A DNA stretch of 64,000 bases from Embleya hyalina (GTDB lineage Bacteria; Actinomycetota; Actinomycetes; Streptomycetales; Streptomycetaceae). The position numbers were made by a program, and so were the translations under genes. The stretch spans positions 376,888 through 440,887 of the forward strand of contig NZ_BIFH01000015.1 of NCBI RefSeq assembly GCF_003967355.1, given 5' to 3'. The notes under the pieces were generated by a model, which saw only the letters and a list, made by a program, of their open reading frames with translations, was not told the DNA's origin and made no database searches. This document shows, piece by piece, positions 1 through 64,000 of the stretch. Every line of letters begins with the position of its first letter. Position 1 is the stretch's first letter.

Positions 1-727
1 CCTCGAGGGCTCGGGTGAGGTTGGCCGCCCGGGCCACCGGCATGCGGGAGGCCGCGCCTGCCGAGGACTTCCAGGCGCCGGCGGTCATTCCGGCCGCGCG
101 GCGCTCGGGGACGACCACGCCGTGTCCGCCGAAGGCCGCCGCGGAGCGGATCACCGCGCCGAGGTTGCGCGGGTCGGTGACGCTGTCGAGCGCGACGACG
201 AGGGGCGTTTCGGCGCGGTCGTGCGCCTCCACCACGAGGTCGTCCGGGTGGGCGTACTCGTACGGCGGCATCTGGAGCACCAGGCCCTGGTGGATCGCGC
301 CGTCGGTCATCCGGTCCAGTTCGGGGCGCGGGATCTCCATCAGCGGGATGCCCCGCGTGTTGGCGATCTTCATCGCCTCGCGCACCCGGTCGTCGCTGTC
401 GATGTACTGCGCGATGAACAACGACGTGGCCGGCGCGGCCGCGCGCAGCACCTCGAGCACCGAGTTGCGGCCCGCGACCAGCTCGGACGCGCTCTTCCCA
501 CCGCGTCCGGGACGCCCGCCCGCGGGACGCCGGGCCGCGGGCGCGGCGGCCTTGCGCTTGGCCGCGGCGTTGGCGGCGCGCTGCTTCGCGTGCCCCTTGC
601 GCATCTCCGCGGGCGGCGTCGGCCCCTTGCCCTTCAGCGCCCGGCGGCTGTGCCCACCAGTACCGACCGAGGGCCCCTTCTTGCTTCCCTCGTTGCGCTT
701 GTTACGGCGCTCCGTGTTGCCGGCCAT
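1..727 (-). CDS. rlmB: 23S rRNA 2'-O-ribose methyltransferase RlmB (SpoU family), 3' part missing
   Basis: This protein of the SPOUT/TrmH class would methylate the ribose of G2251 in 23S rRNA using S-adenosylmethionine. The start is ATG at 727 with an AAGGGA ribosome binding site upstream. About 75 basic, Arg/Lys/Gly-rich residues, common in actinomycete RlmB, precede the substrate-binding domain (from about SASELVAGRNSVLEVL). The catalytic domain then begins with VVALDSVTDPRNLGAVIRSA, which contains the SpoU motif 1 signature N-x-G-x-x-x-R. The reading frame is open to the window edge, so the C-terminal knot with the SAM-binding motifs 2 and 3 is not visible. It lies downstream of cysS on the same strand, the usual actinobacterial order. 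The family call is firm; the exact target nucleotide is inferred from the family. Confidence 0.9.
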   Translation of the reverse strand, partial: MAGNTERRNKRNEGSKKGPSVGTGGHSRRALKGKGPTPPAEMRKGHAKQRAANAAAKRKAAAPAARRPAGGRPGRGGKSASELVAGRNSVLEVLRAAAPATSLFIAQYIDSDDRVREAMKIANTRGIPLMEIPRPELDRMTDGAIHQGLVLQMPPYEYAHPDDLVVEAHDRAETPLVVALDSVTDPRNLGAVIRSAAAFGGHGVVVPERRAAGMTAGAWKSSAGAASRMPVARAANLTRALE

Positions 728-802
728 GACGGGTACATCCCTTCGATTGCTTCATGTTGCGATCCCCGGTCGCCCGAGGGGCAACCGCTCCAGCCGTTAC
801 AA

Positions 803-845
803 CCGTACGGCCGGTCCGCCACCTCGTGGCGTTCCGGCCGTACGG
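803..845 (-). terminator. Perfect 12-bp inverted repeat between cysS and rlmB
   Basis: CCGTACGGCCGG at 803-814 pairs exactly with 834-845, and the 19-nt loop holds a second stem (GCCAC/GTGGC). It lies in the gap between the cysS stop (882) and the rlmB start (727). No U-tract follows, so it may be a Rho-aided or processing hairpin rather than a classic intrinsic terminator. A further GGGCCC-tgcc-GGGCCC hairpin lies at about 858-873. Confidence 0.5.
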
Positions 846-881
846 CACGTTCTCGTCGGGCCCTGCCGGGCCCTTGTCGCC

Positions 882-2291
882 TCAGTCCCGGTGCAGCGTC
901 CACCGGGGGCCGTGCGGCGTGTCCTCCACCACGATCCCGGCCGCCGTGAGGCTGTCCCGGACCGCGTCGGCGGCCGCGTAGTCCTTGCGTGCCCGGGCCG
1001 CCTCGCGCTGCCCGAGGGCGAGCTTGACCAGGTGGTCGACCACCCCGCGCAGCTCGTCGGAGCGACCGGTGGAGGCGCCCGCCGTCCACTGCTCCGACAG
1101 CGGGTCCATGCCGAGCACGCCCAGCATCGCCCGCACGTCGGCCGCGTGCCGTACGACCGCGTCCTTGTCGCCCGCCGCCAGCGCGGTGTTGCCGTCGCGC
1201 ACGGTGTTGTGCACGACCGCCATCGCCTGCGGCACGCCCAGGTCGTCGTCCATCGCGGCGGCGAACACCGCCGGCACGTCGGCCGTCGGTTCGATCGCCC
1301 CGGTCTGTTCGCCGGCCCGCTCCAGGAAGCCCTCGATCCGCCCGAAGGAGACCTCGGCCTCGCGCAGCGCCTCCTCGCTGTACTCGATCATCGACCGGTA
1401 GTGCGGGGTGGCCAGGTAGTAGCGCAGGACCAGCGGCGACCAGCGCTTGAGCATCTCGGAGACGAGCACCGAGTTGCCGAGCGACTTGCTCATCTTCTCA
1501 CCGCTGAGGGTGACCCAGGCGTTGTGCATCCAGTAGCCGGCGAACGCGTCGCCCGCCGCCTTGGACTGGGCGATCTCGTTCTCGTGGTGCGGGAACACCA
1601 GATCCAGCCCGCCGCCGTGGATGTCGAACGCCGCGCCCAGGTACTTGTGCGCCATCGCGGAGCACTCCAGATGCCACCCCGGACGACCGTGTCCCCACGG
1701 CGTCTCCCACGACGGCTCGCCGGGCTTGGCCGCCTTCCACAGCGCGAAGTCGCGCCGGTCCCGCTTGCCCGCCGCGCCCGTGCCCGCGTCCTCCGCCTCG
1801 CGCATCGCGTCGGGCTTCTGGCCGGACAGCGCGCCGTAGGCCGGGAACGAGGAGACGTCGAAGTACACGTCGCCGCCGGACGGATAGGCGTGCCCCGTGG
1901 CGATCAGCCGATCCATCATCGCGACCATCTCGGGGATGTGCCCGGTCGCCCGGGGCTCCACGGTCGACGGCAGGCAGCCGAGCGCGGTGTACGCGTCGGC
2001 GAAGGCCCGCTCGTTGGTCTGCGAGACCTGCCACCACGGCACGCCCTCGGTACGGGACTTGGCGATGATCTTGTCGTCGATGTCGGTGACGTTGCGGCAG
2101 AACACGACGTCGTTGCCGCGGTGGGCGAACCACCGGCGCAGCACGTCGAAGTTCAGCCCCGATCGGATGTGCCCGATGTGCGGAGGTGCCTGCACGGTGG
2201 CACCACACAAGTAGATCGAGACCTGTCCCTCGACAAGCGGCACGAAGTCCCGGACCGTGCGGGTGCTGGTGTCGTACAGGCGCATGCTCAC
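882..2291 (-). CDS. cysS: Cysteinyl-tRNA synthetase
   Basis: This class I enzyme charges tRNA-Cys with cysteine using ATP. The 469-residue length is normal for the family. The ATP-binding HIGH motif appears in [11 protein letters not shown] near residue 37 and the KMSKS loop in [10 protein letters not shown] near residue 265. Zinc ligands are suggested by Cys29 (LCGATVQ) and by the HLECSAM segment. The paralogue MshC, the mycothiol ligase, is shorter and has a different HIGH region, so the full length and the ispD-ispF-cysS-rlmB context favour CysS. I chose the GTG at 2291 because it gives MSMRLYD, which matches the usual N-terminus; an ATG two codons later is possible. No strong Shine-Dalgarno is visible. 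Confidence 0.95.
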
Positions 2292-2411
2292 ACGCGCAAG
2301 CTTAGAGCGTCGGGACGGCGCGGCGTGCGCCGTTATCCCTCGGTTCCACCGGGGATCGCCGCCCGGTCACCACCCGAACGCCACACCCACCGCCGCCCGA
2401 TCGGCCGGCGA

Positions 2412-2891
2412 TCACGGCCCGACCGGCACCACGAGCGCGGTGGCGATCGCGGCCACTCCCTCGGCCCGGCCGGTCAGCCCCAGACCGTCGGTGGTGGTCC
2501 CGGACACCGACACCGGCGCGCCGGCCGCGGCCGACAGCGCGGCCTCCGCCTCGGCCCGCCGCCGCCCGACCTTCGGCCGCACCCCGATCACCTGCACCGC
2601 GATGTTGCCGATCTCGAATCCGGCCGCGCGCACCAGCCGCGCGGCCTCGGTCAGCAGGGTCACCCCCGACGCCCCGGACCACTGCGGCCGCGAGGTGCCG
2701 AAGTGTGCGCCCAGATCGCCGATGCCCGCCGCCGAGAACAACGCGTCGCACGCGGCGTGCGCGACCACGTCGGCGTCGGAGTGCCCGGCCAACCCGGTCT
2801 CCCCGGGCCAGAACAACCCGGCCACCCACAACTCGCGCCCCGCCTCGAAGGCGTGGACGTCCACACCGATTCCGGTACGGGGCAGGACCAC
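2412..2891 (-). CDS. ispF: 2-C-methyl-D-erythritol 2,4-cyclodiphosphate synthase
   Basis: The enzyme converts CDP-methylerythritol 2-phosphate to the cyclic diphosphate with release of CMP in the MEP isoprenoid pathway. The family metal-binding N-terminus GIGVDVHAF is present, followed by [13 protein letters not shown] and the [11 protein letters not shown] region. The C-terminal [14 protein letters not shown] matches the conserved IspF ending. I prefer the GTG at 2891, giving 159 residues, the usual IspF length, and a 13-nt gap after ispD. The longer frame from 2945 would overlap ispD by 41 nt and add an unmatched Arg-rich tail. It follows ispD on the same strand, probably in one transcript. 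Confidence 0.93.
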
Positions 2892-2904
2892 CCGAGCCGC
2901 GTGC

Positions 2905-3681
2905 TCACCGGACAACGTCGGTCTCCGTACTCTCCGCGGCGGCATCCGCCCCGTCGGCGCGCGACCGCGCCGCCCGCTCCGCTCGACGCTCCAAAAGCGC
3001 GCGGGCGAGCAGCAGGTCGAACGGTCGGGTCACCTTGAACGCCTCTTCGGAACCGGGCACCACCACGACCGTGCCGCCGGTGCGCTCGACCATCCCGGCG
3101 TCGTCGGTCGCGCCCTCCGCGCCGAACCCGCCGGCCTCGGCGTGGGCGCGCGCCAACACCGCCCGCCGAAAGCCCTGAGGGGTCTGTACGGCGCGCAACA
3201 ACGATCGATCGACCGTGCGCACCACGGTCTCCGCGCCGTTCGCCGCGGCGACCTCCTTGACCGTGTCGACCACGGGCAACGCGGGCACCACCGCGTCGGC
3301 CCCGTCGGCGACGGCGGCGATCACCGCCTCGACCACATGGGCCGGCACGAACGGACGCGCGGCATCGTGCACGAGCACGATGTCGTGATCGGCCGGCACC
3401 GCCGCGAGAGCGAGCCGCACCGATTCCTGGCGTGTCGCACCGCCCGCGACCACCCACACGGGTGATTCCGCGGACAATTGCGCACGCAAAAGATCCCGGA
3501 CACCGGCGACACCGTCCGGCGGTGCCGCGACCACGACCGCGGTTACCCCGCGGGCGGCCAACAGCGACCGGACGGCGTGCACCAGCATCGGGATGTCCCC
3601 AAGCTCACGCAACGCCTTGGGCGCACCGGGACCGAGCCGTTCACCACGCCCTGCAGCGGGCACAAGGACCGCAGTGTTCAA
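2905..3681 (-). CDS. ispD: 2-C-methyl-D-erythritol 4-phosphate cytidylyltransferase
   Basis: The enzyme activates methylerythritol 4-phosphate with CTP in the MEP pathway, just before the IspE and IspF steps. The nucleotide-binding glycine-rich loop is [13 protein letters not shown] at the N-terminus. [11 protein letters not shown] and TDDAGMVER match conserved IspD motifs, and the protein ends in a short Ala/Arg-rich tail. The start is taken as TTG at 3681 because GAGGGG lies 7 nt upstream and the protein then begins [13 protein letters not shown], at 258 residues. The longer ATG start at 3735 would add 18 unmatched residues. The gene is flanked by carD and ispF on the same strand. Confidence 0.92.
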
Positions 3682-3774
3682 CGAAGTCCCCTCAAACCAC
3701 CCGGGCGCCGACGCCACATGGCGCCGACACCGCACCGGCGGATCCGTCCGTCATCGACGGGCGGATCCTACGGC

Positions 3775-4257
3775 TCAGGAAGCCAGGACCTCGTCGAGGA
3801 TGGCCTCGGCCTTGTCCTCGTTCGTGTTCTCGGCGAGCGCCAACTCGCTCACCAAGATCTGCCGAGCCTTCGCCAGCATGCGCTTTTCGCCTGCCGACAG
3901 GCCGCGGTCACGCTCGCGGCGCCATAGATCGCGCACGACCTCCGCGACCTTGATAACGTCACCGGAGGCGAGCTTTTCCAAGTTCGCCTTGTAACGTCGT
4001 GACCAGTTCGTCGGTTCTTCGGTGTGCGGAGCACGCAGTACCTCGAAGACGCGGTCGAGCCCTTCCTGGCCCACCACGTCCCGGACACCGACGAATTCCG
4101 CGTTGTCCGCAGGCACGCGGACGGTCAAATCACCCTGGGCGACCTTCAACACCAAATAGGTCTTGTCCACACCCTTGATCGTGCGCTGCTCGATCGCCTC
4201 GATCAGCGCGGCCCCGTGATGGGGGTAGACCACGGTGTCGCCAACCTTGAACGTCAT
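3775..4257 (-). CDS. carD: CarD/CdnL-family RNA polymerase-binding transcription factor
   Basis: CarD binds the RNA polymerase beta subunit and stabilises open complexes at rRNA and many housekeeping promoters. The 160-residue protein starts [15 protein letters not shown], the Tudor-like RNA-polymerase interaction domain. The helical DNA-binding part contains [17 protein letters not shown], with the Trp that wedges the -10 region, and [20 protein letters not shown]. The ATG at 4257 is preceded by AAGGGG at a suitable distance; upstream in-frame starts only add unmatched residues. carD next to ispD is the usual arrangement in actinobacteria. Sequence identity to Streptomyces CarD appears very high. 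Confidence 0.95.
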
Positions 4258-4642
4258 GTGACAGGTACCCCTTCCGTGGCTTTCTAGGGTAACACGGGAC
4301 ACGCCCCTACTGAATGACGTTTCCGCAGGTCAGGGCCTTAGTCGGGGCTTGACAAGCGACCTGTGGGCGTGCTGGGACAGGGAACCCCACACCCGTAGGA
4401 CTCGAACAAATAGGACAAACAGCTCGTCTTGAGGGTGCGTCGCACGCTCTCGCGCGACCCATATGTCCCACCCACCTCACCGGAGTCGGGTCGATCCCGA
4501 CGGCCGTCCGCCGACTCCGCCCCGGCGAAGCCGCCGCTCGGCGCGGTGAGCCGCGTACAAGTCGTCCTCCCGGCCTGAGTACGCTGTCCCCGGTCATCGT
4601 GACCGGTCCAGGATCCGAGATCTTCAAGGAGATGCCGCCGCC
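4258..4642. other. Divergent intergenic region between carD and the lipoprotein gene
   Basis: This 385-bp gap separates two divergent genes. It holds the candidate carD promoter near its left edge and an AAGGAG ribosome binding site at about 4626-4631 for the rightward gene. I see no convincing gene in it. Confidence 0.6.
4286..4314 (-). promoter_or_regulatory. Candidate carD promoter
   Basis: On the minus strand, TTCAGT (4314-4309) and TACCCT (4291-4286) are separated by 17 nt. The -10 box lies about 29 nt upstream of the carD ATG, leaving room for the AAGGGG ribosome binding site. The -35 is only a partial match to TTGACA. Confidence 0.4.
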
Positions 4643-5329
4643 GTGAGCCGCAGCCTTCGACGCGGCGCCCTCGCCGCCACCGTCGCCGTCGTCCTTCCTC
4701 TGGCCGCGGGCTGCGCCAGTGGCAAGGAAGCCGAGACCAGCAAGATCCAACCCGACACGGCCAACGCGGCGTTCGGTTCGTTCAAGATCCAGAACGTCCA
4801 GCTGGTGACGAGCGACCCGGGCAAGAACCTGGTCTCGCTCGGCGGCGCGCTGTTCAACGAGGGCACCACGCCCGAGACGATCACCAAGGTGACGGTGGAC
4901 GGCGCGGGACAGGCCCTCGGCGGCCCGCTGACCATCCCGGCGGGCGGCGCCGCGTACCTGGTCGACCGCCCCCAGGGCATGGCCGCCGACGACCCGCAGG
5001 GGCGCGTCTACATCGGTCCGCTGGTCTTCCCGAACGCCGCCAAGGTCGAGGCCGGTTCGTTCCGCCGGGTGACCTTCGCGTTCGGCACCGCCGGCGAGAC
5101 CTCGCTGGACGTCTCGGTGCACGCTCCGTCGGGCTACTTCGCGCAGCTGAAGCCGACCCCCGCGTTCACCCCGGCGCCGCCCGCGCCGCCCACCGCCTCG
5201 GCGCCGACCACCGCGCCGCCGAGCACCACGCCCGCCACCGCCAACACGGGCGGTGCCACGGCCCCGGCGAGCGGCAACGGCGCCTCCGGTACCCCGCGCA
5301 ACAGCGCGTCGGCCCCGGCCGGCGGCTGA
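4643..5329 (+). CDS. Secreted lipoprotein of unknown function
   Basis: The 228-residue protein has a basic N-terminus, a hydrophobic stretch and the lipobox LPLAAGC with Cys24, so it should be exported and lipid-anchored. Residues about 30-170 form a compact domain with beta-strand character (FGSFKIQNVQLVTS, LVSLGGALFNEGT, VTFAFGTAGETSLDVSV). This resembles the general shape of DUF461/copper-chaperone-like lipoproteins, but no metal-binding Met/His set is evident. The last 55 residues are Pro/Ala/Thr-rich and probably span the cell wall. The start is GTG at 4643, with AAGGAG 11 nt upstream. It lies between carD and phoP; copper or phosphate roles would be speculation. Confidence 0.8.
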   Translation: MSRSLRRGALAATVAVVLPLAAGCASGKEAETSKIQPDTANAAFGSFKIQNVQLVTSDPGKNLVSLGGALFNEGTTPETITKVTVDGAGQALGGPLTIPAGGAAYLVDRPQGMAADDPQGRVYIGPLVFPNAAKVEAGSFRRVTFAFGTAGETSLDVSVHAPSGYFAQLKPTPAFTPAPPAPPTASAPTTAPPSTTPATANTGGATAPASGNGASGTPRNSASAPAGG

Positions 5330-5363
5330 CGCCCCACCCGCGCCACGGGACACGACGGCACAT

Positions 5364-5417
5364 ACGACGGCGCCCGCGCCGCCTCCCGGACATCGGGGGC
5401 GGCGCGGGCGCCGTCGT
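5364..5417. terminator. Bidirectional terminator between the lipoprotein gene and phoP
   Basis: A 20-bp perfect inverted repeat (arms 5364-5383 and 5398-5417, 14-nt loop) lies between two converging genes. It would stop transcription from both sides. Confidence 0.85.
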
Positions 5418-5448
5418 CGTTACGGGGGCCGGGGCGGCCCCGGCCCGA

Positions 5449-6129
5449 TCAGGGCTCGAACTTGTACCCGAGACCGCGCACGGTGACCAGGTAACGCGGG
5501 GCACCCGGGTCCGGCTCGATCTTGGCCCGCAGTCGCTTCACGTGCACGTCCAGCGTCTTGGTGTCGCCCACGTAGCCGACACCCCAGACCCGGTCGATCA
5601 ACTGCATCCGGGTGAGCACCCGGCCCGCGTTGCGCAGCAGCACCTCGAGCAGGTCGAACTCCTTGAGCGGGAGATCGATCCGCCGACCCTCCACGGTGAC
5701 CCGGTGCGCCTCGACGTCGAGCCGGACCGGACCCGCCTCGATCGCGCGCGGCTCGTCCGTCTCCACCCCGCCCTGGCGGCGCAGCACGGCACGGATCCGG
5801 GCGATCAGCTCGCGAGTCGAGTACGGCTTGGTGACGTAGTCGTCGGCGCCGATCTCCAGGCCGACCACCTTGTCGACCTCGCTGTCCTTGGCGGTCACCA
5901 TGATGACCGGCACATTGGACTTGGCCCGCAGCCCGCGGAAGACCTCCGTGCCCGGCAGACCGGGCAGCATCAGGTCGAGCAGGACCAGATCGGCGCCGCC
6001 CTGGTCGAACAGCTCCAACGCCTCGGGGCCGGTGGCGGCGACCGCCACCTCGAAGCCTTCCTTGCGAAGCATGTACGACAGCGCGTCGCTGAAGGACTCT
6101 TCATCTTCGACGACGAGCACACGGGTCAT
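5449..6129 (-). CDS. phoP: Response regulator PhoP of the phosphate-starvation system
   Basis: This is a 226-residue OmpR/PhoB-class regulator. The receiver domain covers about residues 1-115 with acidic pocket Glu8/Asp9, phosphoacceptor Asp52 (LLDLMLPG), Thr79 and Lys101 (VTKPY). The winged-helix DNA-binding domain covers about 130-226 and ends in VTVRGLGYKFEP. In Streptomyces, PhoP activates pst, phoU, ppk and alkaline phosphatases and represses antibiotic genes. The start overlaps the phoR stop by 4 nt (ATGA), so the two are translationally coupled. Assignment to PhoP rather than another OmpR-type regulator rests on close similarity, the phoR partner and the carD-phoP-phoR neighbourhood. 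Confidence 0.93.
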   Translation of the reverse strand: MTRVLVVEDEESFSDALSYMLRKEGFEVAVAATGPEALELFDQGGADLVLLDLMLPGLPGTEVFRGLRAKSNVPVIMVTAKDSEVDKVVGLEIGADDYVTKPYSTRELIARIRAVLRRQGGVETDEPRAIEAGPVRLDVEAHRVTVEGRRIDLPLKEFDLLEVLLRNAGRVLTRMQLIDRVWGVGYVGDTKTLDVHVKRLRAKIEPDPGAPRYLVTVRGLGYKFEP

Positions 6130-7316
6130 CGTGATGCCTCCATGGATGGGGTCGACGATGTCATCGACATCGATTGAGAGGTACTGGACTTGAAGGGCAG
6201 CACAAGGGTGAAGGTGGATCCCACACCCTCCAGGCTGCGCACGGTTACCTCTCCCCCGTGGCCCGCCGCGATGTGCTTGACGATGGACAGGCCCAAGCCG
6301 GTACCGCCGGTGGCCCGCGAACGGGCCGGATCGACACGGTAGAACCGCTCGAAGATGCGATCCAGGTCACGCTGGGGAATCCCCAGGCCCTGGTCGGAAA
6401 CGGTGATGACGGCCATCCGTGCCTCTGCTCTGACCTCGATGTCGACCCTCGTCCGCGCAGGACTGTAGTTGACCGCGTTCTCGACCAGATTGCCCAGAGC
6501 CATCACCAGTTGATTGTGGTCCCCCGGCACGATCAACTCACGATCGCCCCCGATCGCGAGGGTGATCTGCTTCGACTCCGCCGCCTGCCGGCAGCGGTCG
6601 GCGGCCTCGGCCACCAGGTCGTCGAGCGGGACCGGGCCCACGTGGTGCAGCGGATGGTCGTTCTGCACCCGGGACAGGTCGATCAGCTCCTGGACCAGAT
6701 TGGTCAGCCGGGCCGACTCGATCTGCATCCGGCCCGCGAAGCGGATGATCGCCTCGGGGTCGTCGCTGGCGTCCATGACCGCCTCGGCCAGCAGCGAGAG
6801 CGCGCCGACCGGGGTCTTGAGCTCGTGGCTCACGTTGGCCACGAAGTCGCGGCGCACCGCGTCCACCCGGCGCGCCTCGGTACGGTCCTCGACCAGCAGC
6901 AGCACCAGCCGGGAGCCCAGCGGCGCCACCCGCGCGGACACCTCGAACTCGTGCGCCTCGCCGTCGGCCCGGGCGAGCAGCAGGTCGCGCTGCCTTATCT
7001 CGCCGTCGCGCCTGGTCTCCTTGGCCATCGCCAGCAGGTCCTCGGGCACCAGTTGATCCCCGCGGACCAGGCCGAACTTGTAGGCCGCGGAGGACGCCTT
7101 GACGACGGTGTCGAACTCGTCGAGGACCACGGCGGAGGAACGCAGCACGGACAGCACTGTGGCCACTCCGGGCGGCAGGGAAGGGGCCGCGGCGGGCGCC
7201 GCGGCCGCACCTCTGCCCTGGGCCCGCTCACTCCAGCGGAAGGCCAGGGTGCCGGCCACACCGACGGCCAATCCGGATACGGCGGCCAAAGCGGCGGCGG
7301 CAACGTTCACGTCCAC
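6126..7316 (-). CDS. phoR: Phosphate-sensing histidine kinase PhoR
   Basis: The 396-residue kinase has one N-terminal membrane helix (about residues 5-27) and an Ala/Pro linker. A PAS-like domain (about 50-145) follows, then HisKA with the phosphorylated His164 in VANVSHELKTP. The ATPase domain shows the N box NLVENAVNYS, G1 DQGLGIP and G2 GTGLGLSIVKH. The first frame codon is GTG at 7316 with a weak upstream ribosome binding site. It is the first gene of the phoR-phoP operon, and PHO-box-like repeats lie upstream at 7378-7399, consistent with autoregulation. The divergent neighbour is not phoU but a metallothionein-like gene. Confidence 0.92.
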   Translation of the reverse strand: MDVNVAAAALAAVSGLAVGVAGTLAFRWSERAQGRGAAAAPAAAPSLPPGVATVLSVLRSSAVVLDEFDTVVKASSAAYKFGLVRGDQLVPEDLLAMAKETRRDGEIRQRDLLLARADGEAHEFEVSARVAPLGSRLVLLLVEDRTEARRVDAVRRDFVANVSHELKTPVGALSLLAEAVMDASDDPEAIIRFAGRMQIESARLTNLVQELIDLSRVQNDHPLHHVGPVPLDDLVAEAADRCRQAAESKQITLAIGGDRELIVPGDHNQLVMALGNLVENAVNYSPARTRVDIEVRAEARMAVITVSDQGLGIPQRDLDRIFERFYRVDPARSRATGGTGLGLSIVKHIAAGHGGEVTVRSLEGVGSTFTLVLPFKSSTSQSMSMTSSTPSMEASR

Positions 7317-7377
7317 ATGTTCCAGGGTAGAGCTGACCCGAACGGGTGAAACCGTCCAGAGGGTCCGTCGTGCAGAT

Positions 7378-7399
7378 CTTCATGTGTCGTTCATCCGTG
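7378..7399 (+). promoter_or_regulatory. PHO-box-like direct repeat between phoR and the metallothionein-like gene
   Basis: CTTCATGTGTC (7378-7388) and GTTCATCCGTG (7389-7399) are two adjacent 11-nt units sharing TTCAT in the same phase. This is the layout of Streptomyces PhoP direct-repeat units. The second unit fits the published core closely and the first loosely. The site lies between divergent genes and could serve phoRP, the small gene at 7437, or both. Confidence 0.6.
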
Positions 7400-7436
7400 C
7401 GCCACGCCTGTCACCGGTGATCGTTCGGAGGTCGTC

Positions 7437-7562
7437 ATGTCCGACCCGCAGACCCCGCCCCAGCCGAGGGCTCCCGTGCCGGGCTGCAACTGCCCGTCCA
7501 GTTGTGGTTGTGGCTGTAAGTCCGGTTCCGCGTGCAATTGCGGCGGCAGTTGCGGCCGCTGA
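7437..7562 (+). CDS. Metallothionein-like 41-residue cysteine-rich protein
   Basis: The predicted protein is 41 residues with eight cysteines (17, 19, 23, 25, 27, 33, 35, 39), no aromatic residues and no Leu or Ile. A Pro-rich 16-residue lead is followed by GCNCPSSCGCGCKSGSACNC and a short SCGR tail. The CxC and CxxxC spacing is typical of metallothioneins, which bind Zn(II), Cu(I) or Cd(II) in thiolate clusters. GGAGG lies 6 nt before the ATG at 7437, and a hairpin terminator follows the stop. It is divergent to phoR, in the position where Streptomyces usually carry phoU. It is shorter than MymT of mycobacteria and I cannot assign it to a known subfamily. Expression is inferred, not shown. 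Confidence 0.8.
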   Translation: MSDPQTPPQPRAPVPGCNCPSSCGCGCKSGSACNCGGSCGR

Positions 7563-7594
7563 AACCGGCGCACGGGTCGACGAGCCCGGCCCGT

Positions 7595-7635
7595 GCGGAG
7601 CGCCCGGCCCCTTCCGTGACAGTCGGGCGCTCCGC
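7595..7635. terminator. Bidirectional terminator between the metallothionein-like gene and gpmA
   Basis: GCGGAGCGCCCG (7595-7606) pairs perfectly with 7624-7635 across a 17-nt loop. It lies between converging genes. Confidence 0.8.
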
Positions 7636-7670
7636 GCGGAGCCGATCGGACCTTCACCCGATGTTCGTGA

Positions 7671-8429
7671 TCACTTCCGCCCCTGGTTCTTGACCGCTTC
7701 GATCGCGGCCGCCGCGGCCTCGGGGTCGAGGTAGCGGCCACCCGGGGTGACGGGGCGCAGATCCGCGTCCAGTTCGTACAGCAGCGGGATGCCGGTGGGG
7801 ATGTTCAGGCCGGCGATGTCCGCGTCCGAGACGCCGTCCAGGTGCTTGACCAGCGCGCGCAGCGAGTTGCCGTGCGCGGCCACCAGGACCGTGTCGCCGC
7901 CGAGCAGGTCCGGCACGATCGCGTCGTACCAGTAGGGGAGCATGCGCTCCACGACGTCCTTGAGGCACTCGGTGCGCGGACGGATCTCCACCGGCAACGA
8001 CGCGTAGCGCCGGTCGGCGAACTGCGAGTACTCGTCGTCGTCGGCCAGCGGCGGCGGCGGGGTGTCGTAGGAGCGGCGCCAGAGCATGAACTGCTCCTCG
8101 CCGAACTCCTCCAGGGTCTGCTTCTTGTCCTTGCCCTGGAGCGCGCCGTAGTGCCGCTCGTTGAGCCGCCAGGAACGCCGCACGGGCAGCCAGTTCAGGT
8201 CGGCCACGTCCAGCGCGAGCTGGGCGGTGCGGATCGCGCGGCGCTGGAGCGAGGTGTGCAGGACGTCGGGCAGCACCCCCGCGTCGAGCAGCAACTGCCC
8301 GCCGCGCGCGGCCTCCTTCTCCCCCTTGTCGGTCAGGTCGACGTCGACCCAGCCGGTGAAGAGTCCGGCTTCGTTCCACTTGCTTTCGCCGTGCCGCAGA
8401 AGGATCAGTTTGTAGAGAGCGTCAGCCAT
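7671..8429 (-). CDS. gpmA: 2,3-bisphosphoglycerate-dependent phosphoglycerate mutase
   Basis: This glycolytic enzyme interconverts 3- and 2-phosphoglycerate through a phosphohistidine intermediate. The N-terminal [13 protein letters not shown] carries the RHG motif with catalytic His13. [25 protein letters not shown] and [17 protein letters not shown] contain the other conserved dPGM residues, and [13 protein letters not shown] is near the C-terminus. The length of 252 residues is usual. The ATG at 8429 gives [14 protein letters not shown]; longer frames have no family match. It stands alone, converging with the metallothionein-like gene across a terminator and followed upstream by the ybjN-mshA pair. 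Confidence 0.95.
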
Positions 8430-8557
8430 GCCCAGGAGCCTAATCGAGGCGATGCGGCGCCCGGGCACGGCCGTTTCCCCGCGAGCGCGGGCCCACGTCG
8501 CGTCCACGTCGAGCCGACCATCGAAGCGGTCGTCCCGTGCCGCCGTCCCGCGATCCG

Positions 8558-9076
8558 CTATTCGCGGTTCTCCGGGGCCGCGAAGCGGGCGAAGGCCTCC
8601 AGGTTGCGCAGGGATTCGCCGCGTTCGACGCGCCAGTCCCATTCCCGGCGGATCGAGGTCGCGAAGCCGATCTCCAGGAGGGTGTTGAAGCTGTCGTCGG
8701 CGCTCTGGAGCACCACGCCCAGGATCCGGTCGATCTCCTCGGCGCTCACCGCGGCCAGCGGGAGCCGACCGTTCAGGTACACGTCGCCGAGTTTGTCGAC
8801 GGCGAAGGCCACCCCGTACATGCGCACGTTGCGCTCCAGCAGCCAGCGGTAGAAGGCGGCGTGGTTCTCGTCCGCGTGCCGGATCACGAACGCGCTCATG
8901 GTCAGGCTGTGCGCGCCCACGGTGAGGGCGAGCGCCGTCTTGAGCTTGCGGGTGCCCGGCAGCACCGCGACGAACGTGTACGGCGCCGACCGCTCCCACT
9001 CGACGCCGGCGTCCTCCAGGGCCGCGCGCACGGTGTCCGCGGCCCGCTCTCGTTCGGCTTCCACGACCTGCCCCAT
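8558..9076 (-). CDS. YbjN-domain protein
   Basis: The 172-residue protein belongs to the YbjN/T3SS-chaperone-like fold family (PF10722), which has no settled biochemical function. The YbjN region covers most of the length, with [15 protein letters not shown] near the start and [21 protein letters not shown] and [19 protein letters not shown] in the middle. I prefer the ATG at 9076 ([12 protein letters not shown]); an upstream frame start at 9133 would run into mshA. It lies 31 nt downstream of mshA on the same strand, an arrangement kept in Streptomyces, so co-transcription is likely. No catalytic residues or membrane segments are visible. Confidence 0.85.
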
Positions 9077-9107
9077 TCGTCGCCCGCTCGCCCCGATGGC
9101 CCCGACG

Positions 9108-10427
9108 CTACTGCCCGCCCACGACCTGCCCACGCGGGGCCGCGCTGCGGGCCAGCGTGTCGGCGTACACCTCGGCCATCGAACCGGCCGCCGCCGCCCA
9201 GCCGAAGGCGGCGGCGTGCCGCACCGCGCCCTCGGCGTAGTCCTCGCGCAGCCGGGGGGCCCGGATCAGGTCGCGCAGGGCCAGGCCGTAGTCGACCGGG
9301 TTGTGGCCGCGCACCAGGGTGCCGGAGACGCCGTCGCGCACGGCGGTGGGCAGTCCGCCGACCGCCGCCGCGACCACCGGCGTCCCGCACGCCTGGGCCT
9401 CGATGGCGACCAGGCCGAAGGACTCGTTGTAGGAGGGCACCACCGCGACGGTGGCCGCGCGGTACCAGTCGGCCAGCACGTCCTGGCGGACCGGGCGCTG
9501 GAAGCGGACCACGTCGTGGATGCCCAGCGTCGCGGCCAGCTTGTGCAGGTGCTCGGGCGCGGCCATGCCGTTTCCGCTGGGGCCGCCGACCACCGCGACC
9601 ACCAGCGAGTCGCGCAGCGCGGGGTCGGCCTGGAGCAGGTGGGCGATCGCGTACAGCAGCACGTCGGGGGCCTTGAGCGGTTGGATCCGCCCGGCGAACA
9701 GGATCACCGTGGCGTCCTCGGGCACGTCCAGGCGGCGGCGCGCGGCGGCCATGTCGCCGGGGCGGAACGTCTCCAGGTCCACCCCGGGGTTGACCACCGC
9801 GACCTGATCGGGCTCCGCGTCGTAGAGGTCGATCAGCTGGTCGGCCTCCTCGACGGTGTTGGCCACCAGCCGATCGGCCGCCTCGACCACCTGGGACTCG
9901 CCGATCACCCGGGCCCGGGGCTCGGGGGCGTCGCCGCCGGCGAGGGAGGCGTTCTTGACCTTGGCCATCGTGTGCATCGTGTGCACGAGCGGCACGCCCC
10001 AGCGTTCCTTGGCGAGCCAGCCCACCTGGCCGGAGAGCCAGTAGTGCGAGTGCACCAGGTCGTAGTGTCCGGGGTCGCGCATCGCCTCGGTGCGCAGCAC
10101 ACCGGAGGTGAAGGCGCACAGCTGGGCGGGCAGGTCCTCTTTGGACAACCCCTCGTAGGGCCCGGCGGTGACGTGCCGCACCAGGACGCCCGGGGCCATC
10201 TCGACGACCGGCGGCAGGTCGCTGCCGGTGGCTCGGGTGAATATCTCCACCTCGATGCCGAGCGCGGCCAGCCGCTTGCTCAGCTCGACGATGTAGACGT
10301 TCATCCCCCCGGCGTCGCCGGTGCCGGGTTGGTGCAGCGGGGAGGTGTGAACGCTCAGTGTCGCGATTCGACGAGGTGCCCCCCGGCGCGCTCCCAACGT
10401 GATCGCGCGCTGGACGTGGTGGCTCAC
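9108..10427 (-). CDS. mshA: D-inositol-3-phosphate glycosyltransferase MshA (mycothiol step 1)
   Basis: The GT4 enzyme joins GlcNAc from UDP-GlcNAc to 1L-myo-inositol 1-phosphate, the first step of mycothiol synthesis. Its two Rossmann domains show [19 protein letters not shown] near the N-terminus (acceptor and UDP loop) and VHSHYWLSG and [11 protein letters not shown] in the first domain. [16 protein letters not shown] and [19 protein letters not shown] follow, with the EX7E motif in the second. The start is GTG at 10427 with GGGAGG 8 nt upstream, giving 439 residues, the family norm. mshD lies 21 kb away in the window and mshB and mshC are not visible. Confidence 0.95.
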
Positions 10428-10637
10428 TCGTTGACCTCCCTGGCCGGCCCCGTGCCCTGTCGTTCTGTTGTTGTGCGGAACTACCAGTTGTACCGAGCCG
10501 TCGCGGACGAGGTCCGCCCGGCCCGCCGTCGCGGCCCAACTCAAGTCCCAACCCATCGTGGTCGGGCGGGATTCCCGGGTGGGGTGTGATCCACGCCCCG
10601 CCGTGGACGCACGGGGGTGTTCGCCTACCCTGCGAGC

Positions 10638-11495
10638 ATGGGCACGCGCGGCAAACCGGGCATCGGCGCCCCGGGGACGGGAGCGGGGTCCCGGTCGCGG
10701 CCGGCCGGGGTGATCACCCGGGGTACCACCAACGCGAACCGGTTGCGCCGGGTCGACCGGTGGCTGACCGGCGTACACGGGCGGCTGCTGCGGACGGCGG
10801 CGGATCCGCTGGTGGTCGACGTCGGCTACGGGGCGTCACCGGTGACCACGGTCGAGTTGTCGCGCCGGCTGCGCACGGTGCGGACCGATGTCGCGGTGGT
10901 CGGCTTCGAGATCGACCCGGAGCGGGTGGCCGCCGCGCTGCCGTACGCCGGGAACGGGCTGACCTTCGCCCGGGGCGGCTTCGAGGTGCCGCTGCCGGCC
11001 GGCCGCTCGGCGACCGCGATCCGGGCGTTCAACGTGCTGCGGCAGTACGACGAGGACGCGGTGCCGGCGGCCTGGGCGCGGATGTGCGCCCGCCTCGCAC
11101 CCGACGGGTTGCTGGTCGAGGGCACGTGCGACGAGTTGGGTCGGCGTGCGGTGTGGCTGGGCATCGGATCGGACGCCCGGCCGCGCACGGTCACCTTCGC
11201 CGCCCGGTTGGCGGGTCTGGGGCGGCCGTCCGAGTTGGCCGAGCGGTTGCCGAAGGCGCTGATCCACCGCAATGTGCCGGGCGAGCCGGTACACGCTTTC
11301 CTGACCGCGTTCGACCGGGCCTGGGACCTGCACGCGCCGCTGGCCGCGTTCGGCGCCCGGCAGCGCTGGCTCGCGGCGACCGCGACGCTGGCCCGGGACT
11401 GGCCGGTGTGCGACGGCCCGGCGCGCCGGCGGCAGGGCGAGGTGACCGTGGCGTGGTCGGCGGTGGCGCCGTCGGGGCGGGTCCTGACGCCGTGA
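10638..11495 (+). CDS. Class I SAM-dependent methyltransferase-like protein
   Basis: The 285-residue protein has a degenerate class I methyltransferase fold. [20 protein letters not shown] is motif [15 protein letters not shown] the acidic loop after strand 2, and [18 protein letters not shown] a motif IV-like segment. The target is unknown. The ATG at 10638 is preceded by TACCCT and exactly 6 nt, the arrangement expected of a leaderless transcript, and no Shine-Dalgarno is present; an in-frame GTG at 10617 is less likely. It is divergent from mshA, a pairing common in Streptomyces, but a role in mycothiol metabolism is only an inference from position. Confidence 0.8.
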
Positions 11496-11725
11496 AGCGT
11501 TTCCGCGATCCCTCGCCGATCCCGGCGATCCCCCGCCCACTGTATTGATACATTCTGGTGACTCGTGTCCGATCCGAAACGGCACATGAAATCTTGAACA
11601 CACCGCGTTGATCCGAACGTGGAACACCCCGGCGTGTCGTCCGGGATTGGCCTGATACGCCCGTTCCGATATCCGGACGATCTCGAATAGTCCCCTGCCG
11701 ATCACAGCCGGAACATGCAAGGATC

Positions 11726-11791
11726 CGACGCTGAACCGGTCCTCGGGAACTGCCGTCCCGAAAGCGCGGGTTCCGGTTCGAATCGGCGTCG
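11726..11791 (+). other. Structured 5' leader upstream of the NlpC/P60 gene
   Basis: In the 354-bp gap before the hydrolase gene, 11726-11731 pairs with 11786-11791 and 11734-11739 (AACCGG) pairs with 11773-11778 (CCGGTT). The enclosed loop contains a further CGGGA/TCCCG hairpin at 11745-11760. Cell-wall hydrolase genes in Streptomyces often have c-di-AMP (ydaO-type) riboswitches, but the conserved core elements of that class are not evident here. The rest of the gap (11496-11725) shows a near-palindrome TGTATTGATACA at about 11541 and nothing else I recognise. Confidence 0.4.
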
Positions 11792-11849
11792 CCGCATGGA
11801 ATCGTCCGCAGCGTCTCCAGGACAAGCCGTTTTCCGAAAGGGCGAAAGC

Positions 11850-13226
11850 ATGGTGAAACTCGGGGGCCGGATCGGTCTGCGAACCCGGGCCGTGACCAGC
11901 TGCGGAGCGGCGCTGTTGTGCGCGGTCCTGTTCGGCGGCAACGCGTGGGCGGCTCCCGATACGCCGCCGGTACCGCCGCCCGCCAACACCGCGATCACCT
12001 CGGTCCAGGATCTGCTGGCCGCCCAGGCCCGGGTGCAGGAGTTGTACCGCCAGGCCGAGCAGGCCACCGAGCGATTCAACGCCACCACCGAGCAGTTGGG
12101 TCGCACCCAGGTCAAGGCCAACGACGTGAACGCGGGCGTGGTGTGGGCCCGGCAGAACGTCGAGAAGGCCAAGGAGGATCTGGGCCGACTGGCCCGACTC
12201 CAGTACACGACGCGGGGCATGGACCCGCTGCTGACCCTGATGTTGTCCGCGGATCCCGCGCAGTTCCTGCGCGACGCGCCCACGTACGAGCGGGTCTCGC
12301 AGTCGCAGTTGGACACCATCGCCCGCGCCAAGCAGGCCGAACTCCAGCTCACCGCGATGCAGAAGAGCGCGGACGCCCAGCTCGCCGAGAGCCGTCGGCT
12401 GGAGCAGGAAGCCGCCACCACCCGGACCGACATCCAGTCCCGGATCACCGAGGCCGAGAAGATACTCGCCGGCCTCACCCCCGAGCAGTTGGCCGAACTC
12501 GCCCGGATGGAGGCGCTGTCCGCGGAGGCCGGTCAGGCCCAGCTGAACACCCTGATCGGCAAGCCCGACCAGCAGACCACGCCCAAGGCGGCGTTGGCCA
12601 TCGCGTTCGCGATCGACAAGATCGGCAAGCCGTACATCTGGGGCGGCGTCGGCCCCGACGGCTACGACTGCTCCGGCCTGACCTCGAAGGCCTGGGCGTT
12701 CGCGGGCGTGCCGATCCGCCGCACCTCCCAGGAGCAGTGGGCTTCGCTGCCGCGCGTACCGCTGGCCGACATGCGCCCCGGCGACCTGATCGTCTACTAC
12801 TCCGACGCGAGCCACATCGGCATGTACCTGGGCAACGGCAAGATCGTGCACGCGCCCCGTCCGGGCCGCACGATCACCGTCGCCAACGCCGGTTCGATGC
12901 CGATCCTGGGCGTGGTCCGACCCGACGCGGGCGCGGGGACGGTGAACGCCCCGGCGATCCCGAACGTGCCGACCCCGCCGGTCACGCCGCCGGTGACGCC
13001 TCCGGTCACGCCGCCCGTGACTCCGCCGGTGACCACGCCGCCCGTGACCACACCTCCGGTGACCACTCCGCCGGTGACCACGCCTCCGGTGACCACTCCG
13101 CCGCCGACGACGCCACCGGCGAGCACGACCCCGCCGGCGACACCACCGGCGACGGGGACGGGAACGCCGAGCGGGTCGAAGTCGGGAACGCCGGCACGTG
13201 GGTCGGGGACGCCTTCGGGCGGGTGA
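11850..13226 (+). CDS. Secreted NlpC/P60 peptidoglycan endopeptidase with coiled coil and Pro/Thr-rich tail
   Basis: The protein should cleave peptide stems of peptidoglycan outside the membrane, like RipA-type hydrolases. A signal peptide covers about residues 1-35 (cleavage near AWA-AP). A long coiled coil (about 45-230) is typical of self-inhibiting cell-wall hydrolases. The NlpC/P60 domain (about 240-345) has the triad Cys274 (YDCSGL), His322 (SHIGMYLGNG) and His334 (IVHAP). The remaining 110 residues are PV/T repeats, probably a wall-spanning or anchoring tail. The start is ATG at 11850 with GAAAGGG upstream; an earlier in-frame ATG would put an odd Ser-rich extension before the signal peptide. 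An upstream structured leader hints at RNA-level control. Confidence 0.92.
   Translation: MVKLGGRIGLRTRAVTSCGAALLCAVLFGGNAWAAPDTPPVPPPANTAITSVQDLLAAQARVQELYRQAEQATERFNATTEQLGRTQVKANDVNAGVVWARQNVEKAKEDLGRLARLQYTTRGMDPLLTLMLSADPAQFLRDAPTYERVSQSQLDTIARAKQAELQLTAMQKSADAQLAESRRLEQEAATTRTDIQSRITEAEKILAGLTPEQLAELARMEALSAEAGQAQLNTLIGKPDQQTTPKAALAIAFAIDKIGKPYIWGGVGPDGYDCSGLTSKAWAFAGVPIRRTSQEQWASLPRVPLADMRPGDLIVYYSDASHIGMYLGNGKIVHAPRPGRTITVANAGSMPILGVVRPDAGAGTVNAPAIPNVPTPPVTPPVTPPVTPPVTPPVTTPPVTTPPVTTPPVTTPPVTTPPPTTPPASTTPPATPPATGTGTPSGSKSGTPARGSGTPSGG
12972..13122 (+). repeat. Short tandem repeats coding TPPV/TTPPV units
   Basis: About ten imperfect 12- to 15-bp units encode TPPV then TTPPV in the tail of the hydrolase gene. 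Such in-frame repeats are prone to expansion or contraction, which would change tail length without shifting the frame. Confidence 0.85.
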
Positions 13227-13285
13227 TCGCGGGTTGCGAACGAGCGTGGTGAACGGGTCTCGTGAGCGGGATCGCGTGCACTCGT

Positions 13286-13319
13286 CGAAGGGGCCGGGCC
13301 TGCGGGCTCGGCCCCTTCG
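13286..13319. terminator. Terminator after the NlpC/P60 gene
   Basis: CGAAGGGGCCG (13286-13296) pairs perfectly with 13309-13319. It lies between the hydrolase gene and the converging macro-domain gene. Confidence 0.8.
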
Positions 13320-13419
13320 CGTAGGCGGTCGGGCGCGGGACGGGGCGGCGAAGTCGCGCGCCGAGCCGACCGGGCACCCGGGGTCGCGCCGTGCGTGTCC
13401 CCGGCGACCCGACCGGCGC

Positions 13420-13935
13420 CTACAGCGCGGCCGCCGCCGCTTCGAAGGCGATGTGGGCCCGGGCCTCGAACAGCACGAAGCGGGCCTCCGTCACGGCCGA
13501 CGGTGTGCCGTGGACCGTCTCCACGGCGATGCGCGCCGCGTCGTCCATCGGCCAGCCGTAGATGCCCGCCGAGACCGCCGGGAAGGCCACCGTCGACGCG
13601 CCGAGGTCGTCGGCCACGCGCAGGGACTCGCGATAGCAGGAGGCGAGCAGGGCGGAGCGGTCCTCGGTGTGGCTGTACACCGGGCCCACCGTGTGGATGA
13701 CCCAGCGGGCCGGGAGGCGGCCCGCGGTGGTGGCCACCGCGGCGCCGGTGGCCAGGCCGCGCCCCAGCCGGGCCGCGCGCAGCGCCCGGCATTCGGCCAG
13801 GATCTCCGGGCCGCCCCGGCGGTGGATCGCTCCGTCGACGCCGCCGCCGCCCATCAGGGAGGAGTTCGCCGCGTTCACGATCGCGTCCGCGTGTTGCTCG
13901 GTGATGTCGCCGCGAACCAACGTGATCCGTGTCAT
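13420..13935 (-). CDS. Macro-domain protein, probable O-acetyl-ADP-ribose deacetylase
   Basis: The 171-residue single-domain protein matches MacroD/YmdB-type macro domains that remove acetyl or ADP-ribosyl groups. It begins [21 protein letters not shown], with the conserved ADP-ribose-binding aspartate and NAAN. The catalytic loop [17 protein letters not shown] follows, then [12 protein letters not shown] and [17 protein letters not shown], the substrate loop. All conserved active-site elements seem intact. The start is ATG at 13935. It converges with the upstream hydrolase gene and diverges from the phosphatase gene at 14147, so it forms its own unit. The physiological substrate is not known. 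Confidence 0.93.
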
Positions 13936-14146
13936 GTCGACCAGCCTGCCGGCCGGGCCGCTCGCGCCGCCGGCGCATTTCCTCGCGGGGCCGACGCCGC
14001 GGACCGGGGGCGGGCCGGGGTCCGGGCCGGGGGCCGTACGGTTATCGGCTCGGGCCGGCCCGCGCTATCGTCCCTTTTCGATTGCCGAACTTCGATTGCC
14101 GAACGACGTCGCGTGGGTGCGGCGGCATCATTCCGGAGGTGGTGGC

Positions 14147-15475
14147 GTGCGCCCCGCGTACGGCGGCGACGGCGGAGCGGTCGAACGGACCGGCTACCGC
14201 GCGGGACCGGTGTCCGTCCCCTCGGCATCGGGTCCGGTCGCCCACGTGGCGCGTCCGCTGCGCGTCCTGCTGATCGAGGACGACGCCGGGGACGCCTTCC
14301 TGGTCGAGGAGCTGCTGGCCGATTCGCCGGATCCGATGGAGATCGTCTGGGCCCGCTCGATGGCCGAGGCGATGGTCGGGCTCGGCGAGGACGTCGGGTG
14401 TGTACTGCTCGACCTCGGGCTGCCGGACGCCGAGGGGCTCAACGGGCTGCACCGGCTGTTGGCGTTCGCGCCGCGGACCGCGGTGATCGTGCTGACCGGG
14501 TTGTCCGACGCGCATCGCGGGTCGGCCGCGGTGGCCGCCGGCGCCCAGGACTACCTGGTCAAGCAGGAGATCGACGGCTCGCTGCTGTCCCGGGCGATCC
14601 GCTACGCCCTGGAACGCAAGCGGGCCGACGAGTCGCAGCGCCGGCTGGTCGAGTCGGAGCTGCGCGCGCAGGAGAACGCCCGTCTCGAACGCGGCCTGCT
14701 GCCCGCCCCGATCCTGCGCGACCCGTCGCTGGACTTCCTCGCCCGCTACCGCCCCGGTCGACAGCGCGCGCTGCTCGGCGGCGACCTGTACGACGCGGTG
14801 CAGACCGCCGACGGGCGGGTGCACGTGATGATCGGCGACGTCTGCGGGCACGGCCCGGACGAGGCCGCGCTCGGGGTCAACCTGCGGATCGCCTGGCGCT
14901 CGCTGATCTTCGCCGGACTCACCGGCGGCGACCTGCTCACCACGCTGGAACGAATCTTCGAACACGAGCGACGCTCGGACGAGATGTTCGCCACGCTGTG
15001 CATGACCATCATCGAGCCGGATCGCCGCCGGGGTCGGGTCTACCTCGCGGGCCACCCGGCACCGCTGCTGATCACCCCCGAGGGCGTGGCACCGCTGTCC
15101 GAGGGCGCCACCGGACCGGCGCTCGGGTTGTTCCCCGACGGCCGGTGGGGGTACGAGCCGATCGACCTCGGCCCGGACTGGTCGCTCCTGCTCTACACCG
15201 ACGGACTGATCGAGGGCCGGATCGGGCGGGGCCCGGAACGCCTGGGCACCGACGGCCTGTTGCCGCTGATCACCCGTCTGCTCGCGGCCGGGGGCACCGG
15301 CTACGACCTGATCGACTCCGCCGTCGCCGCGGTGGAGGACCTGCACGGGGACAGCCTCAACGACGACGTCGCGGTGTTGTTGCTCCGGCACGATCCGAAC
15401 CATCCGCCGCACGGCGCCCCGGGCGAGCGCCCGGTGTTGCCCGGCCCGGCGACCGGCGAGGGCCGGACGGCGTGA
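14147..15475 (+). CDS. Response regulator fused to a PP2C-type (SpoIIE/RsbU-like) phosphatase
   Basis: The 442-residue protein has an N-terminal receiver domain (about 38-160) with acidic residues Asp45/Asp46 and phosphoacceptor Asp89 (LLDLGLPD). A helical linker ends near 185, and a PPM/SpoIIE phosphatase domain follows (about 210-425). Phosphatase metal ligands are visible in LGGDLYDAV, MIGDVCGHGPDEA, LYTDGLIEGR and NDDVAVLLLR. Such proteins dephosphorylate anti-sigma-factor antagonists. The start is GTG at 14147 with a GGAGG-type site just upstream. The stop overlaps the next start by GTGA, so it is coupled to the histidine kinase that probably phosphorylates it. No antagonist or RsbW-like gene is nearby. 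Confidence 0.9.
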   Translation: MRPAYGGDGGAVERTGYRAGPVSVPSASGPVAHVARPLRVLLIEDDAGDAFLVEELLADSPDPMEIVWARSMAEAMVGLGEDVGCVLLDLGLPDAEGLNGLHRLLAFAPRTAVIVLTGLSDAHRGSAAVAAGAQDYLVKQEIDGSLLSRAIRYALERKRADESQRRLVESELRAQENARLERGLLPAPILRDPSLDFLARYRPGRQRALLGGDLYDAVQTADGRVHVMIGDVCGHGPDEAALGVNLRIAWRSLIFAGLTGGDLLTTLERIFEHERRSDEMFATLCMTIIEPDRRRGRVYLAGHPAPLLITPEGVAPLSEGATGPALGLFPDGRWGYEPIDLGPDWSLLLYTDGLIEGRIGRGPERLGTDGLLPLITRLLAAGGTGYDLIDSAVAAVEDLHGDSLNDDVAVLLLRHDPNHPPHGAPGERPVLPGPATGEGRTA

Positions 15476-17031
15476 GTCGACGCGAGCCACGAAAGCGGCC
15501 CACGGGCCCCCGCATGCGCCAGGTCGTCGGCCTGGGGCTGGGCCTGCTCGCGCTGGTCATCGTGATCTCCGCGGTGATCGGCGCCCTGGCCATATCCCGG
15601 CTGAACGATTCCCGCCACACCGTCCTGGAGCGGCTCGAACCGGCCGCCAACGCCGCACTGCGCCTGGAGAACGCGCTGGTCGACCAGGAGACCGGGGTGC
15701 GCGGCTGGATCCTCAGCGGCGACCCGAGCTTCCACGAGTCGTACGCGCAGGCACGGTCCGAGGAGGACCGGGCCTACGCGGCGCTGGAGCGGCTGCTGCC
15801 GAACTCGGCGGACGGGGACCGGCTGCGCGCCGACCTGGTCGAGGTGGGCGCCCGGGCCCGCGCCTGGCGGATGGGGTACGCGGAGCCGGCCTTCGCCGAT
15901 CGCCTGGGCATCGTGGCGGTGCCCGACCAGGGCAAGGGCCTGTTCGACGCGGTGCGGGCGAGGACCTCGGTCCAGCAGGCCGATCTGGGCGACGAGCGGG
16001 CCACCGCGCGGGACGCGCTGTCGCGCGACTCCACCATGCTGACCGCGACGCTGATCGCGGTGGCGGTGTTGTTCGCCGGGCTGCTGATCGCCATCGCGGT
16101 GTTGTTCCGCCGCATGGTCACCAGCCCCCTGGAGCATCTGGGCGAGCAGGTCCGGCGGGTCACCGAGGGCGAGTACGGCCACGCGCTGACCGGGCGCGGC
16201 CCGGCCGAGGTCGCCGCGCTCGCGCAGGACGTGAACTCGATGCGCGACCGCATTCTGGAGGAGTTGCACAGCACCGAGGCGGCCCGCGCGCTGATCGACG
16301 AACAGGCCGAGGACCTGCGTCGATCCAACGCCGAGTTGGAGCAGTTCGCCTACGTGGCCTCGCACGACCTGCAGGAACCCCTGCGCAAGGTGGCCAGCTT
16401 CTGTCAGCTCCTGGAGAAGCGGTACCAGGGCCGACTGGACGAACGGGCCGACCAGTACATCGCCTTCGCGGTGGACGGCGCCAAGCGTATGCAGACGCTG
16501 ATCAACGACCTGCTCGCGTTCTCCCGGGTGGGCCGGTTGGACACCGAGCTGGGCGAGGTCGATCTGCGGGAGAGTCTGGAGCGCGCGCTGCACGCGCTGG
16601 CCGCGGCCCGCGAGGAGAGCGGCGCGGAGGTCACCGCGGATCCGCTGCCCACCGTGCCGGGCGACGGGGTGCTGCTCGGGCAATTGGTGCAGAACGTGGT
16701 CGGCAACGCGATCAAGTTCCGCGCCGGGGAGGTCCCGAGGGTGCACGTGGGAGCCCGCTGGGACGGCGAGCACTGGGAGTTCGCCTGTGTCGACAACGGC
16801 ATCGGGATCGAGCCGCAGTACGCCGACCGGATCTTCGTGATCTTCCAGCGCCTGCATCCGAAGGACGCCTACGGCGGCACCGGCATCGGGCTGGCCATGT
16901 GCAAGAAGATCGTCGAGTATCACGGCGGTCGGATCTGGCTGGACACCGAGGTCACCGCCGGCACCACGATCCGTTGGACCCTGCCCGGCCCGCCGCCCGC
17001 CTCGGACGAGGCGGCTCACCAGGGGCCGTAG
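15472..17031 (+). CDS. CHASE3-type membrane histidine kinase
   Basis: The 519-residue kinase has two membrane helices (about 17-42 and 190-213). They flank an extracytoplasmic helical CHASE3-like domain (about 45-185) containing DQETGVRGWILSGD, the hallmark of that family. A HAMP segment follows (about 213-265), then HisKA with His298 in VASHDLQEPLRK, a phytochrome-kinase-like H box. The ATPase domain has NVVGNAIKF, DNGIGIEPQY and GTGIGLAMCKKIV. It is translationally coupled to the receiver-phosphatase gene, its likely partner. The 3' end overlaps the converging DUF2516 gene by 16 bp. Confidence 0.9.
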   Translation: MSRREPRKRPTGPRMRQVVGLGLGLLALVIVISAVIGALAISRLNDSRHTVLERLEPAANAALRLENALVDQETGVRGWILSGDPSFHESYAQARSEEDRAYAALERLLPNSADGDRLRADLVEVGARARAWRMGYAEPAFADRLGIVAVPDQGKGLFDAVRARTSVQQADLGDERATARDALSRDSTMLTATLIAVAVLFAGLLIAIAVLFRRMVTSPLEHLGEQVRRVTEGEYGHALTGRGPAEVAALAQDVNSMRDRILEELHSTEAARALIDEQAEDLRRSNAELEQFAYVASHDLQEPLRKVASFCQLLEKRYQGRLDERADQYIAFAVDGAKRMQTLINDLLAFSRVGRLDTELGEVDLRESLERALHALAAAREESGAEVTADPLPTVPGDGVLLGQLVQNVVGNAIKFRAGEVPRVHVGARWDGEHWEFACVDNGIGIEPQYADRIFVIFQRLHPKDAYGGTGIGLAMCKKIVEYHGGRIWLDTEVTAGTTIRWTLPGPPPASDEAAHQGP

Positions 17032-17366
17032 GGCCCCATGTTGTTGCGGCCGCCGCCGCGCCGGCCGCCGACCTCCTTGAGCGCGGGGCGCACGTCGACC
17101 AGGTAGACGATCGCCGCGACCAGGCCCGCGAGGGTGAACATCAGACCCAAGCCGCCGGTCGGCAGCACGTCGACCACGACCGCGATGCCCAGCAGGATCA
17201 GCCAGAAGGACTTCTTCTTCTTGTCGGCGGCGCGGTACGCGTCCTCGCGGCGGAAGGCCGCGTCGAACAGGCAGAAGACCTTGAGCAGGAGAATGCCGAG
17301 GAAAAGCCAGGTCAGCGCCTGGTCGAACTTGGCCGTCAGCAGACCATCGGCCATGTCCATGCCCAT
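17016..17366 (-). CDS. DUF2516 family membrane protein
   Basis: The 116-residue protein has three hydrophobic segments (about 15-33, 50-67 and 72-90) separated by a KKKK-containing loop, and a Gly/Arg-rich C-terminus. It matches the actinobacterial DUF2516 family (mycobacterial Rv0476-like), of unknown function. GAGGAGG lies just upstream of the ATG at 17366; a second in-frame ATG two codons later has slightly better spacing. The order XRE regulator, HbhA-like, DUF2516 repeats the mycobacterial Rv0474-Rv0475-Rv0476 order as I recall it. Confidence 0.85.
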   Translation of the reverse strand: MGMDMADGLLTAKFDQALTWLFLGILLLKVFCLFDAAFRREDAYRAADKKKKSFWLILLGIAVVVDVLPTGGLGLMFTLAGLVAAIVYLVDVRPALKEVGGRRGGGRNNMGPYGPW

Positions 17367-17487
17367 CGATCCTCCTCTGCGCGGCCGCCGGGTGCCGCCA
17401 CGTCGTGCGGGGGATTCCAGTCTGGCACGCCGGGCGCGGCCTCGGGGATTCCCGAGGCCGCGCCCCGACGATCGTGACGCGGACGGA

Positions 17488-17937
17488 TCAGGCGCCGGAA
17501 CCGGTGGTCGGCTCGGCGCCGGTCCCGGCGGCGGGCTTGGTCCGCGGCTTGGCGTCGGCCCGCCCGGTCGCGGTCGCACCGGCCTTCGCCCGGCTCGCGG
17601 CCGGCGCGGCCGGGGGTTCGGCGACGGGCGTGGTGTCGTCGTGCCGGTCGCCCCGCTTGACCAGCTTCTCGCCGCGGGCGGCGAGGTCGTCGTAGATCTC
17701 CCGGGCCCGGTCGACCTGCGACCTGGCGAAGTCCACCCGGGCCCGGGCGAAGGTCTGGGTACGGTCCGGGAGCGCCTGGATGCGCTCGCGGAGCACCTTC
17801 GGGTCGGTGACGACCTCGGTCCGCAACCGCTCGGGCAACTCGCGCAGCTTCTCCACCACCAGGTCGCCCGCGCCGGCGACGGCGTAGAACGGGGTGGTCT
17901 CGGTCAGGGTCTTCCTCAGTTCCGTGGCGATCGCCAT
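17488..17937 (-). CDS. HbhA-like coiled-coil protein with Ala/Lys/Pro-rich tail
   Basis: The 149-residue protein starts with a predicted long helix (TPFYAVAGAGDLVVEKLREL ... LRERIQAL ... ARSQVDRAREIYDDLAARGEKLVKRG). It ends in an Ala/Pro/Lys/Thr-rich low-complexity tail. This is the architecture of mycobacterial heparin-binding hemagglutinin, a surface adhesin and lipid-inclusion protein, although the tail here is less lysine-rich. The ATG at 17937 has GAGGAGTGAGG upstream, overlapping the stop of the XRE gene, so the pair is coupled. The identification rests on architecture and synteny; adhesion in a soil actinomycete is not implied. Confidence 0.75.
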   Translation of the reverse strand: MAIATELRKTLTETTPFYAVAGAGDLVVEKLRELPERLRTEVVTDPKVLRERIQALPDRTQTFARARVDFARSQVDRAREIYDDLAARGEKLVKRGDRHDDTTPVAEPPAAPAASRAKAGATATGRADAKPRTKPAAGTGAEPTTGSGA

Positions 17938-17945
17938 GGTGTTCC

Positions 17946-18392
17946 TCACTCCTCATGCCCGTGGATCGAGGTATCGGTGACGGCCCGGCCGGCCTTGCCG
18001 TTCTCGCTTGCGTCGGCGGCGCCCGGTACGTCCCGCGCGGCACCGTCCTGTGCGTTCTCCTTGCGGAATGCCTCGTAGATCTCCACGAGCACCCGCTTCT
18101 GACGGTCGTTGATCGCCGGATCCGCCATGATCGCGGTGCGCACCTCGCGGTCGCCGTCCTCGCGTTCGTCGAGGATGCCCGCCTGCACGTAGAGCGTTTC
18201 GGCCGAGATGCGCAGCGCCTTGGCGATCTGCTGGAGGATCTCCGCGCTCGGCCGGCGCAGACCGCGCTCGATCTGGCTCAGGTAGGGGTTGGAGACCCCG
18301 GCCACCTCGGCGAGTTGCCGAAGCGAATATTGCGCGTTGCGGCGTTGCTCCCGGATGTATTCACCCAGCGAGCCGACGTTCAGACCTGCCAT
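17946..18392 (-). CDS. XRE-family helix-turn-helix regulator
   Basis: The 148-residue protein has a Cro/C1-type HTH at residues about 8-64 (LGEYIREQRRNAQYSLRQLA, EVAGVSNPYLSQIERGLRRP). This is followed by an acidic helical segment (AIMADPAINDRQKRVLVEIYEAF) and a polar tail. It resembles the regulator upstream of hbhA in mycobacteria (Rv0474). The ATG at 18392 fits the HTH start. A perfect 12-bp-arm palindrome lies 16 nt upstream, suggesting that it represses itself and the hbhA-like gene 8 nt downstream. Confidence 0.88.
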   Translation of the reverse strand: MAGLNVGSLGEYIREQRRNAQYSLRQLAEVAGVSNPYLSQIERGLRRPSAEILQQIAKALRISAETLYVQAGILDEREDGDREVRTAIMADPAINDRQKRVLVEIYEAFRKENAQDGAARDVPGAADASENGKAGRAVTDTSIHGHEE

Positions 18393-18408
18393 GCCCCCAG
18401 CATGCACA

Positions 18409-18436
18409 CATCGTGCTTGCTCCTGCAAGCACGATG
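18409..18436. promoter_or_regulatory. Perfect palindromic operator upstream of the XRE gene
   Basis: Arms 18409-18420 (CATCGTGCTTGC) and 18425-18436 are exact reverse complements around TCCT. The position just upstream of the regulator start fits autoregulation. It could instead form an RNA hairpin, but the site lies very close to the start and no terminator function makes sense there. Confidence 0.7.
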
Positions 18437-18497
18437 CTGACAATCGTGAGCACGCTCCCGGACTCGGGGGCCGACCGGCTTCGCCGGCCCCGAGGGA

Positions 18498-19028
18498 TCA
18501 GCGCCCGGAAAGCAGGTCCTCCACCTTGGCCTCTCCCTCGCGGTAGCGCCGGGTGATCTCGGCGGCGCAGTCGTCGGCCGTGCGCTGGAGGCGGTGCCGG
18601 CGGGAGGACACCTCCTGCTCGTGGCCGGCGAGCTTGTCCAGCGCCTCGCCCAGTTCCGCGTCGGTGTGCGCGGCGAGGTCGGACAGGCCCACGTCGGCGA
18701 GCAGTCGCTCGATCCAACTCCGGTATCGATCGGTGCGCGGCGGCTGCACGTTGACGTGCCGGGCGCCCCGGGCGGGCGGTCTGGATTCGGACAGGATCTC
18801 GGGCAGTCGGCCCACCACCGGCGATTTCGGCTCGGCGCCGTCCCGGCCGGATCGCCGGGCCAGTTCGGCGCGCAGGATGTCGATTCGCCCCTGGAGCAAC
18901 CTCCGCAGATAGGACAGATCGTTCTCCTCGCGCTGGGCGTCACGCATGAGTTCGCGAACCCGGCTCAGCGTGAGGGCACGGATGGCCTCCGGGGCCACTC
19001 CGTCGGGAAGATCCACCATGAGACGCAT
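18498..19028 (-). CDS. rsiG: RsiG, c-di-GMP-dependent anti-sigma factor of WhiG
   Basis: RsiG holds the sporulation sigma factor WhiG inactive when loaded with a c-di-GMP dimer. The 176-residue protein is mostly helical and contains two exact copies of the published c-di-GMP motif E-x3-S-x2-R-x3-Q-x3-D. The first copy is E35, S39, R42, Q46, D50 ([16 protein letters not shown]); the second is E137, S141, R144, Q148, D152 ([16 protein letters not shown]). The two copies sit on the two helices expected to form the antiparallel coiled coil. The start is ATG at 19028; ATG 19019 is an alternative. whiG is not in the window. It is divergent to dtd. Confidence 0.93.
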
Positions 19029-19101
19029 CGTGTCATGTCGGGCAGACCGTCGCGTGCCACATGGCGCGGAATCGATCCGGACGGGTGTGCAGAATGGGCC
19101 C

Positions 19102-19527
19102 ATGCGTGCCGTCCTGCAAGTGGTGACCGAGGCTTCCGTGACCGTCGACGGGGAGGTGGTCGGCTCGATCGTGGGACCCGGGCTGTGCGTCCTGGTCGGG
19201 GTCACGCACACCGACACCCCGGAGATCGCCCGTCGACTGGCCGCCAAGCTGTGGAGCCTGCGCGTGCTGGACGGCGAGAAGTCCTGCTCCGATCTGGCGG
19301 CACCACTTCTGGTGATCTCGCAATTCACGCTTTACGGCGACGCCCGCAAGGGTCGTCGGCCCACCTGGAACGAGGCCGCGCCCGGGCCGGTGGCCGAACC
19401 GCTGGTGGCCGAGGTGGTCGCGGCGCTGCGGAAGCTGGGCGCCGAGGTGGCCACCGGCGTCTTCGGCGCCGACATGCGCGTCGCGCTGGTCAACGACGGC
19501 CCGATGACCCTCGTCGTCGACATGTGA
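19102..19527 (+). CDS. dtd: D-aminoacyl-tRNA deacylase
   Basis: Dtd hydrolyses D-amino acids (and glycine mischarged on tRNA-Ala) from tRNA. The 141-residue length is standard. The conserved [12 protein letters not shown] and the C-terminal [11 protein letters not shown], containing the Gly-cisPro active-site element, are present. The ATG at 19102 is preceded by CAGAAT and exactly 6 nt with no Shine-Dalgarno, so the mRNA is probably leaderless. It is divergent from rsiG, with only 73 nt between the starts, so their promoters must overlap. Confidence 0.94.
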
Positions 19528-19542
19528 GCCCGGTCGCCACGA

Positions 19543-19572
19543 CGGCGACCCCGAGAAATCCCGGGGTCGCCG
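19543..19572 (+). terminator. Terminator after dtd
   Basis: CGGCGACCCCG (19543-19553) pairs with 19562-19572 across an 8-nt loop containing GAGAAATC. It starts 15 nt after the dtd stop. Confidence 0.75.
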
Positions 19573-19661
19573 GCCGCGCTTCCCGGGGGTTCTCCCCATG
19601 TTCCCGGGCTTCGCGGGGAAGGAGAATGGCGACAGGTTCACCGATCGAAGGGGGTTGGACC

Positions 19662-19850
19662 ATGTCGCATCGCGGGCCGTACATCGCGGCCGGGATCGTC
19701 GTCGCCATCATCGCGCTGATCGTGCTGCCGTCGTGGATCGCCTGGACCATCGTGGCGGTCGCGATCGGCCTGCCCGTCGTCGCCTACTTCACCCTGGACC
19801 GCTCGCAGCGGCGGCGCCTGCACCGCATCCGCCGCCGCGAGATCCGCTAG
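19662..19850 (+). CDS. Small two-helix membrane protein
   Basis: The 62-residue protein has two adjoining hydrophobic helices (about residues 7-24 and 25-46, with SWIAW between). It ends in a very basic tail of alternating Arg and hydrophobic residues (RSQRRRLHRIRRREIR). The ATG at 19662 has an AAGGGGG site 8 nt upstream. I do not recognise a named family. The basic tail suggests a cytoplasmic C-terminus near the membrane or nucleic acid. It stands alone between two hairpin terminators. Confidence 0.75.
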   Translation: MSHRGPYIAAGIVVAIIALIVLPSWIAWTIVAVAIGLPVVAYFTLDRSQRRRLHRIRRREIR

Positions 19851-19856
19851 CGCGTC

Positions 19857-19886
19857 CGCGCCCGGTCCCCGCGGGGCACGGGCGCG
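19857..19886. terminator. Bidirectional terminator between the small membrane gene and ygfZ
   Basis: CGCGCCCG (19857-19864) pairs with 19879-19886, enclosing an inner CCCCGCGGGG palindrome. The flanking genes converge here. Confidence 0.65.
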
Positions 19887-19892
19887 GGGGCG

Positions 19893-20837
19893 CTACGCGG
19901 GGACCACGACCTCCTGCGTCGCCGGCACCCCGCCGGCCAGGAGTTCGGCGTCCACGGCGGTGTTGCGCTTGATCAGCGCGAGCGCGATCGGGCCGAGTTC
20001 GTGGTGGCGCGCCGCGCTGGTGACGAACCCGACCTGGCGGCCCGCGAGTTCCACCGGCGCGCCGTGCGCCGGCAGCGTCTCCTGGGTGCCGTCCAGGTGC
20101 AGGAAGACCAGGCGCCGCGGCGGGCGACCCAGGTTGTGCACGCGCGCGACCGTCTCCTGCCCCCGGTAGCAACCCTTGTCCAGGTGCACGGCGGTGTCGA
20201 TCAGGCCCAGCTCGTGCACGATCGTGCGGTGGTCGGTCTCCAGGCCGCGCCGGGGCCGGTGTGCGGCGATCCGCAACGCCTCGTACGCCCACATGCCCGC
20301 CGGATGCGCGTGCTCGCGTCCGTACGCCGCCAACCGCTCGCGGGGCAGGAACACCTCGCGGCCGTACTCGGTCGCGCGGATCAGCACATCGTCGGGAGCG
20401 TCCCCGCCCGCCTCGTGCACGACGGCGAAGTCGGCGGACACGTCGGCGACCTCGACCCGCAGCATGAAGCGCATCCGGTCCAGGAATTCGACCAGGGCCG
20501 GCGCCTCGCCGGGCTCGACGTGGGCCCAGAACGCCTCGCCGTCGTCCACCCCGTACAGCGCGTGCTCGATGTGCCCGTGCGGGCTCAGCACCAGCGTCAG
20601 CGTGGCCTCGTGCGGCTTCAGGTCGGTCAGGTGTTGCGTGGTCAGCGAGTGCAGCCAGCTCAGCCGGTCCGGGCCGAGGACCCGGATCACGTCGCGGTGC
20701 GACAGGTCGACGAAGCCCTCGCCCGCCTCCAGCCGACGTTGTTCGCGCAGGGGGTCGCCGTAGTGCGCGGCGACGCCGACGTCGGGGGCTTCCGCGGCGA
20801 CCGCGCCGGGCAGGGTCAACAAAGGGCTCGTGGGCAT
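19893..20837 (-). CDS. ygfZ: YgfZ/GcvT-domain folate-binding protein for Fe-S enzyme maintenance
   Basis: YgfZ proteins bind folate and support the repair or assembly of certain Fe-S enzymes, including MiaB. The 314-residue protein has a GcvT-like fold, with FVDLSHRDVIRVLGPDRLSW and LHSLTTQHL near the N-terminus. The diagnostic K-G-C-[YF]-x-G-Q-E motif is intact as DKGCYRGQETVARVHNLGRP. The ATG at 20837 gives MPTSPLLTLPG; a longer frame to 20894 would run into the nur 3' end region and adds a Cys/Arg-rich lead with no match. It is 32 nt downstream of nur and probably co-transcribed. Confidence 0.9.
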   Translation of the reverse strand: MPTSPLLTLPGAVAAEAPDVGVAAHYGDPLREQRRLEAGEGFVDLSHRDVIRVLGPDRLSWLHSLTTQHLTDLKPHEATLTLVLSPHGHIEHALYGVDDGEAFWAHVEPGEAPALVEFLDRMRFMLRVEVADVSADFAVVHEAGGDAPDDVLIRATEYGREVFLPRERLAAYGREHAHPAGMWAYEALRIAAHRPRRGLETDHRTIVHELGLIDTAVHLDKGCYRGQETVARVHNLGRPPRRLVFLHLDGTQETLPAHGAPVELAGRQVGFVTSAARHHELGPIALALIKRNTAVDAELLAGGVPATQEVVVPA

Positions 20838-20869
20838 GTCCCCACAGTACGAGACCCGTCGGATGAACC

Positions 20870-21295
20870 TCAGTTCGCCCGGGCCGCCGTGCACTCCGCG
20901 CAGCGGCCGAAGATCGCGAAGTGCGCGAGGTCGATGTCGAACCCGTGCTCGACGCGCAGCCGCTCGCCCATGCCGGCGGCGACCTCCGTGCCCACCTCGA
21001 TCACCCGGCGGCAGTCCCGGCAGACCAGGTGCAGATGGCCGCCGGCGTCCGCCGGGTGGTAGGTCGGCGCACCGTGCCCGAGGTGGGTGTGGGTGACCAG
21101 GTCGAGCTGTTCGAGCAGTTCGAGAGTGCGGTAGACCGTCGAGATGTTGATCCCGCCCGCGGTCTTGTGCACCTCCACCAGGATCTCGTCCGGTGTCGCG
21201 TGGCCCAGGGCGTTCACCGCTTCGAGGACGAGTTGGCGCTGCGGCGTGAGCCGGTAGCCCTTCTCGCGAAGCTCGTGCTTCCAGTCAGTGCTCAC
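20870..21295 (-). CDS. nur: Fur-family regulator, nickel-uptake regulator Nur
   Basis: The 141-residue Fur protein has a winged helix (about 1-80: KGYRLTPQRQLVLEAVNALG, GGINISTVYRTLELLEQLDL). The dimerisation and metal domain contains HGAPTYHPADAGGHLHLVCRDC, and the protein ends HFAIFGRCAEC. The CxxC pairs CRDC and CAEC would hold structural zinc. The pattern matches Streptomyces Nur (which represses nickel transport and the Fe superoxide dismutase gene in response to nickel) better than Fur, Zur or PerR. The start is GTG at 21295. The call as Nur rather than a generic Fur is made from remembered similarity and should be confirmed by phylogeny. Confidence 0.82.
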   Translation of the reverse strand: MSTDWKHELREKGYRLTPQRQLVLEAVNALGHATPDEILVEVHKTAGGINISTVYRTLELLEQLDLVTHTHLGHGAPTYHPADAGGHLHLVCRDCRRVIEVGTEVAAGMGERLRVEHGFDIDLAHFAIFGRCAECTAARAN

Positions 21296-21346
21296 GCAGG
21301 GAAGTTTACGAGTGCGCGGCGCCCGCCGGACCGGCCGACCGGGCGA

Positions 21347-21862
21347 CTACTCGGCCGCGAGTTCCGCGTCGACCCGCTTGAGCTGGGCGGAGACGTGCGC
21401 CTGGAGCGGGTGTCCCATCGCGGCCATGTCGTAGGCGTACATCAACTCGCCCTTGACCAGGCCGTAGAGCCGGTGTCCGGCCGTGTAGTCCTTGGCGTCC
21501 TCGGTGCGCGCGACCACGTCGGTGCGCATCTCCAGGCGCGGGCCCTCCACCTTGCCGAGCCAGATCTCCACGATGCCGGTCGGGTGGGCGAGCGTGACGT
21601 CGACCGATCCGTCCAGCTTGGAGCGCCAGAAGCCGGTCTCGGTGGCCAACGGGCGCACCCGCTCCCCCGCGTCGTCGAGCAGCCAGGTCCGCGACGTGTA
21701 GGTCAGGAACGGCTTGTTCGCGATGTAGCCGAAGGTGACCTGCTGGCCGAAGCGGAACGCCTCGATCGTCGGGTAGTCGCCGACACCGGCGCCTTCCCAG
21801 GTGCCGAGCAGGAACGCGAGGGGGACGGCGTCGAAGTGCAGGTCGTCCGGAATTTCGATCAT
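21347..21862 (-). CDS. Nitrobindin-like heme-binding beta-barrel protein
   Basis: The 171-residue protein belongs to the nitrobindin/THAP4-like family (formerly DUF1794), ten-stranded barrels that bind ferric heme and act on NO or peroxynitrite. The family signature G-x-W-x-G-x-G is present as LGTWEGAGVG near residue 20. The presumptive proximal ligand His156 lies in PLQAHVSAQLKRV near the C-terminus. Other barrel segments (FGYIANKPFLTYTSRTW, ETGFWRSK, GIVEIWLGKVEGPRLEM) match well. The start is ATG at 21862. It lies 51 nt downstream of a divergent boundary and 51 nt upstream of nur; a link to redox control is only positional. Confidence 0.88.
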   Translation of the reverse strand: MIEIPDDLHFDAVPLAFLLGTWEGAGVGDYPTIEAFRFGQQVTFGYIANKPFLTYTSRTWLLDDAGERVRPLATETGFWRSKLDGSVDVTLAHPTGIVEIWLGKVEGPRLEMRTDVVARTEDAKDYTAGHRLYGLVKGELMYAYDMAAMGHPLQAHVSAQLKRVDAELAAE

Positions 21863-21920
21863 GGTGGGGAGGGCCGCTTCCGAGGGTCGGGTACGGCCGG
21901 TCAGCCTACCGGGCGTGGGC

Positions 21921-22019
21921 TCAGTTCTGGCCCTTGTACAGCTTGGACACGGTCAGCGCGGCGAACCACGCGACGAGGACGCCGACCACGGCCAGCAGCG
22001 CAATGAAGAAGATGTGCAT
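21921..22019 (-). CDS. 32-residue single-pass membrane protein
   Basis: The frame encodes 32 residues: MHIFFIALLAVVGVLVAWFA, then ALTVSKLYKGQN. One membrane helix spans about residues 3-22 with a short basic polar C-terminus. GAGGAG lies about 11 nt before the ATG at 22019. Small proteins of this look are conserved at this place in Streptomyces genomes as I recall, but no function is known. It sits between the nitrobindin gene and the divergent DsrE-family gene. Confidence 0.7.
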   Translation of the reverse strand: MHIFFIALLAVVGVLVAWFAALTVSKLYKGQN

Positions 22020-22105
22020 CGCCCGGGTGCTCCTCGTGCTTCGTACGGGGCGGCCGGATCGCCCCGGCCGGGTGCCAAACGGCCTCAGTGTATAGGCTGC
22101 GGGCC

Positions 22106-22468
22106 GTGAAGCGATCTCTCGTGGTCAAGGTCACCGCAGGTCAGGACGCGCCGGAGCGCTGCTCCCAGGCGTTCACCGTGGCGTCGGTGGCGCTCGCGTC
22201 GGGGGTCGACGTGTCGCTGTGGCTCACCGGCGAGTCGTCCTGGTTCGCGCTGCCCGGGCGGGCCGCCGAGTTCGAACTCCCGCACGCCGCGCCGCTGCCG
22301 GATCTGCTCGACGCGCTGCTCGCGGGCGGGCGGGTGACGCTGTGCACGCAGTGCGCGGCGCGGCGCGGGATCACCGGGGACGACGTGCTGCCGGGGGTGC
22401 GGATCGCGGGCGCCCAGGTGTTCGTGCAGGAGGCGCTCGCCGACGGGGCCCAGGCGCTGGTGTACTGA
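22106..22468 (+). CDS. DsrE-family protein
   Basis: The 120-residue protein matches the DsrE/DsrF/YchN fold, with VKRSLVVKVTAGQDAPERC at the N-terminus and VDVSLWLTGESSWF in the middle. CTQCAARRGITGDDVLPGVR contains a CxxC near residue 80. Family members carry persulfide sulfur, and the CxxC is compatible with that, but the classic DsrE active cysteine arrangement is not certain. The start is GTG at 22106; TATAGG lies 9 nt upstream and no Shine-Dalgarno is seen, so the transcript may be nearly leaderless. Confidence 0.8.
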   Translation: MKRSLVVKVTAGQDAPERCSQAFTVASVALASGVDVSLWLTGESSWFALPGRAAEFELPHAAPLPDLLDALLAGGRVTLCTQCAARRGITGDDVLPGVRIAGAQVFVQEALADGAQALVY

Positions 22469-22493
22469 CCGGCCGGGCCCCGACGCGCCGGTG

Positions 22494-22817
22494 TCAGTGG
22501 CTGATCCCGGAGATGTTCAGGCCGATCACGCCGAGCAGGACCAGGCCGATCGAGATCAGCTTGAGCGGGGACGAGCCCTCGTTCAGCAGCCAGATGCCCA
22601 CGAGCGCGGTGCCCGCCGCGCCGATCCCGGTCCACACCGCGTAGGCGGGGCCGACCTCCAGGGACTTGAGCGCGTAGGTGAGCAGTCCGAAGCTGCCCAG
22701 CGCGCAGACGGCGAAGCCGATGGTGGGCCACAACCGGGTGAATCCGTGACTCTGCTTGAGCATGATGGCGAAGCCGGTCTCCAGGACTCCCGCGATGATC
22801 ACAATCGCCCATGCCAC
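22494..22817 (-). CDS. Small multidrug resistance (SMR) transporter, SugE/Gdx-like
   Basis: The 107-residue protein has four membrane helices and the essential Glu13 (AGVLETGFAIMLKQSHGFTR). The LK-x-S-x-GFTR segment is typical of SugE/Gdx, which exports guanidinium or quaternary ammonium. WTGIGAAGTALVGIWLLNE and LIGLVLLGVIGLN-type segments follow, as in the family. The start is GTG at 22817 with GGGAGG 6 nt upstream. A hairpin (GGTTTCC/GGGAACC) lies in the leader, but I could not match any guanidine riboswitch class. Only one SMR gene is present, so a homodimer is likely. Confidence 0.88.
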   Translation of the reverse strand: MAWAIVIIAGVLETGFAIMLKQSHGFTRLWPTIGFAVCALGSFGLLTYALKSLEVGPAYAVWTGIGAAGTALVGIWLLNEGSSPLKLISIGLVLLGVIGLNISGISH

Positions 22818-23046
22818 GTGTTGCCTCCCGGCGTCGCGCCTTGCTCCGGTGCCCCGATGCGCCGGGCGGTTCCCCCCGACGATACGGAAACCTTTCTGCC
22901 CCGACGACGGGCGGGACACACCGGGCGCACGACCGGACGGACCGCGCCCCTCCCCCGAGCACGTGGGGAGGGGCGCGGCCGTATCGCACCGAGCGGTGAC
23001 GGATTCCGTGGGTGTACGTCCGAAGGAGATCCGCCCCGTCGGGGTG

Positions 23047-23340
23047 TCAGACCGCGATCTCGACCTCGGCGACGGTGCCCTTCTCGGACACCACCACACT
23101 GCGGTCCACGGTCGCGCCGGGTACCAGGGCCCGGACAGTCCAGTTGCCGGGGGCCGCGAAGAACCGGAACTCGCCGGTCGCGGACGTGGGCACCTCGGCG
23201 GTGAAGTCGCCACCCGCGTCGAGCAGGCGCACGTAACCGTTGATGGGCTGCCCGCCCTTGGTCACCGCCCCCTGGATGATGGTTTCCTTCGCCACGTCAA
23301 CTCCTGCCAGATCCGGGCCGCCGGCCTTCGCACCGCACAT
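23047..23340 (-). CDS. DUF1416 (SseC-like) protein
   Basis: The 97-residue protein begins MCGAKAGGPDLAGVDVAKET, the conserved DUF1416 N-terminus with a cysteine at position 2. It continues as a beta-sandwich-like domain (GQPINGYVRLLDAGGDFTAE, GEFRFFAAPGNWTVRALVPG). In mycobacteria the homologue SseC lies next to the sulfurtransferase CysA/SseA, as here (39-nt gap, same strand). The function is unknown; a carrier or accessory role in sulfur metabolism is suggested by context. It should be co-transcribed with the sulfurtransferase under the upstream cysteine leader. Confidence 0.9.
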   Translation of the reverse strand: MCGAKAGGPDLAGVDVAKETIIQGAVTKGGQPINGYVRLLDAGGDFTAEVPTSATGEFRFFAAPGNWTVRALVPGATVDRSVVVSEKGTVAEVEIAV

Positions 23341-23379
23341 CGTTCCTGCTCCCTGCGTTCGGGTGGGTGTAGCCGTCGG

Positions 23380-24219
23380 TCACTTGCCGTCGCCGAGCTC
23401 GATCGGCACGCCGACCAGCGCGCCGTACTCGGTCCACGAGCCGTCGTAGTTGCGCACGTTGCCCTGCTCGAGCAGCTCGTGCAGGACGAACCACGTGTGC
23501 GCGGAGCGCTCGCCGATCCGGCAGTAGGCGATGGTGTCCTTCGCCAGGTCCACACCCTCGCCCTCGTACAGCGCGGTGAGCTCCTCGTTGGTCTTGAAGG
23601 TGCCGTCGTCGTTGGCGGCCTTCGACCACGGGATGTTCTTCGCGGTCGGCACGTGGCCGGCCTTCTGCGACTGCTCCTGCGGCAGGTGCGCCGGGGCGAG
23701 CAGCTTGCCGGAGAACTCGTCGGGCGAACGCACGTCGACCAGGTTCAGCGAACCGATCGCGGCGAGCACGTCGTCGCGCCAGGCGCGGATCGAGGTGTCC
23801 TGCGGCTTGGCCGTGTAGGTGGTCGCGGCGCGCTCGGGCACCTCGACGACCAGCTCGCGGGAGTCGAGCTCCCACTTCTTGCGACCGCCGTCGAGCAGCT
23901 TGACGTCGCCGTGACCGTAGAGCTTGAAGTACCAGTAGGCGTAGGACGCGAACCAGTTGTTGTTGCCGCCGTAGAGCACGACGGTGTCGTCGTTGGCGAT
24001 GCCCTTGGCGGACAGCAGCGCCGAGAAGCCGGCCTCGTCGACGAAGTCGCGCTTGACCGGGTCCTGCAGGTCGTCGCGCCAGTCGATGCGCACCGCACCG
24101 CGGATGTGGTTCTTGACGTAGGCGCTGGTGTCCTCGTCGACCTCGACGAGGACGACCTTCGGGTCGTCCAGGTGGGCCTGGACCCAGTCGGCGTCTACCA
24201 GAACGTCGGAGCGGCTCAT
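23380..24219 (-). CDS. Thiosulfate sulfurtransferase (CysA/SseA type)
   Basis: The 279-residue protein has two rhodanese domains. The inactive N-terminal domain covers about 1-130; the C-terminal domain carries the active-site loop AYCRIGERSAHTW with Cys233. The CRIGERS loop is characteristic of actinobacterial CysA/SseA proteins that transfer sulfane sulfur from thiosulfate. The ATG at 24219 has GGAGG upstream and gives MSRSDVLVDADWVQAHL. The 246-nt leader to the cysteine-rich leader peptide contains strong hairpins, consistent with attenuation. DUF1416 follows directly. Confidence 0.92.
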   Translation of the reverse strand: MSRSDVLVDADWVQAHLDDPKVVLVEVDEDTSAYVKNHIRGAVRIDWRDDLQDPVKRDFVDEAGFSALLSAKGIANDDTVVLYGGNNNWFASYAYWYFKLYGHGDVKLLDGGRKKWELDSRELVVEVPERAATTYTAKPQDTSIRAWRDDVLAAIGSLNLVDVRSPDEFSGKLLAPAHLPQEQSQKAGHVPTAKNIPWSKAANDDGTFKTNEELTALYEGEGVDLAKDTIAYCRIGERSAHTWFVLHELLEQGNVRNYDGSWTEYGALVGVPIELGDGK

Positions 24220-24269
24220 GGGATACCTCCGGTGCAGAAGTGCGCGGGATCTCGCGGATGTCGGGATGC

Positions 24270-24295
24270 ACGTTCGCGACACACGTTCGCGACAC
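24270..24295 (-). repeat. Exact 13-bp tandem duplication in the sulfurtransferase leader
   Basis: ACGTTCGCGACAC occurs twice in immediate succession (24270-24282, 24283-24295). It lies in the untranslated leader between the attenuator hairpins and the sulfurtransferase start. Confidence 0.8.
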
Positions 24296-24377
24296 ACCCG
24301 GGCATGCCGCGGCGCCGCCGCATGCGGGGGTGTACGTGTGTCAGGGGTGTTTCACGCGGGAGCCGGGTGCCCGTTCC

Positions 24378-24444
24378 GCCGTGTCGTCACACGGCTCGGG
24401 TCCCGGGGCCGACGGTCGGTCGCGATCCACCGCGGGTGGATCGC
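24378..24444 (-). promoter_or_regulatory. Attenuator-like hairpins after the cysteine leader peptide
   Basis: Two perfect hairpins lie in the leader RNA. The first has arms 24435-24444 and 24422-24431 with a 3-nt loop and starts 21 nt after the leader-peptide stop. The second (GCCGTGT/ACACGGC) spans 24378-24395. The placement fits a ribosome-stalling attenuation switch, although no U-tract follows either stem. Confidence 0.55.
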
Positions 24445-24465
24445 CGAACGACGACTGTCGACAAG

Positions 24466-24549
24466 TCAGTCAGCGCAACACAGGCAGGTCTGCGTGCGGC
24501 ACAGGTCCACTGCGCGCCGCTTGGTGAGGTCATCCGCCTGTCGCTTCAC
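24466..24549 (-). CDS. Leaderless polycysteine leader peptide for sulfur-gene attenuation
   Basis: A 27-residue frame begins at GTG 24549 and ends LTKRRAVDLCRTQTCLCCAD, with four cysteines in the last eleven residues, including adjacent Cys24-Cys25. The pattern LTKRRAVDLCR-x-CLC matches the cysteine-rich leader peptides found ahead of actinobacterial sulfur genes. In mycobacteria these act as cysteine-responsive attenuators, with ribosomes stalling on Cys codons when cysteine is scarce. A TACGAT -10 box ends exactly 6 nt before the GTG and no ribosome binding site exists, so the transcript should start at the initiation codon. It precedes the sulfurtransferase and DUF1416 genes. Confidence 0.82.
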   Translation of the reverse strand: MKRQADDLTKRRAVDLCRTQTCLCCAD

Positions 24550-24555
24550 ATCACG

Positions 24556-24585
24556 ATCGTAGGGACGGATGACCGCCGCTGTCAT
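24556..24585 (-). promoter_or_regulatory. Promoter of the cysteine leader transcript
   Basis: On the minus strand, ATGACA (24585-24580) and TACGAT (24561-24556) are 18 nt apart, and transcription would begin at or next to the GTG at 24549. Confidence 0.6.
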
Positions 24586-24652
24586 GCATGTCCCATCATG
24601 CGAGACAAATGTGTCCGTACTTCGAGACGACCAGGGGATTGATCCCTGTTTG

Positions 24653-25504
24653 TCATGGTTGTGCGAGTGGAATCTCGATGAGTTGCTCGCCGCCGACGAC
24701 GGTCCTGACGCTGAAGCGGGTGATCTCGCCGACGGGAATGCCGGTCGCGCCCCGGATCGGATCGGCCGGCGGGTAGTCGCCGTCGGGCACCACCCACGAG
24801 GACGCGGTCTCCACCCGGCCCTTGGTGCCGTAGACGTCCAACCGGCAGCGGGTGCCGGGGCGGATCCCGGACAGCGACAGGTCCACGCTGCTGCCCCACG
24901 CGGTGGGCGCGTAGCGCAGTTCGGCGCCCGCGCCGGAGCGTGGATCACCCGCGCGCACGGTACGGCCGCCCGGTTGCGCGGGCGGCGTCGCGGTGCCGGG
25001 CGGGGTGGCCGGCGCGGTCGGCGGGCCCGGGACCGCGCCCGTCGGCGCCGCCGCGGTGTCCCCGTCGCCGCCGGTGTCGCCGAGCGCCCAGCCGGTGAGG
25101 CCCGCCAGCAGCACCAGCACCGCTGCGGCCGCGGCGGCCAGCGAGCGCAGCCGCCGACCCCGGTCGGCCCGCACGGCGGCGGCGGACAACAACCGCGCGG
25201 GGGCCGCCCCCTGCGCCGCCGCGCCGCTGGCCCGCGCCTCCGGCTCGCTCAGCCGGGCCAGCATCCGGGGCAGGCCGGCCAGTTCCTCGTACTCGGCCCG
25301 GCAGCGCGGGCAGCCGGCCACGTGGGTGCGCACCCGGGCGGCCTCGTCCTCGTCCAGCGCGCCGACCACGAACGCCCCGAGGTCCAGGCGCGCGACCGCA
25401 CAGCCCAGCGGGGCGGGCGATCCCGGCGGCCGGGCGGGCGGCGGCGGGTTCGTGTCGGGAGTGGTGCCGTTCGTCGTCGTGCCCTCGTCCCCGATGTCCG
25501 TCAC
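24653..25504 (-). CDS. Zinc-finger (ZAS) anti-sigma factor with one membrane helix
   Basis: The 283-residue protein has an N-terminal ZAS domain (about 35-80) with LDLGAFVVGALDEDEAARVRT followed by HVAGCPRCRAEY, the H-x3-C-x2-C zinc motif. One membrane helix lies at about 130-152 (LAAAAAAVLVLLAGLTGWAL). The C-terminal extracytoplasmic part has a Pro/Ala-rich linker and a beta-rich domain (SSVDLSLSGIRPGTRCRLDV, FSVRTVVGGEQLIEIPL) that could sense an external signal. The GTG at 25504 overlaps the sigma stop (GTGA), so it is coupled to the sigma factor it should inhibit. Confidence 0.9.
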   Translation of the reverse strand: MTDIGDEGTTTNGTTPDTNPPPPARPPGSPAPLGCAVARLDLGAFVVGALDEDEAARVRTHVAGCPRCRAEYEELAGLPRMLARLSEPEARASGAAAQGAAPARLLSAAAVRADRGRRLRSLAAAAAAVLVLLAGLTGWALGDTGGDGDTAAAPTGAVPGPPTAPATPPGTATPPAQPGGRTVRAGDPRSGAGAELRYAPTAWGSSVDLSLSGIRPGTRCRLDVYGTKGRVETASSWVVPDGDYPPADPIRGATGIPVGEITRFSVRTVVGGEQLIEIPLAQP

Positions 25505-26226
25505 GGGACCAACCCCCTTTCCTCCAAGGCCACGCGCAGCGCTCGCAGCGCGTAGTACGTCCGTGATTTGACCGTGCCCTCCGGCACGCCGAGGGTCTTG
25601 GCCGCGTCGGCCACCGAACTGCCCCGGTAGTAGGTCTCCAGCAACACCGCGCGGTGCTCGGGGCTCAGCGCGGCCATCGCGTCGGCGACGTCCCAGGCGA
25701 GCACGGCCCGGTCGAACTCCGCCTCCGCGCCCTCGTCGGGCACCGTCGCGAGCACCGCGTCGCCGGTCTCGGGCGGCCGGGCGCGCCGGGCGCGGCCGAC
25801 GTCGATCACCACGTTGCGGGCCACGGTGCACAACCAGCCGCGGACCGAGCCCCGGCCGGGGTCGAGGGCCTCGGGGTGGCGCCAGGCCCGCAACAGGGTC
25901 TCCTGCACCACGTCCTCGGCCCAGGCCCGGTCACCACCGGTCAGCCGCAGCGCGAACCCCAGGAGGGGGCCGCCGTGTTCGAGGTAGAGGGTGCGGATGA
26001 CCGCCTCGTCGGCGGTGGATATTCGGGACGCCGAGTGCAGCGGGTCGGCGGCCGGTCGGTCGTCCTCGGGGGCGGTGCGCGCGAGGAAGGCGCGAGCCGC
26101 CGCCGGGTCCGCCTGCGCCTCGGCGCCGAGCACGTCCGAACGTTGCAACACACCCGCTTCACGAGCGGACGGGCCCGGCGGTTCATCCCGTGTCCCGGGA
26201 CGGGACCGGCGGCGTATCCACGGCAT
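25501..26226 (-). CDS. ECF RNA polymerase sigma factor
   Basis: The 241-residue protein has a roughly 70-residue polar N-terminal extension. Region 2 follows (LYLEHGGPLLGFALRLTGGD, AWAEDVVQETLLRAWRHPE, GSVRGWLCTVARNVVIDVGR), then a short acidic linker and region 4 (LSPEHRAVLLETYYRGSSVA, LGVPEGTVKSRTYYALRAL). This resembles the SigK/SigL-like ECF19 type, which is usually paired with ZAS anti-sigma factors as here. The start is ATG at 26226 with GGGAGG 8 nt upstream. The regulon is unknown; autoregulation of the pair would be usual. Confidence 0.9.
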   Translation of the reverse strand: MPWIRRRSRPGTRDEPPGPSAREAGVLQRSDVLGAEAQADPAAARAFLARTAPEDDRPAADPLHSASRISTADEAVIRTLYLEHGGPLLGFALRLTGGDRAWAEDVVQETLLRAWRHPEALDPGRGSVRGWLCTVARNVVIDVGRARRARPPETGDAVLATVPDEGAEAEFDRAVLAWDVADAMAALSPEHRAVLLETYYRGSSVADAAKTLGVPEGTVKSRTYYALRALRVALEERGLVP

Positions 26227-26267
26227 GGCCGCATCCTCCCGTGACGAGGCCGCCGATGCACGGTTAA

Positions 26268-27800
26268 TCAGCCGATCATGACCCGGCCCAACAGATACGC
26301 GGCCGGCGCGGCGAGCGCGAGCGGCAGGGACACACCGGCGGTGAAGTGCACGAACCGGGACGGATGGTCGTAGCCGGCCACCCGCCGACCGAGCAGCGCG
26401 AGCGCCGCCGCACCGGCCCCGAGCAGCGCGGCGTACGGCGCCTCGCCGCCGAGCGAGATCGCCGCCGCCGCGCCCGCCGCGGCGCCGAGCAGCCAGGACG
26501 GGATCGGCGCGATCGCCGGGGGCAGCGGAACCGCCCGGACCAGCGTCGCGACACCCGCCGCCAGCACCGCCGGCACCACCGCCGCGCCCGCGTCGATCGG
26601 CCCGCCCGACAGATCGCCCGCGACCAGATAGGCCACGTCGAAGGCGGTGATCAACGCGGCCGAGGTGGTCACCGTCAGCGCCGGCAACAACTCGCCCGGC
26701 CGGGCCCCGCTCCGGGCCTGCAGGGCCAACGTCACCAACAACGCGCCGGCGAGCACCGCCGGCACACTCGCCAGCCCCTGCTCGCCCTTGGCGTAGACCG
26801 CCGCGTCGGTACCGAACGCGACCAGCACCACCAGCGCGATGCCCTGGCGCGCCGGCCACATGCCGTTCAGCCGGAACCACCCGACGGCGGTGAGCACCTG
26901 GAGGAACGCGACCCCCAGGAGCAGGGCGGGCTTCCCGGCGATCGCGGTGACCGCGAGCGCGCCGGCCAGCCCGACCGTGCACAGTCCCGGCAGCAGGCCG
27001 GGCGGATCCCAGATCGGCGTCGCGGTCGACCGCGAGGCGCGCGTGGGCGAGTCGCCGCGCCGGGGCGCGGGCACCGGGAGCGACGCGCGGTCGGGATCGG
27101 ACTTTGTCCCGACCCGGAGGTCGAGCTCGGCCGCGTGGTCGACGCCCGGATCGAACTCGACACCGGGATCGAAGTCGGTGCCGGGATCGAAGTCGGTGCC
27201 GGCGGCGAAGTCCGTGCCCGCCCCCACACCGAACTCGGCGCCGTAGTCGGCCCCCGGCGCGAACTCCGGCTCGAAGCCGGTCTCGTAGCCGCCGTGCCCA
27301 CCCGCGTCGTCCACGATGGCCGGCATCACCTCGGTCGCGCCGGCGTACTCGCCCCGGCCGTGTTCGCCGTAGTGGGGCTCGCCCTGGTGCGGGACCCCGC
27401 CGTACCCGTCGCCGCCGTAACCCCCGAATCCGGGTTCGGTGATCGCGGGCAGTACGTCGGTCGCGCCGTCGTAGCCGTAGCCGCCGCCCGGAGCCGGCAC
27501 ACCCGGCGGATCCGGATAGCCGTAGCCGCCGCCCGCCGGGCCCGCCGTCGGGTCCTGGTAGCCCTGCGGATACTGCTCCGCCCCGTAGCCGTAGGCCCCG
27601 TGGTCGGTCTGCTGCGGGTGCGGCTGTCCGTACTGCCCCGCCTGCGCCGGGACACCGCCGTAGGGCTCGACGGGCTGCCCGCCGTACGGCTGCCCCGGAT
27701 AACCCTGGGCGAGCTGCTCCCCCGGGTATCCGGCGGCCGGGTCGTAGCCGCCCTGCTCCTCGTATCGGTCGCCCGTCGGGCGCCCGTCCGGGCCGCTCAT
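26268..27800 (-). CDS. Multi-pass membrane protein with Gly/Tyr/Gln-rich cytoplasmic N-terminus
   Basis: The 510-residue protein has a roughly 245-residue low-complexity N-terminal half rich in Gly, Tyr, Pro and Gln, with DFDPG repeats (about residues 199-224). A hydrophobic half follows with about eight membrane helices (from PGLLPGLCTVGLAGALAVTA to the C-terminus). I do not recognise a named family for the membrane part. The start overlaps the MoaD-like stop by ATGA and has no separate ribosome binding site. It ends 42 nt before the sigma-factor start. The disordered half might interact with other proteins, which is speculation. Confidence 0.75.
   Translation of the reverse strand: MSGPDGRPTGDRYEEQGGYDPAAGYPGEQLAQGYPGQPYGGQPVEPYGGVPAQAGQYGQPHPQQTDHGAYGYGAEQYPQGYQDPTAGPAGGGYGYPDPPGVPAPGGGYGYDGATDVLPAITEPGFGGYGGDGYGGVPHQGEPHYGEHGRGEYAGATEVMPAIVDDAGGHGGYETGFEPEFAPGADYGAEFGVGAGTDFAAGTDFDPGTDFDPGVEFDPGVDHAAELDLRVGTKSDPDRASLPVPAPRRGDSPTRASRSTATPIWDPPGLLPGLCTVGLAGALAVTAIAGKPALLLGVAFLQVLTAVGWFRLNGMWPARQGIALVVLVAFGTDAAVYAKGEQGLASVPAVLAGALLVTLALQARSGARPGELLPALTVTTSAALITAFDVAYLVAGDLSGGPIDAGAAVVPAVLAAGVATLVRAVPLPPAIAPIPSWLLGAAAGAAAAISLGGEAPYAALLGAGAAALALLGRRVAGYDHPSRFVHFTAGVSLPLALAAPAAYLLGRVMIG
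27145..27215 (-). repeat. Short in-frame tandem repeats coding [TE]DFDPG
   Basis: Three to four near-identical 18-bp units (containing GATCGAAGTCGGTGCCGG on the plus strand) encode D-F-D-P-G-type units in the N-terminal half of the membrane protein. Confidence 0.7.
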
Positions 27801-28057
27801 CCGCCGGCGAAGGGGGGCAGGACCTCGACGGTGCCGCCCTCGGTCAGGACGACCGCCGCGTGGTCACGCCGGCCGACCGGGTCCCCGTCCACCACGAACG
27901 AGCAGTTCGCGACCACCGCGTCGAAGCGGGTCGAGCCGCCGTGGAGCTCCCGGGCCCGGCGCAGCGCCTCGGCGAGGGTGGCCGCGTCGTACGGCTCCTC
28001 CGGCGTGCCCGCGGCCTCCTTCGCCGCGGCCCAGTACCGCATGGTGCCGACCGCCAT
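27797..28057 (-). CDS. MoaD/ThiS-like small sulfur-carrier protein
   Basis: The 86-residue protein has a ubiquitin-like MoaD fold (MRYWAAAKEAAGTPEEPYDA, TLAEALRRARELHGG, VDGDPVGRRDHAAVVLTEGG) and the obligatory Gly-Gly C-terminus (LPPFAGG). Such proteins are activated as thiocarboxylates and donate sulfur for molybdopterin or other cofactors. A good GGGAGGG site precedes the ATG at 28057. No moaE, moeB or thiamine gene is nearby, so the partner is unknown. The downstream gene starts within its stop codon. Confidence 0.85.
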   Translation of the reverse strand: MAVGTMRYWAAAKEAAGTPEEPYDAATLAEALRRARELHGGSTRFDAVVANCSFVVDGDPVGRRDHAAVVLTEGGTVEVLPPFAGG

Positions 28058-28093
28058 CGCGCGCCCTCCCGTGTGTCTGCGTCGTGTGTTGGG

Positions 28094-28128
28094 TGTCCCG
28101 GTGTGCCGGTGTCCCGGTGTGTCGATGC
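28094..28128. repeat. Simple GTGTCCCGGTGTGCCG-type repeat
   Basis: Short GGTGTCCC/GGTGTGCC units repeat about four times in the 157-bp gap between the MoaD-like gene and the hydrolase gene. I see no gene there. Confidence 0.5.
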
Positions 28129-28214
28129 GCCGTCCCGGTGCCGACCGGCGCCGAGGCGTGCAGCATCCATGATGACGCCTCGGGACGAGCCCTTCGGTCC
28201 GCCCGGCGCGCGGA

Positions 28215-29069
28215 TCACCCTTCGGTGCGCGCCCGGGCCCACCGGCCGATCCGGTCCACCAGCTCGGCGTCGACCGCGTTCTCGGCGTGCCCGAGGCCGG
28301 GTTCGATCCACAACTCCTTCGGCGACCGGGCCGCGGCGTGGATCTGCCGGGGGTGGTCGAGCGGGAAATAGGGGTCGCGATCGCCGTGCACCACGAGCAG
28401 CGGCGTGGGCGTGAGCGCGGCGGCGGCCTCGAACGGGGCGAGCGGGACCGGATGCCAGGGCTCGGCGGAGATCCGGGTGCCGAGCGCGAGCCGGGCGAGC
28501 ACCCGGCCGGTCGGGCGTTCGATCGCGAAGTGCACCCGGCGCATCGGCGCGGTCCCCCGGTAGTACCAGCGGGCGGGCGCGCTGACCGCGACCACCGCCG
28601 CGGGCCCGGTGTACAGCGCCGCGTGCCGCAGCACGACGCCGCCGCCCATCGAGAAGCCGACGGTGACCACTCGGCGGTAGCCGAGCCGACGGCCCCAGCC
28701 GATCGCGGCCTCCAGGTCGCGCACCTCGCGGTCGCCGACCGTGCTCAGCCCGGTGGACGCGCCGTGTCCGCGAAAGTCGAACCCGATCACCCCGCCGTGC
28801 CGGCGCAGGCCGCGCAGCACCGCGCGGACCGCCGGTCGCCGCCACGATCCGGTGAACCCGTGGGCGACCACGAAGACCCGATCGAGTGCCCCGGAGCCCA
28901 CCGCGGATTCGGCCGCGGGCCCGTGTACGGCGCTGATCCGCACGTCGTCGTCGGTGCACAACACGGCCTGCTCGGGTGCAGGCATTCCGGTGAACGGCGG
29001 GTCGTCGGATGTCCGGTGGGGTGTCCGCAGTGCGGGAAGATCCCCGGGTGGGTCGGTTCCTCGAGACAT
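28215..29069 (-). CDS. Alpha/beta-hydrolase
   Basis: The 284-residue protein has a canonical alpha/beta-hydrolase core: an oxyanion-hole HGFTGSW, GVIGFDFRGHGASTG, and a nucleophile elbow GFSMGGG with the catalytic Ser. The acid region is LLVVHGDRDPYFPL and the catalytic His lies in GLGHAENAV. The substrate is unknown; it resembles serine aminopeptidase/monoacylglycerol-lipase-like members. The ATG at 29069 has a weak AGGA site; an internal ATG at 28985 (MPAPEQAVL) is a possible start that removes a polar lead. It is divergent from glnR, as in other Streptomyces. Confidence 0.85.
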   Translation of the reverse strand: MSRGTDPPGDLPALRTPHRTSDDPPFTGMPAPEQAVLCTDDDVRISAVHGPAAESAVGSGALDRVFVVAHGFTGSWRRPAVRAVLRGLRRHGGVIGFDFRGHGASTGLSTVGDREVRDLEAAIGWGRRLGYRRVVTVGFSMGGGVVLRHAALYTGPAAVVAVSAPARWYYRGTAPMRRVHFAIERPTGRVLARLALGTRISAEPWHPVPLAPFEAAAALTPTPLLVVHGDRDPYFPLDHPRQIHAAARSPKELWIEPGLGHAENAVDAELVDRIGRWARARTEG

Positions 29070-29176
29070 GTTCGCTATCCTGGCCCCGCAGGCTCTCCTC
29101 CGATGACGGGCACACCCCAAGGACCCCGGTAGTGGTTCCCCAACGGTTACGGAATCGGACGAGTCGGCGACCGATG

Positions 29177-29216
29177 AAGGATCCGGGCGACGATGCCCCG
29201 GGTCCTTTCGTGTTTT
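29177..29216 (+). terminator. Intrinsic-terminator-like hairpin in the glnR leader
   Basis: AAGGATCCGGG (29177-29187) pairs with 29197-29207 (one G-U pair), followed by TTTCGTGTTTTG. It lies 26 nt before the glnR start, pointing toward the gene. No rightward gene precedes it, so it would act on the glnR transcript or on a short unseen RNA. Confidence 0.6.
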
Positions 29217-29241
29217 GTGCCTGTTTTTGGGAGGTGTCCCG

Positions 29242-29955
29242 TTGAGTGCCCTGCTGCTGCTCACGAACGCGCTCCAGCCGTCTGCCGAGGTGCTGCCCGC
29301 GCTCGGACTGCTGCTGCACCAGGTACGGGTGGCCCCGGCCGAGGCCTCCGCCCTGGTCGACGCGCCCGCCGCCGACGTCATCCTGGTCGACGGCAGGCGT
29401 GACCTCCCCCAGGTGCGCAGTCTGTGTCGGGTCCTGCGGACCACCGGGGTCGGCGCCCCCCTGGTCCTGGTGGCCACCGAGGGCGGCCTGGCCGCGCTGA
29501 CCGCCGACTGGGGCGTCGACGACGTGCTCCTGGACACCGCCGGGCCGGCCGAGGTCGAGGCCCGCCTGCGTCTGGCGATCGGCCGGCTCCAGGCGGCCCA
29601 GGGCGCGGAGGACGAGCCCACCGAGATCCGCAACGGCGACCTGAGCATCGACGAGGCCACCTACAGCGCGAAGCTGCGCGGACGGGTGCTCGATCTGACG
29701 TTCAAGGAGTTCGAGTTGATCAAGTACCTCGCGCAGCACCCGGGCCGGGTGTTCACCCGGGCCCAGTTGCTGCAGGAGGTGTGGGGATACGACTACTTCG
29801 GCGGCACCCGCACGGTGGACGTGCACGTGCGCCGACTGCGGGCCAAGCTCGGGCCGGAGCACGAGTCGCTGATCGGCACCGTGCGCAACGTCGGCTACCG
29901 GTTCGTGGTGCCCGACCGGGGTGTCGGGGACGTAGCGGTCGCCGAGCGGGTGTGA
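29242..29955 (+). CDS. glnR: GlnR, global nitrogen regulator (atypical OmpR-type response regulator)
   Basis: GlnR controls glutamine synthetase, ammonium transport, nitrite/nitrate reduction and urease genes. The 237-residue protein has a receiver domain that lacks the usual full acidic pocket but keeps the dimer-stabilising Asp in [13 protein letters not shown]. Its C-terminal winged helix is [15 protein letters not shown] through [12 protein letters not shown]. The sequence [20 protein letters not shown] at the N-terminus is a hallmark of Streptomyces GlnR. The start is TTG at 29242 with GGGAGG upstream. No cognate kinase is present, as expected for GlnR, and the leader contains a terminator-like hairpin. 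Confidence 0.93.
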
Positions 29956-30187
29956 GTCCGCACACCCGAGCGACACGCGTCCGCGCACCCGGGCGACCGG
30001 CCCGTTGCGACCGCCGCCGACCGACATCCGCAAGTGAACCCCGCCCAGTCGGCCGACGAGGCGGCACATCCGACGCCCATACCTACAAAACAGACTTATC
30101 CGGAAGAACGCGGAGGACCGTCCCGTTGCCGCGTCCAGGTTGTGAACTCCCGTGAGCCGCGCCGGTCCTCGTCCCTACAATGACCGC

Positions 30188-31207
30188 GTGCCCAAAGTGA
30201 CCCGCGACGACGTCGCCCGCCTCGCGGGGACCTCCACCGCGGTGGTCTCCTACGTCGTCAACAACGGCCCGCGCCCGGTCGCCCCGGCCACGCGCGAGCG
30301 TGTACTCGCGGCCATAGACAAGCTCGGCTACCGCCCCGACAGCGTGGCCCAGGCGATGGCCAGCCGCCGCACGAACCTGATCGGATTGGTGCTGCCCGAC
30401 GCCCGGCAGGCGTTCTTCGCCGAACTCGCGCACACCGTCGAGCAGGCCGCGTTCGAGCAGGGCCGGCTGGTGCTGATCGGCAACTCCGACTACGAGGACG
30501 ACCGCGAACTGCACTACGTGCGCGCGTTCCTCGGCATGCAGGTGTCCGGCCTCGTGCTGGTCAGCCAGGGCCCGTCCGAACGCGCCGCGCGCGAGATCGC
30601 CACCCGCGACGTGCGGGTGGTGCTGATGCACCGCCAACCCGACGCGCTGGGCGGCGACGCGGTCATCCTGGACGACGTCCAGGGCGCCTACACGGCGGTC
30701 CGGCACCTGGTGGACACGCACGGCTTCACCCGGGTGGACTGCCTCGGCGGACCGCCCACCACCCCCGACTCGGGCGACCCGGTCACCGACCACGTCACCG
30801 GCTGGCGGCGGGCGCTGGCCGAGCGCGGACTGCCCACCGAGGGCCTGCTGCACGAGGCGCCCTTCGGCCGCTTCGGCGCCTACCAGGTCGCGCTGTCCCT
30901 GCTGTCCGGGCCGGACCGGCCCCGGGCGCTGTTCTGCTCGACCGACGACCAGGCGATGGGCGTGCTGCACGCGGCGCGCGAGGTGGGCCTGCGGGTGCCG
31001 GACGACCTCGCGGTGGTCGGCTTCGACGACATCGCCGAGGCGGCCATCGCCGACCCGCCGCTGACCACGGTCACCTCCGACCGGCCGGGCATGGCCCGCG
31101 CCGCGGTGGAGCTGGCGCTCGAACGCGAACCGGCCGCGGCCGGCGACCCTCGGGTGCGCACCTTCCCCTCCACGCTGGTGGTCCGGCGCAGCTGCGGCTG
31201 CGGCTGA
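30188..31207 (+). CDS. LacI-family transcriptional regulator
   Basis: The 339-residue regulator has an N-terminal LacI HTH ([20 protein letters not shown], hinge [19 protein letters not shown]) and a periplasmic-binding-protein-like sensor domain (about 60-335, with [20 protein letters not shown] and [20 protein letters not shown]). The GTG at 30188 is preceded by TACAAT and 6 nt with no Shine-Dalgarno, so the mRNA is probably leaderless; an upstream GTG at 30152 is less likely. It follows glnR, as in Streptomyces. The ligand is unknown and no sugar operon is adjacent. Confidence 0.88.
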
Positions 31208-31264
31208 CCGCCGCGCCCGACGGCCCCGCGACGCCCTTCGGCGCCGCTCAGTACCGTGGACGTC

Positions 31265-32206
31265 ATGGACCTCGCGGATGTGTCGATCGAGACGGTGAAT
31301 CGGGCCTCGGCGGATGACGCCGCCGCCGTACTGGCCCTTGCGGAGGCGGCGGCCGGCGTCGACGGCGCGGCGCCGCTGTCCGAGCAGTCCCGGCTGGAGC
31401 TGCGCCACGGCGCGCCCTCGGCCCGCGAACTGCTGGCCCGCGACGCCTCGGGGATCGTCGGCTTCGCGCATCTCGACGGCGCGGACCCGGTGGACGGACC
31501 CGCCGCCGAACTGTTCGTGGTGCCGGCCGCGCGCGGCGCGGGCCTGGGGCGGGCGCTGCTCGAAGCCGTGCTCGCCGAGGCCGCGCGGGTCGACGAGCGG
31601 GGCCGGCTGCGGGTGTGGGCGCACGGCAAGCTGCCGGCGGCCGGGCGGCTGGCCGAGGCGCTGGACTTCACCGCGTTCCGCGAGTTGTGGCAGATGCGCC
31701 GGGTGGCCGACACCCCGGTGCCCGAGGTCGCCACGCCCGCCGACGTCCGGCTGCGCACCTTCCGCCCGGGCGTGGACGACCGGGCCTGGCTCGCGCTGAA
31801 CGCGAAGGCGTTCGCCCACCACCCGGAGCAGGGCGCGTGGACCGCCGAGGACCTGACCCGGCGGTTCGCCGAGCCGTGGTTCGACCCGGCCGGCTTCTTC
31901 CTCGCCGAGGACGCGGGCACCGGCGAGCCGCTCGGGTTCCACTGGACCAAGACGCACCCCGCGACGGCGGACTCGGGCCCGCTGGGCGAGGTGTACGTGG
32001 TCGGCGTCGACCCGGCCGCGCAGGGTCGCGGCCTGGGCGCGCTGCTGACCGCGGTGGGCCTGCGACACCTGGCCGAGCGCACCGTCGACGGTGTGCCGCT
32101 CGCCGAAATATTGCTCTATGTGGACGCGGACAACGAGCCGGCGGTCAAGGTCTATACCCGTTTGGGCTTTCGTGTGCATACAGTCGATGTGATGTACCGA
32201 CGTTGA
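31265..32206 (+). CDS. mshD: Mycothiol synthase MshD (last step of mycothiol synthesis)
   Basis: MshD acetylates Cys-GlcN-Ins with acetyl-CoA to give mycothiol. The 313-residue protein has two tandem GNAT domains: a degenerate N-terminal one (ELFVVPAARGAGLGRALLEA) and the active C-terminal one with the CoA-binding loop GVDPAAQGRGLGALLTAVGL and NEPAVKVYTRLGF. This length and tandem layout are diagnostic. The ATG at 31265 is preceded by TACCGT and 7 nt, compatible with leaderless translation; a GTG three codons earlier is possible. mshA is in the same window. Confidence 0.92.
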   Translation: MDLADVSIETVNRASADDAAAVLALAEAAAGVDGAAPLSEQSRLELRHGAPSARELLARDASGIVGFAHLDGADPVDGPAAELFVVPAARGAGLGRALLEAVLAEAARVDERGRLRVWAHGKLPAAGRLAEALDFTAFRELWQMRRVADTPVPEVATPADVRLRTFRPGVDDRAWLALNAKAFAHHPEQGAWTAEDLTRRFAEPWFDPAGFFLAEDAGTGEPLGFHWTKTHPATADSGPLGEVYVVGVDPAAQGRGLGALLTAVGLRHLAERTVDGVPLAEILLYVDADNEPAVKVYTRLGFRVHTVDVMYRR

Positions 32207-32230
32207 ACACCGTGTGAAACCTGGCGAACA
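32202..32230 (-). promoter_or_regulatory. Candidate PHO-box-like repeats upstream of ppk
   Basis: GAA-centred units (GTTGAAC, GTGAAAC, GCGAAC) begin at 32205, 32216 and 32226, spaced 11 and 10 nt. Read on the minus strand they give GTTCGCC, TTTCACA and GTTCAAC, resembling PhoP repeat units in reverse orientation. The match is imperfect, but ppk is a known PhoP target in Streptomyces. Confidence 0.35.
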
Positions 32231-32290
32231 ACTGTTTCGGGTCGCCTTCGTACAGGTGCACATAGACCGTCGCGAAAAGACAATGGTCTG

Positions 32291-34468
32291 ATGAACGCCG
32301 AGACGCCCGCCGCACGATCCTCCCGACACCTCACCGTCGCCGTGCCGCCGGCGAAGACCGGCGGCACCGTGGCCGTCACCACGGCTCCGGCGCACGCGGA
32401 GTCCGAGCTGCCCCCGGACCGGTTCCTGGACCGCGAGGGCAGCTGGCTGGCGTTCAACGAGCGGGTGCTCGAACTCGCCGAGGATCCGAGTACCCCGCTG
32501 CTGGAGCGGGCTCGATATCTGGCCATCTTCGCGTCCAACCTCGACGAGTTCTTCATGGTCCGGGTGGCCGGCCTCAAGCGCCGGATCGCCACCGGCCTGG
32601 CCGTGCGCGCGGCGAGCGGACTGCAGCCGCGCGAGGTGCTGGAGAACATCTGGTCGCGCAGCCGCGCGCTGATGGCCCGCCACTCCACCTGCTTCCACCA
32701 CGACGTGCTGCCCGCGCTCGGCGAGGCCGACATCCAGCTGCTGCGCTTCGACGACCTCACCGACGGCGAGCGGCAGTCGCTCTACGCGCTCTTTCGCGAG
32801 CGGGTCTTCCCGGTGCTCACCCCGTTGGCGGTCGACCCGGCGCACCCCTTCCCGTACATCTCCGGCCTGTCGCTGAACCTGGCCGTGATCGTGCGCAACC
32901 CGCGCTCGGGCAACGAGCACTTCGCCCGGGTCAAGGTGCCGCCGCTGCTGCCGCGTTTCGTGGAGACCTCGCCGGCCCGCTTCGTGCCGCTGGAGGAGGT
33001 GATCGCCGAGTTCCTGGGCGATCTGTTCCCGGGCATGGACGTGCTCGGCCACCACGCGTTCCGGGTCACCCGCAACGAGGACCTGGAGGTGGAGGAGGAC
33101 GACGCGGAGAACCTGCTCCAGGCGCTGGAGCGGGAGCTGATGCGCCGCCGGTTCGGCCCGCCGGTCCGGCTCGAGGTCGAGGAGACCATCGACCCGCACG
33201 TGCTGGACCTGCTGGTGCGGGAGTTGGGCGTGGGCGAGAAGGAGGTCTACCCGCTGCCGGGGCCGCTGGACCTGACCGGGCTGCACGCGATCGCCGACCT
33301 GGACCGGCCGGAGCTGAAGTTCGGCCGCTTCGTCGCCGGCACCCACCGCGACCTGGCCGAGGTGGAGACCGCGCAGGCCGCCGACGTGTTCGCCGCGATG
33401 CGCAAGCGCGACATCCTGGTCCACCACCCCTACGACTCGTTCGCGACCTCGGTCCAGGCCTTCCTGGAGCAGGCCGCGGCCGATCCGAACGTGCTCGCGA
33501 TCAAGCAGACCCTGTACCGCACCTCGGGCGACTCGCCGATCGTGGACGCGCTGGTGGACGCGGCCGAATCGGGCAAGCAGGTACTGGTCCTGGTCGAGCT
33601 CAAGGCCCGCTTCGACGAGCACGCCAACATCACCTGGGCGCGCAAGCTGGAGCAGGCCGGCTGCCACGTCGTGCACGGCGTGGTGGGCCTGAAGACGCAC
33701 TCCAAGCTGTGCCTGGTGGTGCGCCAGGAGGGCGACGCGCTGCGCCGCTACTGCCACATCGGCACCGGCAACTACAACCCGAAGACCGCCCGGCTCTACG
33801 AGGACCTGGGCCTGCTGACCGCCGACCCGCAGGTCGGCGAGGACATGTCGAACCTGTTCAACCGGCTCTCCGGCTACTCGCGCGCGCAGTCCTTCCGGCG
33901 CCTGCTGGTCGCGCCGCACTCGCTGCGCAACGGACTGGTCGAGCGGATAGAGCGGGAGGTGGCCAACCACGAGGCGGGCCTGCCCGCCTACGTCCGGCTG
34001 AAGTCCAATTCGCTGGTGGACGAGCTGGTGATCGACGCGCTGTACCGCGCCTCGCAGGCGGGCGTCCCGGTGGACCTGTGGATCCGCGGCATCTGCGCGC
34101 TGCGGCCGGGCGTTCCCGGGTTGTCCGAGACCATTCGAGTGCGCAGTATTCTCGGCCGATTTTTGGAACACTCGAGGGTGTGGGTCTTCGCCGGCGGCGG
34201 CGAGCCCGAGGTGTGGATCGGCAGCGCCGACCTGATGCACCGCAACCTCGACCGCAGGGTCGAGGCCGCGGTGCGGCTGCGCGGCGATCGACACCGCGAC
34301 GAGATGACGTCCTTCATGGACCTGGGGATGAGCGCGGAGACCGCGTCCTGGCACCTCGACCGGGACGGTACGTGGACCAGGCACGCGACGGCGGCCGACG
34401 GCACCCGGCTTCGCGACGTGCAGGAGCACCTCATCGAGACCCGGAGGCGCAGACGTGGGCCGGAGTAG
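32291..34468 (+). CDS. ppk: Polyphosphate kinase 1
   Basis: PPK1 reversibly moves the gamma-phosphate of ATP onto polyphosphate. The 725-residue enzyme shows the N-terminal domain ([39 protein letters not shown]) and the phospholipase-D-like catalytic domains. The autophosphorylated His489 is in [19 protein letters not shown], and [20 protein letters not shown]-type segments follow. An extra Pro/Thr-rich 40-residue lead precedes the first domain. The ATG at 32291 has no strong ribosome binding site. The stop overlaps the CHAD gene start by 14 nt, linking synthesis to a polyphosphate-binding protein. Confidence 0.95.
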
Positions 34469-35447
34469 CAAGCAGGCGACGACCATTCCCCGACCCCGCG
34501 CGGCGGCCGAGGACACCTCCGCCGGCGAGATCCTGCTCGCCCACCTGGTGGGCGAGGCGGGCGCGTTCATCGACCAGTTGCCCTGCCTGGGCGCCGGCGA
34601 GGAGGACGCCGCGCACCAGGCGCGGGTGGCCGCCAGACGCATCCGCAGCGCGCTGGCCACCTGCGCGCCGCTGCTCGACCCGGAGCCCGCCGGCCGCCTG
34701 CGCACCCGGCTGCGCGAGGCCGCTGACGCGCTGGCCGGCGAGCGCGACTCCGAGGTATTGCTCGAGCGGCTGCTCGCGGACCTGGACGCGTTGCCCGAGC
34801 GGCCGGGGACGGTCCGGGCCCGGGCGCTGGCCGAGCGCCGACTGCGCGGCGACCTGGGCTCCGGACGGGCCCGGGCGCTGGCCGCGCTCGACTCGGGACT
34901 GTTCACCACGCTGTCCGCCGAATTGGTGGAGCCGGCCCTGGGGCTGACCTTCACCGCCCGGGCGGCGGACCCGGGCGCCGAGGTGGTGCCGAAGCTGGTG
35001 GCCCGCACGCTGCGCCGACTCGACCGGGCCGCCGACGCGCTGCCACTGGTCGCGGCGGGGGTGCCGTATCCGGACCCGGTGGACGATCCCGGCTTCTCCC
35101 CGTACGCGGGCAGCGACGACGAGGCGTGGCACCGGGTGCGGATCCTGGCCAAGCGGGCCCGCTACGCCGCCGACATGTGCGTGCCCGCGTTCGGCGCGCC
35201 CGCCGCCCGGCTGGCCCGGCGGCTCAAGGCGGTCACCGAGGTCCTGGGCATCCACCAGGACGCCTGCATCGCGGCCGACGCGGTGGCCGACCTGGCGGCC
35301 ACGCCCCGGATCGGCGGGCCCGCCTCGTTCGTGCTCGGCGAGTTGTACGCCCGCGAGCGGTGGGCGGCGACGGCGCAGCGCTACGCCTTCACCCGGGTCT
35401 GGCCGGGGGCCTACGCGCACGACGTCAGGTCGTGGCTCGATGGATGA
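34455..35447 (+). CDS. CHAD-domain protein, probable polyphosphate-binding protein
   Basis: The 330-residue helical protein contains two halves of a CHAD domain with the conserved basic and histidine residues: [20 protein letters not shown] near residue 55, [18 protein letters not shown] near 225, and [12 protein letters not shown] near 270. CHAD proteins bind inorganic polyphosphate tightly. The start is GTG at 34455 inside the end of ppk, and it overlaps the Nudix gene at its 3' end by 8 nt, forming a ppk-chad-nudix operon. A role in storing or presenting polyphosphate is the natural reading. No CYTH domain is fused. Confidence 0.92.
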
Positions 35448-36252
35448 CCCACCCGGGGCGGCCGAGCCCGCGCACGATCCGGTGCTCGCCGCGGGTGGGG
35501 TGTTGTGGCGGCGGACCCCCGACGGGACGCAGGTGGCGCTGGTGCACCGGCCGCGCTACGACGACTGGTCCTTCCCCAAGGGCAAGCTGGAGCCCGGTGA
35601 GCCCGCGGTGGTCGCCGCGGTGCGCGAGATCGCCGAGGAGACCGGTTTCCGGGCCGTGCTGGGCCGGGAGTTGGGGGTGCGCAGCTATCCGATGCGCTCG
35701 CGCGGTCGGATCAAGATCAACCGCTACTGGGTGGCGGAGGCGGTGTCGGGCGGGTTCACCCCCAATCACGAGGTGGACCGGATGTGGTGGGGCGCGCCGG
35801 AGGAGGCCGCGGAGCGGAGCGGGACGCCGGACTACACCGTGTCGTTGACCGAGGCGTTTCGCACCGGGCCGCCGCCGGCGACGGTGCCGGTCGTGGTGTT
35901 GCGCGCGGGCCCGGCGTTCGCCCTCGATCTGGTGCCGATGCTGGCCGCGTTCGCGCCGGTCGAGGTGTACGGGTGCGCGGAGCCGGACGCCGCCGCGACG
36001 GTGGCGCCGTATGTGGCGGCGGCCGGGGCGCGGGTGCGCGCGGCCGCCGCGTCGCCCGCCGAGGCGGTGCGCGCGGGTCGGCCCGCGCTGCTGTGTACGC
36101 CCGTCCCGGACCTGCCCGCGACCGTCTCCGGGGCCGGCTCGCCCCGGCTGCCGGCGGAGCCGTTGTTGCCCGGCGAATTCGCCGTGTTGCACACGTGGGC
36201 GGGGCGGGTGGTGGCCGCGGGCCGATACGCCCCCTATCCGACGGGAAGCTGA
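35440..36252 (+). CDS. MutT1-like Nudix hydrolase with degenerate histidine-phosphatase half
   Basis: The 270-residue protein starts with a Nudix domain (about 15-145) holding an intact Nudix box: Gly48, Glu54, and REIAEETGF at 62-70. WSFPKGKLEPGEP precedes it. This could hydrolyse 8-oxo-dGTP, diadenosine polyphosphates or related nucleotides. Mycobacterial MutT1 has a C-terminal histidine-phosphatase domain beginning with an RHG motif; here the corresponding strand reads VVVLRAGPAF and lacks the His, so that half looks inactive. The gene is the third of the ppk-CHAD operon (8-nt overlap). Confidence 0.85.
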   Translation: MDDPPGAAEPAHDPVLAAGGVLWRRTPDGTQVALVHRPRYDDWSFPKGKLEPGEPAVVAAVREIAEETGFRAVLGRELGVRSYPMRSRGRIKINRYWVAEAVSGGFTPNHEVDRMWWGAPEEAAERSGTPDYTVSLTEAFRTGPPPATVPVVVLRAGPAFALDLVPMLAAFAPVEVYGCAEPDAAATVAPYVAAAGARVRAAAASPAEAVRAGRPALLCTPVPDLPATVSGAGSPRLPAEPLLPGEFAVLHTWAGRVVAAGRYAPYPTGS

Positions 36253-36421
36253 GCGCTTGGTCAAGCCGTGATCACGGTTTACCGAACGTCACTCGGCGTC
36301 CATCTGAACGCGGGATGAACGTCGTTCAGGCGTCACCACAAAGCCCCAGTTCGCGGGTAGTAAATGGCTACATGAACGGACAATTCATCCAGCGGTCGGC
36401 TTATCTGACTCGACCGTTCGA

Positions 36422-36465
36422 GTTCACCCTCGGTTCACTTTCCGCGGCGGATCGCTTCATTCACA
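36422..36465 (+). promoter_or_regulatory. PHO box of the pst operon (three in-phase units)
   Basis: GTTCACCCTCG (36422-36432) and GTTCACTTTCC (36433-36443) are adjacent 11-nt repeats. After one non-matching 11-nt unit, CTTCATTCACA (36455-36465) continues in the same phase. This is the classic Streptomyces PhoP-binding layout and lies 77-120 nt before the pstS start. Confidence 0.9.
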
Positions 36466-36541
36466 CGGCCTAACTTCATGCATGACGGCGACCGCTCGGG
36501 TCGTCGCGACCACGAGCAGAGTTCGATCGAAAGGGAGCGCC

Positions 36542-37687
36542 GTGACCATTCGGCCCCGCAGTGTCCGTCGCGGTATCGGCTTCACCGGCCTGGCACTCGC
36601 CGGCGCGCTCACGCTGGCCGCGTGTGGCTCCGACGACAACAGCTCGGGTGACGACAAGAAGTCGTCCACGAAGGCTGCGTCCGCCCCCGGCGCGGAGGCC
36701 CCCAAGGGTGACTGCGGCACCGGCAAGCTCGCCGCCGCCGGCTCCAGTGCCCAGAAGAACGCGATGGACGAGTGGATCAAGGCGTACCAGGCCAAGTGCT
36801 CGGGTGCCACGATCGACTACGCGTCCTCGGGTTCGGGCACCGGCCGCCAGTCGTTCTTCGACAAGCAGGTCACCTTCGCGGGCTCCGACTCGGCGCTCAA
36901 GCCGGAAGAGGTCACCAAGGCCGCCGCCGCGTGCGCGCCGGGCCAGGCGATCAACCTCCCGATGGTGACCGGCCCGATCGCGGTCGCGTACAACGTCTCC
37001 GGCGCCAAGGACCTGGTCCTGGACGCGAAGACGATCGCCGGCATCTTCTCCGGCAAGATCACCAAGTGGGACGCCGCCGAGATCAAGGCGCTGAACCCGA
37101 ACGCGCAGCTGCCCGGCACCGCGATCCAGCCCGTGCACCGGTCCGAGGCCTCCGGCACCACCGAGAACTTCACCAAGTACCTCAAGGCCGCCGCCGGCGC
37201 CGACTGGACCTTCGACGCGGCCCAGGACTGGAAGGCCCCGGGCGGCCAGGGCGCCAAGGGCAGCGAGGGCGTCGCGCAGATCGTGAAGTCGACGCAGGGC
37301 GCGATCACCTACGTGGAGCAGTCCTACGCGGAGAACGCGGGTCTGAGCATCGCCGCGATCAACACGGGCGCGTCGGCTCCGGTCAAGCTCACCCCCGAGG
37401 CCGCGGGCAAGGCCGTCGAGGCGGCCAAGATCGCGGGCACGGGCAACGACCTGAAGCTGTCGGTCGACTACGCGACCAAGGCCGAGGGCGCCTACCCGAT
37501 CATCCTCGTCACCTACGAGATCGTGTGCGAGAAGGGCACCGCGGCGGACAAGCTCCCGCTGATGAAGTCCTTCCTCACCTACACCTCCAGCGTCGAAGGC
37601 CAGAAGGTCCTGGCGGGCATCGGCTACGCGCCGCTCCCGACGACGGTCGCGGACAAGGTTCGCGCCGCCGTGGCCGGTCTGTCCTAG
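36542..37687 (+). CDS. pstS: Phosphate-binding lipoprotein PstS
   Basis: PstS captures phosphate outside the cell for the PstCAB transporter. The 381-residue protein has a lipoprotein signal with lipobox TLAACG (Cys28) and a charged linker. The binding-protein fold shows GKLAAAGSSAQKNAMDEWI, ASSGSGTGRQSFF, FAGSDSALKPEE and VHRSEASGTTENFTKYL, the phosphate-binding loops. The start is GTG at 36542 with an AAGGGAG site; an upstream ATG would precede the signal peptide with an unmatched lead. It is the first gene of pstSCAB, behind a strong PHO box. Confidence 0.95.
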   Translation: MTIRPRSVRRGIGFTGLALAGALTLAACGSDDNSSGDDKKSSTKAASAPGAEAPKGDCGTGKLAAAGSSAQKNAMDEWIKAYQAKCSGATIDYASSGSGTGRQSFFDKQVTFAGSDSALKPEEVTKAAAACAPGQAINLPMVTGPIAVAYNVSGAKDLVLDAKTIAGIFSGKITKWDAAEIKALNPNAQLPGTAIQPVHRSEASGTTENFTKYLKAAAGADWTFDAAQDWKAPGGQGAKGSEGVAQIVKSTQGAITYVEQSYAENAGLSIAAINTGASAPVKLTPEAAGKAVEAAKIAGTGNDLKLSVDYATKAEGAYPIILVTYEIVCEKGTAADKLPLMKSFLTYTSSVEGQKVLAGIGYAPLPTTVADKVRAAVAGLS

Positions 37688-37721
37688 TTCGATTCCGAGC
37701 GACCGACTCGTACGGAGAGAG

Positions 37722-38720
37722 ATGTCCACCACCACCCCCACCGCACCGGCGGACCCCGAGCGCAAGGCCCCACCGGCCAAGCAGCGCACGAAGGTTCGGC
37801 TCGGCGACCGGATCTTCTCCGGCGCCGCGCGCGGTGCCGGCATCAGCCTGCTCGTCATCATGGCCGCGATCGCGATCTTCCTCGTGGTCAAGGCGACGGA
37901 CGCACTGTCGGAGAACAACGGCAGCTTCCTGACCGACCAGGGCTGGGACCCGAACGCGGCGAAGCCCGCCTTCGGTGTCGTCACACTGGTGTTCGGCACG
38001 GTTGTCAGCGCCACCATCGCGATGATCATCGCGGTGCCGGTCGCGGTGGGGGTGGCGCTGTTCATCACGCACTACGCACCCCGGCGGATCGCCCAGACGC
38101 TCGGCTACATCGTCGACCTGCTGGCCGCGGTGCCCAGCGTGGTCTACGGCCTGTGGGGCTACATCTTCCTGGCGCCCAAGCTGCTCGGCCTGCACTCGTG
38201 GCTGGCCGACTACCTCGGTTGGATCCCGATCTTCGACAAGGAGCAGGCGGGCGTCACCGCACGCACCCTGTTCACCGTCGGCATCGTGCTGGCCATCATG
38301 ATCCTGCCGATCATCGCGGCGGTCACCCGTGAGGTCTTCCTCCAGGTGCCCCGCGCCCACGAGGAGGCCGCGCTCGCGCTCGGCGCCACCCGCTGGGAGA
38401 TGATCCGGGTCGCGGTACTGCCCTACGGCAAGCCCGGCATCATCAGCGCCTCGATGCTCGGCCTCGGCCGCGCGGTCGGCGAGACCATCGCGGTCGCGAT
38501 GGTGCTCTCCCCCAGCTTCGAGGTCTCGGTCCACATCCTGGACCCGGGCAACAACACGATCGCGGCCAACATCGCGAACCAGTTCGGCGAGTCGGGCGAC
38601 ATCGGCCGCGGCGCGTTGATCGCCTCCGGCCTCGTCCTGTTCATCATGACGCTGCTCGTCAACGGCGCCGCGCGCGTCGTCATCAACCGGCGCAAGGCGT
38701 TCTCTGGAGCGAACTCATGA
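37722..38720 (+). CDS. pstC: Phosphate ABC transporter permease PstC
   Basis: The 332-residue permease has about six membrane helices and the cytoplasmic coupling loop [21 protein letters not shown], typical of binding-protein-dependent permeases. An N-terminal cytoplasmic Pro/Lys-rich segment precedes the first helix (about 37-60). The ATG at 37722 has GGAGAG upstream, 34 nt after the pstS stop. Its stop overlaps the pstA start by 4 nt (ATGA). Confidence 0.95.
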
Positions 38721-39826
38721 CCGTCCTGGACACGGGCGACAAGCGCCCGGGCATCGGCACGGACGCGGCCGAGGGCGGTCGCGGGGGTCTGGCCGATCCG
38801 CGCGCGGCGTCGCTGACCCGGCGCACCCTGCCGCGTCAGGTGCCGTGGGCGATCGCCGGCGGCGGCGTGCTGCTGACCATCGTGTTCAAGCTGACCCTGG
38901 ACAACTGGGCGCTCGCGGTCTTCCTCGCCGGCGTGATCTTCATCGTCGCGCTCTCCGCCGTCTCGTGGCGCTTCGAGGACGCGCGGCGGGCCCGGGACCG
39001 GTTCGCCACCAGCCTGATCTCCACCACGTTCGTGCTCGCCGTGCTTCCGCTGGTCTCGCTGCTCGGCTACACGATCCAGCGCGGCGTCGACAAGCTCACC
39101 CCGTACTTCCTGTCCCACTCGATGCGCGGCGTGGGCGCCCGGGACGACACCGGCGGCGTGTACCACGCGATCATCGGCACCCTGGAGCAGGTCGGCCTGG
39201 CCACCCTGATCGCGGTCCCGATCGGTCTGCTCACCGCGATCTACCTGGTCGAGTACGGGCGCGGCCGGCTGGCCAAGACGGTGACCTTCTTCGTCGACGT
39301 GATGACCGGTCTGCCGTCGATCGTCGCGGGTCTGTTCATCTACGCCTTCTGGATCCTGATGCTCGGCTTCGAGGCCTCCGGCTTCGCCGGGTCGCTGGCG
39401 CTGATGATCCTGATGTTGCCGACGGTGGTGCGCTCCGCCGAGGAGATGCTCAAGCTCGTCCCGAACGAGCTGCGCGAGGCCAGCCTGGCGCTCGGCATCC
39501 CGAAGTGGCGCACCGTGCTCAAGGTCGTGCTGCCCACCGCGTTCGGCGGCATCGTCACCGGCGTGATGCTCTCCATCGCCCGCGTGATCGGCGAGACCGC
39601 CCCGCTGCTGCTGCTCGTCGGGCTCACCCAGTCGATCAACACCGACCCCTTCTCGGGGTGGCAATCGGCGCTGCCGCTCTACGTGTTCGACCAGAACCAC
39701 GCCGGCAACAAGTTCGCCGAGGAACGGGCCTGGGCCGCGGCACTCACGCTGATCCTCATCGTGATGATCCTCAACCTGGCGGCGCGGCTGATCGCCCGCT
39801 GGAAGGCACCGAAGGCGGGCCGATGA
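38717..39826 (+). CDS. pstA: Phosphate ABC transporter permease PstA
   Basis: The 369-residue permease partner of PstC has a longer N-terminal region with two extra hydrophobic segments (about 42-90). The standard PstA core follows, with [20 protein letters not shown] and the coupling loop [40 protein letters not shown] is also typical of PstA. It is translationally coupled to pstC by ATGA. The longer N-terminus than in E. coli PstA is common in actinomycetes. Confidence 0.95.
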
Positions 39827-39891
39827 AGGCCACGACGAGGACCCGTACGGCCGACCGCGGCACCGACATCCGCACCGATCCAGAGGCAGGA

Positions 39892-40668
39892 ATGACCAAG
39901 CGCATCGAAGTTGCCGGGCTCAACGCCTACTACGGCTCGCACAAGGCCGTCGAGGACATCTCGATGACCATGGAGCCGCGTTCGGTCACGGCCTTCATCG
40001 GTCCCTCCGGCTGCGGCAAGTCCACCTTCATCCGCACCCTGAACCGGATGCACGAGTTGATCCCGGGCGCCTCCGTGGACGGCTCGGTCGCGCTCGACGG
40101 GCAGGACCTGTACGGCAGCGACATCGACCCGGTGGCGGTGCGCCGCACGGTCGGCATGGTGTTCCAGCGGCCCAACCCCTTCCCGACCATGTCGATCTAC
40201 GACAACGTCGCGGCCGGGCTCAAGCTCGCCGGGATCAAGCGCAAGGGCGACCTGGACGCGATCGTCGAGCGGTCGCTGCGCGGCGCCAACCTGTGGACCG
40301 AGGTCAAGGACCGGCTGAACAAGCCCGGCGCGGGCCTGTCCGGTGGCCAGCAGCAGCGACTGTGCATCGCGCGCGCGATCGCGGTCGAGCCGCAGGTGCT
40401 GCTGATGGACGAGCCGTGCTCGGCCCTGGACCCGATCTCCACGCTGGCGATCGAGGACCTGATCGCGCTGCTCAAGGAGCGCTACACGATCGTGATCGTG
40501 ACACACAACATGCAGCAGGCGGCCCGTGTCTCGGACAAGACCGCGTTCTTCAACCTGGCCGGCCCGGGTCAGCCCGGCAAGCTGGTGGAGATCGGCGACA
40601 CCGAGACGATCTTCTCCGCGCCGACCGAGGAATCCACCGCCGACTACATCGCCGGCCGGTTCGGCTGA
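39892..40668 (+). CDS. pstB: Phosphate ABC transporter ATP-binding protein PstB
   Basis: The 258-residue ATPase shows Walker [10 protein letters not shown], the Q-loop region [11 protein letters not shown], the signature [14 protein letters not shown], Walker [14 protein letters not shown] and the H-loop [13 protein letters not shown]. The ATG at 39892 gives the usual PstB length and start ([15 protein letters not shown]). An earlier ATG at 39823, overlapping the pstA stop, would add a basic 23-residue lead and may permit coupling. No phoU follows; a strong terminator does. Confidence 0.95.
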
Positions 40669-40717
40669 CGGATCGACGCACCGAGCGACGAGTCGACGGA
40701 CCGCCGACATGGACACG

Positions 40718-40755
40718 CGAGAGGGCCCGCACCGGATTCGGTGCGGGCCCTCTCG
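40718..40755. terminator. Bidirectional terminator between pstB and pit
   Basis: A perfect 17-bp inverted repeat (40718-40734 and 40739-40755) surrounds a 4-nt loop (GATT) between converging operons. Confidence 0.9.
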
Positions 40756-40852
40756 TCCGTTATGCAACGCTTGTGCCACCTGTGGCATCCGCGCCGTCCG
40801 GGCCGAATACCGCGTGCGTCCTGCATTACGCGCGCGGCGCGCGGCCCCGGGG

Positions 40853-41848
40853 TCAGCCCACGATCAGGTGGGCGATCCCGTAGGTGCCCGCCGCGACCAG
40901 ACCCGCGGCCGGCATCGTGGTGAACCAGCCGATCAGGATGTTCTTGGCGACGCCCCAGCGCACCGCCTTGACCCGCTTGGTCGCGCCCACGCCCATGATC
41001 GCCGAGGTGATGATGTGCGTGGTGGAGATCGGCGCCTTGAAAACGTAGGCCGTGGTGTACAGGATCGACGCGGCCGTGGTCTCGGCGGCGAAGCCCTGCG
41101 GCGGATCCAGCTCGATGATCTTGCGGCCGAGGGTGCGCATGATCCGCCATCCGCCCGCGTAGGTGCCGGCCGAGAGCGTGATGGCGCAGGCGAGCTTGAC
41201 CCACACCGGAATGCCGTCGCCCTCGTGGTGCCCGCTGATCACCAGCGCCATCACCACGATGCCCATCGTCTTCTGGGCGTCCTGGATGCCGTGCCCGAGC
41301 GCCATGCCGGCCGCCGAGACGGTCTGCGCGAGCCGGAATCCGCGCTTGGCCTTGTGCGGGTTGGACCTGCGGAACAGCCAGATGATCCCGACCATCACCA
41401 GATAGCCGGCCACCAGGCCGACCACCGGCGACAGGAACATCGGGATGACCACTTTTTCCAGCACGCCGTCCCAGTAGACGGTGCTGGAGCCCGCGAGCGC
41501 GGCGCCGACCAGGCCACCGAACAGTGCGTGCGACGAGGACGAGGGCAGTCCGAAGTACCAGGTCAGCAGGTTCCAGAAGATCGCGCCGACCAGCGCCGCG
41601 AACAGGATGACCAGACCTTGATGGCCCTCGGGGGTGGAGATCAGCCCTTCGCTGACGGTCTTCGCGACACCTTCGCCGAGGAAGGCGCCGGCGAGGTTCA
41701 TCACCGCGGCCATGGCCAGCGCCGCCCGCGGGGTCAGTGCCCGGGTGGACACCGAGGTGGCGATGGCGTTGGCCGAGTCGTGGAAGCCGTTGGTGTAGGT
41801 GAAGAAGAGCGCGACGCCGATGACGATGATCAGACCAGTGAGTTCCAC
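40853..41848 (-). CDS. pit: Low-affinity inorganic phosphate transporter (PiT family)
   Basis: The 331-residue protein has about ten membrane helices and the duplicated PiT signatures: FFTYTNGFHDSANAIATSVS at the N-terminus and LSAGTYAGGWRIMRTLG, FKAPISTTHIITSAIMGVG near the C-terminus. LPSSSSHALFGGLVGAAL is the third conserved element. It would take up metal-phosphate with protons. The start is GTG at 41848, 4 nt after the DUF47 gene, so the two are coupled, the typical PhoU-like/Pit pair. It serves at high phosphate, opposite to pstSCAB. Confidence 0.94.
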   Translation of the reverse strand: MELTGLIIVIGVALFFTYTNGFHDSANAIATSVSTRALTPRAALAMAAVMNLAGAFLGEGVAKTVSEGLISTPEGHQGLVILFAALVGAIFWNLLTWYFGLPSSSSHALFGGLVGAALAGSSTVYWDGVLEKVVIPMFLSPVVGLVAGYLVMVGIIWLFRRSNPHKAKRGFRLAQTVSAAGMALGHGIQDAQKTMGIVVMALVISGHHEGDGIPVWVKLACAITLSAGTYAGGWRIMRTLGRKIIELDPPQGFAAETTAASILYTTAYVFKAPISTTHIITSAIMGVGATKRVKAVRWGVAKNILIGWFTTMPAAGLVAAGTYGIAHLIVG

Positions 41849-41852
41849 TGGG

Positions 41853-42473
41853 TCAGGACTCCTTGACGGCGATCGTCTCGACCGTGTTCGCCACGTGCTC
41901 GAACCCGTCGGCGGCCTCTTCGAGCACGTCGACGATGCCCTTGAGCTTGAGCACGGTCAGCGCGTCGTACGCCCCGCTGAACAGGTGCGCCAGCAACTTG
42001 CGGTGGATCTGGTCGGCCTGGTTCTCGAGTCGGTTGATCTCGATCCAGTACTCGGTCAGGTCCTTCATCGTGCGCAGCCGGGGCATCGCCTCGGCGGTCA
42101 GCTCCGAGGCCCGCACGAGCACCTCGATCTGGTCCGCGACCTGGGGCGGGAGTTCGTCGAGCTGGTACAGCACGACCAGGTCGACCGCCTCTTCCATGTA
42201 GTCCATGACGTCGTCGAGTTGCGAGGCGAGCGCGTAGATGTCCTCGCGGTCGAACGGCGTGATGAAGGAGGCGTTGAGCTGGCGCATGATCGCATGCGTG
42301 GTGTCGTCACCGGCATGCTCGGCCGCGCGCATCCGTTCGGCGATCTCCGGACGAGCGGAGACCTCTGCGCCGAGCAACTCCGTCAGGAGCTTGGATGCGG
42401 TGACCAGGTTGCTCGCCGCTGCGGCGAACATGTCGTAGAAGCTCGTCTCCCTGGGGGTCAGACGCAATCGCAC
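41853..42473 (-). CDS. DUF47 PhoU-like accessory protein of the Pit transporter
   Basis: The 206-residue protein is all helical and matches the DUF47 family (TIGR00153-like). FYDMFAAAASNLVTASKLLT lies near the N-terminus, and the paired acidic metal-binding motifs are in RAAEHAGDDTTHAI, SQLDDVMDYMEEAVDLVVLY and EINRLENQADQIHRKLL. The start is GTG at 42473 with GGAGA upstream. DUF47 proteins are structural relatives of PhoU and probably gate the adjacent Pit transporter. It is not the canonical phoU of the Pho signalling system, which is not in this window. Confidence 0.92.
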   Translation of the reverse strand: MRLRLTPRETSFYDMFAAAASNLVTASKLLTELLGAEVSARPEIAERMRAAEHAGDDTTHAIMRQLNASFITPFDREDIYALASQLDDVMDYMEEAVDLVVLYQLDELPPQVADQIEVLVRASELTAEAMPRLRTMKDLTEYWIEINRLENQADQIHRKLLAHLFSGAYDALTVLKLKGIVDVLEEAADGFEHVANTVETIAVKES

Positions 42474-42901
42474 TTGAGGTCTCCGGGATAATGAAGGTGG
42501 TCGGCGTCGATGCTAGGCGCTCTTGCGGTCCTGCACGCAAACCGGGGAGTCGACGCGAACCCCGGCCGTACCCGGCGGTAATGAGACACACGCGCACAGC
42601 GACGAACGGGCATGCGGAACCGCCCGTTCCGCCGTCGAGGACGCCCGTCACACGGCCAGAGTATGGGTCCGCGCACCATTCGAATGACAGAGCGGCCTAC
42701 CCTCGATCCATGTCGCCCACATCACACGAACCGGATCCGGCGATCGACCGGCACGGCGCCGGTCGGGGTCGGTCCGGCACGGGCGGGGCGATCGGAACGC
42801 TTGCCGGATATACCCCCCGGGGGTAAATTCGAAGACGTGGACGGTCACCCGATCGGGCCATGGACAGGTGGGAAACGGCCGCACGGACACGGGAGACGAC
42901 G
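42474..42901. other. Intergenic region between the DUF47 gene and csoR
   Basis: This 428-bp region divides two divergent units. It contains the CsoR operator near its right end. A short frame at 42710-42826 (38 codons) has TACCCT plus 6 nt before its ATG and ends inside the operator, but its composition is not convincing as a protein. No other feature is evident. Confidence 0.55.
42809..42828. promoter_or_regulatory. CsoR operator (copper-responsive)
   Basis: TACCCCCCGGGGGTA at 42811-42825, flanked by AT on both sides, is the G-tract pseudo-palindrome recognised by CsoR proteins. It lies 77 nt upstream of the csoR start, fitting autoregulation. Confidence 0.85.
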
Positions 42902-43264
42902 GTGGAACAGGATCCGCAGACGCCCAACACGAAGGCGACATCCGGTGCGTCGGGGCACGAAACCTCGGGACACGGCGCGTCGGGGCACGGCTACAGCGGG
43001 CGCAAGGACGAGCACCTGAAGCGGCTGCGTCGGGTCGAGGGGCAGATTCGCGGCCTGCAGCGCATGGTCTCCGAGGACGAGTACTGCATCGACATCCTCA
43101 CCCAGGTCTCGGCGGCGACCAAGGCGCTGCAGTCCTTCGCGCTCAGCCTGCTGGAGGAACACCTCGGGCACTGCGTGGCGAACGCGGTGGAAAAGGGCGG
43201 TCCGGAGGCGGAGGAGAAGGTCAAGGAGGCGTCCCAGGCGATCGCACGCCTGGTGCGCTCCTGA
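42902..43264 (+). CDS. csoR: Copper-sensing repressor CsoR
   Basis: The 120-residue protein is a DUF156/CsoR-family all-helical repressor. The Cu(I) ligands C-H-C are Cys62 (DEYCIDIL), His87 and Cys91 (EEHLGHC), which separates it from RcnR and FrmR. DNA-contacting basic residues lie in RKDEHLKRLRRVEGQIRGL. The first 33 residues are disordered and contain four Gly-His pairs that might also bind metal. I chose the GTG at 42902, with GGGAG 7 nt upstream, over an ATG at 42860 without a ribosome binding site. No copA or copZ follows, so its main targets lie elsewhere. Confidence 0.92.
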   Translation: MEQDPQTPNTKATSGASGHETSGHGASGHGYSGRKDEHLKRLRRVEGQIRGLQRMVSEDEYCIDILTQVSAATKALQSFALSLLEEHLGHCVANAVEKGGPEAEEKVKEASQAIARLVRS

Positions 43265-43457
43265 GGCCGCGGCGACGGGGGCCGGCCCTGCCGTGGGCGC
43301 CCGACCCCCAGCCGCCGGCCAGACCGAGCACGGCGTCGATCTGCGCCTGGGTGAGCGGACCCTCGCTCGCCGAGGCCGCGATCATCAGGTCCCCGTAGAG
43401 CTCGATCTCGTCGAGGACGACGTGGTCGTGCACGCGGCGATCGGAGAATCGTGACAC
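43221..43457 (-). CDS. Small conserved protein of unknown function
   Basis: The roughly 78-residue protein begins SRFSDRRVHDHVVLDEIELYGDLMIAASA and PLTQAQIDAVLGL, a helical segment conserved in Streptomyces small proteins as I recall. The final 25 residues are Gly/Pro/Arg-rich and run 44 nt into the converging csoR gene, so the conserved part may be the only functional piece. GAGGAGGTG lies just upstream; GTG at 43457 has the better spacing, while ATG at 43463 touches the site. I do not know a function. Confidence 0.65.
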   Translation of the reverse strand: MSRFSDRRVHDHVVLDEIELYGDLMIAASASEGPLTQAQIDAVLGLAGGWGSGAHGRAGPRRRGLRSAPGVRSPGTPP

Positions 43458-43599
43458 CCCCATCACCTCCTCGCGGCACACCTCGGACGGTCCTTCGGCC
43501 CATCCAGCGTAGAGGCGGCTCCTCGGCGCGAACATGACACGCCTGGGTCATTTGGGAACCGCCCGGAACGACGCCGCGGATGTGACCGGGGCCGCCCGG

Positions 43600-43623
43600 C
43601 GGACCGGGCCCGGGCCCGGTCCG
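43600..43623. terminator. 24-bp perfect palindrome downstream of the lipoprotein gene
   Basis: The sequence 43600-43623 is fully self-complementary (GGACCGGGCCC and its reverse complement). It begins 18 nt past the lipoprotein stop at 43641 and could form a terminator stem or act as a protein-binding site. Confidence 0.55.
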
Positions 43624-43640
43624 GCCGATGCCGGCAAGGT

Positions 43641-44528
43641 CTAGCCGCGTTTCGCGGGGGTGCCCGGTGGGGCCGCGGGCGGAGCCGGTGGCACGTAGAG
43701 GTCCTTGGCCTCGGGCGGTTTGACGTCGACCACGACGCCGAAGTCGTACAGCTCCGCGGCGGAGAGCACCTTCGTCGTCGGCGCGGACTTGGCCTCGTCC
43801 GGGCCCATCACGAACACGAACGACTCCTCGACCTTGCGCAGTCGACCGGCCTCGTCGAGGTAGGCGTCGAACGGGATCGGCGCGCCCTCGAAGGTCTTCA
43901 GCGCGGCGGCCAGCGGGCCGCGCACCTCCGGCGCGGTCAGGTCGTGCGCCTTGCGGATGTCCAGGGTGCCCTTGTAGTGCCGCACGGTGTCCGGGCCCAG
44001 CTTCTCGGTGCCCACCAGGACCACGTCGTCGTTGACCCCGCGCAGTATCTCGAAGGACGTCCCGGGGTCGGTGCCGCCGCCGCTGACCAGGTTGCCGTCG
44101 GCCAGCCCGTCGATCGCGAGGCGCACCCACTTGTCCTTGGGGATGCCGGGCGAGCCGTTCTTCATGTAGAGCGCTTCGGGGGTCAGGATCTCCTGGAGCG
44201 GCCCGGCGATGCCGGAGTCCTTGGGCGCGTCCACCGTGAGCGAACCGATGTGCCGGACGTAGTCGAACATGCCCTGGCCGGTGAGCTTCACGACGCGGTT
44301 GTCGCTCTGCATCGTCATCGTGGTGCGGGTGCGCGAACTCTTCGCGCCCGTGGTGACGTCGGCCGCCTTGCGCACGGCGGCGACCGCTTCCGACGGGCCG
44401 CCGCTCGCGGCCCCGCCACTGCCCTTGACCTGCGCTCCCTGCGGTTGCACGTCGTCGCCCTGACAGCCGGCGACGCCGGCCAGGACGAGGGCGCAACAGG
44501 CACTCGTGAGCGCGGTGCGGACCAACAT
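43641..44528 (-). CDS. Secreted lipoprotein, LppX/LprG-like
   Basis: The 295-residue protein has a lipoprotein signal with lipobox LAGVAGC (Cys22) and a Gly/Ser-rich linker. A domain follows with the pattern of LppX/LprAFG-type lipoproteins: AVAAVRKAADVTTGAKSSRT, TMTMQSDNRVVKLTGQGMFD, EILTPEALYMKNG and DAYLDEAGRLRKVEESFVF. It ends in a Pro/Ala-rich tail. Such folds have a hydrophobic cavity and may carry lipids. The start is ATG at 44528. It stands alone between the palindrome and a GntR regulator on the same strand. Confidence 0.8.
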   Translation of the reverse strand: MLVRTALTSACCALVLAGVAGCQGDDVQPQGAQVKGSGGAASGGPSEAVAAVRKAADVTTGAKSSRTRTTMTMQSDNRVVKLTGQGMFDYVRHIGSLTVDAPKDSGIAGPLQEILTPEALYMKNGSPGIPKDKWVRLAIDGLADGNLVSGGGTDPGTSFEILRGVNDDVVLVGTEKLGPDTVRHYKGTLDIRKAHDLTAPEVRGPLAAALKTFEGAPIPFDAYLDEAGRLRKVEESFVFVMGPDEAKSAPTTKVLSAAELYDFGVVVDVKPPEAKDLYVPPAPPAAPPGTPAKRG

Positions 44529-44617
44529 GTGGGGTTCTCCCGGATGCTCGGAATCCTCGCGTGACGGCCGGCCACGCGGCGGCGGCTCGACGGGACAACG
44601 AGCGAGCCGACGCCGGG

Positions 44618-45304
44618 TTACGGCCGTTCGGGGGATGCCGGGGCGGGCGGGCGCGATCGGGCCAGGTGTCGGCGGGTCGCCTCCTCGGCGCCCGCCGCGT
44701 CGCGGGCCTCGATCAGGTCGAGCAGCCGGTGGAACTCGGCGGCGATCGAGCCGTGTTCGGCCGCGTCCGGCGCCGGGCCGGGACCGTACAGCCGGGCCTG
44801 GGCCCGCAGTTCGGCGACCACCTTGACCAGGCGCGCGTTTCCGGCCAGGCCGAGCAGGTGCGCGTGGAAGCGGTCCTCGGCGTCCACGCGGTCCGCCACG
44901 TCGGCCCGCTCCGACGCGTCGGCGAGGTCGTCGACCAGCGCGCGCAGGCGCGGCAGTTCGTCCGCGCAGCCGTCCCGGGCGAGCCGGGCGACGGTCGGTA
45001 TCTCCAGGAGTTCGCGCAGGTCGTGCACGTCGGCCAGGTCCGCGGCGGACATCGCGCGCACCCGGAAGCCCTTGTTGCGGACCGGTTCGACGAGGCCGTC
45101 CTTGGCCAGGTCGAGCAGTGCCTCGCGCACCGGCGTGGCGGACACCCCGAACCGGCCAGCCAGGGCCGGCGCCGAGTAGACCACCCCCGGCCGCATCCGG
45201 CCGGCCACCAGCGCGGCCCGGATCGCCCGCGCGACCTGTTCGCGCAGGCTCAGCCGCTCGCCCAGTCGGCCCGCGTCCCGGCCGCCCTCGGTGTCGCTCC
45301 CCAT
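44618..45304 (-). CDS. GntR-family regulator (FCD/FadR type)
   Basis: The 228-residue protein has an N-terminal winged helix (LREQVARAIRAALVAGRMRPG, FGVSATPVREALLDLAKDGLV) and an all-helical FCD ligand domain (ADLADVHDLRELLEIPTVAR ... FHAHLLGLAGN ... EFHRLLDLIEARD). In the FCD domain, metal-binding His/Asp positions seem present (Asp, His in AEDRFHAHL; His near the C-terminus in EFHRLL). The effector is unknown. The start is ATG at 45304. Its neighbours do not point to a pathway. Confidence 0.88.
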   Translation of the reverse strand: MGSDTEGGRDAGRLGERLSLREQVARAIRAALVAGRMRPGVVYSAPALAGRFGVSATPVREALLDLAKDGLVEPVRNKGFRVRAMSAADLADVHDLRELLEIPTVARLARDGCADELPRLRALVDDLADASERADVADRVDAEDRFHAHLLGLAGNARLVKVVAELRAQARLYGPGPAPDAAEHGSIAAEFHRLLDLIEARDAAGAEEATRRHLARSRPPAPASPERP

Positions 45305-45332
45305 CGTGTCCGCCCCCTCGGCCGCGCCGCCG

Positions 45333-45968
45333 TCATCCCGCCGGACGCGGCTCGGCCGTGACCAGTGGCCGCAGCGGTCCGCGTTCGACCATCCGCACCA
45401 CCGGCTCCAGGAGGCGGCCCACGAACATCGAGCCGACCAGCGCGACCAGCGCGCCGAGCGCGAACCCGGCGAGCACGTCGGTCGGGTAGTGCACGCCCAC
45501 GTAGAGCCGGGCGAAGCCGGTGAACACCGCGGCGAGCACCGCGAGGACGCCGATCCGGCGGTCCACCAGCAGGATCCCGACCGCGAGCGCCATCGTGGTC
45601 AGCGCGTGGTCGGAGGCGAACGACGGGTCGGTCTTGCCCTGCACGAGCACGTGCAACCCGTCGTGGCTCAGGAAGGGGCGCGGCCGGTCCACCCAGTCGC
45701 GCAGCGGCGCGTTGGCCAACTCCGCCACCAGGGCCGCGAGCGGGGCCCACACGAGGCCGGCCACGGCCGCGACGTGGTCCGGCCGGGAGCGTATCCGCCA
45801 CCACGCGAGCAGGCCGAGCACGGCGAGTACGGCGAACATGCCGTACTCGCCCATGAACTCCATGCCGCCGTGCGCCCAGGAGGTGTGTTCGGTGAGTCCG
45901 TTGACGTCCCGCAGGACCTCGATGTCGAGGTTGTCGTCCGTACTCTCCGCCAGGACCTGCAAGGACAC
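45333..45968 (-). CDS. PAP2-family membrane phosphatase
   Basis: The 211-residue integral membrane protein has the three PAP2 motifs: RDWVDRPRP (about 90-98), PSFASDHA (about 115-122) and ARLYVGVHYPTDV (about 153-165) with catalytic His160. About five membrane helices are predicted. Targets could be undecaprenyl diphosphate or phosphatidyl phosphates. The start is GTG at 45968 with AAAGGGG upstream. It lies 111 nt after the exporter ATPase gene on the same strand, so lipid-carrier recycling for the adjacent polymer pathway is possible but not shown. Confidence 0.88.
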   Translation of the reverse strand: MSLQVLAESTDDNLDIEVLRDVNGLTEHTSWAHGGMEFMGEYGMFAVLAVLGLLAWWRIRSRPDHVAAVAGLVWAPLAALVAELANAPLRDWVDRPRPFLSHDGLHVLVQGKTDPSFASDHALTTMALAVGILLVDRRIGVLAVLAAVFTGFARLYVGVHYPTDVLAGFALGALVALVGSMFVGRLLEPVVRMVERGPLRPLVTAEPRPAG

Positions 45969-45984
45969 CGGTGAACCCCTTTGC

Positions 45985-46035
45985 GTGGTGCGTGTGGTGC
46001 TTGTGGTGCGGGTGGTGCGTGTCGTACCGGCGTTG
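45985..46035. repeat. GTGGTG/GTGCGTGTG simple repeat
   Basis: A GT-rich simple repeat fills the gap between the exporter ATPase gene and the PAP2 gene. No gene is visible in the gap. Confidence 0.5.
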
Positions 46036-46079
46036 CCGCCGTGGTGCCGCTGCCGCCTGGACCCGGGTGGGGCCGGGGG

Positions 46080-46943
46080 CTACTTGCCCTCGTAGGCGTC
46101 GACGACCTCCGTCGTCGGACCGTCCATCTTGATCACGCCCTGGTCGAGCCAGATCACCCGATCGCAGGTGTCCCGGATCGACTTCATGCTGTGGCTGACC
46201 AGGAAGACCGTGCCCGCCTCCTCGCGGAGCCGGCGGATCCGCGCCTCGCTCTTGAGCTGGAAGTCGCGGTCGCCGGTGGCCAGCGCCTCGTCGATCATCA
46301 GCACGTCGTGCGTGCGCGCGGCCGCGATGGAGAACCGCAGGCGGGAGGCCATGCCGGACGAGTACGTCCGCATCGGCAGCCGGAGGAAGTCCTTGCCGTT
46401 GTAGTTGTTCAGCCCGGAGAACGTGGCGATGTCGTCGTACTTGTCGTCGGCCTCGCGCTGGGTCATGCCCATCGCCAGGCAGCCCAGGATGATGTTCCGC
46501 TCACCGGTGAGGTCGTTCATCATCGCGGCGTTGACGCCCAGGAGCGACGGCTGGCCGTCGCTGTAGATCTTGCCGGTGGTGGGCGGCAACAGGCCGGCGA
46601 TGCAGCGCAGGATCGTGCTCTTGCCCGAACCGTTGCGCCCGATCAGGCCGATCGCCTGACCCTTGTAGGCGACGAAGCTGACGCCGCGCACGGCGTGCAC
46701 CTCGGTGATGCCCGCCGCCTTCTTGCGCAGCGCGAGCCGGGACAGCGCGGAGGTGGCGCTGCCCTTGCCCGCGGCGGCGCCGTGCACCCGGTAGATCAGG
46801 TGCACGTCGTCGACCACCACGGTCGGCGGCATCTCCTCCTGCGGCTGCTGCGCGGCACCCTGCTCGGGCACGTCGACCTCGGACTTCGCTTCGGACTTCG
46901 CGCCGGCCTCGGCCAAACTCATGATCGCGGGCTGCTCAGCCAC
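46080..46943 (-). CDS. Polysaccharide/teichoic-acid exporter ATPase (TagH/Wzt-like)
   Basis: The 287-residue ATPase has a disordered 40-residue lead, then Walker A LIGRNGSGKST, the Q-loop region and the signature YSSGMASRLRFSIAAA. Walker B is DVLMIDEALATGD and the H-loop is LVSHSMKSIRD. The IDEALATGD and SSGM forms are typical of TagH/Wzt/KpsT exporters that move lipid-linked polymers, not of importers. There is no C-terminal carbohydrate-binding domain, so it is the short type. It overlaps the permease gene by 8 nt. Confidence 0.92.
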   Translation of the reverse strand: MAEQPAIMSLAEAGAKSEAKSEVDVPEQGAAQQPQEEMPPTVVVDDVHLIYRVHGAAAGKGSATSALSRLALRKKAAGITEVHAVRGVSFVAYKGQAIGLIGRNGSGKSTILRCIAGLLPPTTGKIYSDGQPSLLGVNAAMMNDLTGERNIILGCLAMGMTQREADDKYDDIATFSGLNNYNGKDFLRLPMRTYSSGMASRLRFSIAAARTHDVLMIDEALATGDRDFQLKSEARIRRLREEAGTVFLVSHSMKSIRDTCDRVIWLDQGVIKMDGPTTEVVDAYEGK

Positions 46944-47856
46944 TGCCGTACCTCTCTTCCGCCTTCCAGAAGTACACGTATCCGCCGATGCCCATCACCA
47001 GCGCCCAGCCCACCGCGTAGCCCCACACGTGCAGCGGCAGGGTGTGGTGGCTGTCGATGAGCGAGTCGCGGATCACCTCGATGTAGACCGCTCCCGGGTT
47101 CGCCTCCAGCACCCGGGCCACCCAGCCGGGCGCCTTGTCGGTGTAGGAGTCCAGGCTGTAGAACACGCCGCTGAGGTACAGCCAGGTGCGCAGCACGAAC
47201 GGCAGCAGCTGCTTGATGTCCACCAGCACCGCGCCGATCCGGGCCAGGACCAGGCTCAGACCGACGTTGAAGACGAACTGCAGCACCAGCGCGGGCACCA
47301 CCAGGAGCCACTTCAGGGTGAGCGGCTCGCCGGTGCCCAGCACGATCGCGCACAGCACGACCATCGAGAACAGCAGCTGCTGGAGCTGAACGATGGTGAA
47401 CGAGATCGGCAGGCACGCGCGGGGGAAGTGCAGTGCCCGGATCAGATTGAGCTGGTCGCTGATCGCCCGGCTGCCCGCGAGCACCGCGCTCTGCGTGAAG
47501 GTGAACACGAAGACGCCGGTGACCAGGAAGGCGACGTAGTTGTCGATGCCCTCCTTGGTCTGCACCAGGTAGCCGAAGATCAGGTAGTACACGGCCGCGT
47601 TCATCAGCGGCGTGAGCACCTGCCACACCTGGCCGAGCTTGGCCGTGCTGTAGGTGGCCCGGGTCTTGGCGTTGGCGAAGGCCACGATGAAGTGGCGCCG
47701 GGCCCAGAGCTGCCCGCTGTACGCGAACAGCCCGGGGCGGGCACCACTGACCGTCAGCTTGTAGCGGGCGGCGAGGTCCGCCAGTGGTTCGCTGGAACCG
47801 GGGGGTGCCGACGTCCCCTGTGGGCTAAGGGTGTCGGCCTGCACGCTGTTGGCCAC
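46936..47856 (-). CDS. ABC-2 type polysaccharide/teichoic-acid export permease (TagG/Wzm-like)
   Basis: The 306-residue permease has six hydrophobic segments and the ABC-2 pattern: a cytoplasmic amphipathic N-terminus (LFAYSGQLWARRHFIVAFAN) and YSTAKLGQVWQVLTPLMNAA leading into helix 1. RALHFPRACLPISFTIVQL is the typical interface stretch. It pairs with the downstream ATPase. The start is GTG at 47856 with a weak ribosome binding site, 58 nt after the glycosyltransferase gene. Confidence 0.92.
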   Translation of the reverse strand: MANSVQADTLSPQGTSAPPGSSEPLADLAARYKLTVSGARPGLFAYSGQLWARRHFIVAFANAKTRATYSTAKLGQVWQVLTPLMNAAVYYLIFGYLVQTKEGIDNYVAFLVTGVFVFTFTQSAVLAGSRAISDQLNLIRALHFPRACLPISFTIVQLQQLLFSMVVLCAIVLGTGEPLTLKWLLVVPALVLQFVFNVGLSLVLARIGAVLVDIKQLLPFVLRTWLYLSGVFYSLDSYTDKAPGWVARVLEANPGAVYIEVIRDSLIDSHHTLPLHVWGYAVGWALVMGIGGYVYFWKAEERYGSG

Positions 47857-47914
47857 GTTGACACTTTCATGTGCGTCGGGTCGAAATCGATACGGTACGG
47901 GGAATTCCAGCCTG

Positions 47915-48853
47915 TCAGATCACGGGCGGACGGCCGAGCCTGGTCATCCGCCAGACCGTTCGCCAGGACATCGGTCGGCGCGGGCCGGCGGGGGTCCGCC
48001 AGCCCTCCCGGAAGCCGGCCGCCCAGGCCCTGGCGTTCTCCTTGGACGGTCGGCGGGCGGCGGTGAGCACCACCCAGGTACCCAGGTAGGCGGGCACGAT
48101 CGGCCACGGCAGATTGCGCCGGGCCAGGTAGACGCGGTTGCGCGCGTTCATCCGGAAGTAGGAGGCGTGCCGGGCCGGGCTGGTCTTGGGGTGCTCCAGC
48201 ACGATGTCGGCGCGGTACTCGATCTCCCAGCCCGCGTCGAGCGTGCGCCAGGCCAGGTCGGTCTCCTCGTGCGCGTAGAAGAAGTCGTCGGGCAGCCCGC
48301 CGACCTCGCGCAGCACCGCGGCGCGCACCGCGGCGGCGCCGCCCAGGAAGGTGGTCACCGGGCCGGAGTGCAGCGGGTCGCCGACCCGGATCCGGGGCAC
48401 GTGCCGGCGCTGGGTCTCGCCGCTGTCCGGATCCACGATGCGGAAGGAGACGATGCCCAGGCGCGGGTTGGCCGCGAACGCCTCGCGCAGCAGGCGGCCG
48501 GCGTCGGTGCCGCCGAGCCTGCCGTCGTCGTCGAGGAAGAGCACCACGTCGGTGTCGGCCGGCAGGGCGTCGGTGCCGACGTTGCGGCCGGCGGGGATGC
48601 CCACGTTCTTCGGCAGGGCGACGCCCACCGCGCCCTCGGGCAGCTCCGGCAGCGGCCCGCCGTTGGCCACCACGACCACGGCCATCGACTCGCCGTCCTG
48701 GTCGGCGACCGAGCGCAGCAGTCGGTCCAGCTCGTGCGGGCGGTCGCCCATGGTCAGCACCACCGCGCCGAGCGCCAGGTGGCCGGCGTCGGGGGTGCCG
48801 GGCCGGTCGCCGGCGCCGTCGGCCCGCTGCCCCTCGGCAGCCTCGGCGGTCAC
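47915..48853 (-). CDS. GT2-family glycosyltransferase
   Basis: The 312-residue enzyme has a GT-A fold with ALGAVVLTMGDRPHELDRLL at the N-terminus and the metal-binding DXD in VLFLDDDGRL. ALPKNVGIPAGRNVGTDAL and FFYAHEETDLAWRTLDAG, the acceptor/base motif with the ED pair, follow. The C-terminal part (ARNRVYLARRNLPWPIV) resembles rhamnosyl- or galactofuranosyl-transferase-like GT2 enzymes. The start is GTG at 48853, overlapping the phosphatidyltransferase stop (GTGA). Donor and acceptor are unknown. Confidence 0.9.
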   Translation of the reverse strand: MTAEAAEGQRADGAGDRPGTPDAGHLALGAVVLTMGDRPHELDRLLRSVADQDGESMAVVVVANGGPLPELPEGAVGVALPKNVGIPAGRNVGTDALPADTDVVLFLDDDGRLGGTDAGRLLREAFAANPRLGIVSFRIVDPDSGETQRRHVPRIRVGDPLHSGPVTTFLGGAAAVRAAVLREVGGLPDDFFYAHEETDLAWRTLDAGWEIEYRADIVLEHPKTSPARHASYFRMNARNRVYLARRNLPWPIVPAYLGTWVVLTAARRPSKENARAWAAGFREGWRTPAGPRRPMSWRTVWRMTRLGRPPVI

Positions 48854-49632
48854 CGGAGCCTGCTCGACATGAGCACGCTGACCAGGTGCAGCACGGTCTG
48901 CAGGAGGGCGATGGCGGCCAGCGCGGTGACCGCGATCCGGCTGTAGAGCAGGCCGCCGTCGTCGGCCACCAGGTCGAGCACGCCGGCCAGGAGCAGGAAG
49001 ATCGACGCCTCGACGGCGCCGACCAGGCGGTGGAACTTGAGCGAGGCGACCACCTTGCGCGCGCTCGCCGCGCCCGAGGAGCGCGGCACGGCGGCGGCGT
49101 CCTGTACGGGCGGCAGGCCGCTCTTCGCGCGGGCGCCGTCGACCAGGTCGGTCTCGGACTTGATCAGGATCGCGCCGAGGGCGGCGACCACGCCGAGCGT
49201 GGCGTAGCCGTTGAAGCCGCCGCCGTCCAGGACGCCCGCCGCGTGCAGGCCGGCGCCGGAGAGCAGCGCGGCCTCGGACAGGTAGTGGCCGACCCGGTCG
49301 AGGTAGACCCCGGTGACCGAGGTCTGCCGGCGCCAGCGGGCCACCTCGCCGTCGACGCAGTCGAGCAGCAGGTAGAGCTGCACCAGGATCAGCGCGGCGA
49401 GCGGTCCGGCGATGCCGGGCAGGATCAGCGCGGCGCCGGCGGCGATGCCCGCGAGGATCATCATGTAGGTGAGCCCGTTGGGCGTCACCCGGGTCCCGAC
49501 GATGCGTCGGGTGACCTGGAGGGAGATCTGCCGCATGTAGATGCGGCCGGCCCAGTGTTCGCCACTGCGCCGGTCGAGCAGTCCCTCGGGGTGTACGACC
49601 GAGCGAAGCTCAGCCGCCGTAGGTGTGGACAT
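48850..49632 (-). CDS. CDP-alcohol phosphatidyltransferase-family membrane enzyme with altered motif
   Basis: The 260-residue protein has about six membrane helices and the CDP-OH-P motif DCVDGEVARW beginning at Asp91. The family pattern D-x2-D-G-x2-A-R-x8-G-x3-D-x3-D is kept at Asp91, Asp94, Gly95, Ala98, Arg99, Gly108 and Asp112, but the last Asp is His116 (LDRVGHYL). That Asp is normally the catalytic base. Either this is a subfamily with a different alcohol donor or base, or activity is lost. The start is ATG at 49632, overlapping the dehydrogenase-like gene by 23 nt. Confidence 0.85.
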   Translation of the reverse strand: MSTPTAAELRSVVHPEGLLDRRSGEHWAGRIYMRQISLQVTRRIVGTRVTPNGLTYMMILAGIAAGAALILPGIAGPLAALILVQLYLLLDCVDGEVARWRRQTSVTGVYLDRVGHYLSEAALLSGAGLHAAGVLDGGGFNGYATLGVVAALGAILIKSETDLVDGARAKSGLPPVQDAAAVPRSSGAASARKVVASLKFHRLVGAVEASIFLLLAGVLDLVADDGGLLYSRIAVTALAAIALLQTVLHLVSVLMSSRLR

Positions 49633-50680
49633 ATTCGGTCACCGAATCCCGGATGGCGTCGTGGTCGAGGTCGAGATGTTCGAGGATGGTGAAACGTCCC
49701 GGGCGGGTCTGCGGCGCGTGACTCACCACCGCCGTGAACTCGTCGATGGTCAGGCCGAGATGCTCCGGCACGACCGGCAGCCTGTGCCGATCGAGGGTGC
49801 TCGTCAAGAGCCTGGTCAGCGCCTCGTCGCCGCGCAGGTGGGTGGCGAACGCGGCGCCCAGGCCGACCTGTTCGCCGTGCAGCCCGTCGTGTCCGTCGCG
49901 CTCGCCGTAGAGCAGGTCGATGGCGTGCGAGATCTCGTGGCAGGCACCGCTGCACGGGCGGGTGGTGCCGGCCACCGACATCGCTATCCCGGAGAGCACC
50001 AGGCCCTCGGTCAGCGCGACCAGGAAGTCGTCGTCCTCGATGCCGCCCGGGCGGTGCAGCATCGAGTCGCCGGAGGTACGGGCCAGCGCGACCGCGAGGC
50101 CGTCCAGCGGCTCGCCGGTGATCCGGTGGGACAACTCCCAGTCGGCCACCGCGCACAGGTTCGACAACGACTCGCCGATCCCGGAGCGCACGAAGCGCTG
50201 CGGCGCGGCCCGGACCAGGTCCAGGTCGACCACCAGCGCGATCGGCGTGGGCACGCCGTAGGAACCGCGGCCCGCGTCGTTGTCGAGGATGCTCACCGGC
50301 GAGGCGATGCCGTCGTGGGCGAGGTTGGTGGCGACCGCGACCATGGGCAGGCCCACGCGCGCGGCGGCGTACTTGGTGGCGTCCAGGACCCGGCCGCCGC
50401 CGAGGCCGACCACCGCGTCGTAGGCGCCGCCGCGCATGCGGTCGGCCAGGTCGACCGCCGCGGTCAGCGTGCCGCCGCCCACCGAGTACCACTCGGCCCC
50501 CGGCAGTTGCGGGGCGAACCGCTCGCGCAGCCCGGCGCCGGAGCCCTCGCTGACCACGACCGCGATCCGCCCCGAGGTGGAGACCCGACGGTCGGCCAGG
50601 ATGCCGGCCAGGTCGGCGACCGCGCCCGCGCGGATGTCGACGGTGAGCGGTGTGGGGACCAGTCGGGTCAGTACCGGCAC
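49610..50680 (-). CDS. sn-Glycerol-1-phosphate dehydrogenase-like (EgsA/AraM) iron-containing dehydrogenase
   Basis: The roughly 356-residue protein is an iron-containing-alcohol-dehydrogenase-superfamily member. The nucleotide loop is VVGLGGGRVLDATKYAA. The metal-binding part includes NLAHDGIASPVS (Asp), CHEISHAIDLL (His) and DGLHGEQVGLG (His), matching archaeal G1P dehydrogenase and bacterial AraM more than glycerol dehydrogenase. It would reduce DHAP or a related keto-phosphate to a polyol phosphate with NAD(P)H. The GTG at 50680 gives a 13-nt overlap with the nucleotidyltransferase gene. The substrate is not proven. Confidence 0.82.
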   Translation of the reverse strand: MPVLTRLVPTPLTVDIRAGAVADLAGILADRRVSTSGRIAVVVSEGSGAGLRERFAPQLPGAEWYSVGGGTLTAAVDLADRMRGGAYDAVVGLGGGRVLDATKYAAARVGLPMVAVATNLAHDGIASPVSILDNDAGRGSYGVPTPIALVVDLDLVRAAPQRFVRSGIGESLSNLCAVADWELSHRITGEPLDGLAVALARTSGDSMLHRPGGIEDDDFLVALTEGLVLSGIAMSVAGTTRPCSGACHEISHAIDLLYGERDGHDGLHGEQVGLGAAFATHLRGDEALTRLLTSTLDRHRLPVVPEHLGLTIDEFTAVVSHAPQTRPGRFTILEHLDLDHDAIRDSVTEYVHTYGG

Positions 50681-51435
50681 GCGATCTCCCGGGCGACCGT
50701 CAGGTCCTCGGTGGTGTCGATCTCGGTCCACGGCACCCGGGTGTCGGGCGCGCCGATCGGCTGCACGTCGACCCGGCCGCCGCGGTTCACCAACTCCTGG
50801 TAGCCGTCCTCGTAGTACAGCTGCGGGTCGCGCTCGAAGGTGGCCCGGAGCGCGTCGACCAGCGCGGGCGCGGCGTGGCCCTCGATCAGCGTGACGCCGA
50901 TGTACTCGCCGGCCGCCTCGGCCGGGTCCATCAGCTTGGTGATCCGGCGCATCCGGCCGTCGTCGCCGAGGGTGACCTTCATTTCCTCGTCGGCGAGCGG
51001 CTTGGCGGTGTCCAGGGCCAGGATGATGCCCTTGTCGCCGCCCCGCGCGGCCAGCATGGTCTCCTGTACCGAGAGCGGGTGCAGCGTGTCGCCGTTGGCG
51101 AGCAGCACGCCGTCGGCGAGGTGGTCGCGGGCGCACCACAGGGAGTAGGCGTTGTTCCACTCCTCGGCCTTGTCGTTGTCGACCAGGTGCAGTTCGAGGC
51201 CGTACCGACGCTCCAGCAGGCCCTGCCGCTCGCGGATCGCGTCGCCGCAGTAGCCGATCACGATCGCGGCCTCGGTCAGGCCGACCGCGGCGTAGTGGGA
51301 GAGCGTGACCTCCAGGATCGAGCGCTCGCTGTCCGGCGCACCGGGCGCGCCCACCGGCACCAGGGCCTTGGGCAGCGTGTCGGTGTGCGGGCGCAGCCGG
51401 CGGCCGGCGCCGGCGGCGAGAACGAGGCCGATCAT
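50668..51435 (-). CDS. Sugar/polyol-phosphate nucleotidyltransferase
   Basis: The 255-residue protein has an NTP_transferase fold: the N-terminal loop LVLAAGAGRRLRPHT with LPKALVPVG, and ADGVLLANGDTLHP carrying the metal-binding Asp. WTEIDTTEDLTVAREI at the end is typical of LicC/choline-phosphate or inositol-phosphate cytidylyltransferases and of GlmU/RmlA-like enzymes. With a G1P-dehydrogenase-like gene and two CDP-alcohol phosphatidyltransferases beside it, CTP is the most likely nucleotide. The ATG at 51435 overlaps the next gene's stop (ATGA). Confidence 0.85.
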   Translation of the reverse strand: MIGLVLAAGAGRRLRPHTDTLPKALVPVGAPGAPDSERSILEVTLSHYAAVGLTEAAIVIGYCGDAIRERQGLLERRYGLELHLVDNDKAEEWNNAYSLWCARDHLADGVLLANGDTLHPLSVQETMLAARGGDKGIILALDTAKPLADEEMKVTLGDDGRMRRITKLMDPAEAAGEYIGVTLIEGHAAPALVDALRATFERDPQLYYEDGYQELVNRGGRVDVQPIGAPDTRVPWTEIDTTEDLTVAREIACRY

Positions 51436-53324
51436 GAAAGGTCTCCAGTTCGATCGGTGGCCGCCGCGACGACGGCCTCCAGGGGGCGGTACGACGATGT
51501 GGAGGCCGAGGGGGCGGGGCCCACCGGGGTGGCGTCGTCGATGTCCGGGCGCGCGCCGCGCACCCAGAAGGCGACACTCTCGGCGAGCACGATCGCCGCC
51601 AGCACGCCGGCCGTGACGATCAGACCGGTGCGCAGGGTGTCCGAGCCCGCCGCGGCCAGCACGGTCACCAGGAGCACACGTCCCTCGTGACCGAGCACCG
51701 CCCACACCAGCGCCCGGGGCGGGGCCCCGTAGCCGCCGCGCAGGCGATACACCGTGTCGTAGTGATGGTAGGCGGTGGCCGCGACCAAACCGAATGCCGC
51801 GGCCACCGCGGTGGGCACCACCCGCGCGGCCAGGACGGTGATCGCGGCGTATTCGGCGGCCCGGAAGATCGGCGGCACCACCCAGTCGAGCCGGCGCACG
51901 AGCGGGCGGCCGATCGCCACCCCGGCGCACAGCACGTAGGCGCCCGCGCCGGCCAGGCCCCACCACTCGCCCGCGCCACCCGCCAGCAGCACGGCGAGCA
52001 GGGCGGCGGTACCGAGCAGCGCGGCCGCCGGGGCGGGCACGCGCAGGCGCAGCCGGGCGACGAGTTCGGCGAGGGGGCCGCTGTCGGCGAGCGCGGCCAG
52101 GTGCTCGCCGACCTGCGGGGCGGCCGGGGTGCGGCGCGGCAGCGAGCGCAGGATGCGGCCGAGCGAGGTGTAGCAGGCGGCGAGCACGCAGCCGGTGATC
52201 AGCACGACGAAGGTGATGCGCGGTGTGGTGGTCGCGGTGAGCACGGCGATCAGCGCCCAGCGCTCGCCGATCGGCAGGATGATCATCCGCCGGGCCCACA
52301 CGGTCCAGCCGACCGTGTTCAGCTTGCCGGACAGCTTGGCGCCCGCGCCGCCGTCCGCGCTCTCGTCGTCCCCGCCGCCGATGCCGCGCCGGGTCTCGTT
52401 GAACGCGAAGTCGACGATGTGCCGGGTGGTCATCACCACCATCGCGACCAGCGCGAGGGTCCACACGTCGTCGTCGTGCCGGGCGGCGCCGAGCGCCAAG
52501 CCCGCGTAGACGGCGTACTCCTTGGCCCGGTCGAAGGTGGCGTCCAGCCACGAGCCGATCCGCGAATAGCTCACCGCGTAGCGGGCGAGTTGGCCGTCGG
52601 TGCAGTCGAGCACGAAGGAGAAGTACAGGCCCAGGGCCGCGCCGATGTAGCCGGCGCGGGTGCCGGTGGCCGCGCCCGCCGCCGCGGCGAGCGCGACGAA
52701 CAGCGAGGCGACGGTGACCTGATTGGGCGTCAGGCCCCGGCGCGCGCACCAGCGGGCCAGGTAGCGCGACCAGGTGCTGACCGCGAACGTGGTGAAGAAG
52801 CCGTCCCGGGCCTTGACCGCCGAGGTCAGTCGGACGCGCTCGTCGTCCACCGCGGCCACCGCGGCCACCGCCCGGGCGCGGGCGTCCTCGTCGCGCGGCA
52901 CCTCGGCGAGCAGTTCGCCCAGCGGCACCTCACGCAGCGAGACGCCCGCCGCGGCCAGCCGCTCGGCGATCAGGTCGGGCACGCAGGTGTCGGCGGCGGG
53001 CCGGTCGAGTCCGGCCACGATCCGGGCCGCCTCGGCCCTGGCCTCGCCCTCGACGGCGAGCACGCCGGGTACGTGTGCGGCCGGGAAGCGGGTGTCGGCA
53101 ATCACCAGGCGCAGCGCGTGCCGGTGGCCGACGAAACGCGCGTCGACGAGGGTGATCCGGTCCTCCCCCGCGGCCAACGCGGCACGCAGCGCGTCCGGGG
53201 CCGCCACCTCGATCTCCGGCACACTGCGATCGAGCGCCGACAACTCGGCGAGCAGTGGGGCCGGATCGACCCGAGCCGTCGAACCGGGGGCAGCGGGCGC
53301 TGTGACGACCAGGGCGGTGGACAG
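51432..53324 (-). CDS. DUF5941-type fusion: N-terminal domain, CDP-alcohol phosphatidyltransferase and membrane C-terminus
   Basis: The protein has a roughly 165-residue N-terminal domain (VARFVGHRHALRLV-like, PRF motifs), possibly a remnant nucleotidyltransferase. A canonical CDP-OH-P membrane domain follows with DCTDGQLARY, GSWLDATFDRAK and both catalytic Asp residues. The C-terminal membrane region (about 390-560) matches DUF5941. An in-frame TGA sits just before codon 53324. The first usable codons are CTG at 53324 (MSTALVVTAPAAPGSTA, with AAAGGAG 9 nt upstream) and TTG at 53243; I take CTG because the Shine-Dalgarno is good and the MSTA start resembles homologues. It is the first gene of the seven-gene operon. 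Confidence 0.75.
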   Translation of the reverse strand: MSTALVVTAPAAPGSTARVDPAPLLAELSALDRSVPEIEVAAPDALRAALAAGEDRITLVDARFVGHRHALRLVIADTRFPAAHVPGVLAVEGEARAEAARIVAGLDRPAADTCVPDLIAERLAAAGVSLREVPLGELLAEVPRDEDARARAVAAVAAVDDERVRLTSAVKARDGFFTTFAVSTWSRYLARWCARRGLTPNQVTVASLFVALAAAAGAATGTRAGYIGAALGLYFSFVLDCTDGQLARYAVSYSRIGSWLDATFDRAKEYAVYAGLALGAARHDDDVWTLALVAMVVMTTRHIVDFAFNETRRGIGGGDDESADGGAGAKLSGKLNTVGWTVWARRMIILPIGERWALIAVLTATTTPRITFVVLITGCVLAACYTSLGRILRSLPRRTPAAPQVGEHLAALADSGPLAELVARLRLRVPAPAAALLGTAALLAVLLAGGAGEWWGLAGAGAYVLCAGVAIGRPLVRRLDWVVPPIFRAAEYAAITVLAARVVPTAVAAAFGLVAATAYHHYDTVYRLRGGYGAPPRALVWAVLGHEGRVLLVTVLAAAGSDTLRTGLIVTAGVLAAIVLAESVAFWVRGARPDIDDATPVGPAPSASTSSYRPLEAVVAAATDRTGDLS

Positions 53325-53654
53325 GCGCCATCACTCCTTTGCGTGCTCGCCTCGTGAGGCGATCGCCGCGGCAACGCCGATCGGGTTCGAGCCGATCCGA
53401 CGGAGGGTATGGGGGATTCCCCGAAACAACGAGACAGGTTAACGGATCACCCGGCGTCGTCCGCCACCTGCGACGGGGATCGTTTCCGACCCGGCTCGCG
53501 AACCCGGGCCCGCGGAACCGCCGACCGCCCGTTTCGCGTCCGTATGCTCCCGACGGTCGCCGGACGCCCGTATCCGGCGGGAATTGGCCCGCCGATCCGC
53601 CCCCTGGCTAAGCTCGAGGCACCGTTCTCGAGTCCCGCCCACGGAGGTGGTCGC
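53325..53654. other. Divergent promoter region of the two polymer operons
   Basis: This 330-bp region separates the leftward DUF5941 gene from the rightward GT2-TagF gene. It contains an AAAGGAG site at its left edge, a GGAGGTGG site at its right edge and two CTCGAG sites about 18 bp apart (near 53612-53635). No gene is evident. Confidence 0.5.
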
Positions 53655-56498
53655 ATGAGTGTGTCCCGCGCACCCGACGTGAGCGTGATCGTGATCGTCT
53701 ACAACGACGCGACGCGACTGCCCCGCGCGGTGGACTCGGTCCTGCGGCAGACCCTGGACAACCTCGAGATCCTGATCGTCGACGACGCCAGCACCGACGA
53801 CAGTTTCGCGGTGGCGGAGCGGTTCGCGGCCGAACATCCGGGCAAGGTGCGCGCGATTCGGCTGGAGCACAACAGCGGCGGGTGCAGCCGGCCCCGCAAC
53901 GAGGGCATCGACCGGGCCCTCGGCACGTTCGTGATGTTCCTCGACAGCGACGACACCCTCGACCGGCACGCGTGCAAGAACATGCTGGTGGCCGCCGAGG
54001 AGACCGGGGCGGACCTGATCTCCGGGCTGTGTGTGCGCCTGCACGAGGGCCGCAACGGCAAGATCACCCCGTGGTATCCCGAGCTCTACGCGGAGCGCGC
54101 GGTCCTGGAGTCGGCGAGCGAGCGTCCGGAGCTGCTCTACGACACGTTGTCGACGAACAAGTGCTACCGCCGGACCTTCCTGAACGACCACGAACTGCGG
54201 TTCCCCGAGGGCCTGCACTACGAGGACCTGCTGTTCTCGGCGCGCGCCTACCTGGGGGCGAACCGGATCACCCTGATCCCGAACACCGTCTACCAGTGGC
54301 GGGTGGTCAAGGACGCGAAGGTGCGGTCGATCTCCAACCGACGCGGGGAGTTGCGCAACTTCACCGATCGGCTCGCGATCCACCGCCGGATCGACGAGGA
54401 GTTGCAGACCGAGGAACTGCGGTCGCTGAAGCTGCTGAAGGACGTCAAGTTCCTCCAGCACGACCTGGTCCTCTACCTGTGGGGCCTGCCGTTCCAAACC
54501 GAGGAATTCCGCCGCGAGTTCATCCCGTTGGCCCAGGAATACCTGGCCACGCTCGACCCTCGGGCCTTCCGCGAGGCCAAGCACATCCCGGCGCTCGCCG
54601 CCTATCTGGTGCTGCGCGACGACTGGCCGAACCTGCTGACCGCGATCGACCTCGTGTTGAACCGCAGCAAGGTGGCGGCGCCGCTGCACCGACAGGACGG
54701 CCGGGTCTACTGGTGCGCGGAGCACCTGGACGACGAACTCGGCCGCGCGATCCTGGACGTCACCGACCTGGTGACCTGGGCGAAGCCGCTGGACCAGGTC
54801 TGGCTCGGCAACGACCTCGTGCACTACTCGTCCACCGGCGGTTCGGTGCGCCTCGCCGGTCTGATCGTCAATCCGCTCGACCGCATCGAGCCGACCGCGC
54901 GGCTCTCGGCGCGCCTGGAGTTCCGTTCCCGGCGCAAGAAGCTGGCGATGACCGCGGTGCACGTGCCGGTGGACTCGATCCGGCACACCCCCGAGGGCCT
55001 GGCCTGGGAAACCACCGTCGACCTCACCCGCACGCTGCATCCGGTCGGCGTACTCGACCCGGTGTGGGACGTCTGGATGGACCTGACCGTCGACGGCGTG
55101 GTCAGCACCAGTCGCCTCTTCGCCACCTCGCTGCCGGAGGACGCCCGTTCGATCCCGATCCGGCCCCGGTTGGGCAAGGCGGTCGGTGACCACGTGCTCC
55201 CGTTCATCACGGACAAGGGCCATCTGTCCTTCACCGTCACGCACGAGGGGACGATCGCCCGCAAGGGCCGCGAACTGGTGCTGCGCACGGCCGACAGCGC
55301 CTTCGGCCACAAGCTGGTCTCGACCGCCCGCAAACAGATAACCCGTACGGGCGCCCGCAAGCGGGAGGCGTTCCGGCTGGCGCGGACCGCGCTGGCCAAG
55401 CTGCCGGTACGCAAGGGCCTGGTCGTCTTCGAAAGCCACCTCGGCCTCCAGTACAGCGACAACCCGCGCTACATCCACGAGGAACTGCGGCGCTCCGGGG
55501 CCCGGTTCGAGGCGGTGTGGGTGTACGCGGAGAGCCGGGCGGGCTTCCCCAAGGACGCCACCCTGGTCAAGCGCGGCTCGTGGGCGCACTACAAGGCGCT
55601 CGCCCAGGCCGAGTTCTGGATCGACAACCAGGGTGTGCTCGGCGACGCGGTGAAGAACCCCGGCACCACCTACATCCAGACCTGGCACGGCTCCGCGCTC
55701 AAGCGCATGGGCTTCGACATGCCCTCGGTCAAGCAGTCCGACGCGGCCGCGCAGGCCCGGCTGCAAAAGGGGGTGGACCGCTTCGACTACTTCGTGGTCC
55801 GGTCCGAGCACGACGTGGAGACGCTGATGGCCGCCTACCGGCTGCGGGCCGAGCCGCTGCGCACCGGCTATCCGCGCAACGACGCGCTGGCCGACGCGGA
55901 CGCGCCGACGGCCGACGTGGAGGCGTTGCGGGCCGAGTTGGGCCTGGTCGGCGATCCGCGCCGGATCGTGTTGTACGCACCGACGTTCCGGCCTCGCGAG
56001 GAGGACGAGGAGTTCGAGATGCCGTTCGATCTCGAGCGCTGGGTGCGGGAGTTGGGCGAGGAGTTCGTGCTGCTCGTGCGCACGCACTACCTCGACGCCG
56101 TGGACCTGCCGCCGTCGCTGGCGAAGGACGTGCGCGACGCGTCCGCCACGCACGACGTCACACCGCTGCTGCGGCTGGCCGACGTGTTGATCACCGACTA
56201 CTCGTCGCTGATGTTCGACTACGCGCTCCTGGACCGGCCGATGGTGTTCTACACCTACGACTACGAGGCCTACACGCGGCAGTCGCGCGGGGCCTACTTC
56301 GAGTTGGCCGACCGGGCGCCCGGTCCGCTGGCCGCGGATCAGGACGCGTTGTTCGCCGCGGTGCGCGAGTCGGGCGCCGAACACGGGCACTACGCGGACC
56401 TGCGCCGGGCGTTCGTGAAGTCCTACGGCGAGTACGACCGGGGCACCGCGGCCAGGCAGATCGTCGAACGCTTCTTCCCGACGGGGGGCGCGCAGTGA
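53655..56498 (+). CDS. GT2 glycosyltransferase fused to CDP-glycerol glycerophosphotransferase (TagF-like)
   Basis: The 947-residue protein begins with a GT2 domain (VSVIVIVYNDATRLPRAVDS, FLDSDD at 95-100). A middle region follows with beta-sandwich character (about 380-560). The Glyphos_transf/TagF domain covers about 585-940, with TYIQTWHGSALKRMG (His678), ITDYSSLMFDYALLDRPM (about 845-862) and YEAYTRQSRGAYFE. TagF enzymes polymerise glycerol-phosphate from CDP-glycerol. The start is ATG at 53655 with GGAGGTGG upstream. The combination suggests a bifunctional polymerase alternating sugar and polyol-phosphate. Confidence 0.9.
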   Translation: MSVSRAPDVSVIVIVYNDATRLPRAVDSVLRQTLDNLEILIVDDASTDDSFAVAERFAAEHPGKVRAIRLEHNSGGCSRPRNEGIDRALGTFVMFLDSDDTLDRHACKNMLVAAEETGADLISGLCVRLHEGRNGKITPWYPELYAERAVLESASERPELLYDTLSTNKCYRRTFLNDHELRFPEGLHYEDLLFSARAYLGANRITLIPNTVYQWRVVKDAKVRSISNRRGELRNFTDRLAIHRRIDEELQTEELRSLKLLKDVKFLQHDLVLYLWGLPFQTEEFRREFIPLAQEYLATLDPRAFREAKHIPALAAYLVLRDDWPNLLTAIDLVLNRSKVAAPLHRQDGRVYWCAEHLDDELGRAILDVTDLVTWAKPLDQVWLGNDLVHYSSTGGSVRLAGLIVNPLDRIEPTARLSARLEFRSRRKKLAMTAVHVPVDSIRHTPEGLAWETTVDLTRTLHPVGVLDPVWDVWMDLTVDGVVSTSRLFATSLPEDARSIPIRPRLGKAVGDHVLPFITDKGHLSFTVTHEGTIARKGRELVLRTADSAFGHKLVSTARKQITRTGARKREAFRLARTALAKLPVRKGLVVFESHLGLQYSDNPRYIHEELRRSGARFEAVWVYAESRAGFPKDATLVKRGSWAHYKALAQAEFWIDNQGVLGDAVKNPGTTYIQTWHGSALKRMGFDMPSVKQSDAAAQARLQKGVDRFDYFVVRSEHDVETLMAAYRLRAEPLRTGYPRNDALADADAPTADVEALRAELGLVGDPRRIVLYAPTFRPREEDEEFEMPFDLERWVRELGEEFVLLVRTHYLDAVDLPPSLAKDVRDASATHDVTPLLRLADVLITDYSSLMFDYALLDRPMVFYTYDYEAYTRQSRGAYFELADRAPGPLAADQDALFAAVRESGAEHGHYADLRRAFVKSYGEYDRGTAARQIVERFFPTGGAQ

Positions 56499-57661
56499 GC
56501 GGGACCATCGTGACGCGCACACCGCGCGACATCTTCATCGTCTGCAACAACATCGAGGAACTCGGCGGGCTCCAGCGCTGGGCGCACCACACCGCGGGGA
56601 TGCTGGAGGCGAGCGGCCACGCGGTGCACCTGATCGGTGTCGTGCACCCTGAGAGCGTGCACGACTACGGCCGCGACCTGCCGTACCGCACGAGCGTCCT
56701 GCACCGGGTGCATCCGCCGTCGGCCTGGGGCCCGCGCACGGTCCGCGATCGGCTCGACGTGGTCGCCCGGCGTCGGGAGGCGCTGCGCAAGGCGTCGGTG
56801 CGGCAGGCGGCCGACCGGCTCACCGCGCTGTTCCGCGCGGCCCGGCCCGGGGCGATCGTGATCGTCCCGCAGGTGTGGGCGATGGAGTGGGTCGCCGCGG
56901 CCGACACCTCCGGGTTGCGGGTGATCGGGATGAGCCACGAGTCGTTCGAGGCGTCGGCGAACTCCTCGCGGGCCCGCCGGGTGCGCCGCTGGTTCGCCGA
57001 CGTCGACCGGCTGCTGCTGCTGACGGTCGAGGACGCGGACGCGTGGAGTCGGGACGGGCTCAACAACGTCGACGTGCTGCCGAACCCGCTGCCGATCACG
57101 CCCGAGACGACCTCGGAGCGGACCGCTCCGCTGGTGGTCGCGCTGGGCCGGCTCTCCTTCGAGAAGGGATACGACCTGCTCCTGGAGGCGTGGGTCGACG
57201 TGGCGCGGCGCCGGCCCGACTGGCGACTGCGGCTGTACGGCTCGGGGCCCGAGGAGGCGCGGTTGCGCGCCCGGGCGAGCACGCTGGGGTTGACCGACGG
57301 CGTCGAGTTCGCGGGCCGCACCGCCGACGTCGAGGGCGCGTTGCGCGAGGCCTCGGTGTTTGCGGCGCCCTCGCGCGCCGAGGGCTTTCCGATCTCGCTG
57401 ATGGAGGCGATGGCCATGGGCGTGCCCAGCGTCGCGTTCGACTGCGCGCCCGGCGTCCGCGAGATCGTCGCGCACGAGCGGAACGGCCTGCTGGTGCCGC
57501 GCGGCAACACCCGGGAGTTCACCGTCGCGTTGGAGCGGCTGATCACCGACCGGGCGTTGCGCGACCGGCTCGGCGAACAGGGCCTCGAGGACGTCACCCG
57601 GTTCGCGCCGGAGGCGGTCCTGGAGCGCTGGGAACAGATCTTCGGATACGTCTACCGCTAG
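56495..57661 (+). CDS. GT4-family glycosyltransferase
   Basis: The 388-residue GT-B enzyme shows an N-terminal acceptor loop (FIVCNNIEELGGLQRWAHH) and a C-terminal donor domain with VALGRLSFEKGYDLLLEAW. SRAEGFPISLMEAMAMGVPSV carries the EX7E motif, and DCAPGVREIVAHERNGLLV follows. The start is GTG at 56495, overlapping the GT2-TagF stop (GTGA). It resembles PimB-like and TagE-like enzymes; the sugar is unknown. The gene converges with the next GT2 gene, 18 nt away. Confidence 0.9.
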   Translation: MSGTIVTRTPRDIFIVCNNIEELGGLQRWAHHTAGMLEASGHAVHLIGVVHPESVHDYGRDLPYRTSVLHRVHPPSAWGPRTVRDRLDVVARRREALRKASVRQAADRLTALFRAARPGAIVIVPQVWAMEWVAAADTSGLRVIGMSHESFEASANSSRARRVRRWFADVDRLLLLTVEDADAWSRDGLNNVDVLPNPLPITPETTSERTAPLVVALGRLSFEKGYDLLLEAWVDVARRRPDWRLRLYGSGPEEARLRARASTLGLTDGVEFAGRTADVEGALREASVFAAPSRAEGFPISLMEAMAMGVPSVAFDCAPGVREIVAHERNGLLVPRGNTREFTVALERLITDRALRDRLGEQGLEDVTRFAPEAVLERWEQIFGYVYR

Positions 57662-57679
57662 CGCGCGTCCGGCCCGGGA

Positions 57680-59314
57680 TCACCCTCGCCGGCGGCGCAG
57701 TCGGGCGCCCAGGACCTCGCGGATGCCCGCACCGCCGCCGGCGTAGCGGATCGCCAACGACCGGCTCGCGGTCGCGTGGAACTGCACGAACGCGAGTCCG
57801 TTGCGCAGATCGGGCCGCATCCGCCGGCCCAGGCCCCGCCCGGCGCGCACCTTGGTGACGATCGGCGCGCCGGCCGCGTGATGCACCCGGACCCACACGT
57901 CCCAGACCGCGAACGGCTCCAGGCCCGCCACGTGCAGCGCCTCGACCGTGACCCGGCCGGTCCACGCGCCGGCGCCGGGCACCGCGCGCAGCCGGCCCTC
58001 CCGGACGCCGAGGACCCGGACCTCGTCACCGTGGCGATCGCGCAACTCCACGTCGATCCGGCTCGGTTCGACCTCGGCCAACCGCCCGTGGAGGTCGTGC
58101 ACGGTGAGGTCCAGGACGTTGCCGCGCGGGCCGAGCACATCCGCCTCGACCACCACCGGCAGTTCGGCCGGCGCGAGGTCCGCGAGGCCCGTCAGCCACA
58201 CCTCGGGCGCCGCGTCGTCCCACACCGCGACCCCCTCGCGAGTGGCGTACGGACCGATCAACCGCGGCGGCTCGGCGGCCAGTTCGGCCAACCGCGCCAG
58301 GTCGGTCGGCTCCGGCCGGGCGGCGAGCACGGCGGCGGCCCAGCGCGCGGCCGGGAACGCGGCCCGTACCGCGTCGGCGTCCAGGCCCGCCAGGTGCCCG
58401 CGGGCCGCGTGCCACCACGGATCCCGGTACTCGGCCGGGCGCTTGTGCAGGTCGCGCAGGTAGAGCCGCAGGTCGTGCTCGACGAACTTGGTCTGCGCCG
58501 CCGCCCGCAGCGCGGGCTCGTCCGCCTCGGTGAGGATGTCCACGACCTGTCGGTGCGCGTCGAGGCGATCCAGCCAGTTGCCGATCCGGTCCCGACGCAG
58601 CGAGATCGACGGATCGCCGGCCTCGCGACGCACGTGCCAGGTGTAGACGTGATCGGGGATCACCGCGAAGCGCGGGCCGGCCGCGTACACCCGGGCGGTG
58701 AACACGAAGTCCTCGTAGTGCCCGGCGCCGTCGGGGAAGCGGATGTCGTGCCCGAGCAGGAACGCCCGGTCGTAGAGCTTGTTGACGGACAGGGTGTCCC
58801 ACACCGTCTCGGGCCGCTCGGCCACATTCGTGTAGCCGACCTCGGCGGTGAACAGGTGCGGCTGCCACGGCACATCGCGCGTGCGCGGCAACTCCCGCCG
58901 CACACACAGGCCGGCGACCACGTGGGCGTCGTGCCGATCGGCCGCGGCGGCCAGCGCGTCGACCGCGCCGGGCGGGAACACGTCGTCGCTGTCCAGGAAG
59001 ACGATCCGAGCCGCGCGCGCGGCCGCCATCCCGTCGTTGCGCGGGGTGCCGCACCCACCGCTGTTGTCCGCGCGGCGCACGACCCGCACGCGCGGATCCT
59101 CGGCCGCCAGCCGCGCGCAGACGGCCGGGGTGTCGTCGGTCGAGGCGTCGTCCACGACCACGACCTCGCCGACGATCGCGCCCTGGGCGAGCGCCGAACG
59201 CACGGCGTCGGCGAGTCGGTCGGCGTCGTTGTACACGATCACCACCACGCCGACCGATCCGGCGTCCGACCCGGGCCCGACACCGTCGTCGACCCGCGCG
59301 CTCCGCGGACTCAC
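57680..59314 (-). CDS. GT2 glycosyltransferase with long C-terminal region
   Basis: The 544-residue protein has a GT2 domain very similar in layout to the first third of the GT2-TagF fusion (VGVVVIVYNDADRLADAVRS, VVVVDDASTDDTP, IVFLDSDDVFPPGAVDALA). A middle region (about 200-360) and a beta-rich C-terminal region follow (VLDLTVHDLHGRLAEVEPSR, FAVWDVWVRVHHAAG). It lacks the TagF domain. The GTG at 59314 overlaps the upstream membrane gene's stop by GTGA, linking the two. It may be a paralogue that kept only the glycosyltransferase and linker parts. Confidence 0.85.
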   Translation of the reverse strand: MSPRSARVDDGVGPGSDAGSVGVVVIVYNDADRLADAVRSALAQGAIVGEVVVVDDASTDDTPAVCARLAAEDPRVRVVRRADNSGGCGTPRNDGMAAARAARIVFLDSDDVFPPGAVDALAAAADRHDAHVVAGLCVRRELPRTRDVPWQPHLFTAEVGYTNVAERPETVWDTLSVNKLYDRAFLLGHDIRFPDGAGHYEDFVFTARVYAAGPRFAVIPDHVYTWHVRREAGDPSISLRRDRIGNWLDRLDAHRQVVDILTEADEPALRAAAQTKFVEHDLRLYLRDLHKRPAEYRDPWWHAARGHLAGLDADAVRAAFPAARWAAAVLAARPEPTDLARLAELAAEPPRLIGPYATREGVAVWDDAAPEVWLTGLADLAPAELPVVVEADVLGPRGNVLDLTVHDLHGRLAEVEPSRIDVELRDRHGDEVRVLGVREGRLRAVPGAGAWTGRVTVEALHVAGLEPFAVWDVWVRVHHAAGAPIVTKVRAGRGLGRRMRPDLRNGLAFVQFHATASRSLAIRYAGGGAGIREVLGARLRRRRG

Positions 59315-61407
59315 TTCTTCGCTCCCTTGGCCGGCGACTTGCAGCCGTTCTGGGGGTAGGGGATCGTCGGGATCGGCGCGGGCTTGGCACCGGGCGGGAG
59401 CACCGGCTGCGGTCGGAGGTCGTAGACGCACAGGCTGGGGTTGGTGAACAGGACTTCCAGGCGCAACTCCGGGCGCTCGGTGCGCAGCCGCTGAACGGTG
59501 TTCAGGGTCTCGGGGTCGTTGGTGATCACCCGGATCGGGACGTCCTTGTACTTCAGGATCCGCGCGGTCAGTTCCTTCGGGCTCTCCTGGTTGTGCGAGC
59601 CGTACGGCGGCTTCTTCGGCCAGGCCAGGCCGAGGTTGCGCGAGAGCGCGTCGACCCAGAGCGTGGAGAAGTAGTTGGCCTGCCAGTTGTCCTTGAACTG
59701 CAGGAAGTTGACCCTGTCGTCCGCCGGCTTGGCCCGCATCGTCGCCGTGACGGCCTTCGCGAGCTTGAGTTCCTCGAAGCGTCGGGCGAAGAAGGCGACC
59801 CCCCAACTCAGGTCCCTGCTCGGTTTGCGCCAGACCTCGCGGTCGGGGTTGGCGTTCGCCGCGATGCCGGCGACCAGCGCGAGGGACAACACGACGGCCG
59901 AGATCGGGGTGACCGCGTGCGGAACGCGAACCGGCGCGCCCTCGACCGGTTCACTCGGGGCGGGGGCCACGAGCGTGGTCCCGCCGAGCGCGATCAGGGC
60001 GACCACGATCAACTGGTGCAGCAACTTCTCGTAGTAGTAGGAGGTCTCCCCCACCATCGCCGTCTGGTACAGGAACATCAGCACCACCGCGGCCGCCGCG
60101 GCTACGGTCCACAGACCCGCGACCCGGCGCACCGGGTCACGCCACGCGGCCCGGTTGGCGAAGGCGAATCCGACGACGAACAGCAGCAGGGTCAGCAGAT
60201 GCCGGTTGACCGGGCTGATCCCGCCGCCGGAGTTGAGCGTCTCCGCGTCGCTGGTGTACTTCCAGTTCGCCAACGGCACCACCAGGCTCAACGCGAAGGT
60301 GAACACCGTGGCGATCGCCGTCCAGAGCCACTGCTTCCGCAGTTCCTCGCGGTGCAGGACGAGCCAGATCAGCACCATCACGCCCGCCAGGGGCAACAGC
60401 AGGTAGTAGACGAAGGACACCGAGATCACGAGCGCGGACAGCATGCACACCTGTTCGCGCAGTCGCGGAAACGGGCGGGCGGTAATCGCGCCGGTAATGG
60501 CCAGCAAACCGAGGCCGATGAACTCGCTGGAGAAACCCCGGACGAACATCGCCGTGCCGTCGCCGAAGTAAAGGTAGGCGGCCACCCCGGAGCCCACCGC
60601 GAGGTAGCGCCAAACGGACAGCCGCGGGCCCGCGATCCAGCGAATCGACCACAACACCGCGAAGATCATGAAGACGAACGTCGCGATGTAATAGACGACG
60701 AAATGGTCGAATCCGCTCTGCGCCGACCCCATGCCCGTGCCGGAGCGCAGGAAGTTGTCGAAGAGCCCCATCGCCAGGTGGCTGCCCTGGGGGTAGGCGG
60801 TCAGTTCGTCGGGGAGCATGACCCCGAGTTCCGAGTGGTGCAGGAACGTGTAGCCGCCCACCTCGCGAATGCTGTCGTACAGGGCGAAGTGCCTGGCCAG
60901 GTCCTCCGCGACGACCAGCAGGGACAAGCGCCCCGTCGCGTCGCGTCCGACGAACGGTTCCACCACGGCCAGGGCGGCGATCGTGGTGAAGCCGGCGAGG
61001 AACAGATCGGACGTCGTGCCGAAAGCGGGCATTTCGGGCCGACGTCCCGTGAGCACGGCGACGGCGCACAGCAGGCTGAGGCCGACCCCGCCCACGGCGA
61101 CCGGGTGCAATCCCCAGGGCCAGACGGAGAAGACCAGCCCGCCGATGCACACCGCGCCGAAGATCACCACGAGAGCGGGAACCAGCCGGTCCATCAACGT
61201 GGTCCCACATCGCAACAGGGAAACCACGCCGAACAGGAAGACGAACGGCAGGATCACCGCGGCGTGCGCGAAGTAGGCGGCGAGCGTCAGCAGCCAGGAG
61301 AGGGCGACCGCCACCACGAGCAGGACGGCCGGGCGGCGGCCGGGACGGGAGGCGGTCGGGGCATTCGTCATGCGCACGGGCGCCTTCGGCTTCGCTGAGA
61401 CGGGCAC
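59311..61407 (-). CDS. Large multi-pass membrane protein, possible GT-C-like glycosyltransferase
   Basis: The 698-residue protein has about 13 membrane helices in the first 500 residues and an extracytoplasmic C-terminal domain (about 520-698) with FLQFKDNWQANYFSTLWVDA and a Pro-rich tail. It resembles GT-C-type arabinosyl/mannosyl transferases in overall build, but a clear DXD/EXD catalytic loop is not obvious; HHSELGVMLPDELTAYPQG is a candidate loop. Start choices are GTG 61407 and ATG 61371. It is coupled to the GT2 gene and placed in the same locus, so a sugar-transfer or translocation role is a fair guess. Confidence 0.7.
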   Translation of the reverse strand: MPVSAKPKAPVRMTNAPTASRPGRRPAVLLVVAVALSWLLTLAAYFAHAAVILPFVFLFGVVSLLRCGTTLMDRLVPALVVIFGAVCIGGLVFSVWPWGLHPVAVGGVGLSLLCAVAVLTGRRPEMPAFGTTSDLFLAGFTTIAALAVVEPFVGRDATGRLSLLVVAEDLARHFALYDSIREVGGYTFLHHSELGVMLPDELTAYPQGSHLAMGLFDNFLRSGTGMGSAQSGFDHFVVYYIATFVFMIFAVLWSIRWIAGPRLSVWRYLAVGSGVAAYLYFGDGTAMFVRGFSSEFIGLGLLAITGAITARPFPRLREQVCMLSALVISVSFVYYLLLPLAGVMVLIWLVLHREELRKQWLWTAIATVFTFALSLVVPLANWKYTSDAETLNSGGGISPVNRHLLTLLLFVVGFAFANRAAWRDPVRRVAGLWTVAAAAAVVLMFLYQTAMVGETSYYYEKLLHQLIVVALIALGGTTLVAPAPSEPVEGAPVRVPHAVTPISAVVLSLALVAGIAANANPDREVWRKPSRDLSWGVAFFARRFEELKLAKAVTATMRAKPADDRVNFLQFKDNWQANYFSTLWVDALSRNLGLAWPKKPPYGSHNQESPKELTARILKYKDVPIRVITNDPETLNTVQRLRTERPELRLEVLFTNPSLCVYDLRPQPVLPPGAKPAPIPTIPYPQNGCKSPAKGAKK

Positions 61408-62104
61408 GGCTCCTCGATTCGGAAATCCGGTGCTCGGGCACTGGTCGGATCGTGTTCACGTCGAATACACCCGGGGTGCCATCCGGGTCCGAGATACGAC
61501 GGAGGATCGTCCCGCAGCATATCCCACGGGCCTGCGCCGCCCTCAAATCCGGTGCCGGTGGGCGGTGATTGCCGAGATCGATGCGCGTCCGCCCGAAACC
61601 CGCCCCGGGCCCGATCGGCGGGTCGGCCGTCCGGAAGGTACAAGTCGACGTTCCCTCGGATTCTCCGTCCCGACCCACCGGAACGGCGTCCTTACCGACC
61701 GGACGACACCCCGGGATAATCCCCGTGAGCGCGGCCATCGATATCGTTGGCCATCGCTCCCGGTATAAGTACTCGAATGGATTCGGCGCGCCGAAAATCA
61801 GCTCTCCCGAAACGTCGACGAATAGCCCGGGCCGACACCGCGGCGCCTCGCCCGGATCGTGGGCGTCGATTAACCCGGTGTTCACATCCGGCGGTTGCGC
61901 GGAACGGGCGGAGCCCGCCGACGGATCGGTGGCGAGGGCGCCACGTCGCGTGACCAAGGGCGACATGTCCCGCGCCGTCCGAAGGATGAAGCCGGATGAG
62001 TGCCCTCGGCGAGGCGTGCAGTACCGCGCACCGAGCATCCCTCTGGACTCACTGTATTGTGCGTACCCGTGACCCCAGGAATTCCAAGCCTCAAGGCCCC
62101 CGAG
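61408..62104. other. Long divergent intergenic region
   Basis: Roughly 700 bp between divergent membrane-protein genes. By eye it is less GC-rich than its flanks, with AT-rich patches near 61740-61790 (TATAAGTACTCG). I find no conserved protein in any frame; short frames have atypical composition. It presumably holds both promoters. Confidence 0.5.
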
Positions 62105-63658
62105 ATGACCGCTCCGGAAGCGCGCACGAGAACAAGCCGCTTCCACGCGCCCCGGTGGCTGCGTCGATGGCTGACAGCTTTCCTCGGCTTCTTTCTACTC
62201 GGTGCGGGCTGGGCACTCGCCACTCCATATGACGGGGCGCCGGACGAGCTTCAGCACATCATCCGCGCTTCCGGTGTCGCCTACGGCGAGATCGCGCCCG
62301 AACTGACGGTCAACGGGAAGTTCACGGGGTCCAACCAAAGCGCCGCGGCCGGATTGTGGCGGGAGAACTGCTGGGCGTTCGAAACCGGGCGGAGCGCCGC
62401 GTGTTCCAAGGAACCGGGTGGCGACAACACCGTCCATCCGACACCGACCCGGGCCGGGCGCTACAACCCGATCTACTACGCTTTCATCGGTTTGCCCATC
62501 AGGTTCGCGCCGAACTGGACGGGCATCGAAATCGCCCGCCTGATCAGCGCGGCGATGGTCGCGGCCATGTTGGCGTCCGCCGCGTACGCGCTGACCTATT
62601 GGACGCGCCATCGATTCATGCTGGCGGGGCTGGTCGTCGCAACGACGCCGATCACCATGCACCTGTCCGGCTCGATCAATCCGAACGCGCTGGAAATCGC
62701 CGCAGGCACCGCGCTGTTCGCCGCGTTGATCCCGGTCTGTCTGGAACACACACCCGGACGACGACCACCCAAGGCACCACTCGTGCTCGCGGCCGTCTCC
62801 GGTTCGATCCTGGTCAGCGTGCGCGCCGCGGGGCCGCTGTGGGCGCTGACCATCATCGGCGTGCTCCTGGTCCCGAACTCGCGTGATCTGTTCATGACAC
62901 TGCTCAAGTCGGTCGCGGCACGGGTCACCGCGATCGTCCTGACCGTGGCCACCATCTCCGCCGTCGCCTGGACCGTGATCATGAAGGCCGGCGAGGCCGG
63001 CGAGGACGCGGGCGGCGCCGGGATCAGCTTCAAGCAGGCGGCGGCATTCGAGGTCGTCGGTCGCTGGGGCAAGTACATCGACGAGATGGTCGGCGTGATG
63101 TCGTGGCTCGACGCCCGCCCGCCCGTCCCCGCCTACACCCTGTGGTTCATGTCCTTCGGGATGCTCGTGTTCACCGCGTTCGTGATGGCGCCCTGGGTGG
63201 ATCGCTGGCGGTTGTTCGCGCTGATCTTCGTGGTCTTCATGTTCCCGACGCTCTCCGACGCCTGGAACGTCGAGACGTACGGTTTCATCTCCCAGGGTCG
63301 CTACATGCTGCCCGTGGCGGTGGGCATCCCGTTGCTGGCCGCGTTCGTGATCTCCCGCGACAACCTGTTCGGCCGGGCCCGCGAGATCACGATGACCAGG
63401 TTCCTGCTCATCGTCCTCCTGCCCCTGCACTTCGTCTTCCTGTGGTTCACGATGATCCGCTGGCAACAGGGTGCCAAGCAGACCCCCTACCGGGTCCGCC
63501 TCAACGCCTTCGCGGGCGCGTGGCATCCGCCGCTGGGTTCGGTGTTGCCGATCCTCCTCGCGCTGATCGGTATCACCGTCATCGGAGCCTACGTATGGCT
63601 GGCCTCCCGGTTGGAGAAGCTGCCGGAAATCCCGGAGAACGCCGTCCGGGCAGCCTGA
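62105..63658 (+). CDS. DUF2142 family membrane protein
   Basis: The roughly 517-residue protein has a basic N-terminus (RFHAPRWLRRWL), a first helix, and the DUF2142 signature YDGAPDELQHIIRASGVAYG. A lumenal loop follows (CWAFETGRSAACSKEPGG, RYNPIYYAFIGLP) and about ten more helices. QGRYMLPVAVGIPLLAAFV is also typical. DUF2142 proteins are probable GT-C-like glycosyltransferases found in cell-wall polymer loci. I chose ATG 62105; GTG 62069 (MTPGIPSLKAPEMTAP) is an alternative, and neither has a clear ribosome binding site. Confidence 0.85.
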   Translation: MTAPEARTRTSRFHAPRWLRRWLTAFLGFFLLGAGWALATPYDGAPDELQHIIRASGVAYGEIAPELTVNGKFTGSNQSAAAGLWRENCWAFETGRSAACSKEPGGDNTVHPTPTRAGRYNPIYYAFIGLPIRFAPNWTGIEIARLISAAMVAAMLASAAYALTYWTRHRFMLAGLVVATTPITMHLSGSINPNALEIAAGTALFAALIPVCLEHTPGRRPPKAPLVLAAVSGSILVSVRAAGPLWALTIIGVLLVPNSRDLFMTLLKSVAARVTAIVLTVATISAVAWTVIMKAGEAGEDAGGAGISFKQAAAFEVVGRWGKYIDEMVGVMSWLDARPPVPAYTLWFMSFGMLVFTAFVMAPWVDRWRLFALIFVVFMFPTLSDAWNVETYGFISQGRYMLPVAVGIPLLAAFVISRDNLFGRAREITMTRFLLIVLLPLHFVFLWFTMIRWQQGAKQTPYRVRLNAFAGAWHPPLGSVLPILLALIGITVIGAYVWLASRLEKLPEIPENAVRAA

Positions 63659-63792
63659 GAACCCCTTCACGCGCGGTGCCGGTACCGTCATTCCGACAGT
63701 GGAAGCGACGGCGCCGGCTCCGTGCGTTCGCGGCGCACCACATACCGCCTCGACCGTACTCCCGATGACCACATCCCTCTGAGGAGAAGACC

Positions 63793-64000
63793 TTGAACAC
63801 CGCCGTCACGGCGCCTCCGTACTCAGAGCCGCGGTCGGTCGCCCGCGTCACGCCCTGGCAGGGTTGGTGGGAACGCAAACGCTGGTTGCTGATCACGGCC
63901 GAGGCGTTCGTCGCCTTCGTCAGTTGCCTGATCCTGCCGTTCCTGGTGCGCGGACTGAACGTCAACCCGGTCAAGCGCACCGGCGCGGTCAGCGGCCTCG
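63793..64000 (+). CDS. Membrane protein, 5' end only
   Basis: The frame begins at TTG 63793 with GAGGAGAAG upstream and is open to the window edge. The first 69 residues include SVARVTPWQGWWERKRWLLI and a membrane helix (about 37-60: AEAFVAFVSCLILPFLV), followed by VRGLNVNPVKRTG. It lies 134 nt after the DUF2142 gene on the same strand and is likely part of the same locus. Too little is visible for a family call. Confidence 0.7.
   Translation, partial: MNTAVTAPPYSEPRSVARVTPWQGWWERKRWLLITAEAFVAFVSCLILPFLVRGLNVNPVKRTGAVSGL

Follow-up and report, generated by a model that had tools for sequence, protein, structure and literature searches.

Comparison of the phoR-phoP region of Embleya hyalina with the same region in related genomes points to a new variant of a known locus, in which phoU is absent and a PHO box has been captured by mtpA; the mtpA gene itself is already known. 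The region lies within a stretch of 64,000 nucleotides from contig NZ_BIFH01000015.1, referred to here as the window. It was singled out by an original prediction, made from sequence, of a metallothionein-like microprotein in the phoU position next to a PHO-box-like repeat. The observation has been confirmed and its interpretation is partly supported.

The predicted open reading frame, divergent to phoR and with 41 residues, eight cysteines and a good ribosome-binding site, is present on the forward strand at 7437-7562. It starts with ATG and encodes MSDPQTPPQPRAPVPGCNCPSSCGCGCKSGSACNCGGSCGR (41 aa), in which the eight cysteines are spaced C-x-C-x3-C-x-C-x-C-x5-C-x-C-x3-C. A GGAGG ribosome-binding site can be read directly at 7427-7431, 5 nt 5' of the ATG. 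Divergent from it, on the reverse strand, are phoR (6126-7316) and the response regulator gene phoP (5449-6129), which overlaps the end of phoR. The sensor kinase PhoR has HisKA and HATPase_c domains, its gene is syntenic with Streptomyces phoR, and the NCBIfam PhoR model is among its two best matches, with a score under the model cut-off. The conserved right flank is the convergent phosphoglycerate mutase gene gpm (7674-8429, reverse strand), assigned by synteny and by a match to NF010718 over the cut-off. The order in the other Streptomycetaceae genera examined is phoP-phoR / phoU-mtpA / gpm, with gpm sometimes more distant. In such loci mtpA is flanked by phoR or phoU on one side and by gpm on the other and runs opposite to phoR, and this is where the ORF is found here.

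Between the convergent mtpA and gpm is a hairpin at 7587-7644 with a fold z-score of -4.3. A terminator had been predicted after the ORF; no U-tract terminator was found after mtpA in the window, and the strong hairpin is a probable bidirectional terminator without a U-tract. A similar stem-loop, identical in its loop sequence, occupies the corresponding site of loci L036 to L039 from Embleya and Yinghuangia. The loop contains CCTTCCGTGAC (window 7609-7621), which is also present at L036:6481, L037:2346, L038:6662 and L039:6578, with the loci turned to the window orientation. Stem-loops at other places in Streptomyces loci have it as well (L041, L055, L058 and L066 are examples), and this recurrence suggests a preferred terminator loop.

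Sequence and position identify the ORF as MtpA, an unremarkable orthologue of the mtpA product known from Streptomyces and not a new gene. With a profile built from 20 relatives, matches were found in 194 of 200 Streptomycetaceae genomes; the match in this genome has E = 2e-11, and mtpA is present in a single copy. The core C-x-C-x3-C-x-C-G-C-x2-G-x2-C-x-C-G-G, whose columns are invariant or nearly so in the 20-sequence alignment, is found here in full. The invariant alignment columns are Cys 17, 19, 23, 25, 27, 33 and 35 and Gly 26, 30, 36 and 37. Both the cysteine pattern and synteny with phoR, which had been proposed as the check on the prediction, are conserved across relatives. The implication that the gene had not been described did not hold. 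Synteny, the profile matches and the published mtpA (SCO4227) of the Streptomyces literature rule out novelty of the gene.

Within the 24-codon Cys core, pairs of Embleya species have 6 to 10 synonymous codon differences and 0 nonsynonymous differences, and between Embleya and Yinghuangia there are 8 to 11 synonymous and 2 to 4 nonsynonymous differences. This is the substitution pattern of a protein under selection. The ORF is short, of low complexity and without a match to any family model, as would be expected of a chance GGC/TGC-rich frame with no protein function. That explanation is ruled out, with a negligible probability left to it, because core changes among Embleya are exclusively synonymous and the core is conserved in nearly all genomes of the family. 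Beyond the Streptomycetaceae, 10 genomes from a single further actinomycete family (L148-L157) also carry small MtpA-like ORFs with the same Cys core, with a start codon approximately 12 residues ahead of the core. No phoR was recognised beside them in three 2-kb stretches for which the neighbouring ORFs were listed.

MtpA has no Pfam match at E<=10, PF02069 (SmtA-type metallothionein) included, and searches of NCBIfam models and solved structures gave no match. Its Cys content and spacing support the metallothionein-like assignment made in the prediction. MtpA is best explained as a small metallothionein-like thiol protein of the cytosol; during adaptation to phosphate starvation it probably chelates soft metals (Zn, Cu, Ni or Cd), scavenges oxidants, or does both.

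The founding paper on mtpA (SCO4227) of S. coelicolor and S. lividans is said to be Ghorbel et al. 2006. SCO4227 of S. coelicolor, next to phoU, has been named as the metallothionein mtpA and grouped with the phosphate-starvation genes (PMC2267785). Published reports conflict on PhoP control of Streptomyces mtpA: its rise under phosphate limitation has been described as not depending on PhoP (PMC3282765), and SCO4226 and SCO4227 have been reported to be under PhoRP regulation (PMC4991794). In strain WAC07094, mtpA is beside phoU and is transcribed both from its own promoter and by read-through out of phoU; it responds to magnesium but showed no response to zinc or manganese, and is dispensable for control of saquayamycin production (PMC11019849). 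The link between phosphate and metal handling that the prediction put forward is therefore on record for Streptomyces mtpA (PMC2267785, PMC3282765, PMC4991794, PMC7866108, PMC11019849), and is not new.

In E. hyalina there is no phoU immediately upstream of mtpA and no PhoU in the genome. None of the four Embleya and three Yinghuangia genomes has PhoU (PF01895), as against 192 of the 193 other members of the family sampled; the sole exception is a genome that is 71% complete. The independent model TIGR02135 also found nothing at E<=1 in the seven genomes, and its controls were found. The set includes two near-complete assemblies, a single-contig Yinghuangia and an 8-contig Embleya. Relocation of phoU, or its concealment in an assembly gap, was considered and is rejected on the negative results of two independent models in genomes that include these assemblies.

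The phoR-mtpA-gpm order is shared by Embleya scabrispora DSM 41855 (L036), Streptomyces sp. SID3343 (L037), which groups with Embleya, Yinghuangia seranimata (L038) and Y. soli (L039). In each of the 76 remaining named loci, phoU adjoins phoR. Genomes from two further families of the order retain phoU next to phoR, and gpm usually follows; the absence of phoU is therefore a derived loss, and it would most simply be explained by one event. The placing of the ORF in the phoU position is right in that mtpA now lies where phoU is normally found. There has been no replacement: mtpA is the normal downstream neighbour and phoU was deleted. The missing phoU concerns the locus and leaves the classification of the protein as MtpA unaffected.

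PhoU normally acts as the negative modulator of the Pho response, and its loss in E. coli leads to a constitutive response. The rest of the phosphate system, PhoR, PhoP, PstSCAB, Ppk and PitH, is kept, with PstB and PhoU_div present in all genomes tested. Between 32 and 42 kb the window contains ppk, genes for a CHAD protein and a Nudix protein, pstSCAB and pitH, with pstC and pstA assigned by position and sequence only. According to work cited in PMC4415409, constitutive induction was reportedly not seen in phoU or pst mutants of several Streptomyces. Embleya would appear to tolerate the loss of PhoU, and this non-constitutive behaviour may be the reason.

It is possible to see MtpA as a thiol buffer or a small regulatory partner of PhoR-PhoP that partly replaces the lost PhoU, rather than chiefly as a metal store. 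Its proximity to phoU and phoR is conserved, all seven phoU-less genomes retain mtpA, and a review has proposed a part for PhoU and MtpA in the sensing of oxidative stress (PMC7866108). However, MtpA and PhoU co-occur across almost the whole family, the cysteine pattern of the core is unchanged in Embleya and Yinghuangia, and PhoR has not accelerated in the clade, with distances to outgroups of 0.376 and 0.361 (Embleya and Yinghuangia) against 0.367 for relatives. Such a role is very improbable. The outgroup distances likewise give no support to a PhoR altered to compensate for the loss; a faster PAS region seemed to be present in the within-family comparison, and support for it was gone once outgroups were used. 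For Gpm, the distance to the outgroups is no larger in Embleya and Yinghuangia than it is in relatives. PhoP evolves modestly faster in these two genera, at 0.197 and 0.172 against 0.147, the maximum of the others being 0.164.

The two in-phase TTCAT units predicted upstream of the ORF are present at 7379 and 7390, 11 nt apart. They belong to a PHO-box-like pair of 11-nt direct repeat units at 7377-7398 on the forward strand, of the GTTCACC type and divergent in sequence (TCTTCATGTGT CGTTCATCCGT). The 22-nt box ends 38 nt 5' of the mtpA ATG. Both strands of the window, approximately 128,000 positions, were scored with a matrix of two units that had been trained on the phoR-phoU boxes of 76 Streptomycetaceae loci; the box ranks fifth, with a score of 3.5. 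The best site of the window, which serves as the positive control for the matrix, is the pstS box at 36421-36442 on the forward strand (score 30.3). Four of the other six top-scoring sites, including this one, are 5' of pstS or ppk. Three of the high-scoring sites are 5' of pstS (36300-36442) and one is 5' of ppk (32199-32220). The predicted repeat is thus real by sequence.

The box is in the place of the Streptomyces phoR-phoU box. TTCA-N18-TTCA is found between phoR and phoU in 76 of 76 phoU-bearing loci, and in all seven phoU-less genomes the box is 61-62 nt from phoR. Simulated sequences of like composition equal the score of the box at the phoU-less loci in 2 to 11 of 1000 cases per genome. 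On these grounds 7377-7398 is identified as the ancestral phoR-phoU PHO box, brought directly 5' of mtpA by the deletion. The gap between box and mtpA ATG is 38 nt in Embleya (46 in G003) and 156-177 nt in Yinghuangia.

A second site usually precedes mtpA. The element CCGTTGA(T/C)G is found 5' of the gene in 40 of 41 phoU-bearing Streptomycetaceae loci and is absent from the 120-nt phoR-mtpA intergenic region of Embleya, which is a property of the locus and not of the MtpA protein. CCGTTGA is the core of a longer, strongly conserved element, TGCGCCGTTGATGCGCC, seen for example in L045, L061 and L081, which contains an 11-nt repeat of TGCGCC, is often followed by GGGCAT-CAATGG and looks like a promoter or operator of mtpA. 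With CCGTTGA(T/C)G gone, no recognisable regulatory site lies nearer to Embleya mtpA than the ancestral phoR-phoU box, and PhoP is probably the main control of the gene.

The PHO box at 7377-7398 may instead serve phoRP alone, through autoregulation, with Embleya mtpA on an unrelated weak or constitutive promoter and the adjacency an accident of the deletion. No recognisable -10 or sigma-70 promoter was found between the box and the mtpA ATG in the window, the phosphate response of Streptomyces mtpA has been reported as PhoP-independent (PMC3282765), and in Yinghuangia, where the box is at its greater distance, an additional conserved GTTGAC block remains 5' of mtpA. Set against this are the short distance from box to ATG in Embleya, repeat units that point to mtpA, and the missing upstream element of Streptomyces mtpA. 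Autoregulation of phoRP alone is therefore an unlikely account of the box.

The favoured reading, which we consider quite likely, combines MtpA as a chelator or antioxidant with an ancestral phoU deletion and direct PhoP activation at low phosphate from the left-over PHO box. Against it count the score of the box, which is lower than that of the pstS box, the missing -10 element, the lack of a family-model or structure match for MtpA, the report of a PhoP-independent phosphate response and the response of mtpA to magnesium but not zinc or manganese in one strain. The deletion from between phoR and mtpA would have taken place in the ancestor shared by Embleya and Yinghuangia. At low phosphate, PhoR would phosphorylate PhoP, and phosphorylated PhoP would bind the retained box, most likely activating mtpA directly, so that mtpA rises with phoRP. 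In Embleya, where the mtpA promoter element was also lost, the PHO box would act as the main control. MtpA would then bind soft metal ions or act as a thiol buffer as the cell uses up phosphate-rich ligands and produces metal-dependent phosphatases. The analysis shows orthology, synteny, the absence of phoU and a conserved PHO-box-like sequence; PhoP binding, phosphate induction, metal binding by MtpA and tolerance of the loss of PhoU are inferred. Release of metal from polyphosphate, as a context for MtpA, is speculation.

A stronger statement is that Embleya and Yinghuangia have a complete PhoR-PhoP-Pst response without PhoU, in which the PhoP-driven promoter of PhoU has passed to a metallothionein as a direct PhoP output. 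This is held tentatively, as a possibility somewhat short of probable. If true, metal (or thiol) buffering sits exactly at the former site of the PhoU feedback loop. A clade that lacks PhoU but has kept PhoR, PhoP and Pst offers a natural experiment in streptomycete phosphate sensing, and is of interest since phosphate sensing controls antibiotic production in streptomycetes. The phoU-less locus also provides a clean promoter-change test of PhoP-dependent phosphate control of mtpA, which is disputed in the Streptomyces papers.

Like mtpA of S. coelicolor and S. lividans, the Embleya gene adjoins the phoR-phoP side, is ahead of gpm and encodes a small Cys-rich protein of metallothionein type. 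It differs in having no phoU between phoR and mtpA, and in the replacement of the usual upstream element by the PHO box from the phoR side. Embleya MtpA also has less sequence N-terminal to the Cys core than most relatives do. SmtA/BmtA (PF02069) and mycobacterial MymT, the latter likened by description, are likewise small, Cys-rich, soluble and presumed to be chelators, although MtpA is set apart from SmtA/BmtA by the lack of a PF02069 match. Bacillus subtilis also has a PhoR-PhoP phosphate response without a phoU gene (PMC4415409). In Bacillus, however, the signal for PhoR is considered to be a teichoic acid biosynthesis intermediate, whereas Embleya has lost PhoU secondarily.

Follow-up and report, generated by a model that had tools for sequence, protein, structure and literature searches.

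Leaderless polycysteine small open reading frames (sORFs) of M. smegmatis reportedly act as attenuators ahead of sulfur-metabolism operons (Canestrari 2020). Cysteine leaders of mycobacterial cys operons were predicted in 2005 (Seliverstov et al., PMC1262725), and a leaderless, ribosome-occupied, Cys-rich upstream frame precedes cysA2/Msmeg_5788 (Shell et al. 2015, PMC4633059); cysteine-responsive regulation by such M. smegmatis frames is cited in two further papers (PMC9094748, PMC9031893). Judging by its name, the NCBIfam model NF042933 (Ms5788A family Cys-rich leader peptide) describes the cysA2/Msmeg_5788 frames of Shell et al. Here we analyse a relative of these frames in the window, the whole 64,000-nucleotide stretch of Embleya hyalina DNA under study. 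From its sequence kinship we infer that it functions as an Embleya example of this already known actinobacterial class of cysteine-responsive, ribosome-mediated leaders. All parts of the locus lie on the minus strand:

24580–24585, minus: −35-like ATGACA (spacer 18; 9 of 12 consensus matches)
24556–24561, minus: −10 box TACGAT, separated from the GTG by the 6 nt CGTGAT
24466–24549, minus: predicted leaderless leader-peptide ORF VKRQADDLTKRRAVDLCRTQTCLCCAD, 27 codons, GTG at 24549 to TGA at 24466
24478–24480, minus: UGU Cys codon (C24) at +10 from the Val of VDLCR, invariant among orthologues
24422–24444, minus: 10-bp hairpin GCGATCCACC-CGC-GGTGGATCGC, ten perfect pairs, 3-nt loop, no U-tract, 21 nt after the stop
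24379–24394, minus: second hairpin CCGTGTGACGACACGG, with a U-A to C-G exchange in other Embleya
24280–24340, minus: a third hairpin region, long and rich in G+C, ahead of the gene
24226–24230, minus: Shine–Dalgarno (SD) GGAGG of the sulfurtransferase gene, within the Embleya-conserved stretch CACTTCTGCACCGGAGGTATCC
23380–24219, minus: CysA/SseA-like thiosulfate/3-mercaptopyruvate sulfurtransferase, 279 aa (Pfam Rhodanese in two stretches, E = 1.2e-30)
23047–23340, minus: DUF1416 (SseC-like) protein, 97 aa (Pfam PF07210, E = 2.9e-37)

These features bear out much of what an earlier note had read from the letters: a 27-residue GTG frame ending in CRTQTCLCCAD, placed exactly 6 nt after a TACGAT box with a fair −35; a perfect 10-bp hairpin 21 nt beyond its stop; and, now by Pfam match, a CysA/SseC-like sulfurtransferase–DUF1416 operon. 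The C-terminal tail CRTQTCLCCAD holds a cluster of four Cys codons (TGC17, TGC22, TGT24 and TGC25). The pair ATGACA/TACGAT is the only promoter-like site in 600 bp (0.1 expected), and the TGACA core of its −35 is also seen in Streptomyces orthologues. Among 211 orthologous leaders, 186 carry a TANNNT 6–8 nt before an in-frame ATG or GTG, against 0–3 in controls with the frame or the place shifted. The commonest box is TACGAT and the commonest spacing 7 nt, the 6 nt of the window being a minority variant. With a −10 box within 6–8 nt of its start codon, the window leader is predicted to be leaderless, as the note had proposed, and comparative support for this is strong.

An Rfam search of positions 22000–26000 matched no known riboswitch or RNA family, and a comparison with phage records gave no match. 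Large plus-strand ORFs over the region (for example, 22756–24642) lie antisense to the genes and were treated as spurious. Upstream, a minus-strand gene (24653–25501) encodes an anti-sigma-like protein with an N-terminal zf-HC2 zinc finger and ends ~100 nt before the leader start; the frame preceding it looks like a sigma-factor gene.

The window peptide matches NF042933 at E = 5.1e-9 and 35.7 bits, below the curated cut-off of 45; a peptide modelled on a same-family relative scores 46.3 bits, above it. Across its own genome and those of relatives, NF042933 is found in 21 of 21, exceeding the cut-off in 7. It is also present in 267 of 394 genomes of the class and in none of 14 control genomes. 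A second model, NF042934 (cis_reg_atten, putative leader peptide), is matched at 30.0 bits, over its cut-off of 27. Gene order agrees with NF042933 membership, the leader preceding a cysA-type sulfurtransferase/DUF1416 operon whose sulfurtransferase is 98% identical to its E. scabrispora counterpart. Of 212 loci with the orthologous sulfurtransferase, 211 have a leader upstream of it. Loci L028–L107 were gathered via the sulfurtransferase rather than the leader, and so carry no bias towards the leader; the remainder were gathered via the protein profile, which takes no account of synonymous codons. The note's kinship with mycobacterial Cys leaders is, by sequence, sustained: the frame belongs to the family described for cysA2/Msmeg_5788.

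Its other emphasis, on polycysteine as the defining trait, does not survive the comparison. What is kept across orthologous leaders is the peptide core TKRRAVDLCR, and from VDLCR onwards 123 of the 211 leaders have only two Cys codons, 44 have three, 23 have four and 21 have six to eight. The four of the window are therefore above average, and the polycysteine extreme belongs to genomes of family f6, mycobacteria-like by their leader tails and gene context. A codon alignment of the orthologous leaders reveals a stricter constraint. Ten codons beyond the Val of VDLCR, every one of the 211 leaders encodes its Cys by TGT (146 distinct sequences, a few places having been entered twice). The other Cys codons of the same leaders favour TGC (327 TGC, 83 TGT), as do the genes of the window (61 TGC, 12 TGT) and Streptomyces sulfurtransferase genes (TGC in 86 of 86). 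The stop of the window leader follows four codons after the invariant UGU, an arrangement shared by 158 of the 211. Codons beside the UGU vary, which speaks against a base-pairing reason for its U. By this alignment, evolution has kept one rare Cys codon at a fixed place, together with the peptide core, and not a run of cysteines. A further synonymous bias concerns the Ala codon before the Val of VDLCR, which is GCA or GCG in 202 of ~208 orthologous leaders, although the downstream gene in Streptomyces uses GCC most often for Ala.

Beyond this locus, the pattern R-x-x-[VI]-D-[LF]-x-R-x5-C occurs at 14 places in the Embleya genome; the 12 that carry TGT are all leader-like, and the 2 that carry TGC look unlike leaders. 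About a dozen further NF042934-type leaders are present in this genome, all with TGT at the +10 Cys codon. Many of them precede sulfur genes (cysteine synthase, a Cys/Met PLP enzyme, sulfite/nitrite reductase, cysteine dioxygenase); others precede a luciferase-like monooxygenase, an FMN reductase or transporters, and one a candidate sulfonate-type binding protein (weak match). Over 22 Streptomycetaceae genomes, the TGT pattern gives 164 matches against 2 for a reversed control; the TGC pattern stays at background, with 14 against 17. Class-wide, a TGT match is present in 193 of 246 genomes and a TGC match in 77. Leader-like TGC exceptions do exist—in a group of small genomes of family f27, as RRTVDLCRLGGCCC in three f6 genomes, and as single cases in G041, G079 and G142—so the UGU rule is near-universal rather than absolute.

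We put at about 0.82 the probability of our main reading: that the Embleya frame is an Ms5788A-type orthologue and that ribosome pausing at its Cys codons opens expression of the operon. Transcription would start at or next to the GTG, as the conserved layout suggests, with ribosomes loading directly on the 5′ end. A ribosome would read the core LTKRRAVDLCR and then the Cys codon, nearly always UGU, and would pause in this region when Cys-tRNA runs short, or perhaps to a degree under all conditions, through its nascent chain; the core would sit in the exit tunnel when the UGU is reached, making such a contribution possible. The paused ribosome would alter the folding of the ~250-nt leader RNA, or Rho access to it, and the sulfurtransferase and DUF1416 protein would be expressed; with ample cysteine the ribosome would run off and expression would fall. 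We infer the pause, its cysteine dependence and an output at either translation initiation or transcription.

The earlier note had cast the 10-bp hairpin as the attenuator, which in its classical form would make 24444–24422 a terminator, folding once a ribosome has passed the Cys codons without a pause. The 48-nt stretch containing the hairpin folds at −22.4 kcal mol−1 (z −2.8; 3 of 200 shuffles fold equally well), locally better than shuffles. In its favour, a hairpin is kept at this place, with changed sequence and partly compensated changes, in three Embleya species: read by eye, E. scabrispora has one compensated and one broken pair and locus L018 a rebuilt stem. However, few parts of the leader region are less well conserved in sequence than the hairpin, within Embleya too, and it is not kept as such in Streptomyces; there, the region following the stop shows no conservation. 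No T-run follows the stem, and no intrinsic terminator is called on the minus strand. A ribosome stalled at the last Cys codon would have its leading edge ~20 nt short of the hairpin, which lies outside the footprint of a ribosome on any Cys codon, so direct masking could not switch it, and no competing antiterminator was found. The global fold of the leader mRNA is unremarkable (z −0.7). Transcription termination of this kind is thus improbable, and the hairpin may instead be structural. A Rho-dependent version, in which untranslated C-rich RNA is exposed once the ribosome leaves and is shielded while it pauses, has been proposed for mycobacterial cys leaders that lack terminators (Seliverstov 2005, PMC1262725) and would suit the C-rich, unconserved spacer of Streptomyces. 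Against it, no conserved Rho site was found and the strong hairpins of the Embleya spacer could hinder Rho loading; we regard it as possible, on the unlikely side. An operon under promoter control only, for instance by NdgR or a sigma factor, with the short frame a translated by-product, is very improbable: conservation extends class-wide to the peptide, its reading frame and even one synonymous position, which promoter control leaves unexplained. NdgR does bind upstream of S. coelicolor cysA (SCO4164, likely the orthologue of the sulfurtransferase gene), which responds to diamide (PMC4340878); promoter control therefore exists too and probably works alongside the leader.

The remaining alternative places the output at translation, a leader segment pairing with the ribosome-binding site (RBS) unless a paused ribosome covers it. 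The M. smegmatis model of Canestrari 2020 is said to be of this RBS-sequestration kind. In 85 Streptomyces-type leaders, the span from leader stop to SD has a single well-conserved element, ACUGCCCC, which immediately precedes the SD. The leader GGGCAGU of crown Streptomyces is complementary to ACUGCCC just 5′ of the SD, and two lineages (L035/L043 and L240) show the matched change of GGGCGGU with ACCGCCC; together these suggest RBS sequestration in crown Streptomyces. In loci L029–L107 and L222–L241, ACTGCCCC is kept just 5′ of the SD, complementary to the GGGCAGT of the leader DNA. In a ribosome-masking simulation over 132 sequences, masking at the last Cys lowers the SD opening energy relative to masking at the stop codon in 102, but these are mostly related Streptomyces, and no consistent effect is seen among the Embleya sequences. 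Of the seven GGGCAGU:ACUGCCC pairs, no more than five are kept in Embleya and several basal streptomycetes. Duplex energies between leader and RBS, computed for the window and for 15 relatives, show no excess over synonymous, shuffled or swapped controls. One 9-bp bulged pairing in the window, GGAU(G)ACCUC:GAGGUAUCC, looks good by eye, yet 36% of synonymous leaders equal its pair count, and we rejected it. Translational control by sequestration has a real chance of being right, somewhat short of even.

A single bacterial tRNA-Cys (anticodon GCA) reads both UGU and UGC, so UGU was not selected for another isoacceptor. Decoding of UGU by G-U wobble could slow the step and heighten its sensitivity. 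For amino acids served by several tRNAs, the sensitivity of an attenuator is known to depend on the codons it uses (PMC1183508). We propose tentatively, and with more doubt than confidence, that leaders of Actinomycetes sense cysteine mainly through the one UGU at +10 from the Val, read by G-U wobble with the core in the exit tunnel: a sensor of one codon, tuned by which codon is used and by the nascent chain, not by a polycysteine run. The literature searched, which did not cover Canestrari 2020, held no mention of a fixed-register UGU codon, and this near-invariant codon is the part that may be new. The UGU rule predicts that a single synonymous change to UGC should weaken regulation, an outcome that would separate codon-level sensing from simple cysteine content. 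The signature would also let annotators find one- or two-Cys leaders that a polycysteine search would miss. More broadly, these data give the mycobacterial cysteine leader family a firm place in Streptomycetaceae, where its leaderless promoter layout is conserved; the dozen or so related leaders in one genome, many on sulfur genes, are what a shared cysteine circuit would need.

Comparison with described systems helps to set the Embleya leader in context. It shares with the M. smegmatis polycysteine attenuators a leaderless Cys leader before a sulfur-metabolism operon, whereas most orthologues gathered here are not polycysteine, and the structural output reported for M. smegmatis was not found in the window. 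Polycysteine orthologues from family f6 have six or more Cys codons, mostly adjacent, against four in Embleya and two in crown Streptomyces; their leader lies mostly ~600 nt from the sulfurtransferase gene, and another gene may intervene. The R-x-x-[VI]-D-[LF]-x-R-x5-C frame is shared with the wider cis_reg_atten set (NF042934), of which further copies in the genome precede sulfur genes, but in many members the +10 Cys is the only one and His replaces Ala ahead of the Val. The uORFC-8-2 leader of Rhodobacterales cysS (PMC8632094) likewise has Cys codons in a leader peptide and a proposed ribosome-mediated attenuation, unlike Embleya in its intrinsic terminator with a U-run, its tandem and mostly UGC Cys codons, its alphaproteobacterial host and its different downstream gene. 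Closest is the Ms5788A family itself (NF042933, the cysA2/Msmeg_5788 upstream frame), from which the Embleya tail CRTQTCLCCAD differs in its four Cys codons and the other residues between them, and with which the Embleya leader has in common the core LTKRRAVDLCR, the predicted leaderless start, a near-C-terminal Cys, the downstream sulfurtransferase family and the gene context.

Follow-up and report, generated by a model that had tools for sequence, protein, structure and literature searches.

The window analysed here is a 64,000-nucleotide stretch of the Embleya hyalina genome. Pfam and NCBIfam profile searches located every gene named in a sequence-only reading of this DNA, each where that reading had placed it. 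The centre of the locus is a minus-strand operon whose genes read towards lower coordinates and mostly overlap by a few bases. CDPOH1 (51432-53243; Pfam, motif and AF2 model) combines CDP-OH_P_transf and DUF5941 regions, and is followed by NT (50668-51435), an NTP_transferase protein that Pfam, its solved relatives and its adjacency indicate to be a LicC-type cytidylyltransferase, with a proposed CTP:sn-glycerol-1-phosphate specificity. Next are a G1PDH-like protein (49610-50680) with an Fe-ADH_2 domain, which falls in the archaeal/AraM glycerol-1-phosphate (G1P) dehydrogenase group (Pfam, NF002022 and solved relatives), and CDPOH2 (48850-49632), a second CDP-OH_P_transf homologue (Pfam, motif count and solved relative). 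The operon continues with the family 2 glycosyltransferase GT2a (47915-48853; Pfam and synteny), a TagG/Wzm-like ABC-2 permease with an ABC2_membrane domain (46936-47856) and a TagH/Wzt-like ABC ATPase (46080-46943) with a predicted role in polymer export (Pfam and NCBIfam for both), the latter scoring 159 bits against the TagH model, under that model's equivalog cut-off. A PAP2-type membrane phosphatase gene (45333-45968, minus strand; Pfam and synteny), absent from the sequence-only reading, lies downstream of the operon in this genus and in Yinghuangia, and none was detected beside the operon in Streptomyces by synteny comparison.

On the plus strand, a divergent operon encodes a TagF-type polymerase (53655-56498; open reading frame open from 53409, start uncertain) with an N-terminal GT2-like domain, a beta region and a Glyphos_transf domain (Pfam, 312.8 bits). 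This is the single Glyphos_transf protein found in this genome. A GT2-TagF fusion had been proposed and both domains are present, but this is ordinary TagF architecture, as the Staphylococcus epidermidis TagF aligns over both parts. A GT4 gene (56495-57661, plus strand; Pfam) overlaps the tagF stop codon. Beyond it, GT2b (57680 to approximately 59296, minus strand; Pfam and TagF alignment) is a paralogue of the TagF N-terminal part (35% identity over 567 aligned positions) that lacks the polymerase domain. A GT-C-like polytopic membrane protein (59311-61407, minus strand) has no Pfam or NCBIfam match and a 46% homologue near the same operon in Yinghuangia, and a DUF2142 membrane protein (62000-63658, plus strand; Pfam) is a neighbour that may or may not take part in the pathway. 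PHO-box control of the operon was considered and rejected, as the promoter region (53244-53654) features no convincing direct repeat, and a promoter and terminator scan found nothing. A tandem PHO box at 36422-36443 is that of pstS.

Of 80 named Streptomycetaceae loci, most repeat the seven-gene order, which is also seen in other families and so goes beyond chance. The operon is not rare, being near-universal in the Streptomycetaceae. The tagF gene sits elsewhere in the genome in most Streptomyces, a point against the pathway proposed below. To call the locus undescribed is too strong, since its Streptomyces synteny is on record (PMC13118837), as are Streptomyces G1PDH orthologues (PMC6431249). 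The first source links a block of araM, tagG, tagH, CDP-alcohol phosphatidyltransferase, GT2 and nucleotidyltransferase genes to teichoic acid biosynthesis; these are the same genes as here, and the relevant section of that paper gives their synteny only, without a precursor, stereochemistry or pathway.

A G1PDH-like enzyme paired with a cytidylyltransferase

The G1PDH-like protein scores 132-140 bits against 3ce9 and archaeal G1PDH structures, including a match to archaeal G1PDH 4rgq at E 3e-38, versus at most 51 bits against GldA-type glycerol dehydrogenases. Among the Fe-ADH, GldA and DHQS families, G1PDH is thus the closest, an assignment based on the score gap between families instead of a tree with outgroups. 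Its NF002022 score of 205.9 bits is half of the curated cut-off of 413 bits, which no sequence in 197 genomes of the class reaches, and we therefore refer to it as G1PDH-like. At the metal-ligand positions of G1PDH-like proteins, both His residues are invariant and Asp is found in 39 of 41; the protein in the window carries Glu, a replacement seen in this genus, in Yinghuangia and in several other Streptomycetaceae. This divergence could possibly reflect a different keto-phosphate substrate.

Archaeal G1P dehydrogenases (4rgq, 5fb3) and Bacillus AraM belong to the same family and align over 250 amino acids, with corresponding metal-binding positions in which Glu stands in for Asp here. They differ in their partner, which is GGGPS/PcrB in those systems and a cytidylyltransferase here, and in their end product, which is an ether lipid there and a proposed surface polymer here. 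A possible part in archaeal-like lipid synthesis has been raised for Streptomyces G1PDH orthologues (PMC6431249), and the pair could in principle supply G1P for archaeal-type ether lipids, as AraM-PcrB does in Bacillus. We consider this extremely improbable and reject it for want of PcrB: no PcrB/GGGPS scored above the cut-off in any of the 197 genomes, and this genome and all others with G1PDH lack even a weak match, whereas control searches of B. subtilis and archaea gave matches.

The three best solved relatives of the NT profile, LicC, inositol-1-phosphate cytidylyltransferase 4jd0 and PntC, are all CTP enzymes and rank ahead of UTP and GTP enzymes. NT shares the signature LAAG..RL.P, N-D-K..NN.YSL with LicC and keeps the active-site residues (LAAG, K of PKAL, NGD and N..NN.YS). 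These relatives and residues predict a LicC-type CTP-dependent phospho-alcohol cytidylyltransferase, for which the proposed substrate is G1P, in contrast to the choline phosphate, inositol phosphate or phosphonate used within the LicC/PntC group. A CTP:G1P cytidylyltransferase has been discussed previously (Rodrigues 2017, as quoted in PMC8262930). The pairing with G1PDH is very stable: a same-strand NT gene lies directly upstream of the G1PDH gene in 118 of 121 related loci, with one of the exceptions at a contig end.

The NT-G1PDH pair tracks TagF

TagF matches 3l7i at E 2e-67 with the TWHG and R-x-HYL motifs aligned and both active-site His residues kept, the first of which is Asn in the 3l7j variant. 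It is nearer to glycerol-type TarF (218 bits) than to ribitol-type TarL (80 bits). This bears on the proposal that the pair makes another CDP-polyol, from a tetritol, pentitol or hexitol phosphate derived from another keto-phosphate, which TagF would polymerise, with an Fe-ADH-type reductase taking the role of TarJ. Such a route would show the same NT-G1PDH adjacency and TagF linkage, and would fit an enzyme diverged from curated G1PDH (206 versus 413 bits). We nevertheless regard it as fairly unlikely, given the TarF-like polymerase, the DHAP-specific archaeal G1PDHs among the closest solved relatives (3e-38) and the far weaker scores of GldA-type Fe-ADHs.

Co-occurrence was assessed in 197 actinomycete genomes, of which 47 encode a strong G1PDH and 150 do not. 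TagF is present in 45/47 genomes with G1PDH versus 29/150 without (p 4e-22). Stratification by family leaves a moderately significant association (p 0.01), with many strata invariant. Among genomes with DUF5941, TagF occurs in 38/38 with G1PDH versus 5/13 without, and among those lacking DUF5941 in 7/9 versus 24/137. As a negative control, TagA showed no association (13/47 versus 38/150, p 0.85). A strong TagD never accompanies G1PDH (0/47, compared with 13/150 genomes without G1PDH). Counting against the link, two G1PDH genomes lack TagF, and in 22 TagF genomes both strong TagD and G1PDH are missing, from which it follows that other donors serve part of the Glyphos_transf proteins.

An alternative explanation places NT-G1PDH in an unrelated pathway, for example one acting on phosphonates or polyols, and ascribes its co-occurrence with TagF solely to the frequency of both in actinomycetes with large genomes. 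The near-universality of the operon in its family, the many invariant strata and a stratified p of only 0.01 would be compatible with this. The reading is very unlikely given that TagA, another wall-polymer gene, features no such association, that a family with small genomes also shows the co-variation, and that TagF is a direct neighbour of the pair in several lineages.

A separable module of CDP-alcohol enzymes and TagGH

CDPOH1 consists of a degenerate nucleotidyltransferase-like domain (residues 1-132), a CDP-alcohol phosphotransferase domain (residues ~143-365) and DUF5941 (residues ~366-565). All eight residues of the motif D1xxD2G1xxAR...G2xxxD3xxxD4 are present in 35/35 sequences, and the AF2 model of the full protein can be superposed on 304 residues of eukaryotic cholinephosphotransferase 1 (CHPT1) with Z 20. 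In the AF2 model, DUF5941 shares the fold of the CDP-OH domain, as VIA matches indicate, also for DUF5941 alone; it is modelled as a degenerate second CDP-alcohol phosphotransferase fold that has lost the motif. A recent sequence duplication of the CDP-OH domain was rejected, as the two halves showed no significant similarity to each other in hhalign. The full motif and the AF2299-like N-terminal domain are shared with AF2299, IPCT-DIPPS and PIP synthase; the extra motif-less domain in the same chain sets CDPOH1 apart from these and from cholinephosphotransferase 1. CDPOH2, whose best solved relative is AF2299, keeps D1, D2 and D3 but has His (27) or Ala (11) at D4 in 38 aligned sequences. It therefore departs from the full motif and is treated as a homologue, not counted as a functional member.

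The sequence-only reading had placed both CDP-alcohol enzymes in one linear pathway with the other genes. In that form the placing is not supported: 13 sampled genomes carry the CDP-OH/DUF5941 set without G1PDH (8/13 also lack TagF), and at four loci (L059, L092, L106 and L155) NT-G1PDH has TagF or TagGH as a neighbour but no CDP-OH gene. Both CDP-alcohol enzymes belong, with TagGH and one GT2, to a separable module that is also found without NT-G1PDH and without TagF.

These enzymes could instead join CDP-1-glycerol to inositol phosphate or a lipid for export by TagGH, with the neighbouring TagF incidental. The CDP-OH domains best match archaetidylinositol phosphate and PIP synthases and IPCT-DIPPS, by fold they match cholinephosphotransferase, and PMC8262930 mentions a G1P-based glycerophosphoinositol in archaea. 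Such a small molecule or lipid is unlikely, as NT-G1PDH follows TagF and not the CDP-OH module, and is present near TagF without CDP-OH genes. CDPOH1 also lacks an aligned Lys at the YIK-motif position of PIP synthase, a residue with a role in that enzyme; TAL-effector matches from the same comparison were weak repeat matches and were disregarded.

A candidate route to CDP-1-glycerol

Collectively, we favour a reading, at a probability of roughly 60%, in which NT-G1PDH is a two-step supply of CDP-1-glycerol for a TagF teichoic acid exported by TagGH. Gene content, adjacency, co-occurrence, families and folds were computed; the substrates, stereochemistry and polymer are what we infer. The G1PDH-like enzyme would very probably reduce DHAP to sn-glycerol-1-phosphate, which NT would probably convert with CTP to CDP-1-glycerol. 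This is expected, with somewhat less confidence, to feed TagF of the divergent operon, which would polymerise glycerol-1-phosphate units into a teichoic acid. GT2/GT4 enzymes would add sugars and TagGH would export the polymer. In the weakest step, CDPOH1 is tentatively suggested to provide or anchor the lipid end as a primer, perhaps by moving a CDP-activated alcohol phosphate onto a lipid, by analogy with cholinephosphotransferase. The earlier scheme of keto-phosphate, polyol phosphate, CDP-polyol and TagF therefore gains comparative support (the 118/121 pairing, TagF tracking, the lack of strong TagD and the CTP-using relatives), while the placing of both CDP-alcohol enzymes in one linear pathway does not.

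As in the poly(glycerol phosphate) wall teichoic acid systems of Bacillus and Staphylococcus (TagD-TagF-TagGH), the locus has a TagF-type polymerase with both His residues, a TagGH-type exporter and, presumably, a CDP-activated glycerol phosphate donor. In contrast to those systems, supply would come from a LicC-type cytidylyltransferase and G1PDH, which predicts the opposite glycerol stereochemistry, and there are additional CDP-alcohol phosphotransferases. TagD had no match in this genome, in which NadD and CoaD account for both of the CTP_transf_like proteins, and the one clear IspD gene adjoins ispF; there is therefore no TagD or clear TarI. TagA (PF03808) is also absent from this genome and a canonical linkage unit was rejected.

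The stereochemistry itself, which had been considered unusual, is standard in lipoteichoic acid, where sn-glycerol-1-phosphate derives from phosphatidylglycerol; a CDP-1-glycerol donor would be new. Such a donor has been considered likely absent from bacteria (PMC8262930) and no report of one was found within the literature searched, although Cps7D, a TagF-like polymerase, is able to polymerise CDP-1-glycerol in vitro (PMC8262930). Counting against the pathway, S. coelicolor has teichulosonic acid and poly(diglycosyl phosphate) as its main characterised wall polymers, not poly(glycerol phosphate) (PMC11481543, PMC7831098). A glycerol-phosphate-type lipoteichoic acid has been reported in this species too (PMC3196553). 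There is about an even chance that Actinobacteria, nearly all Streptomyces among them, make CDP-1-glycerol via G1PDH and a LicC-type cytidylyltransferase, building teichoic acids of archaeal stereochemistry in the cytoplasm.

If correct, CDP-1-glycerol would be seen in bacteria for the first time, and the poly(glycerol phosphate) wall and lipoteichoic acids of actinobacteria would gain the precursor route that they have lacked. The pathway would provide a function for a long-noted actinobacterial G1PDH clade, so far debated as a lipid-divide oddity, and would mean that a major bacterial phylum regularly builds wall polymers with the glycerol-phosphate stereochemistry that divides archaeal from bacterial lipids. 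These walls would be predicted to withstand GlpQ-type enzymes with specificity for sn-glycerol-3-phosphate. Streptomyces make poly(glycerol phosphate) teichoic acids to which precursor enzymes have still to be assigned, so the CDP-1-glycerol prediction is directly testable; it would fill a gap in donor supply that has existed since no LtaS turned up, clear LtaS orthologues being absent from actinobacteria (PMC3196553). Both the wall teichoic acid and the lipoteichoic acid of S. hygroscopicus are poly(glycerol phosphate) (PMC3196553), and the genome of the related S. himastatinicus, like the present one, encodes the operon, one TagF and two CTP_transf_like proteins.

Gene order and distribution of the locus

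Every gene listed by the sequence-only reading, which had proposed a pathway for a phosphate-containing surface glycopolymer, was located in the window, part of a 12.05 Mb actinomycete host genome in 78 contigs. Seven tightly packed, mostly overlapping genes on the minus strand encode a CDP-alcohol phosphatidyltransferase carrying DUF5941 (CDPOH1), a LicC-type cytidylyltransferase (NT), a G1PDH-like dehydrogenase (G1PDH), a second CDP-alcohol protein (CDPOH2), a GT2 protein (GT2a), TagG and TagH, followed by PAP2 (45333-45968), while the polymerase gene tagF and a GT4 gene are transcribed divergently. The closest named dehydrogenase homologues are from Streptomyces sp. SID3343 (92%) and then Yinghuangia soli (73%). 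Every one of the 15 sampled genomes of a large Streptomyces-like genus of the host's family carries DUF5941, as do 51 of the 197 sampled across the class. Among 80 named Streptomycetaceae loci, the majority keep the order of the seven genes almost intact (the set is rearranged in families outside Streptomycetaceae), and a 929-genome Streptomyces study (2026) describes a syntenic block of araM, tagG, tagH, a CDP-alcohol phosphatidyltransferase, a GT2 and a nucleotidyltransferase (PMC13118837); the locus is therefore not rare. The passage of that study tying the araM-tagG-tagH block to teichoic acid proposes no pathway.

The teichoic operon lies downstream of a phosphate/polyphosphate region (32-42 kb; ppk, CHAD, NUDIX, pst, Pit and PhoU-like genes). 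PHO-box-like tandem repeats (36422-36443) stand immediately 5' of a pstS-like gene, and no clear PHO box was seen at the teichoic operon.

A candidate route to CDP-1-glycerol

NT lies immediately upstream of the dehydrogenase, on the same strand, in 118 of 121 dehydrogenase loci, and this pair probably makes sn-glycerol-1-phosphate (G1P) and then CDP-1-glycerol, feeding TagF. The dehydrogenase matched archaeal G1PDHs and their homologue 3ce9 best (E 1e-37 to 1e-40) and GldA-type glycerol dehydrogenases far less well; the curated G1PDH cut-off was reached neither by the window protein nor by any sequence in the sampled class genomes. Among its metal ligands, both His residues are invariant and Asp is replaced by Glu in the window, Yinghuangia and several other Streptomycetaceae, which is a conservative change. 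At the top of the NT profile search stood LicC, a Thermotoga maritima inositol-1-phosphate CTP transferase and PntC, which all use CTP and have non-sugar phosphates or phosphonates as substrates. By profile similarity, this argues against a UTP/TTP-dependent sugar enzyme, the alternative that the sequence-only reading had set against its own pathway.

Several lineages carry the pair in the neighbourhood of TagF or TagGH with CDP-OH genes missing there (L059, L066, L074; L092, L106, L155). The Streptomyces griseoluteus site (L092:9267-11581), where the pair lies between RNase E/G and rplU-obg (ribosomal protein L21-Obg) and adjoins two Glyphos_transf (TagF-type) genes, is a second, independent location. 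G1PDH has been listed in Streptomyces by Coleman and colleagues, without an established function (PMC6431249).

The window TagF aligned with Staphylococcus epidermidis TagF across both the N-terminal GT2-like part and the C-terminal domain, keeping both His positions, and scored best as a glycerol-type TarF. What had been singled out as a "GT2-TagF fusion" is therefore ordinary TagF architecture. A paralogue of the N-terminal part, GT2b (57680-59296, minus strand), is a TagF-like GT2 protein without a polymerase domain; it adjoins a gene (59311-61407, minus strand) for a GT-C-like membrane protein without a family match, a homologue of which lies near the same operon in Yinghuangia.

Genome-wide co-occurrence had been suggested as a check, and G1PDH did track TagF: across the 197 genomes, TagF (E ≤ 1e-20) was found in 45 of 47 with strong G1PDH hits versus 29 of 150 without (p 4e-22, inflated by relatedness). 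The association persisted when stratified by family (p 0.01) and with DUF5941 held constant; DUF5941 in the absence of G1PDH was only weakly associated with TagF. As a control, TagA showed no association with G1PDH across the sampled genomes. Strong TagD accompanied G1PDH in 0/47 genomes, versus 13/150 without it (p 0.04).

Precursor supply and stereochemistry

The host genome has one copy of TagF, its CTP_transf_like proteins are NadD and CoaD only and its sole strong IspD adjoins IspF, so NT of the adjoining operon is left as the sole candidate source of CDP-glycerol or CDP-ribitol for TagF. PcrB and TagA were looked for in this genome and not found. Streptomyces himastatinicus shows the same pattern, its two CTP_transf_like proteins being likened to NadD and CoaD by score. 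The related Streptomyces hygroscopicus makes poly(glycerol phosphate) both as wall teichoic acid and as lipoteichoic acid, by a biosynthesis left unresolved because LtaS is missing (PMC3196553).

Full-text searches of the open-licence literature turned up no suggestion of a part for CDP-1-glycerol in building bacterial walls. Lipoteichoic acid normally contains G1P units, derived from phosphatidylglycerol. According to Litschko and colleagues, most bacteria probably lack free G1P, and CDP-1-glycerol is likely to be absent; their TagF-like polymerase Cps7D is able to polymerise CDP-1-glycerol (PMC8262930). If the NT-G1PDH pair does feed TagF in this way, teichoic-acid synthesis would gain a new variant, not a separate category.

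The CDP-alcohol module

DUF5941 occurs without G1PDH in 13 sampled genomes, 8 of these without TagF; where looked at (L029, L054), the neighbours CDPOH2, GT2a and TagGH are retained. The substrate of the CDP-alcohol module therefore need not be CDP-glycerol, and our best guess is a lipid-priming or anchoring role.

All eight motif residues of CDPOH1 are kept in 35/35 sequences. CDPOH2 (48850-49632, minus strand) has lost the fourth motif Asp (D4), proposed as the catalytic base of the CDP-alcohol phosphotransferase family; it is His in 27 and Ala in 11 of 38 sequences, and the loss is conserved in the subfamily, with a conserved Lys-x-Glu-Thr-Asp after it. An AlphaFold2 model of CDPOH1 comprises an N-terminal nucleotidyltransferase-like domain, the CDP-OH domain and DUF5941, and the best structural match of the full modelled chain was cholinephosphotransferase 1 (Z 20.4, 304 residues). 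The N-terminal domain resembles that of AF2299 but is without the nucleotide-binding start, most templates being matched from about residue 40 onwards. DUF5941 (PF19365; 51549-52148, minus strand), with invariant LDW..P...R..EY and YHHYDTVYR, adopts the fold of CDP-alcohol phosphotransferases but lacks their catalytic motif: modelled alone (pLDDT 92), it matched eleven entries of this family at Z 12.8-14.4, the next unrelated chain scoring 5.6, and this likeness escaped sequence comparison.

Beside the CDP-OH module of one related genome (L057:13153-18910, plus strand), a MobA-like NTP transferase, a Stealth protein and a Glyphos_transf protein with TarS_C1 are encoded in a row, possibly representing a different precursor supply.
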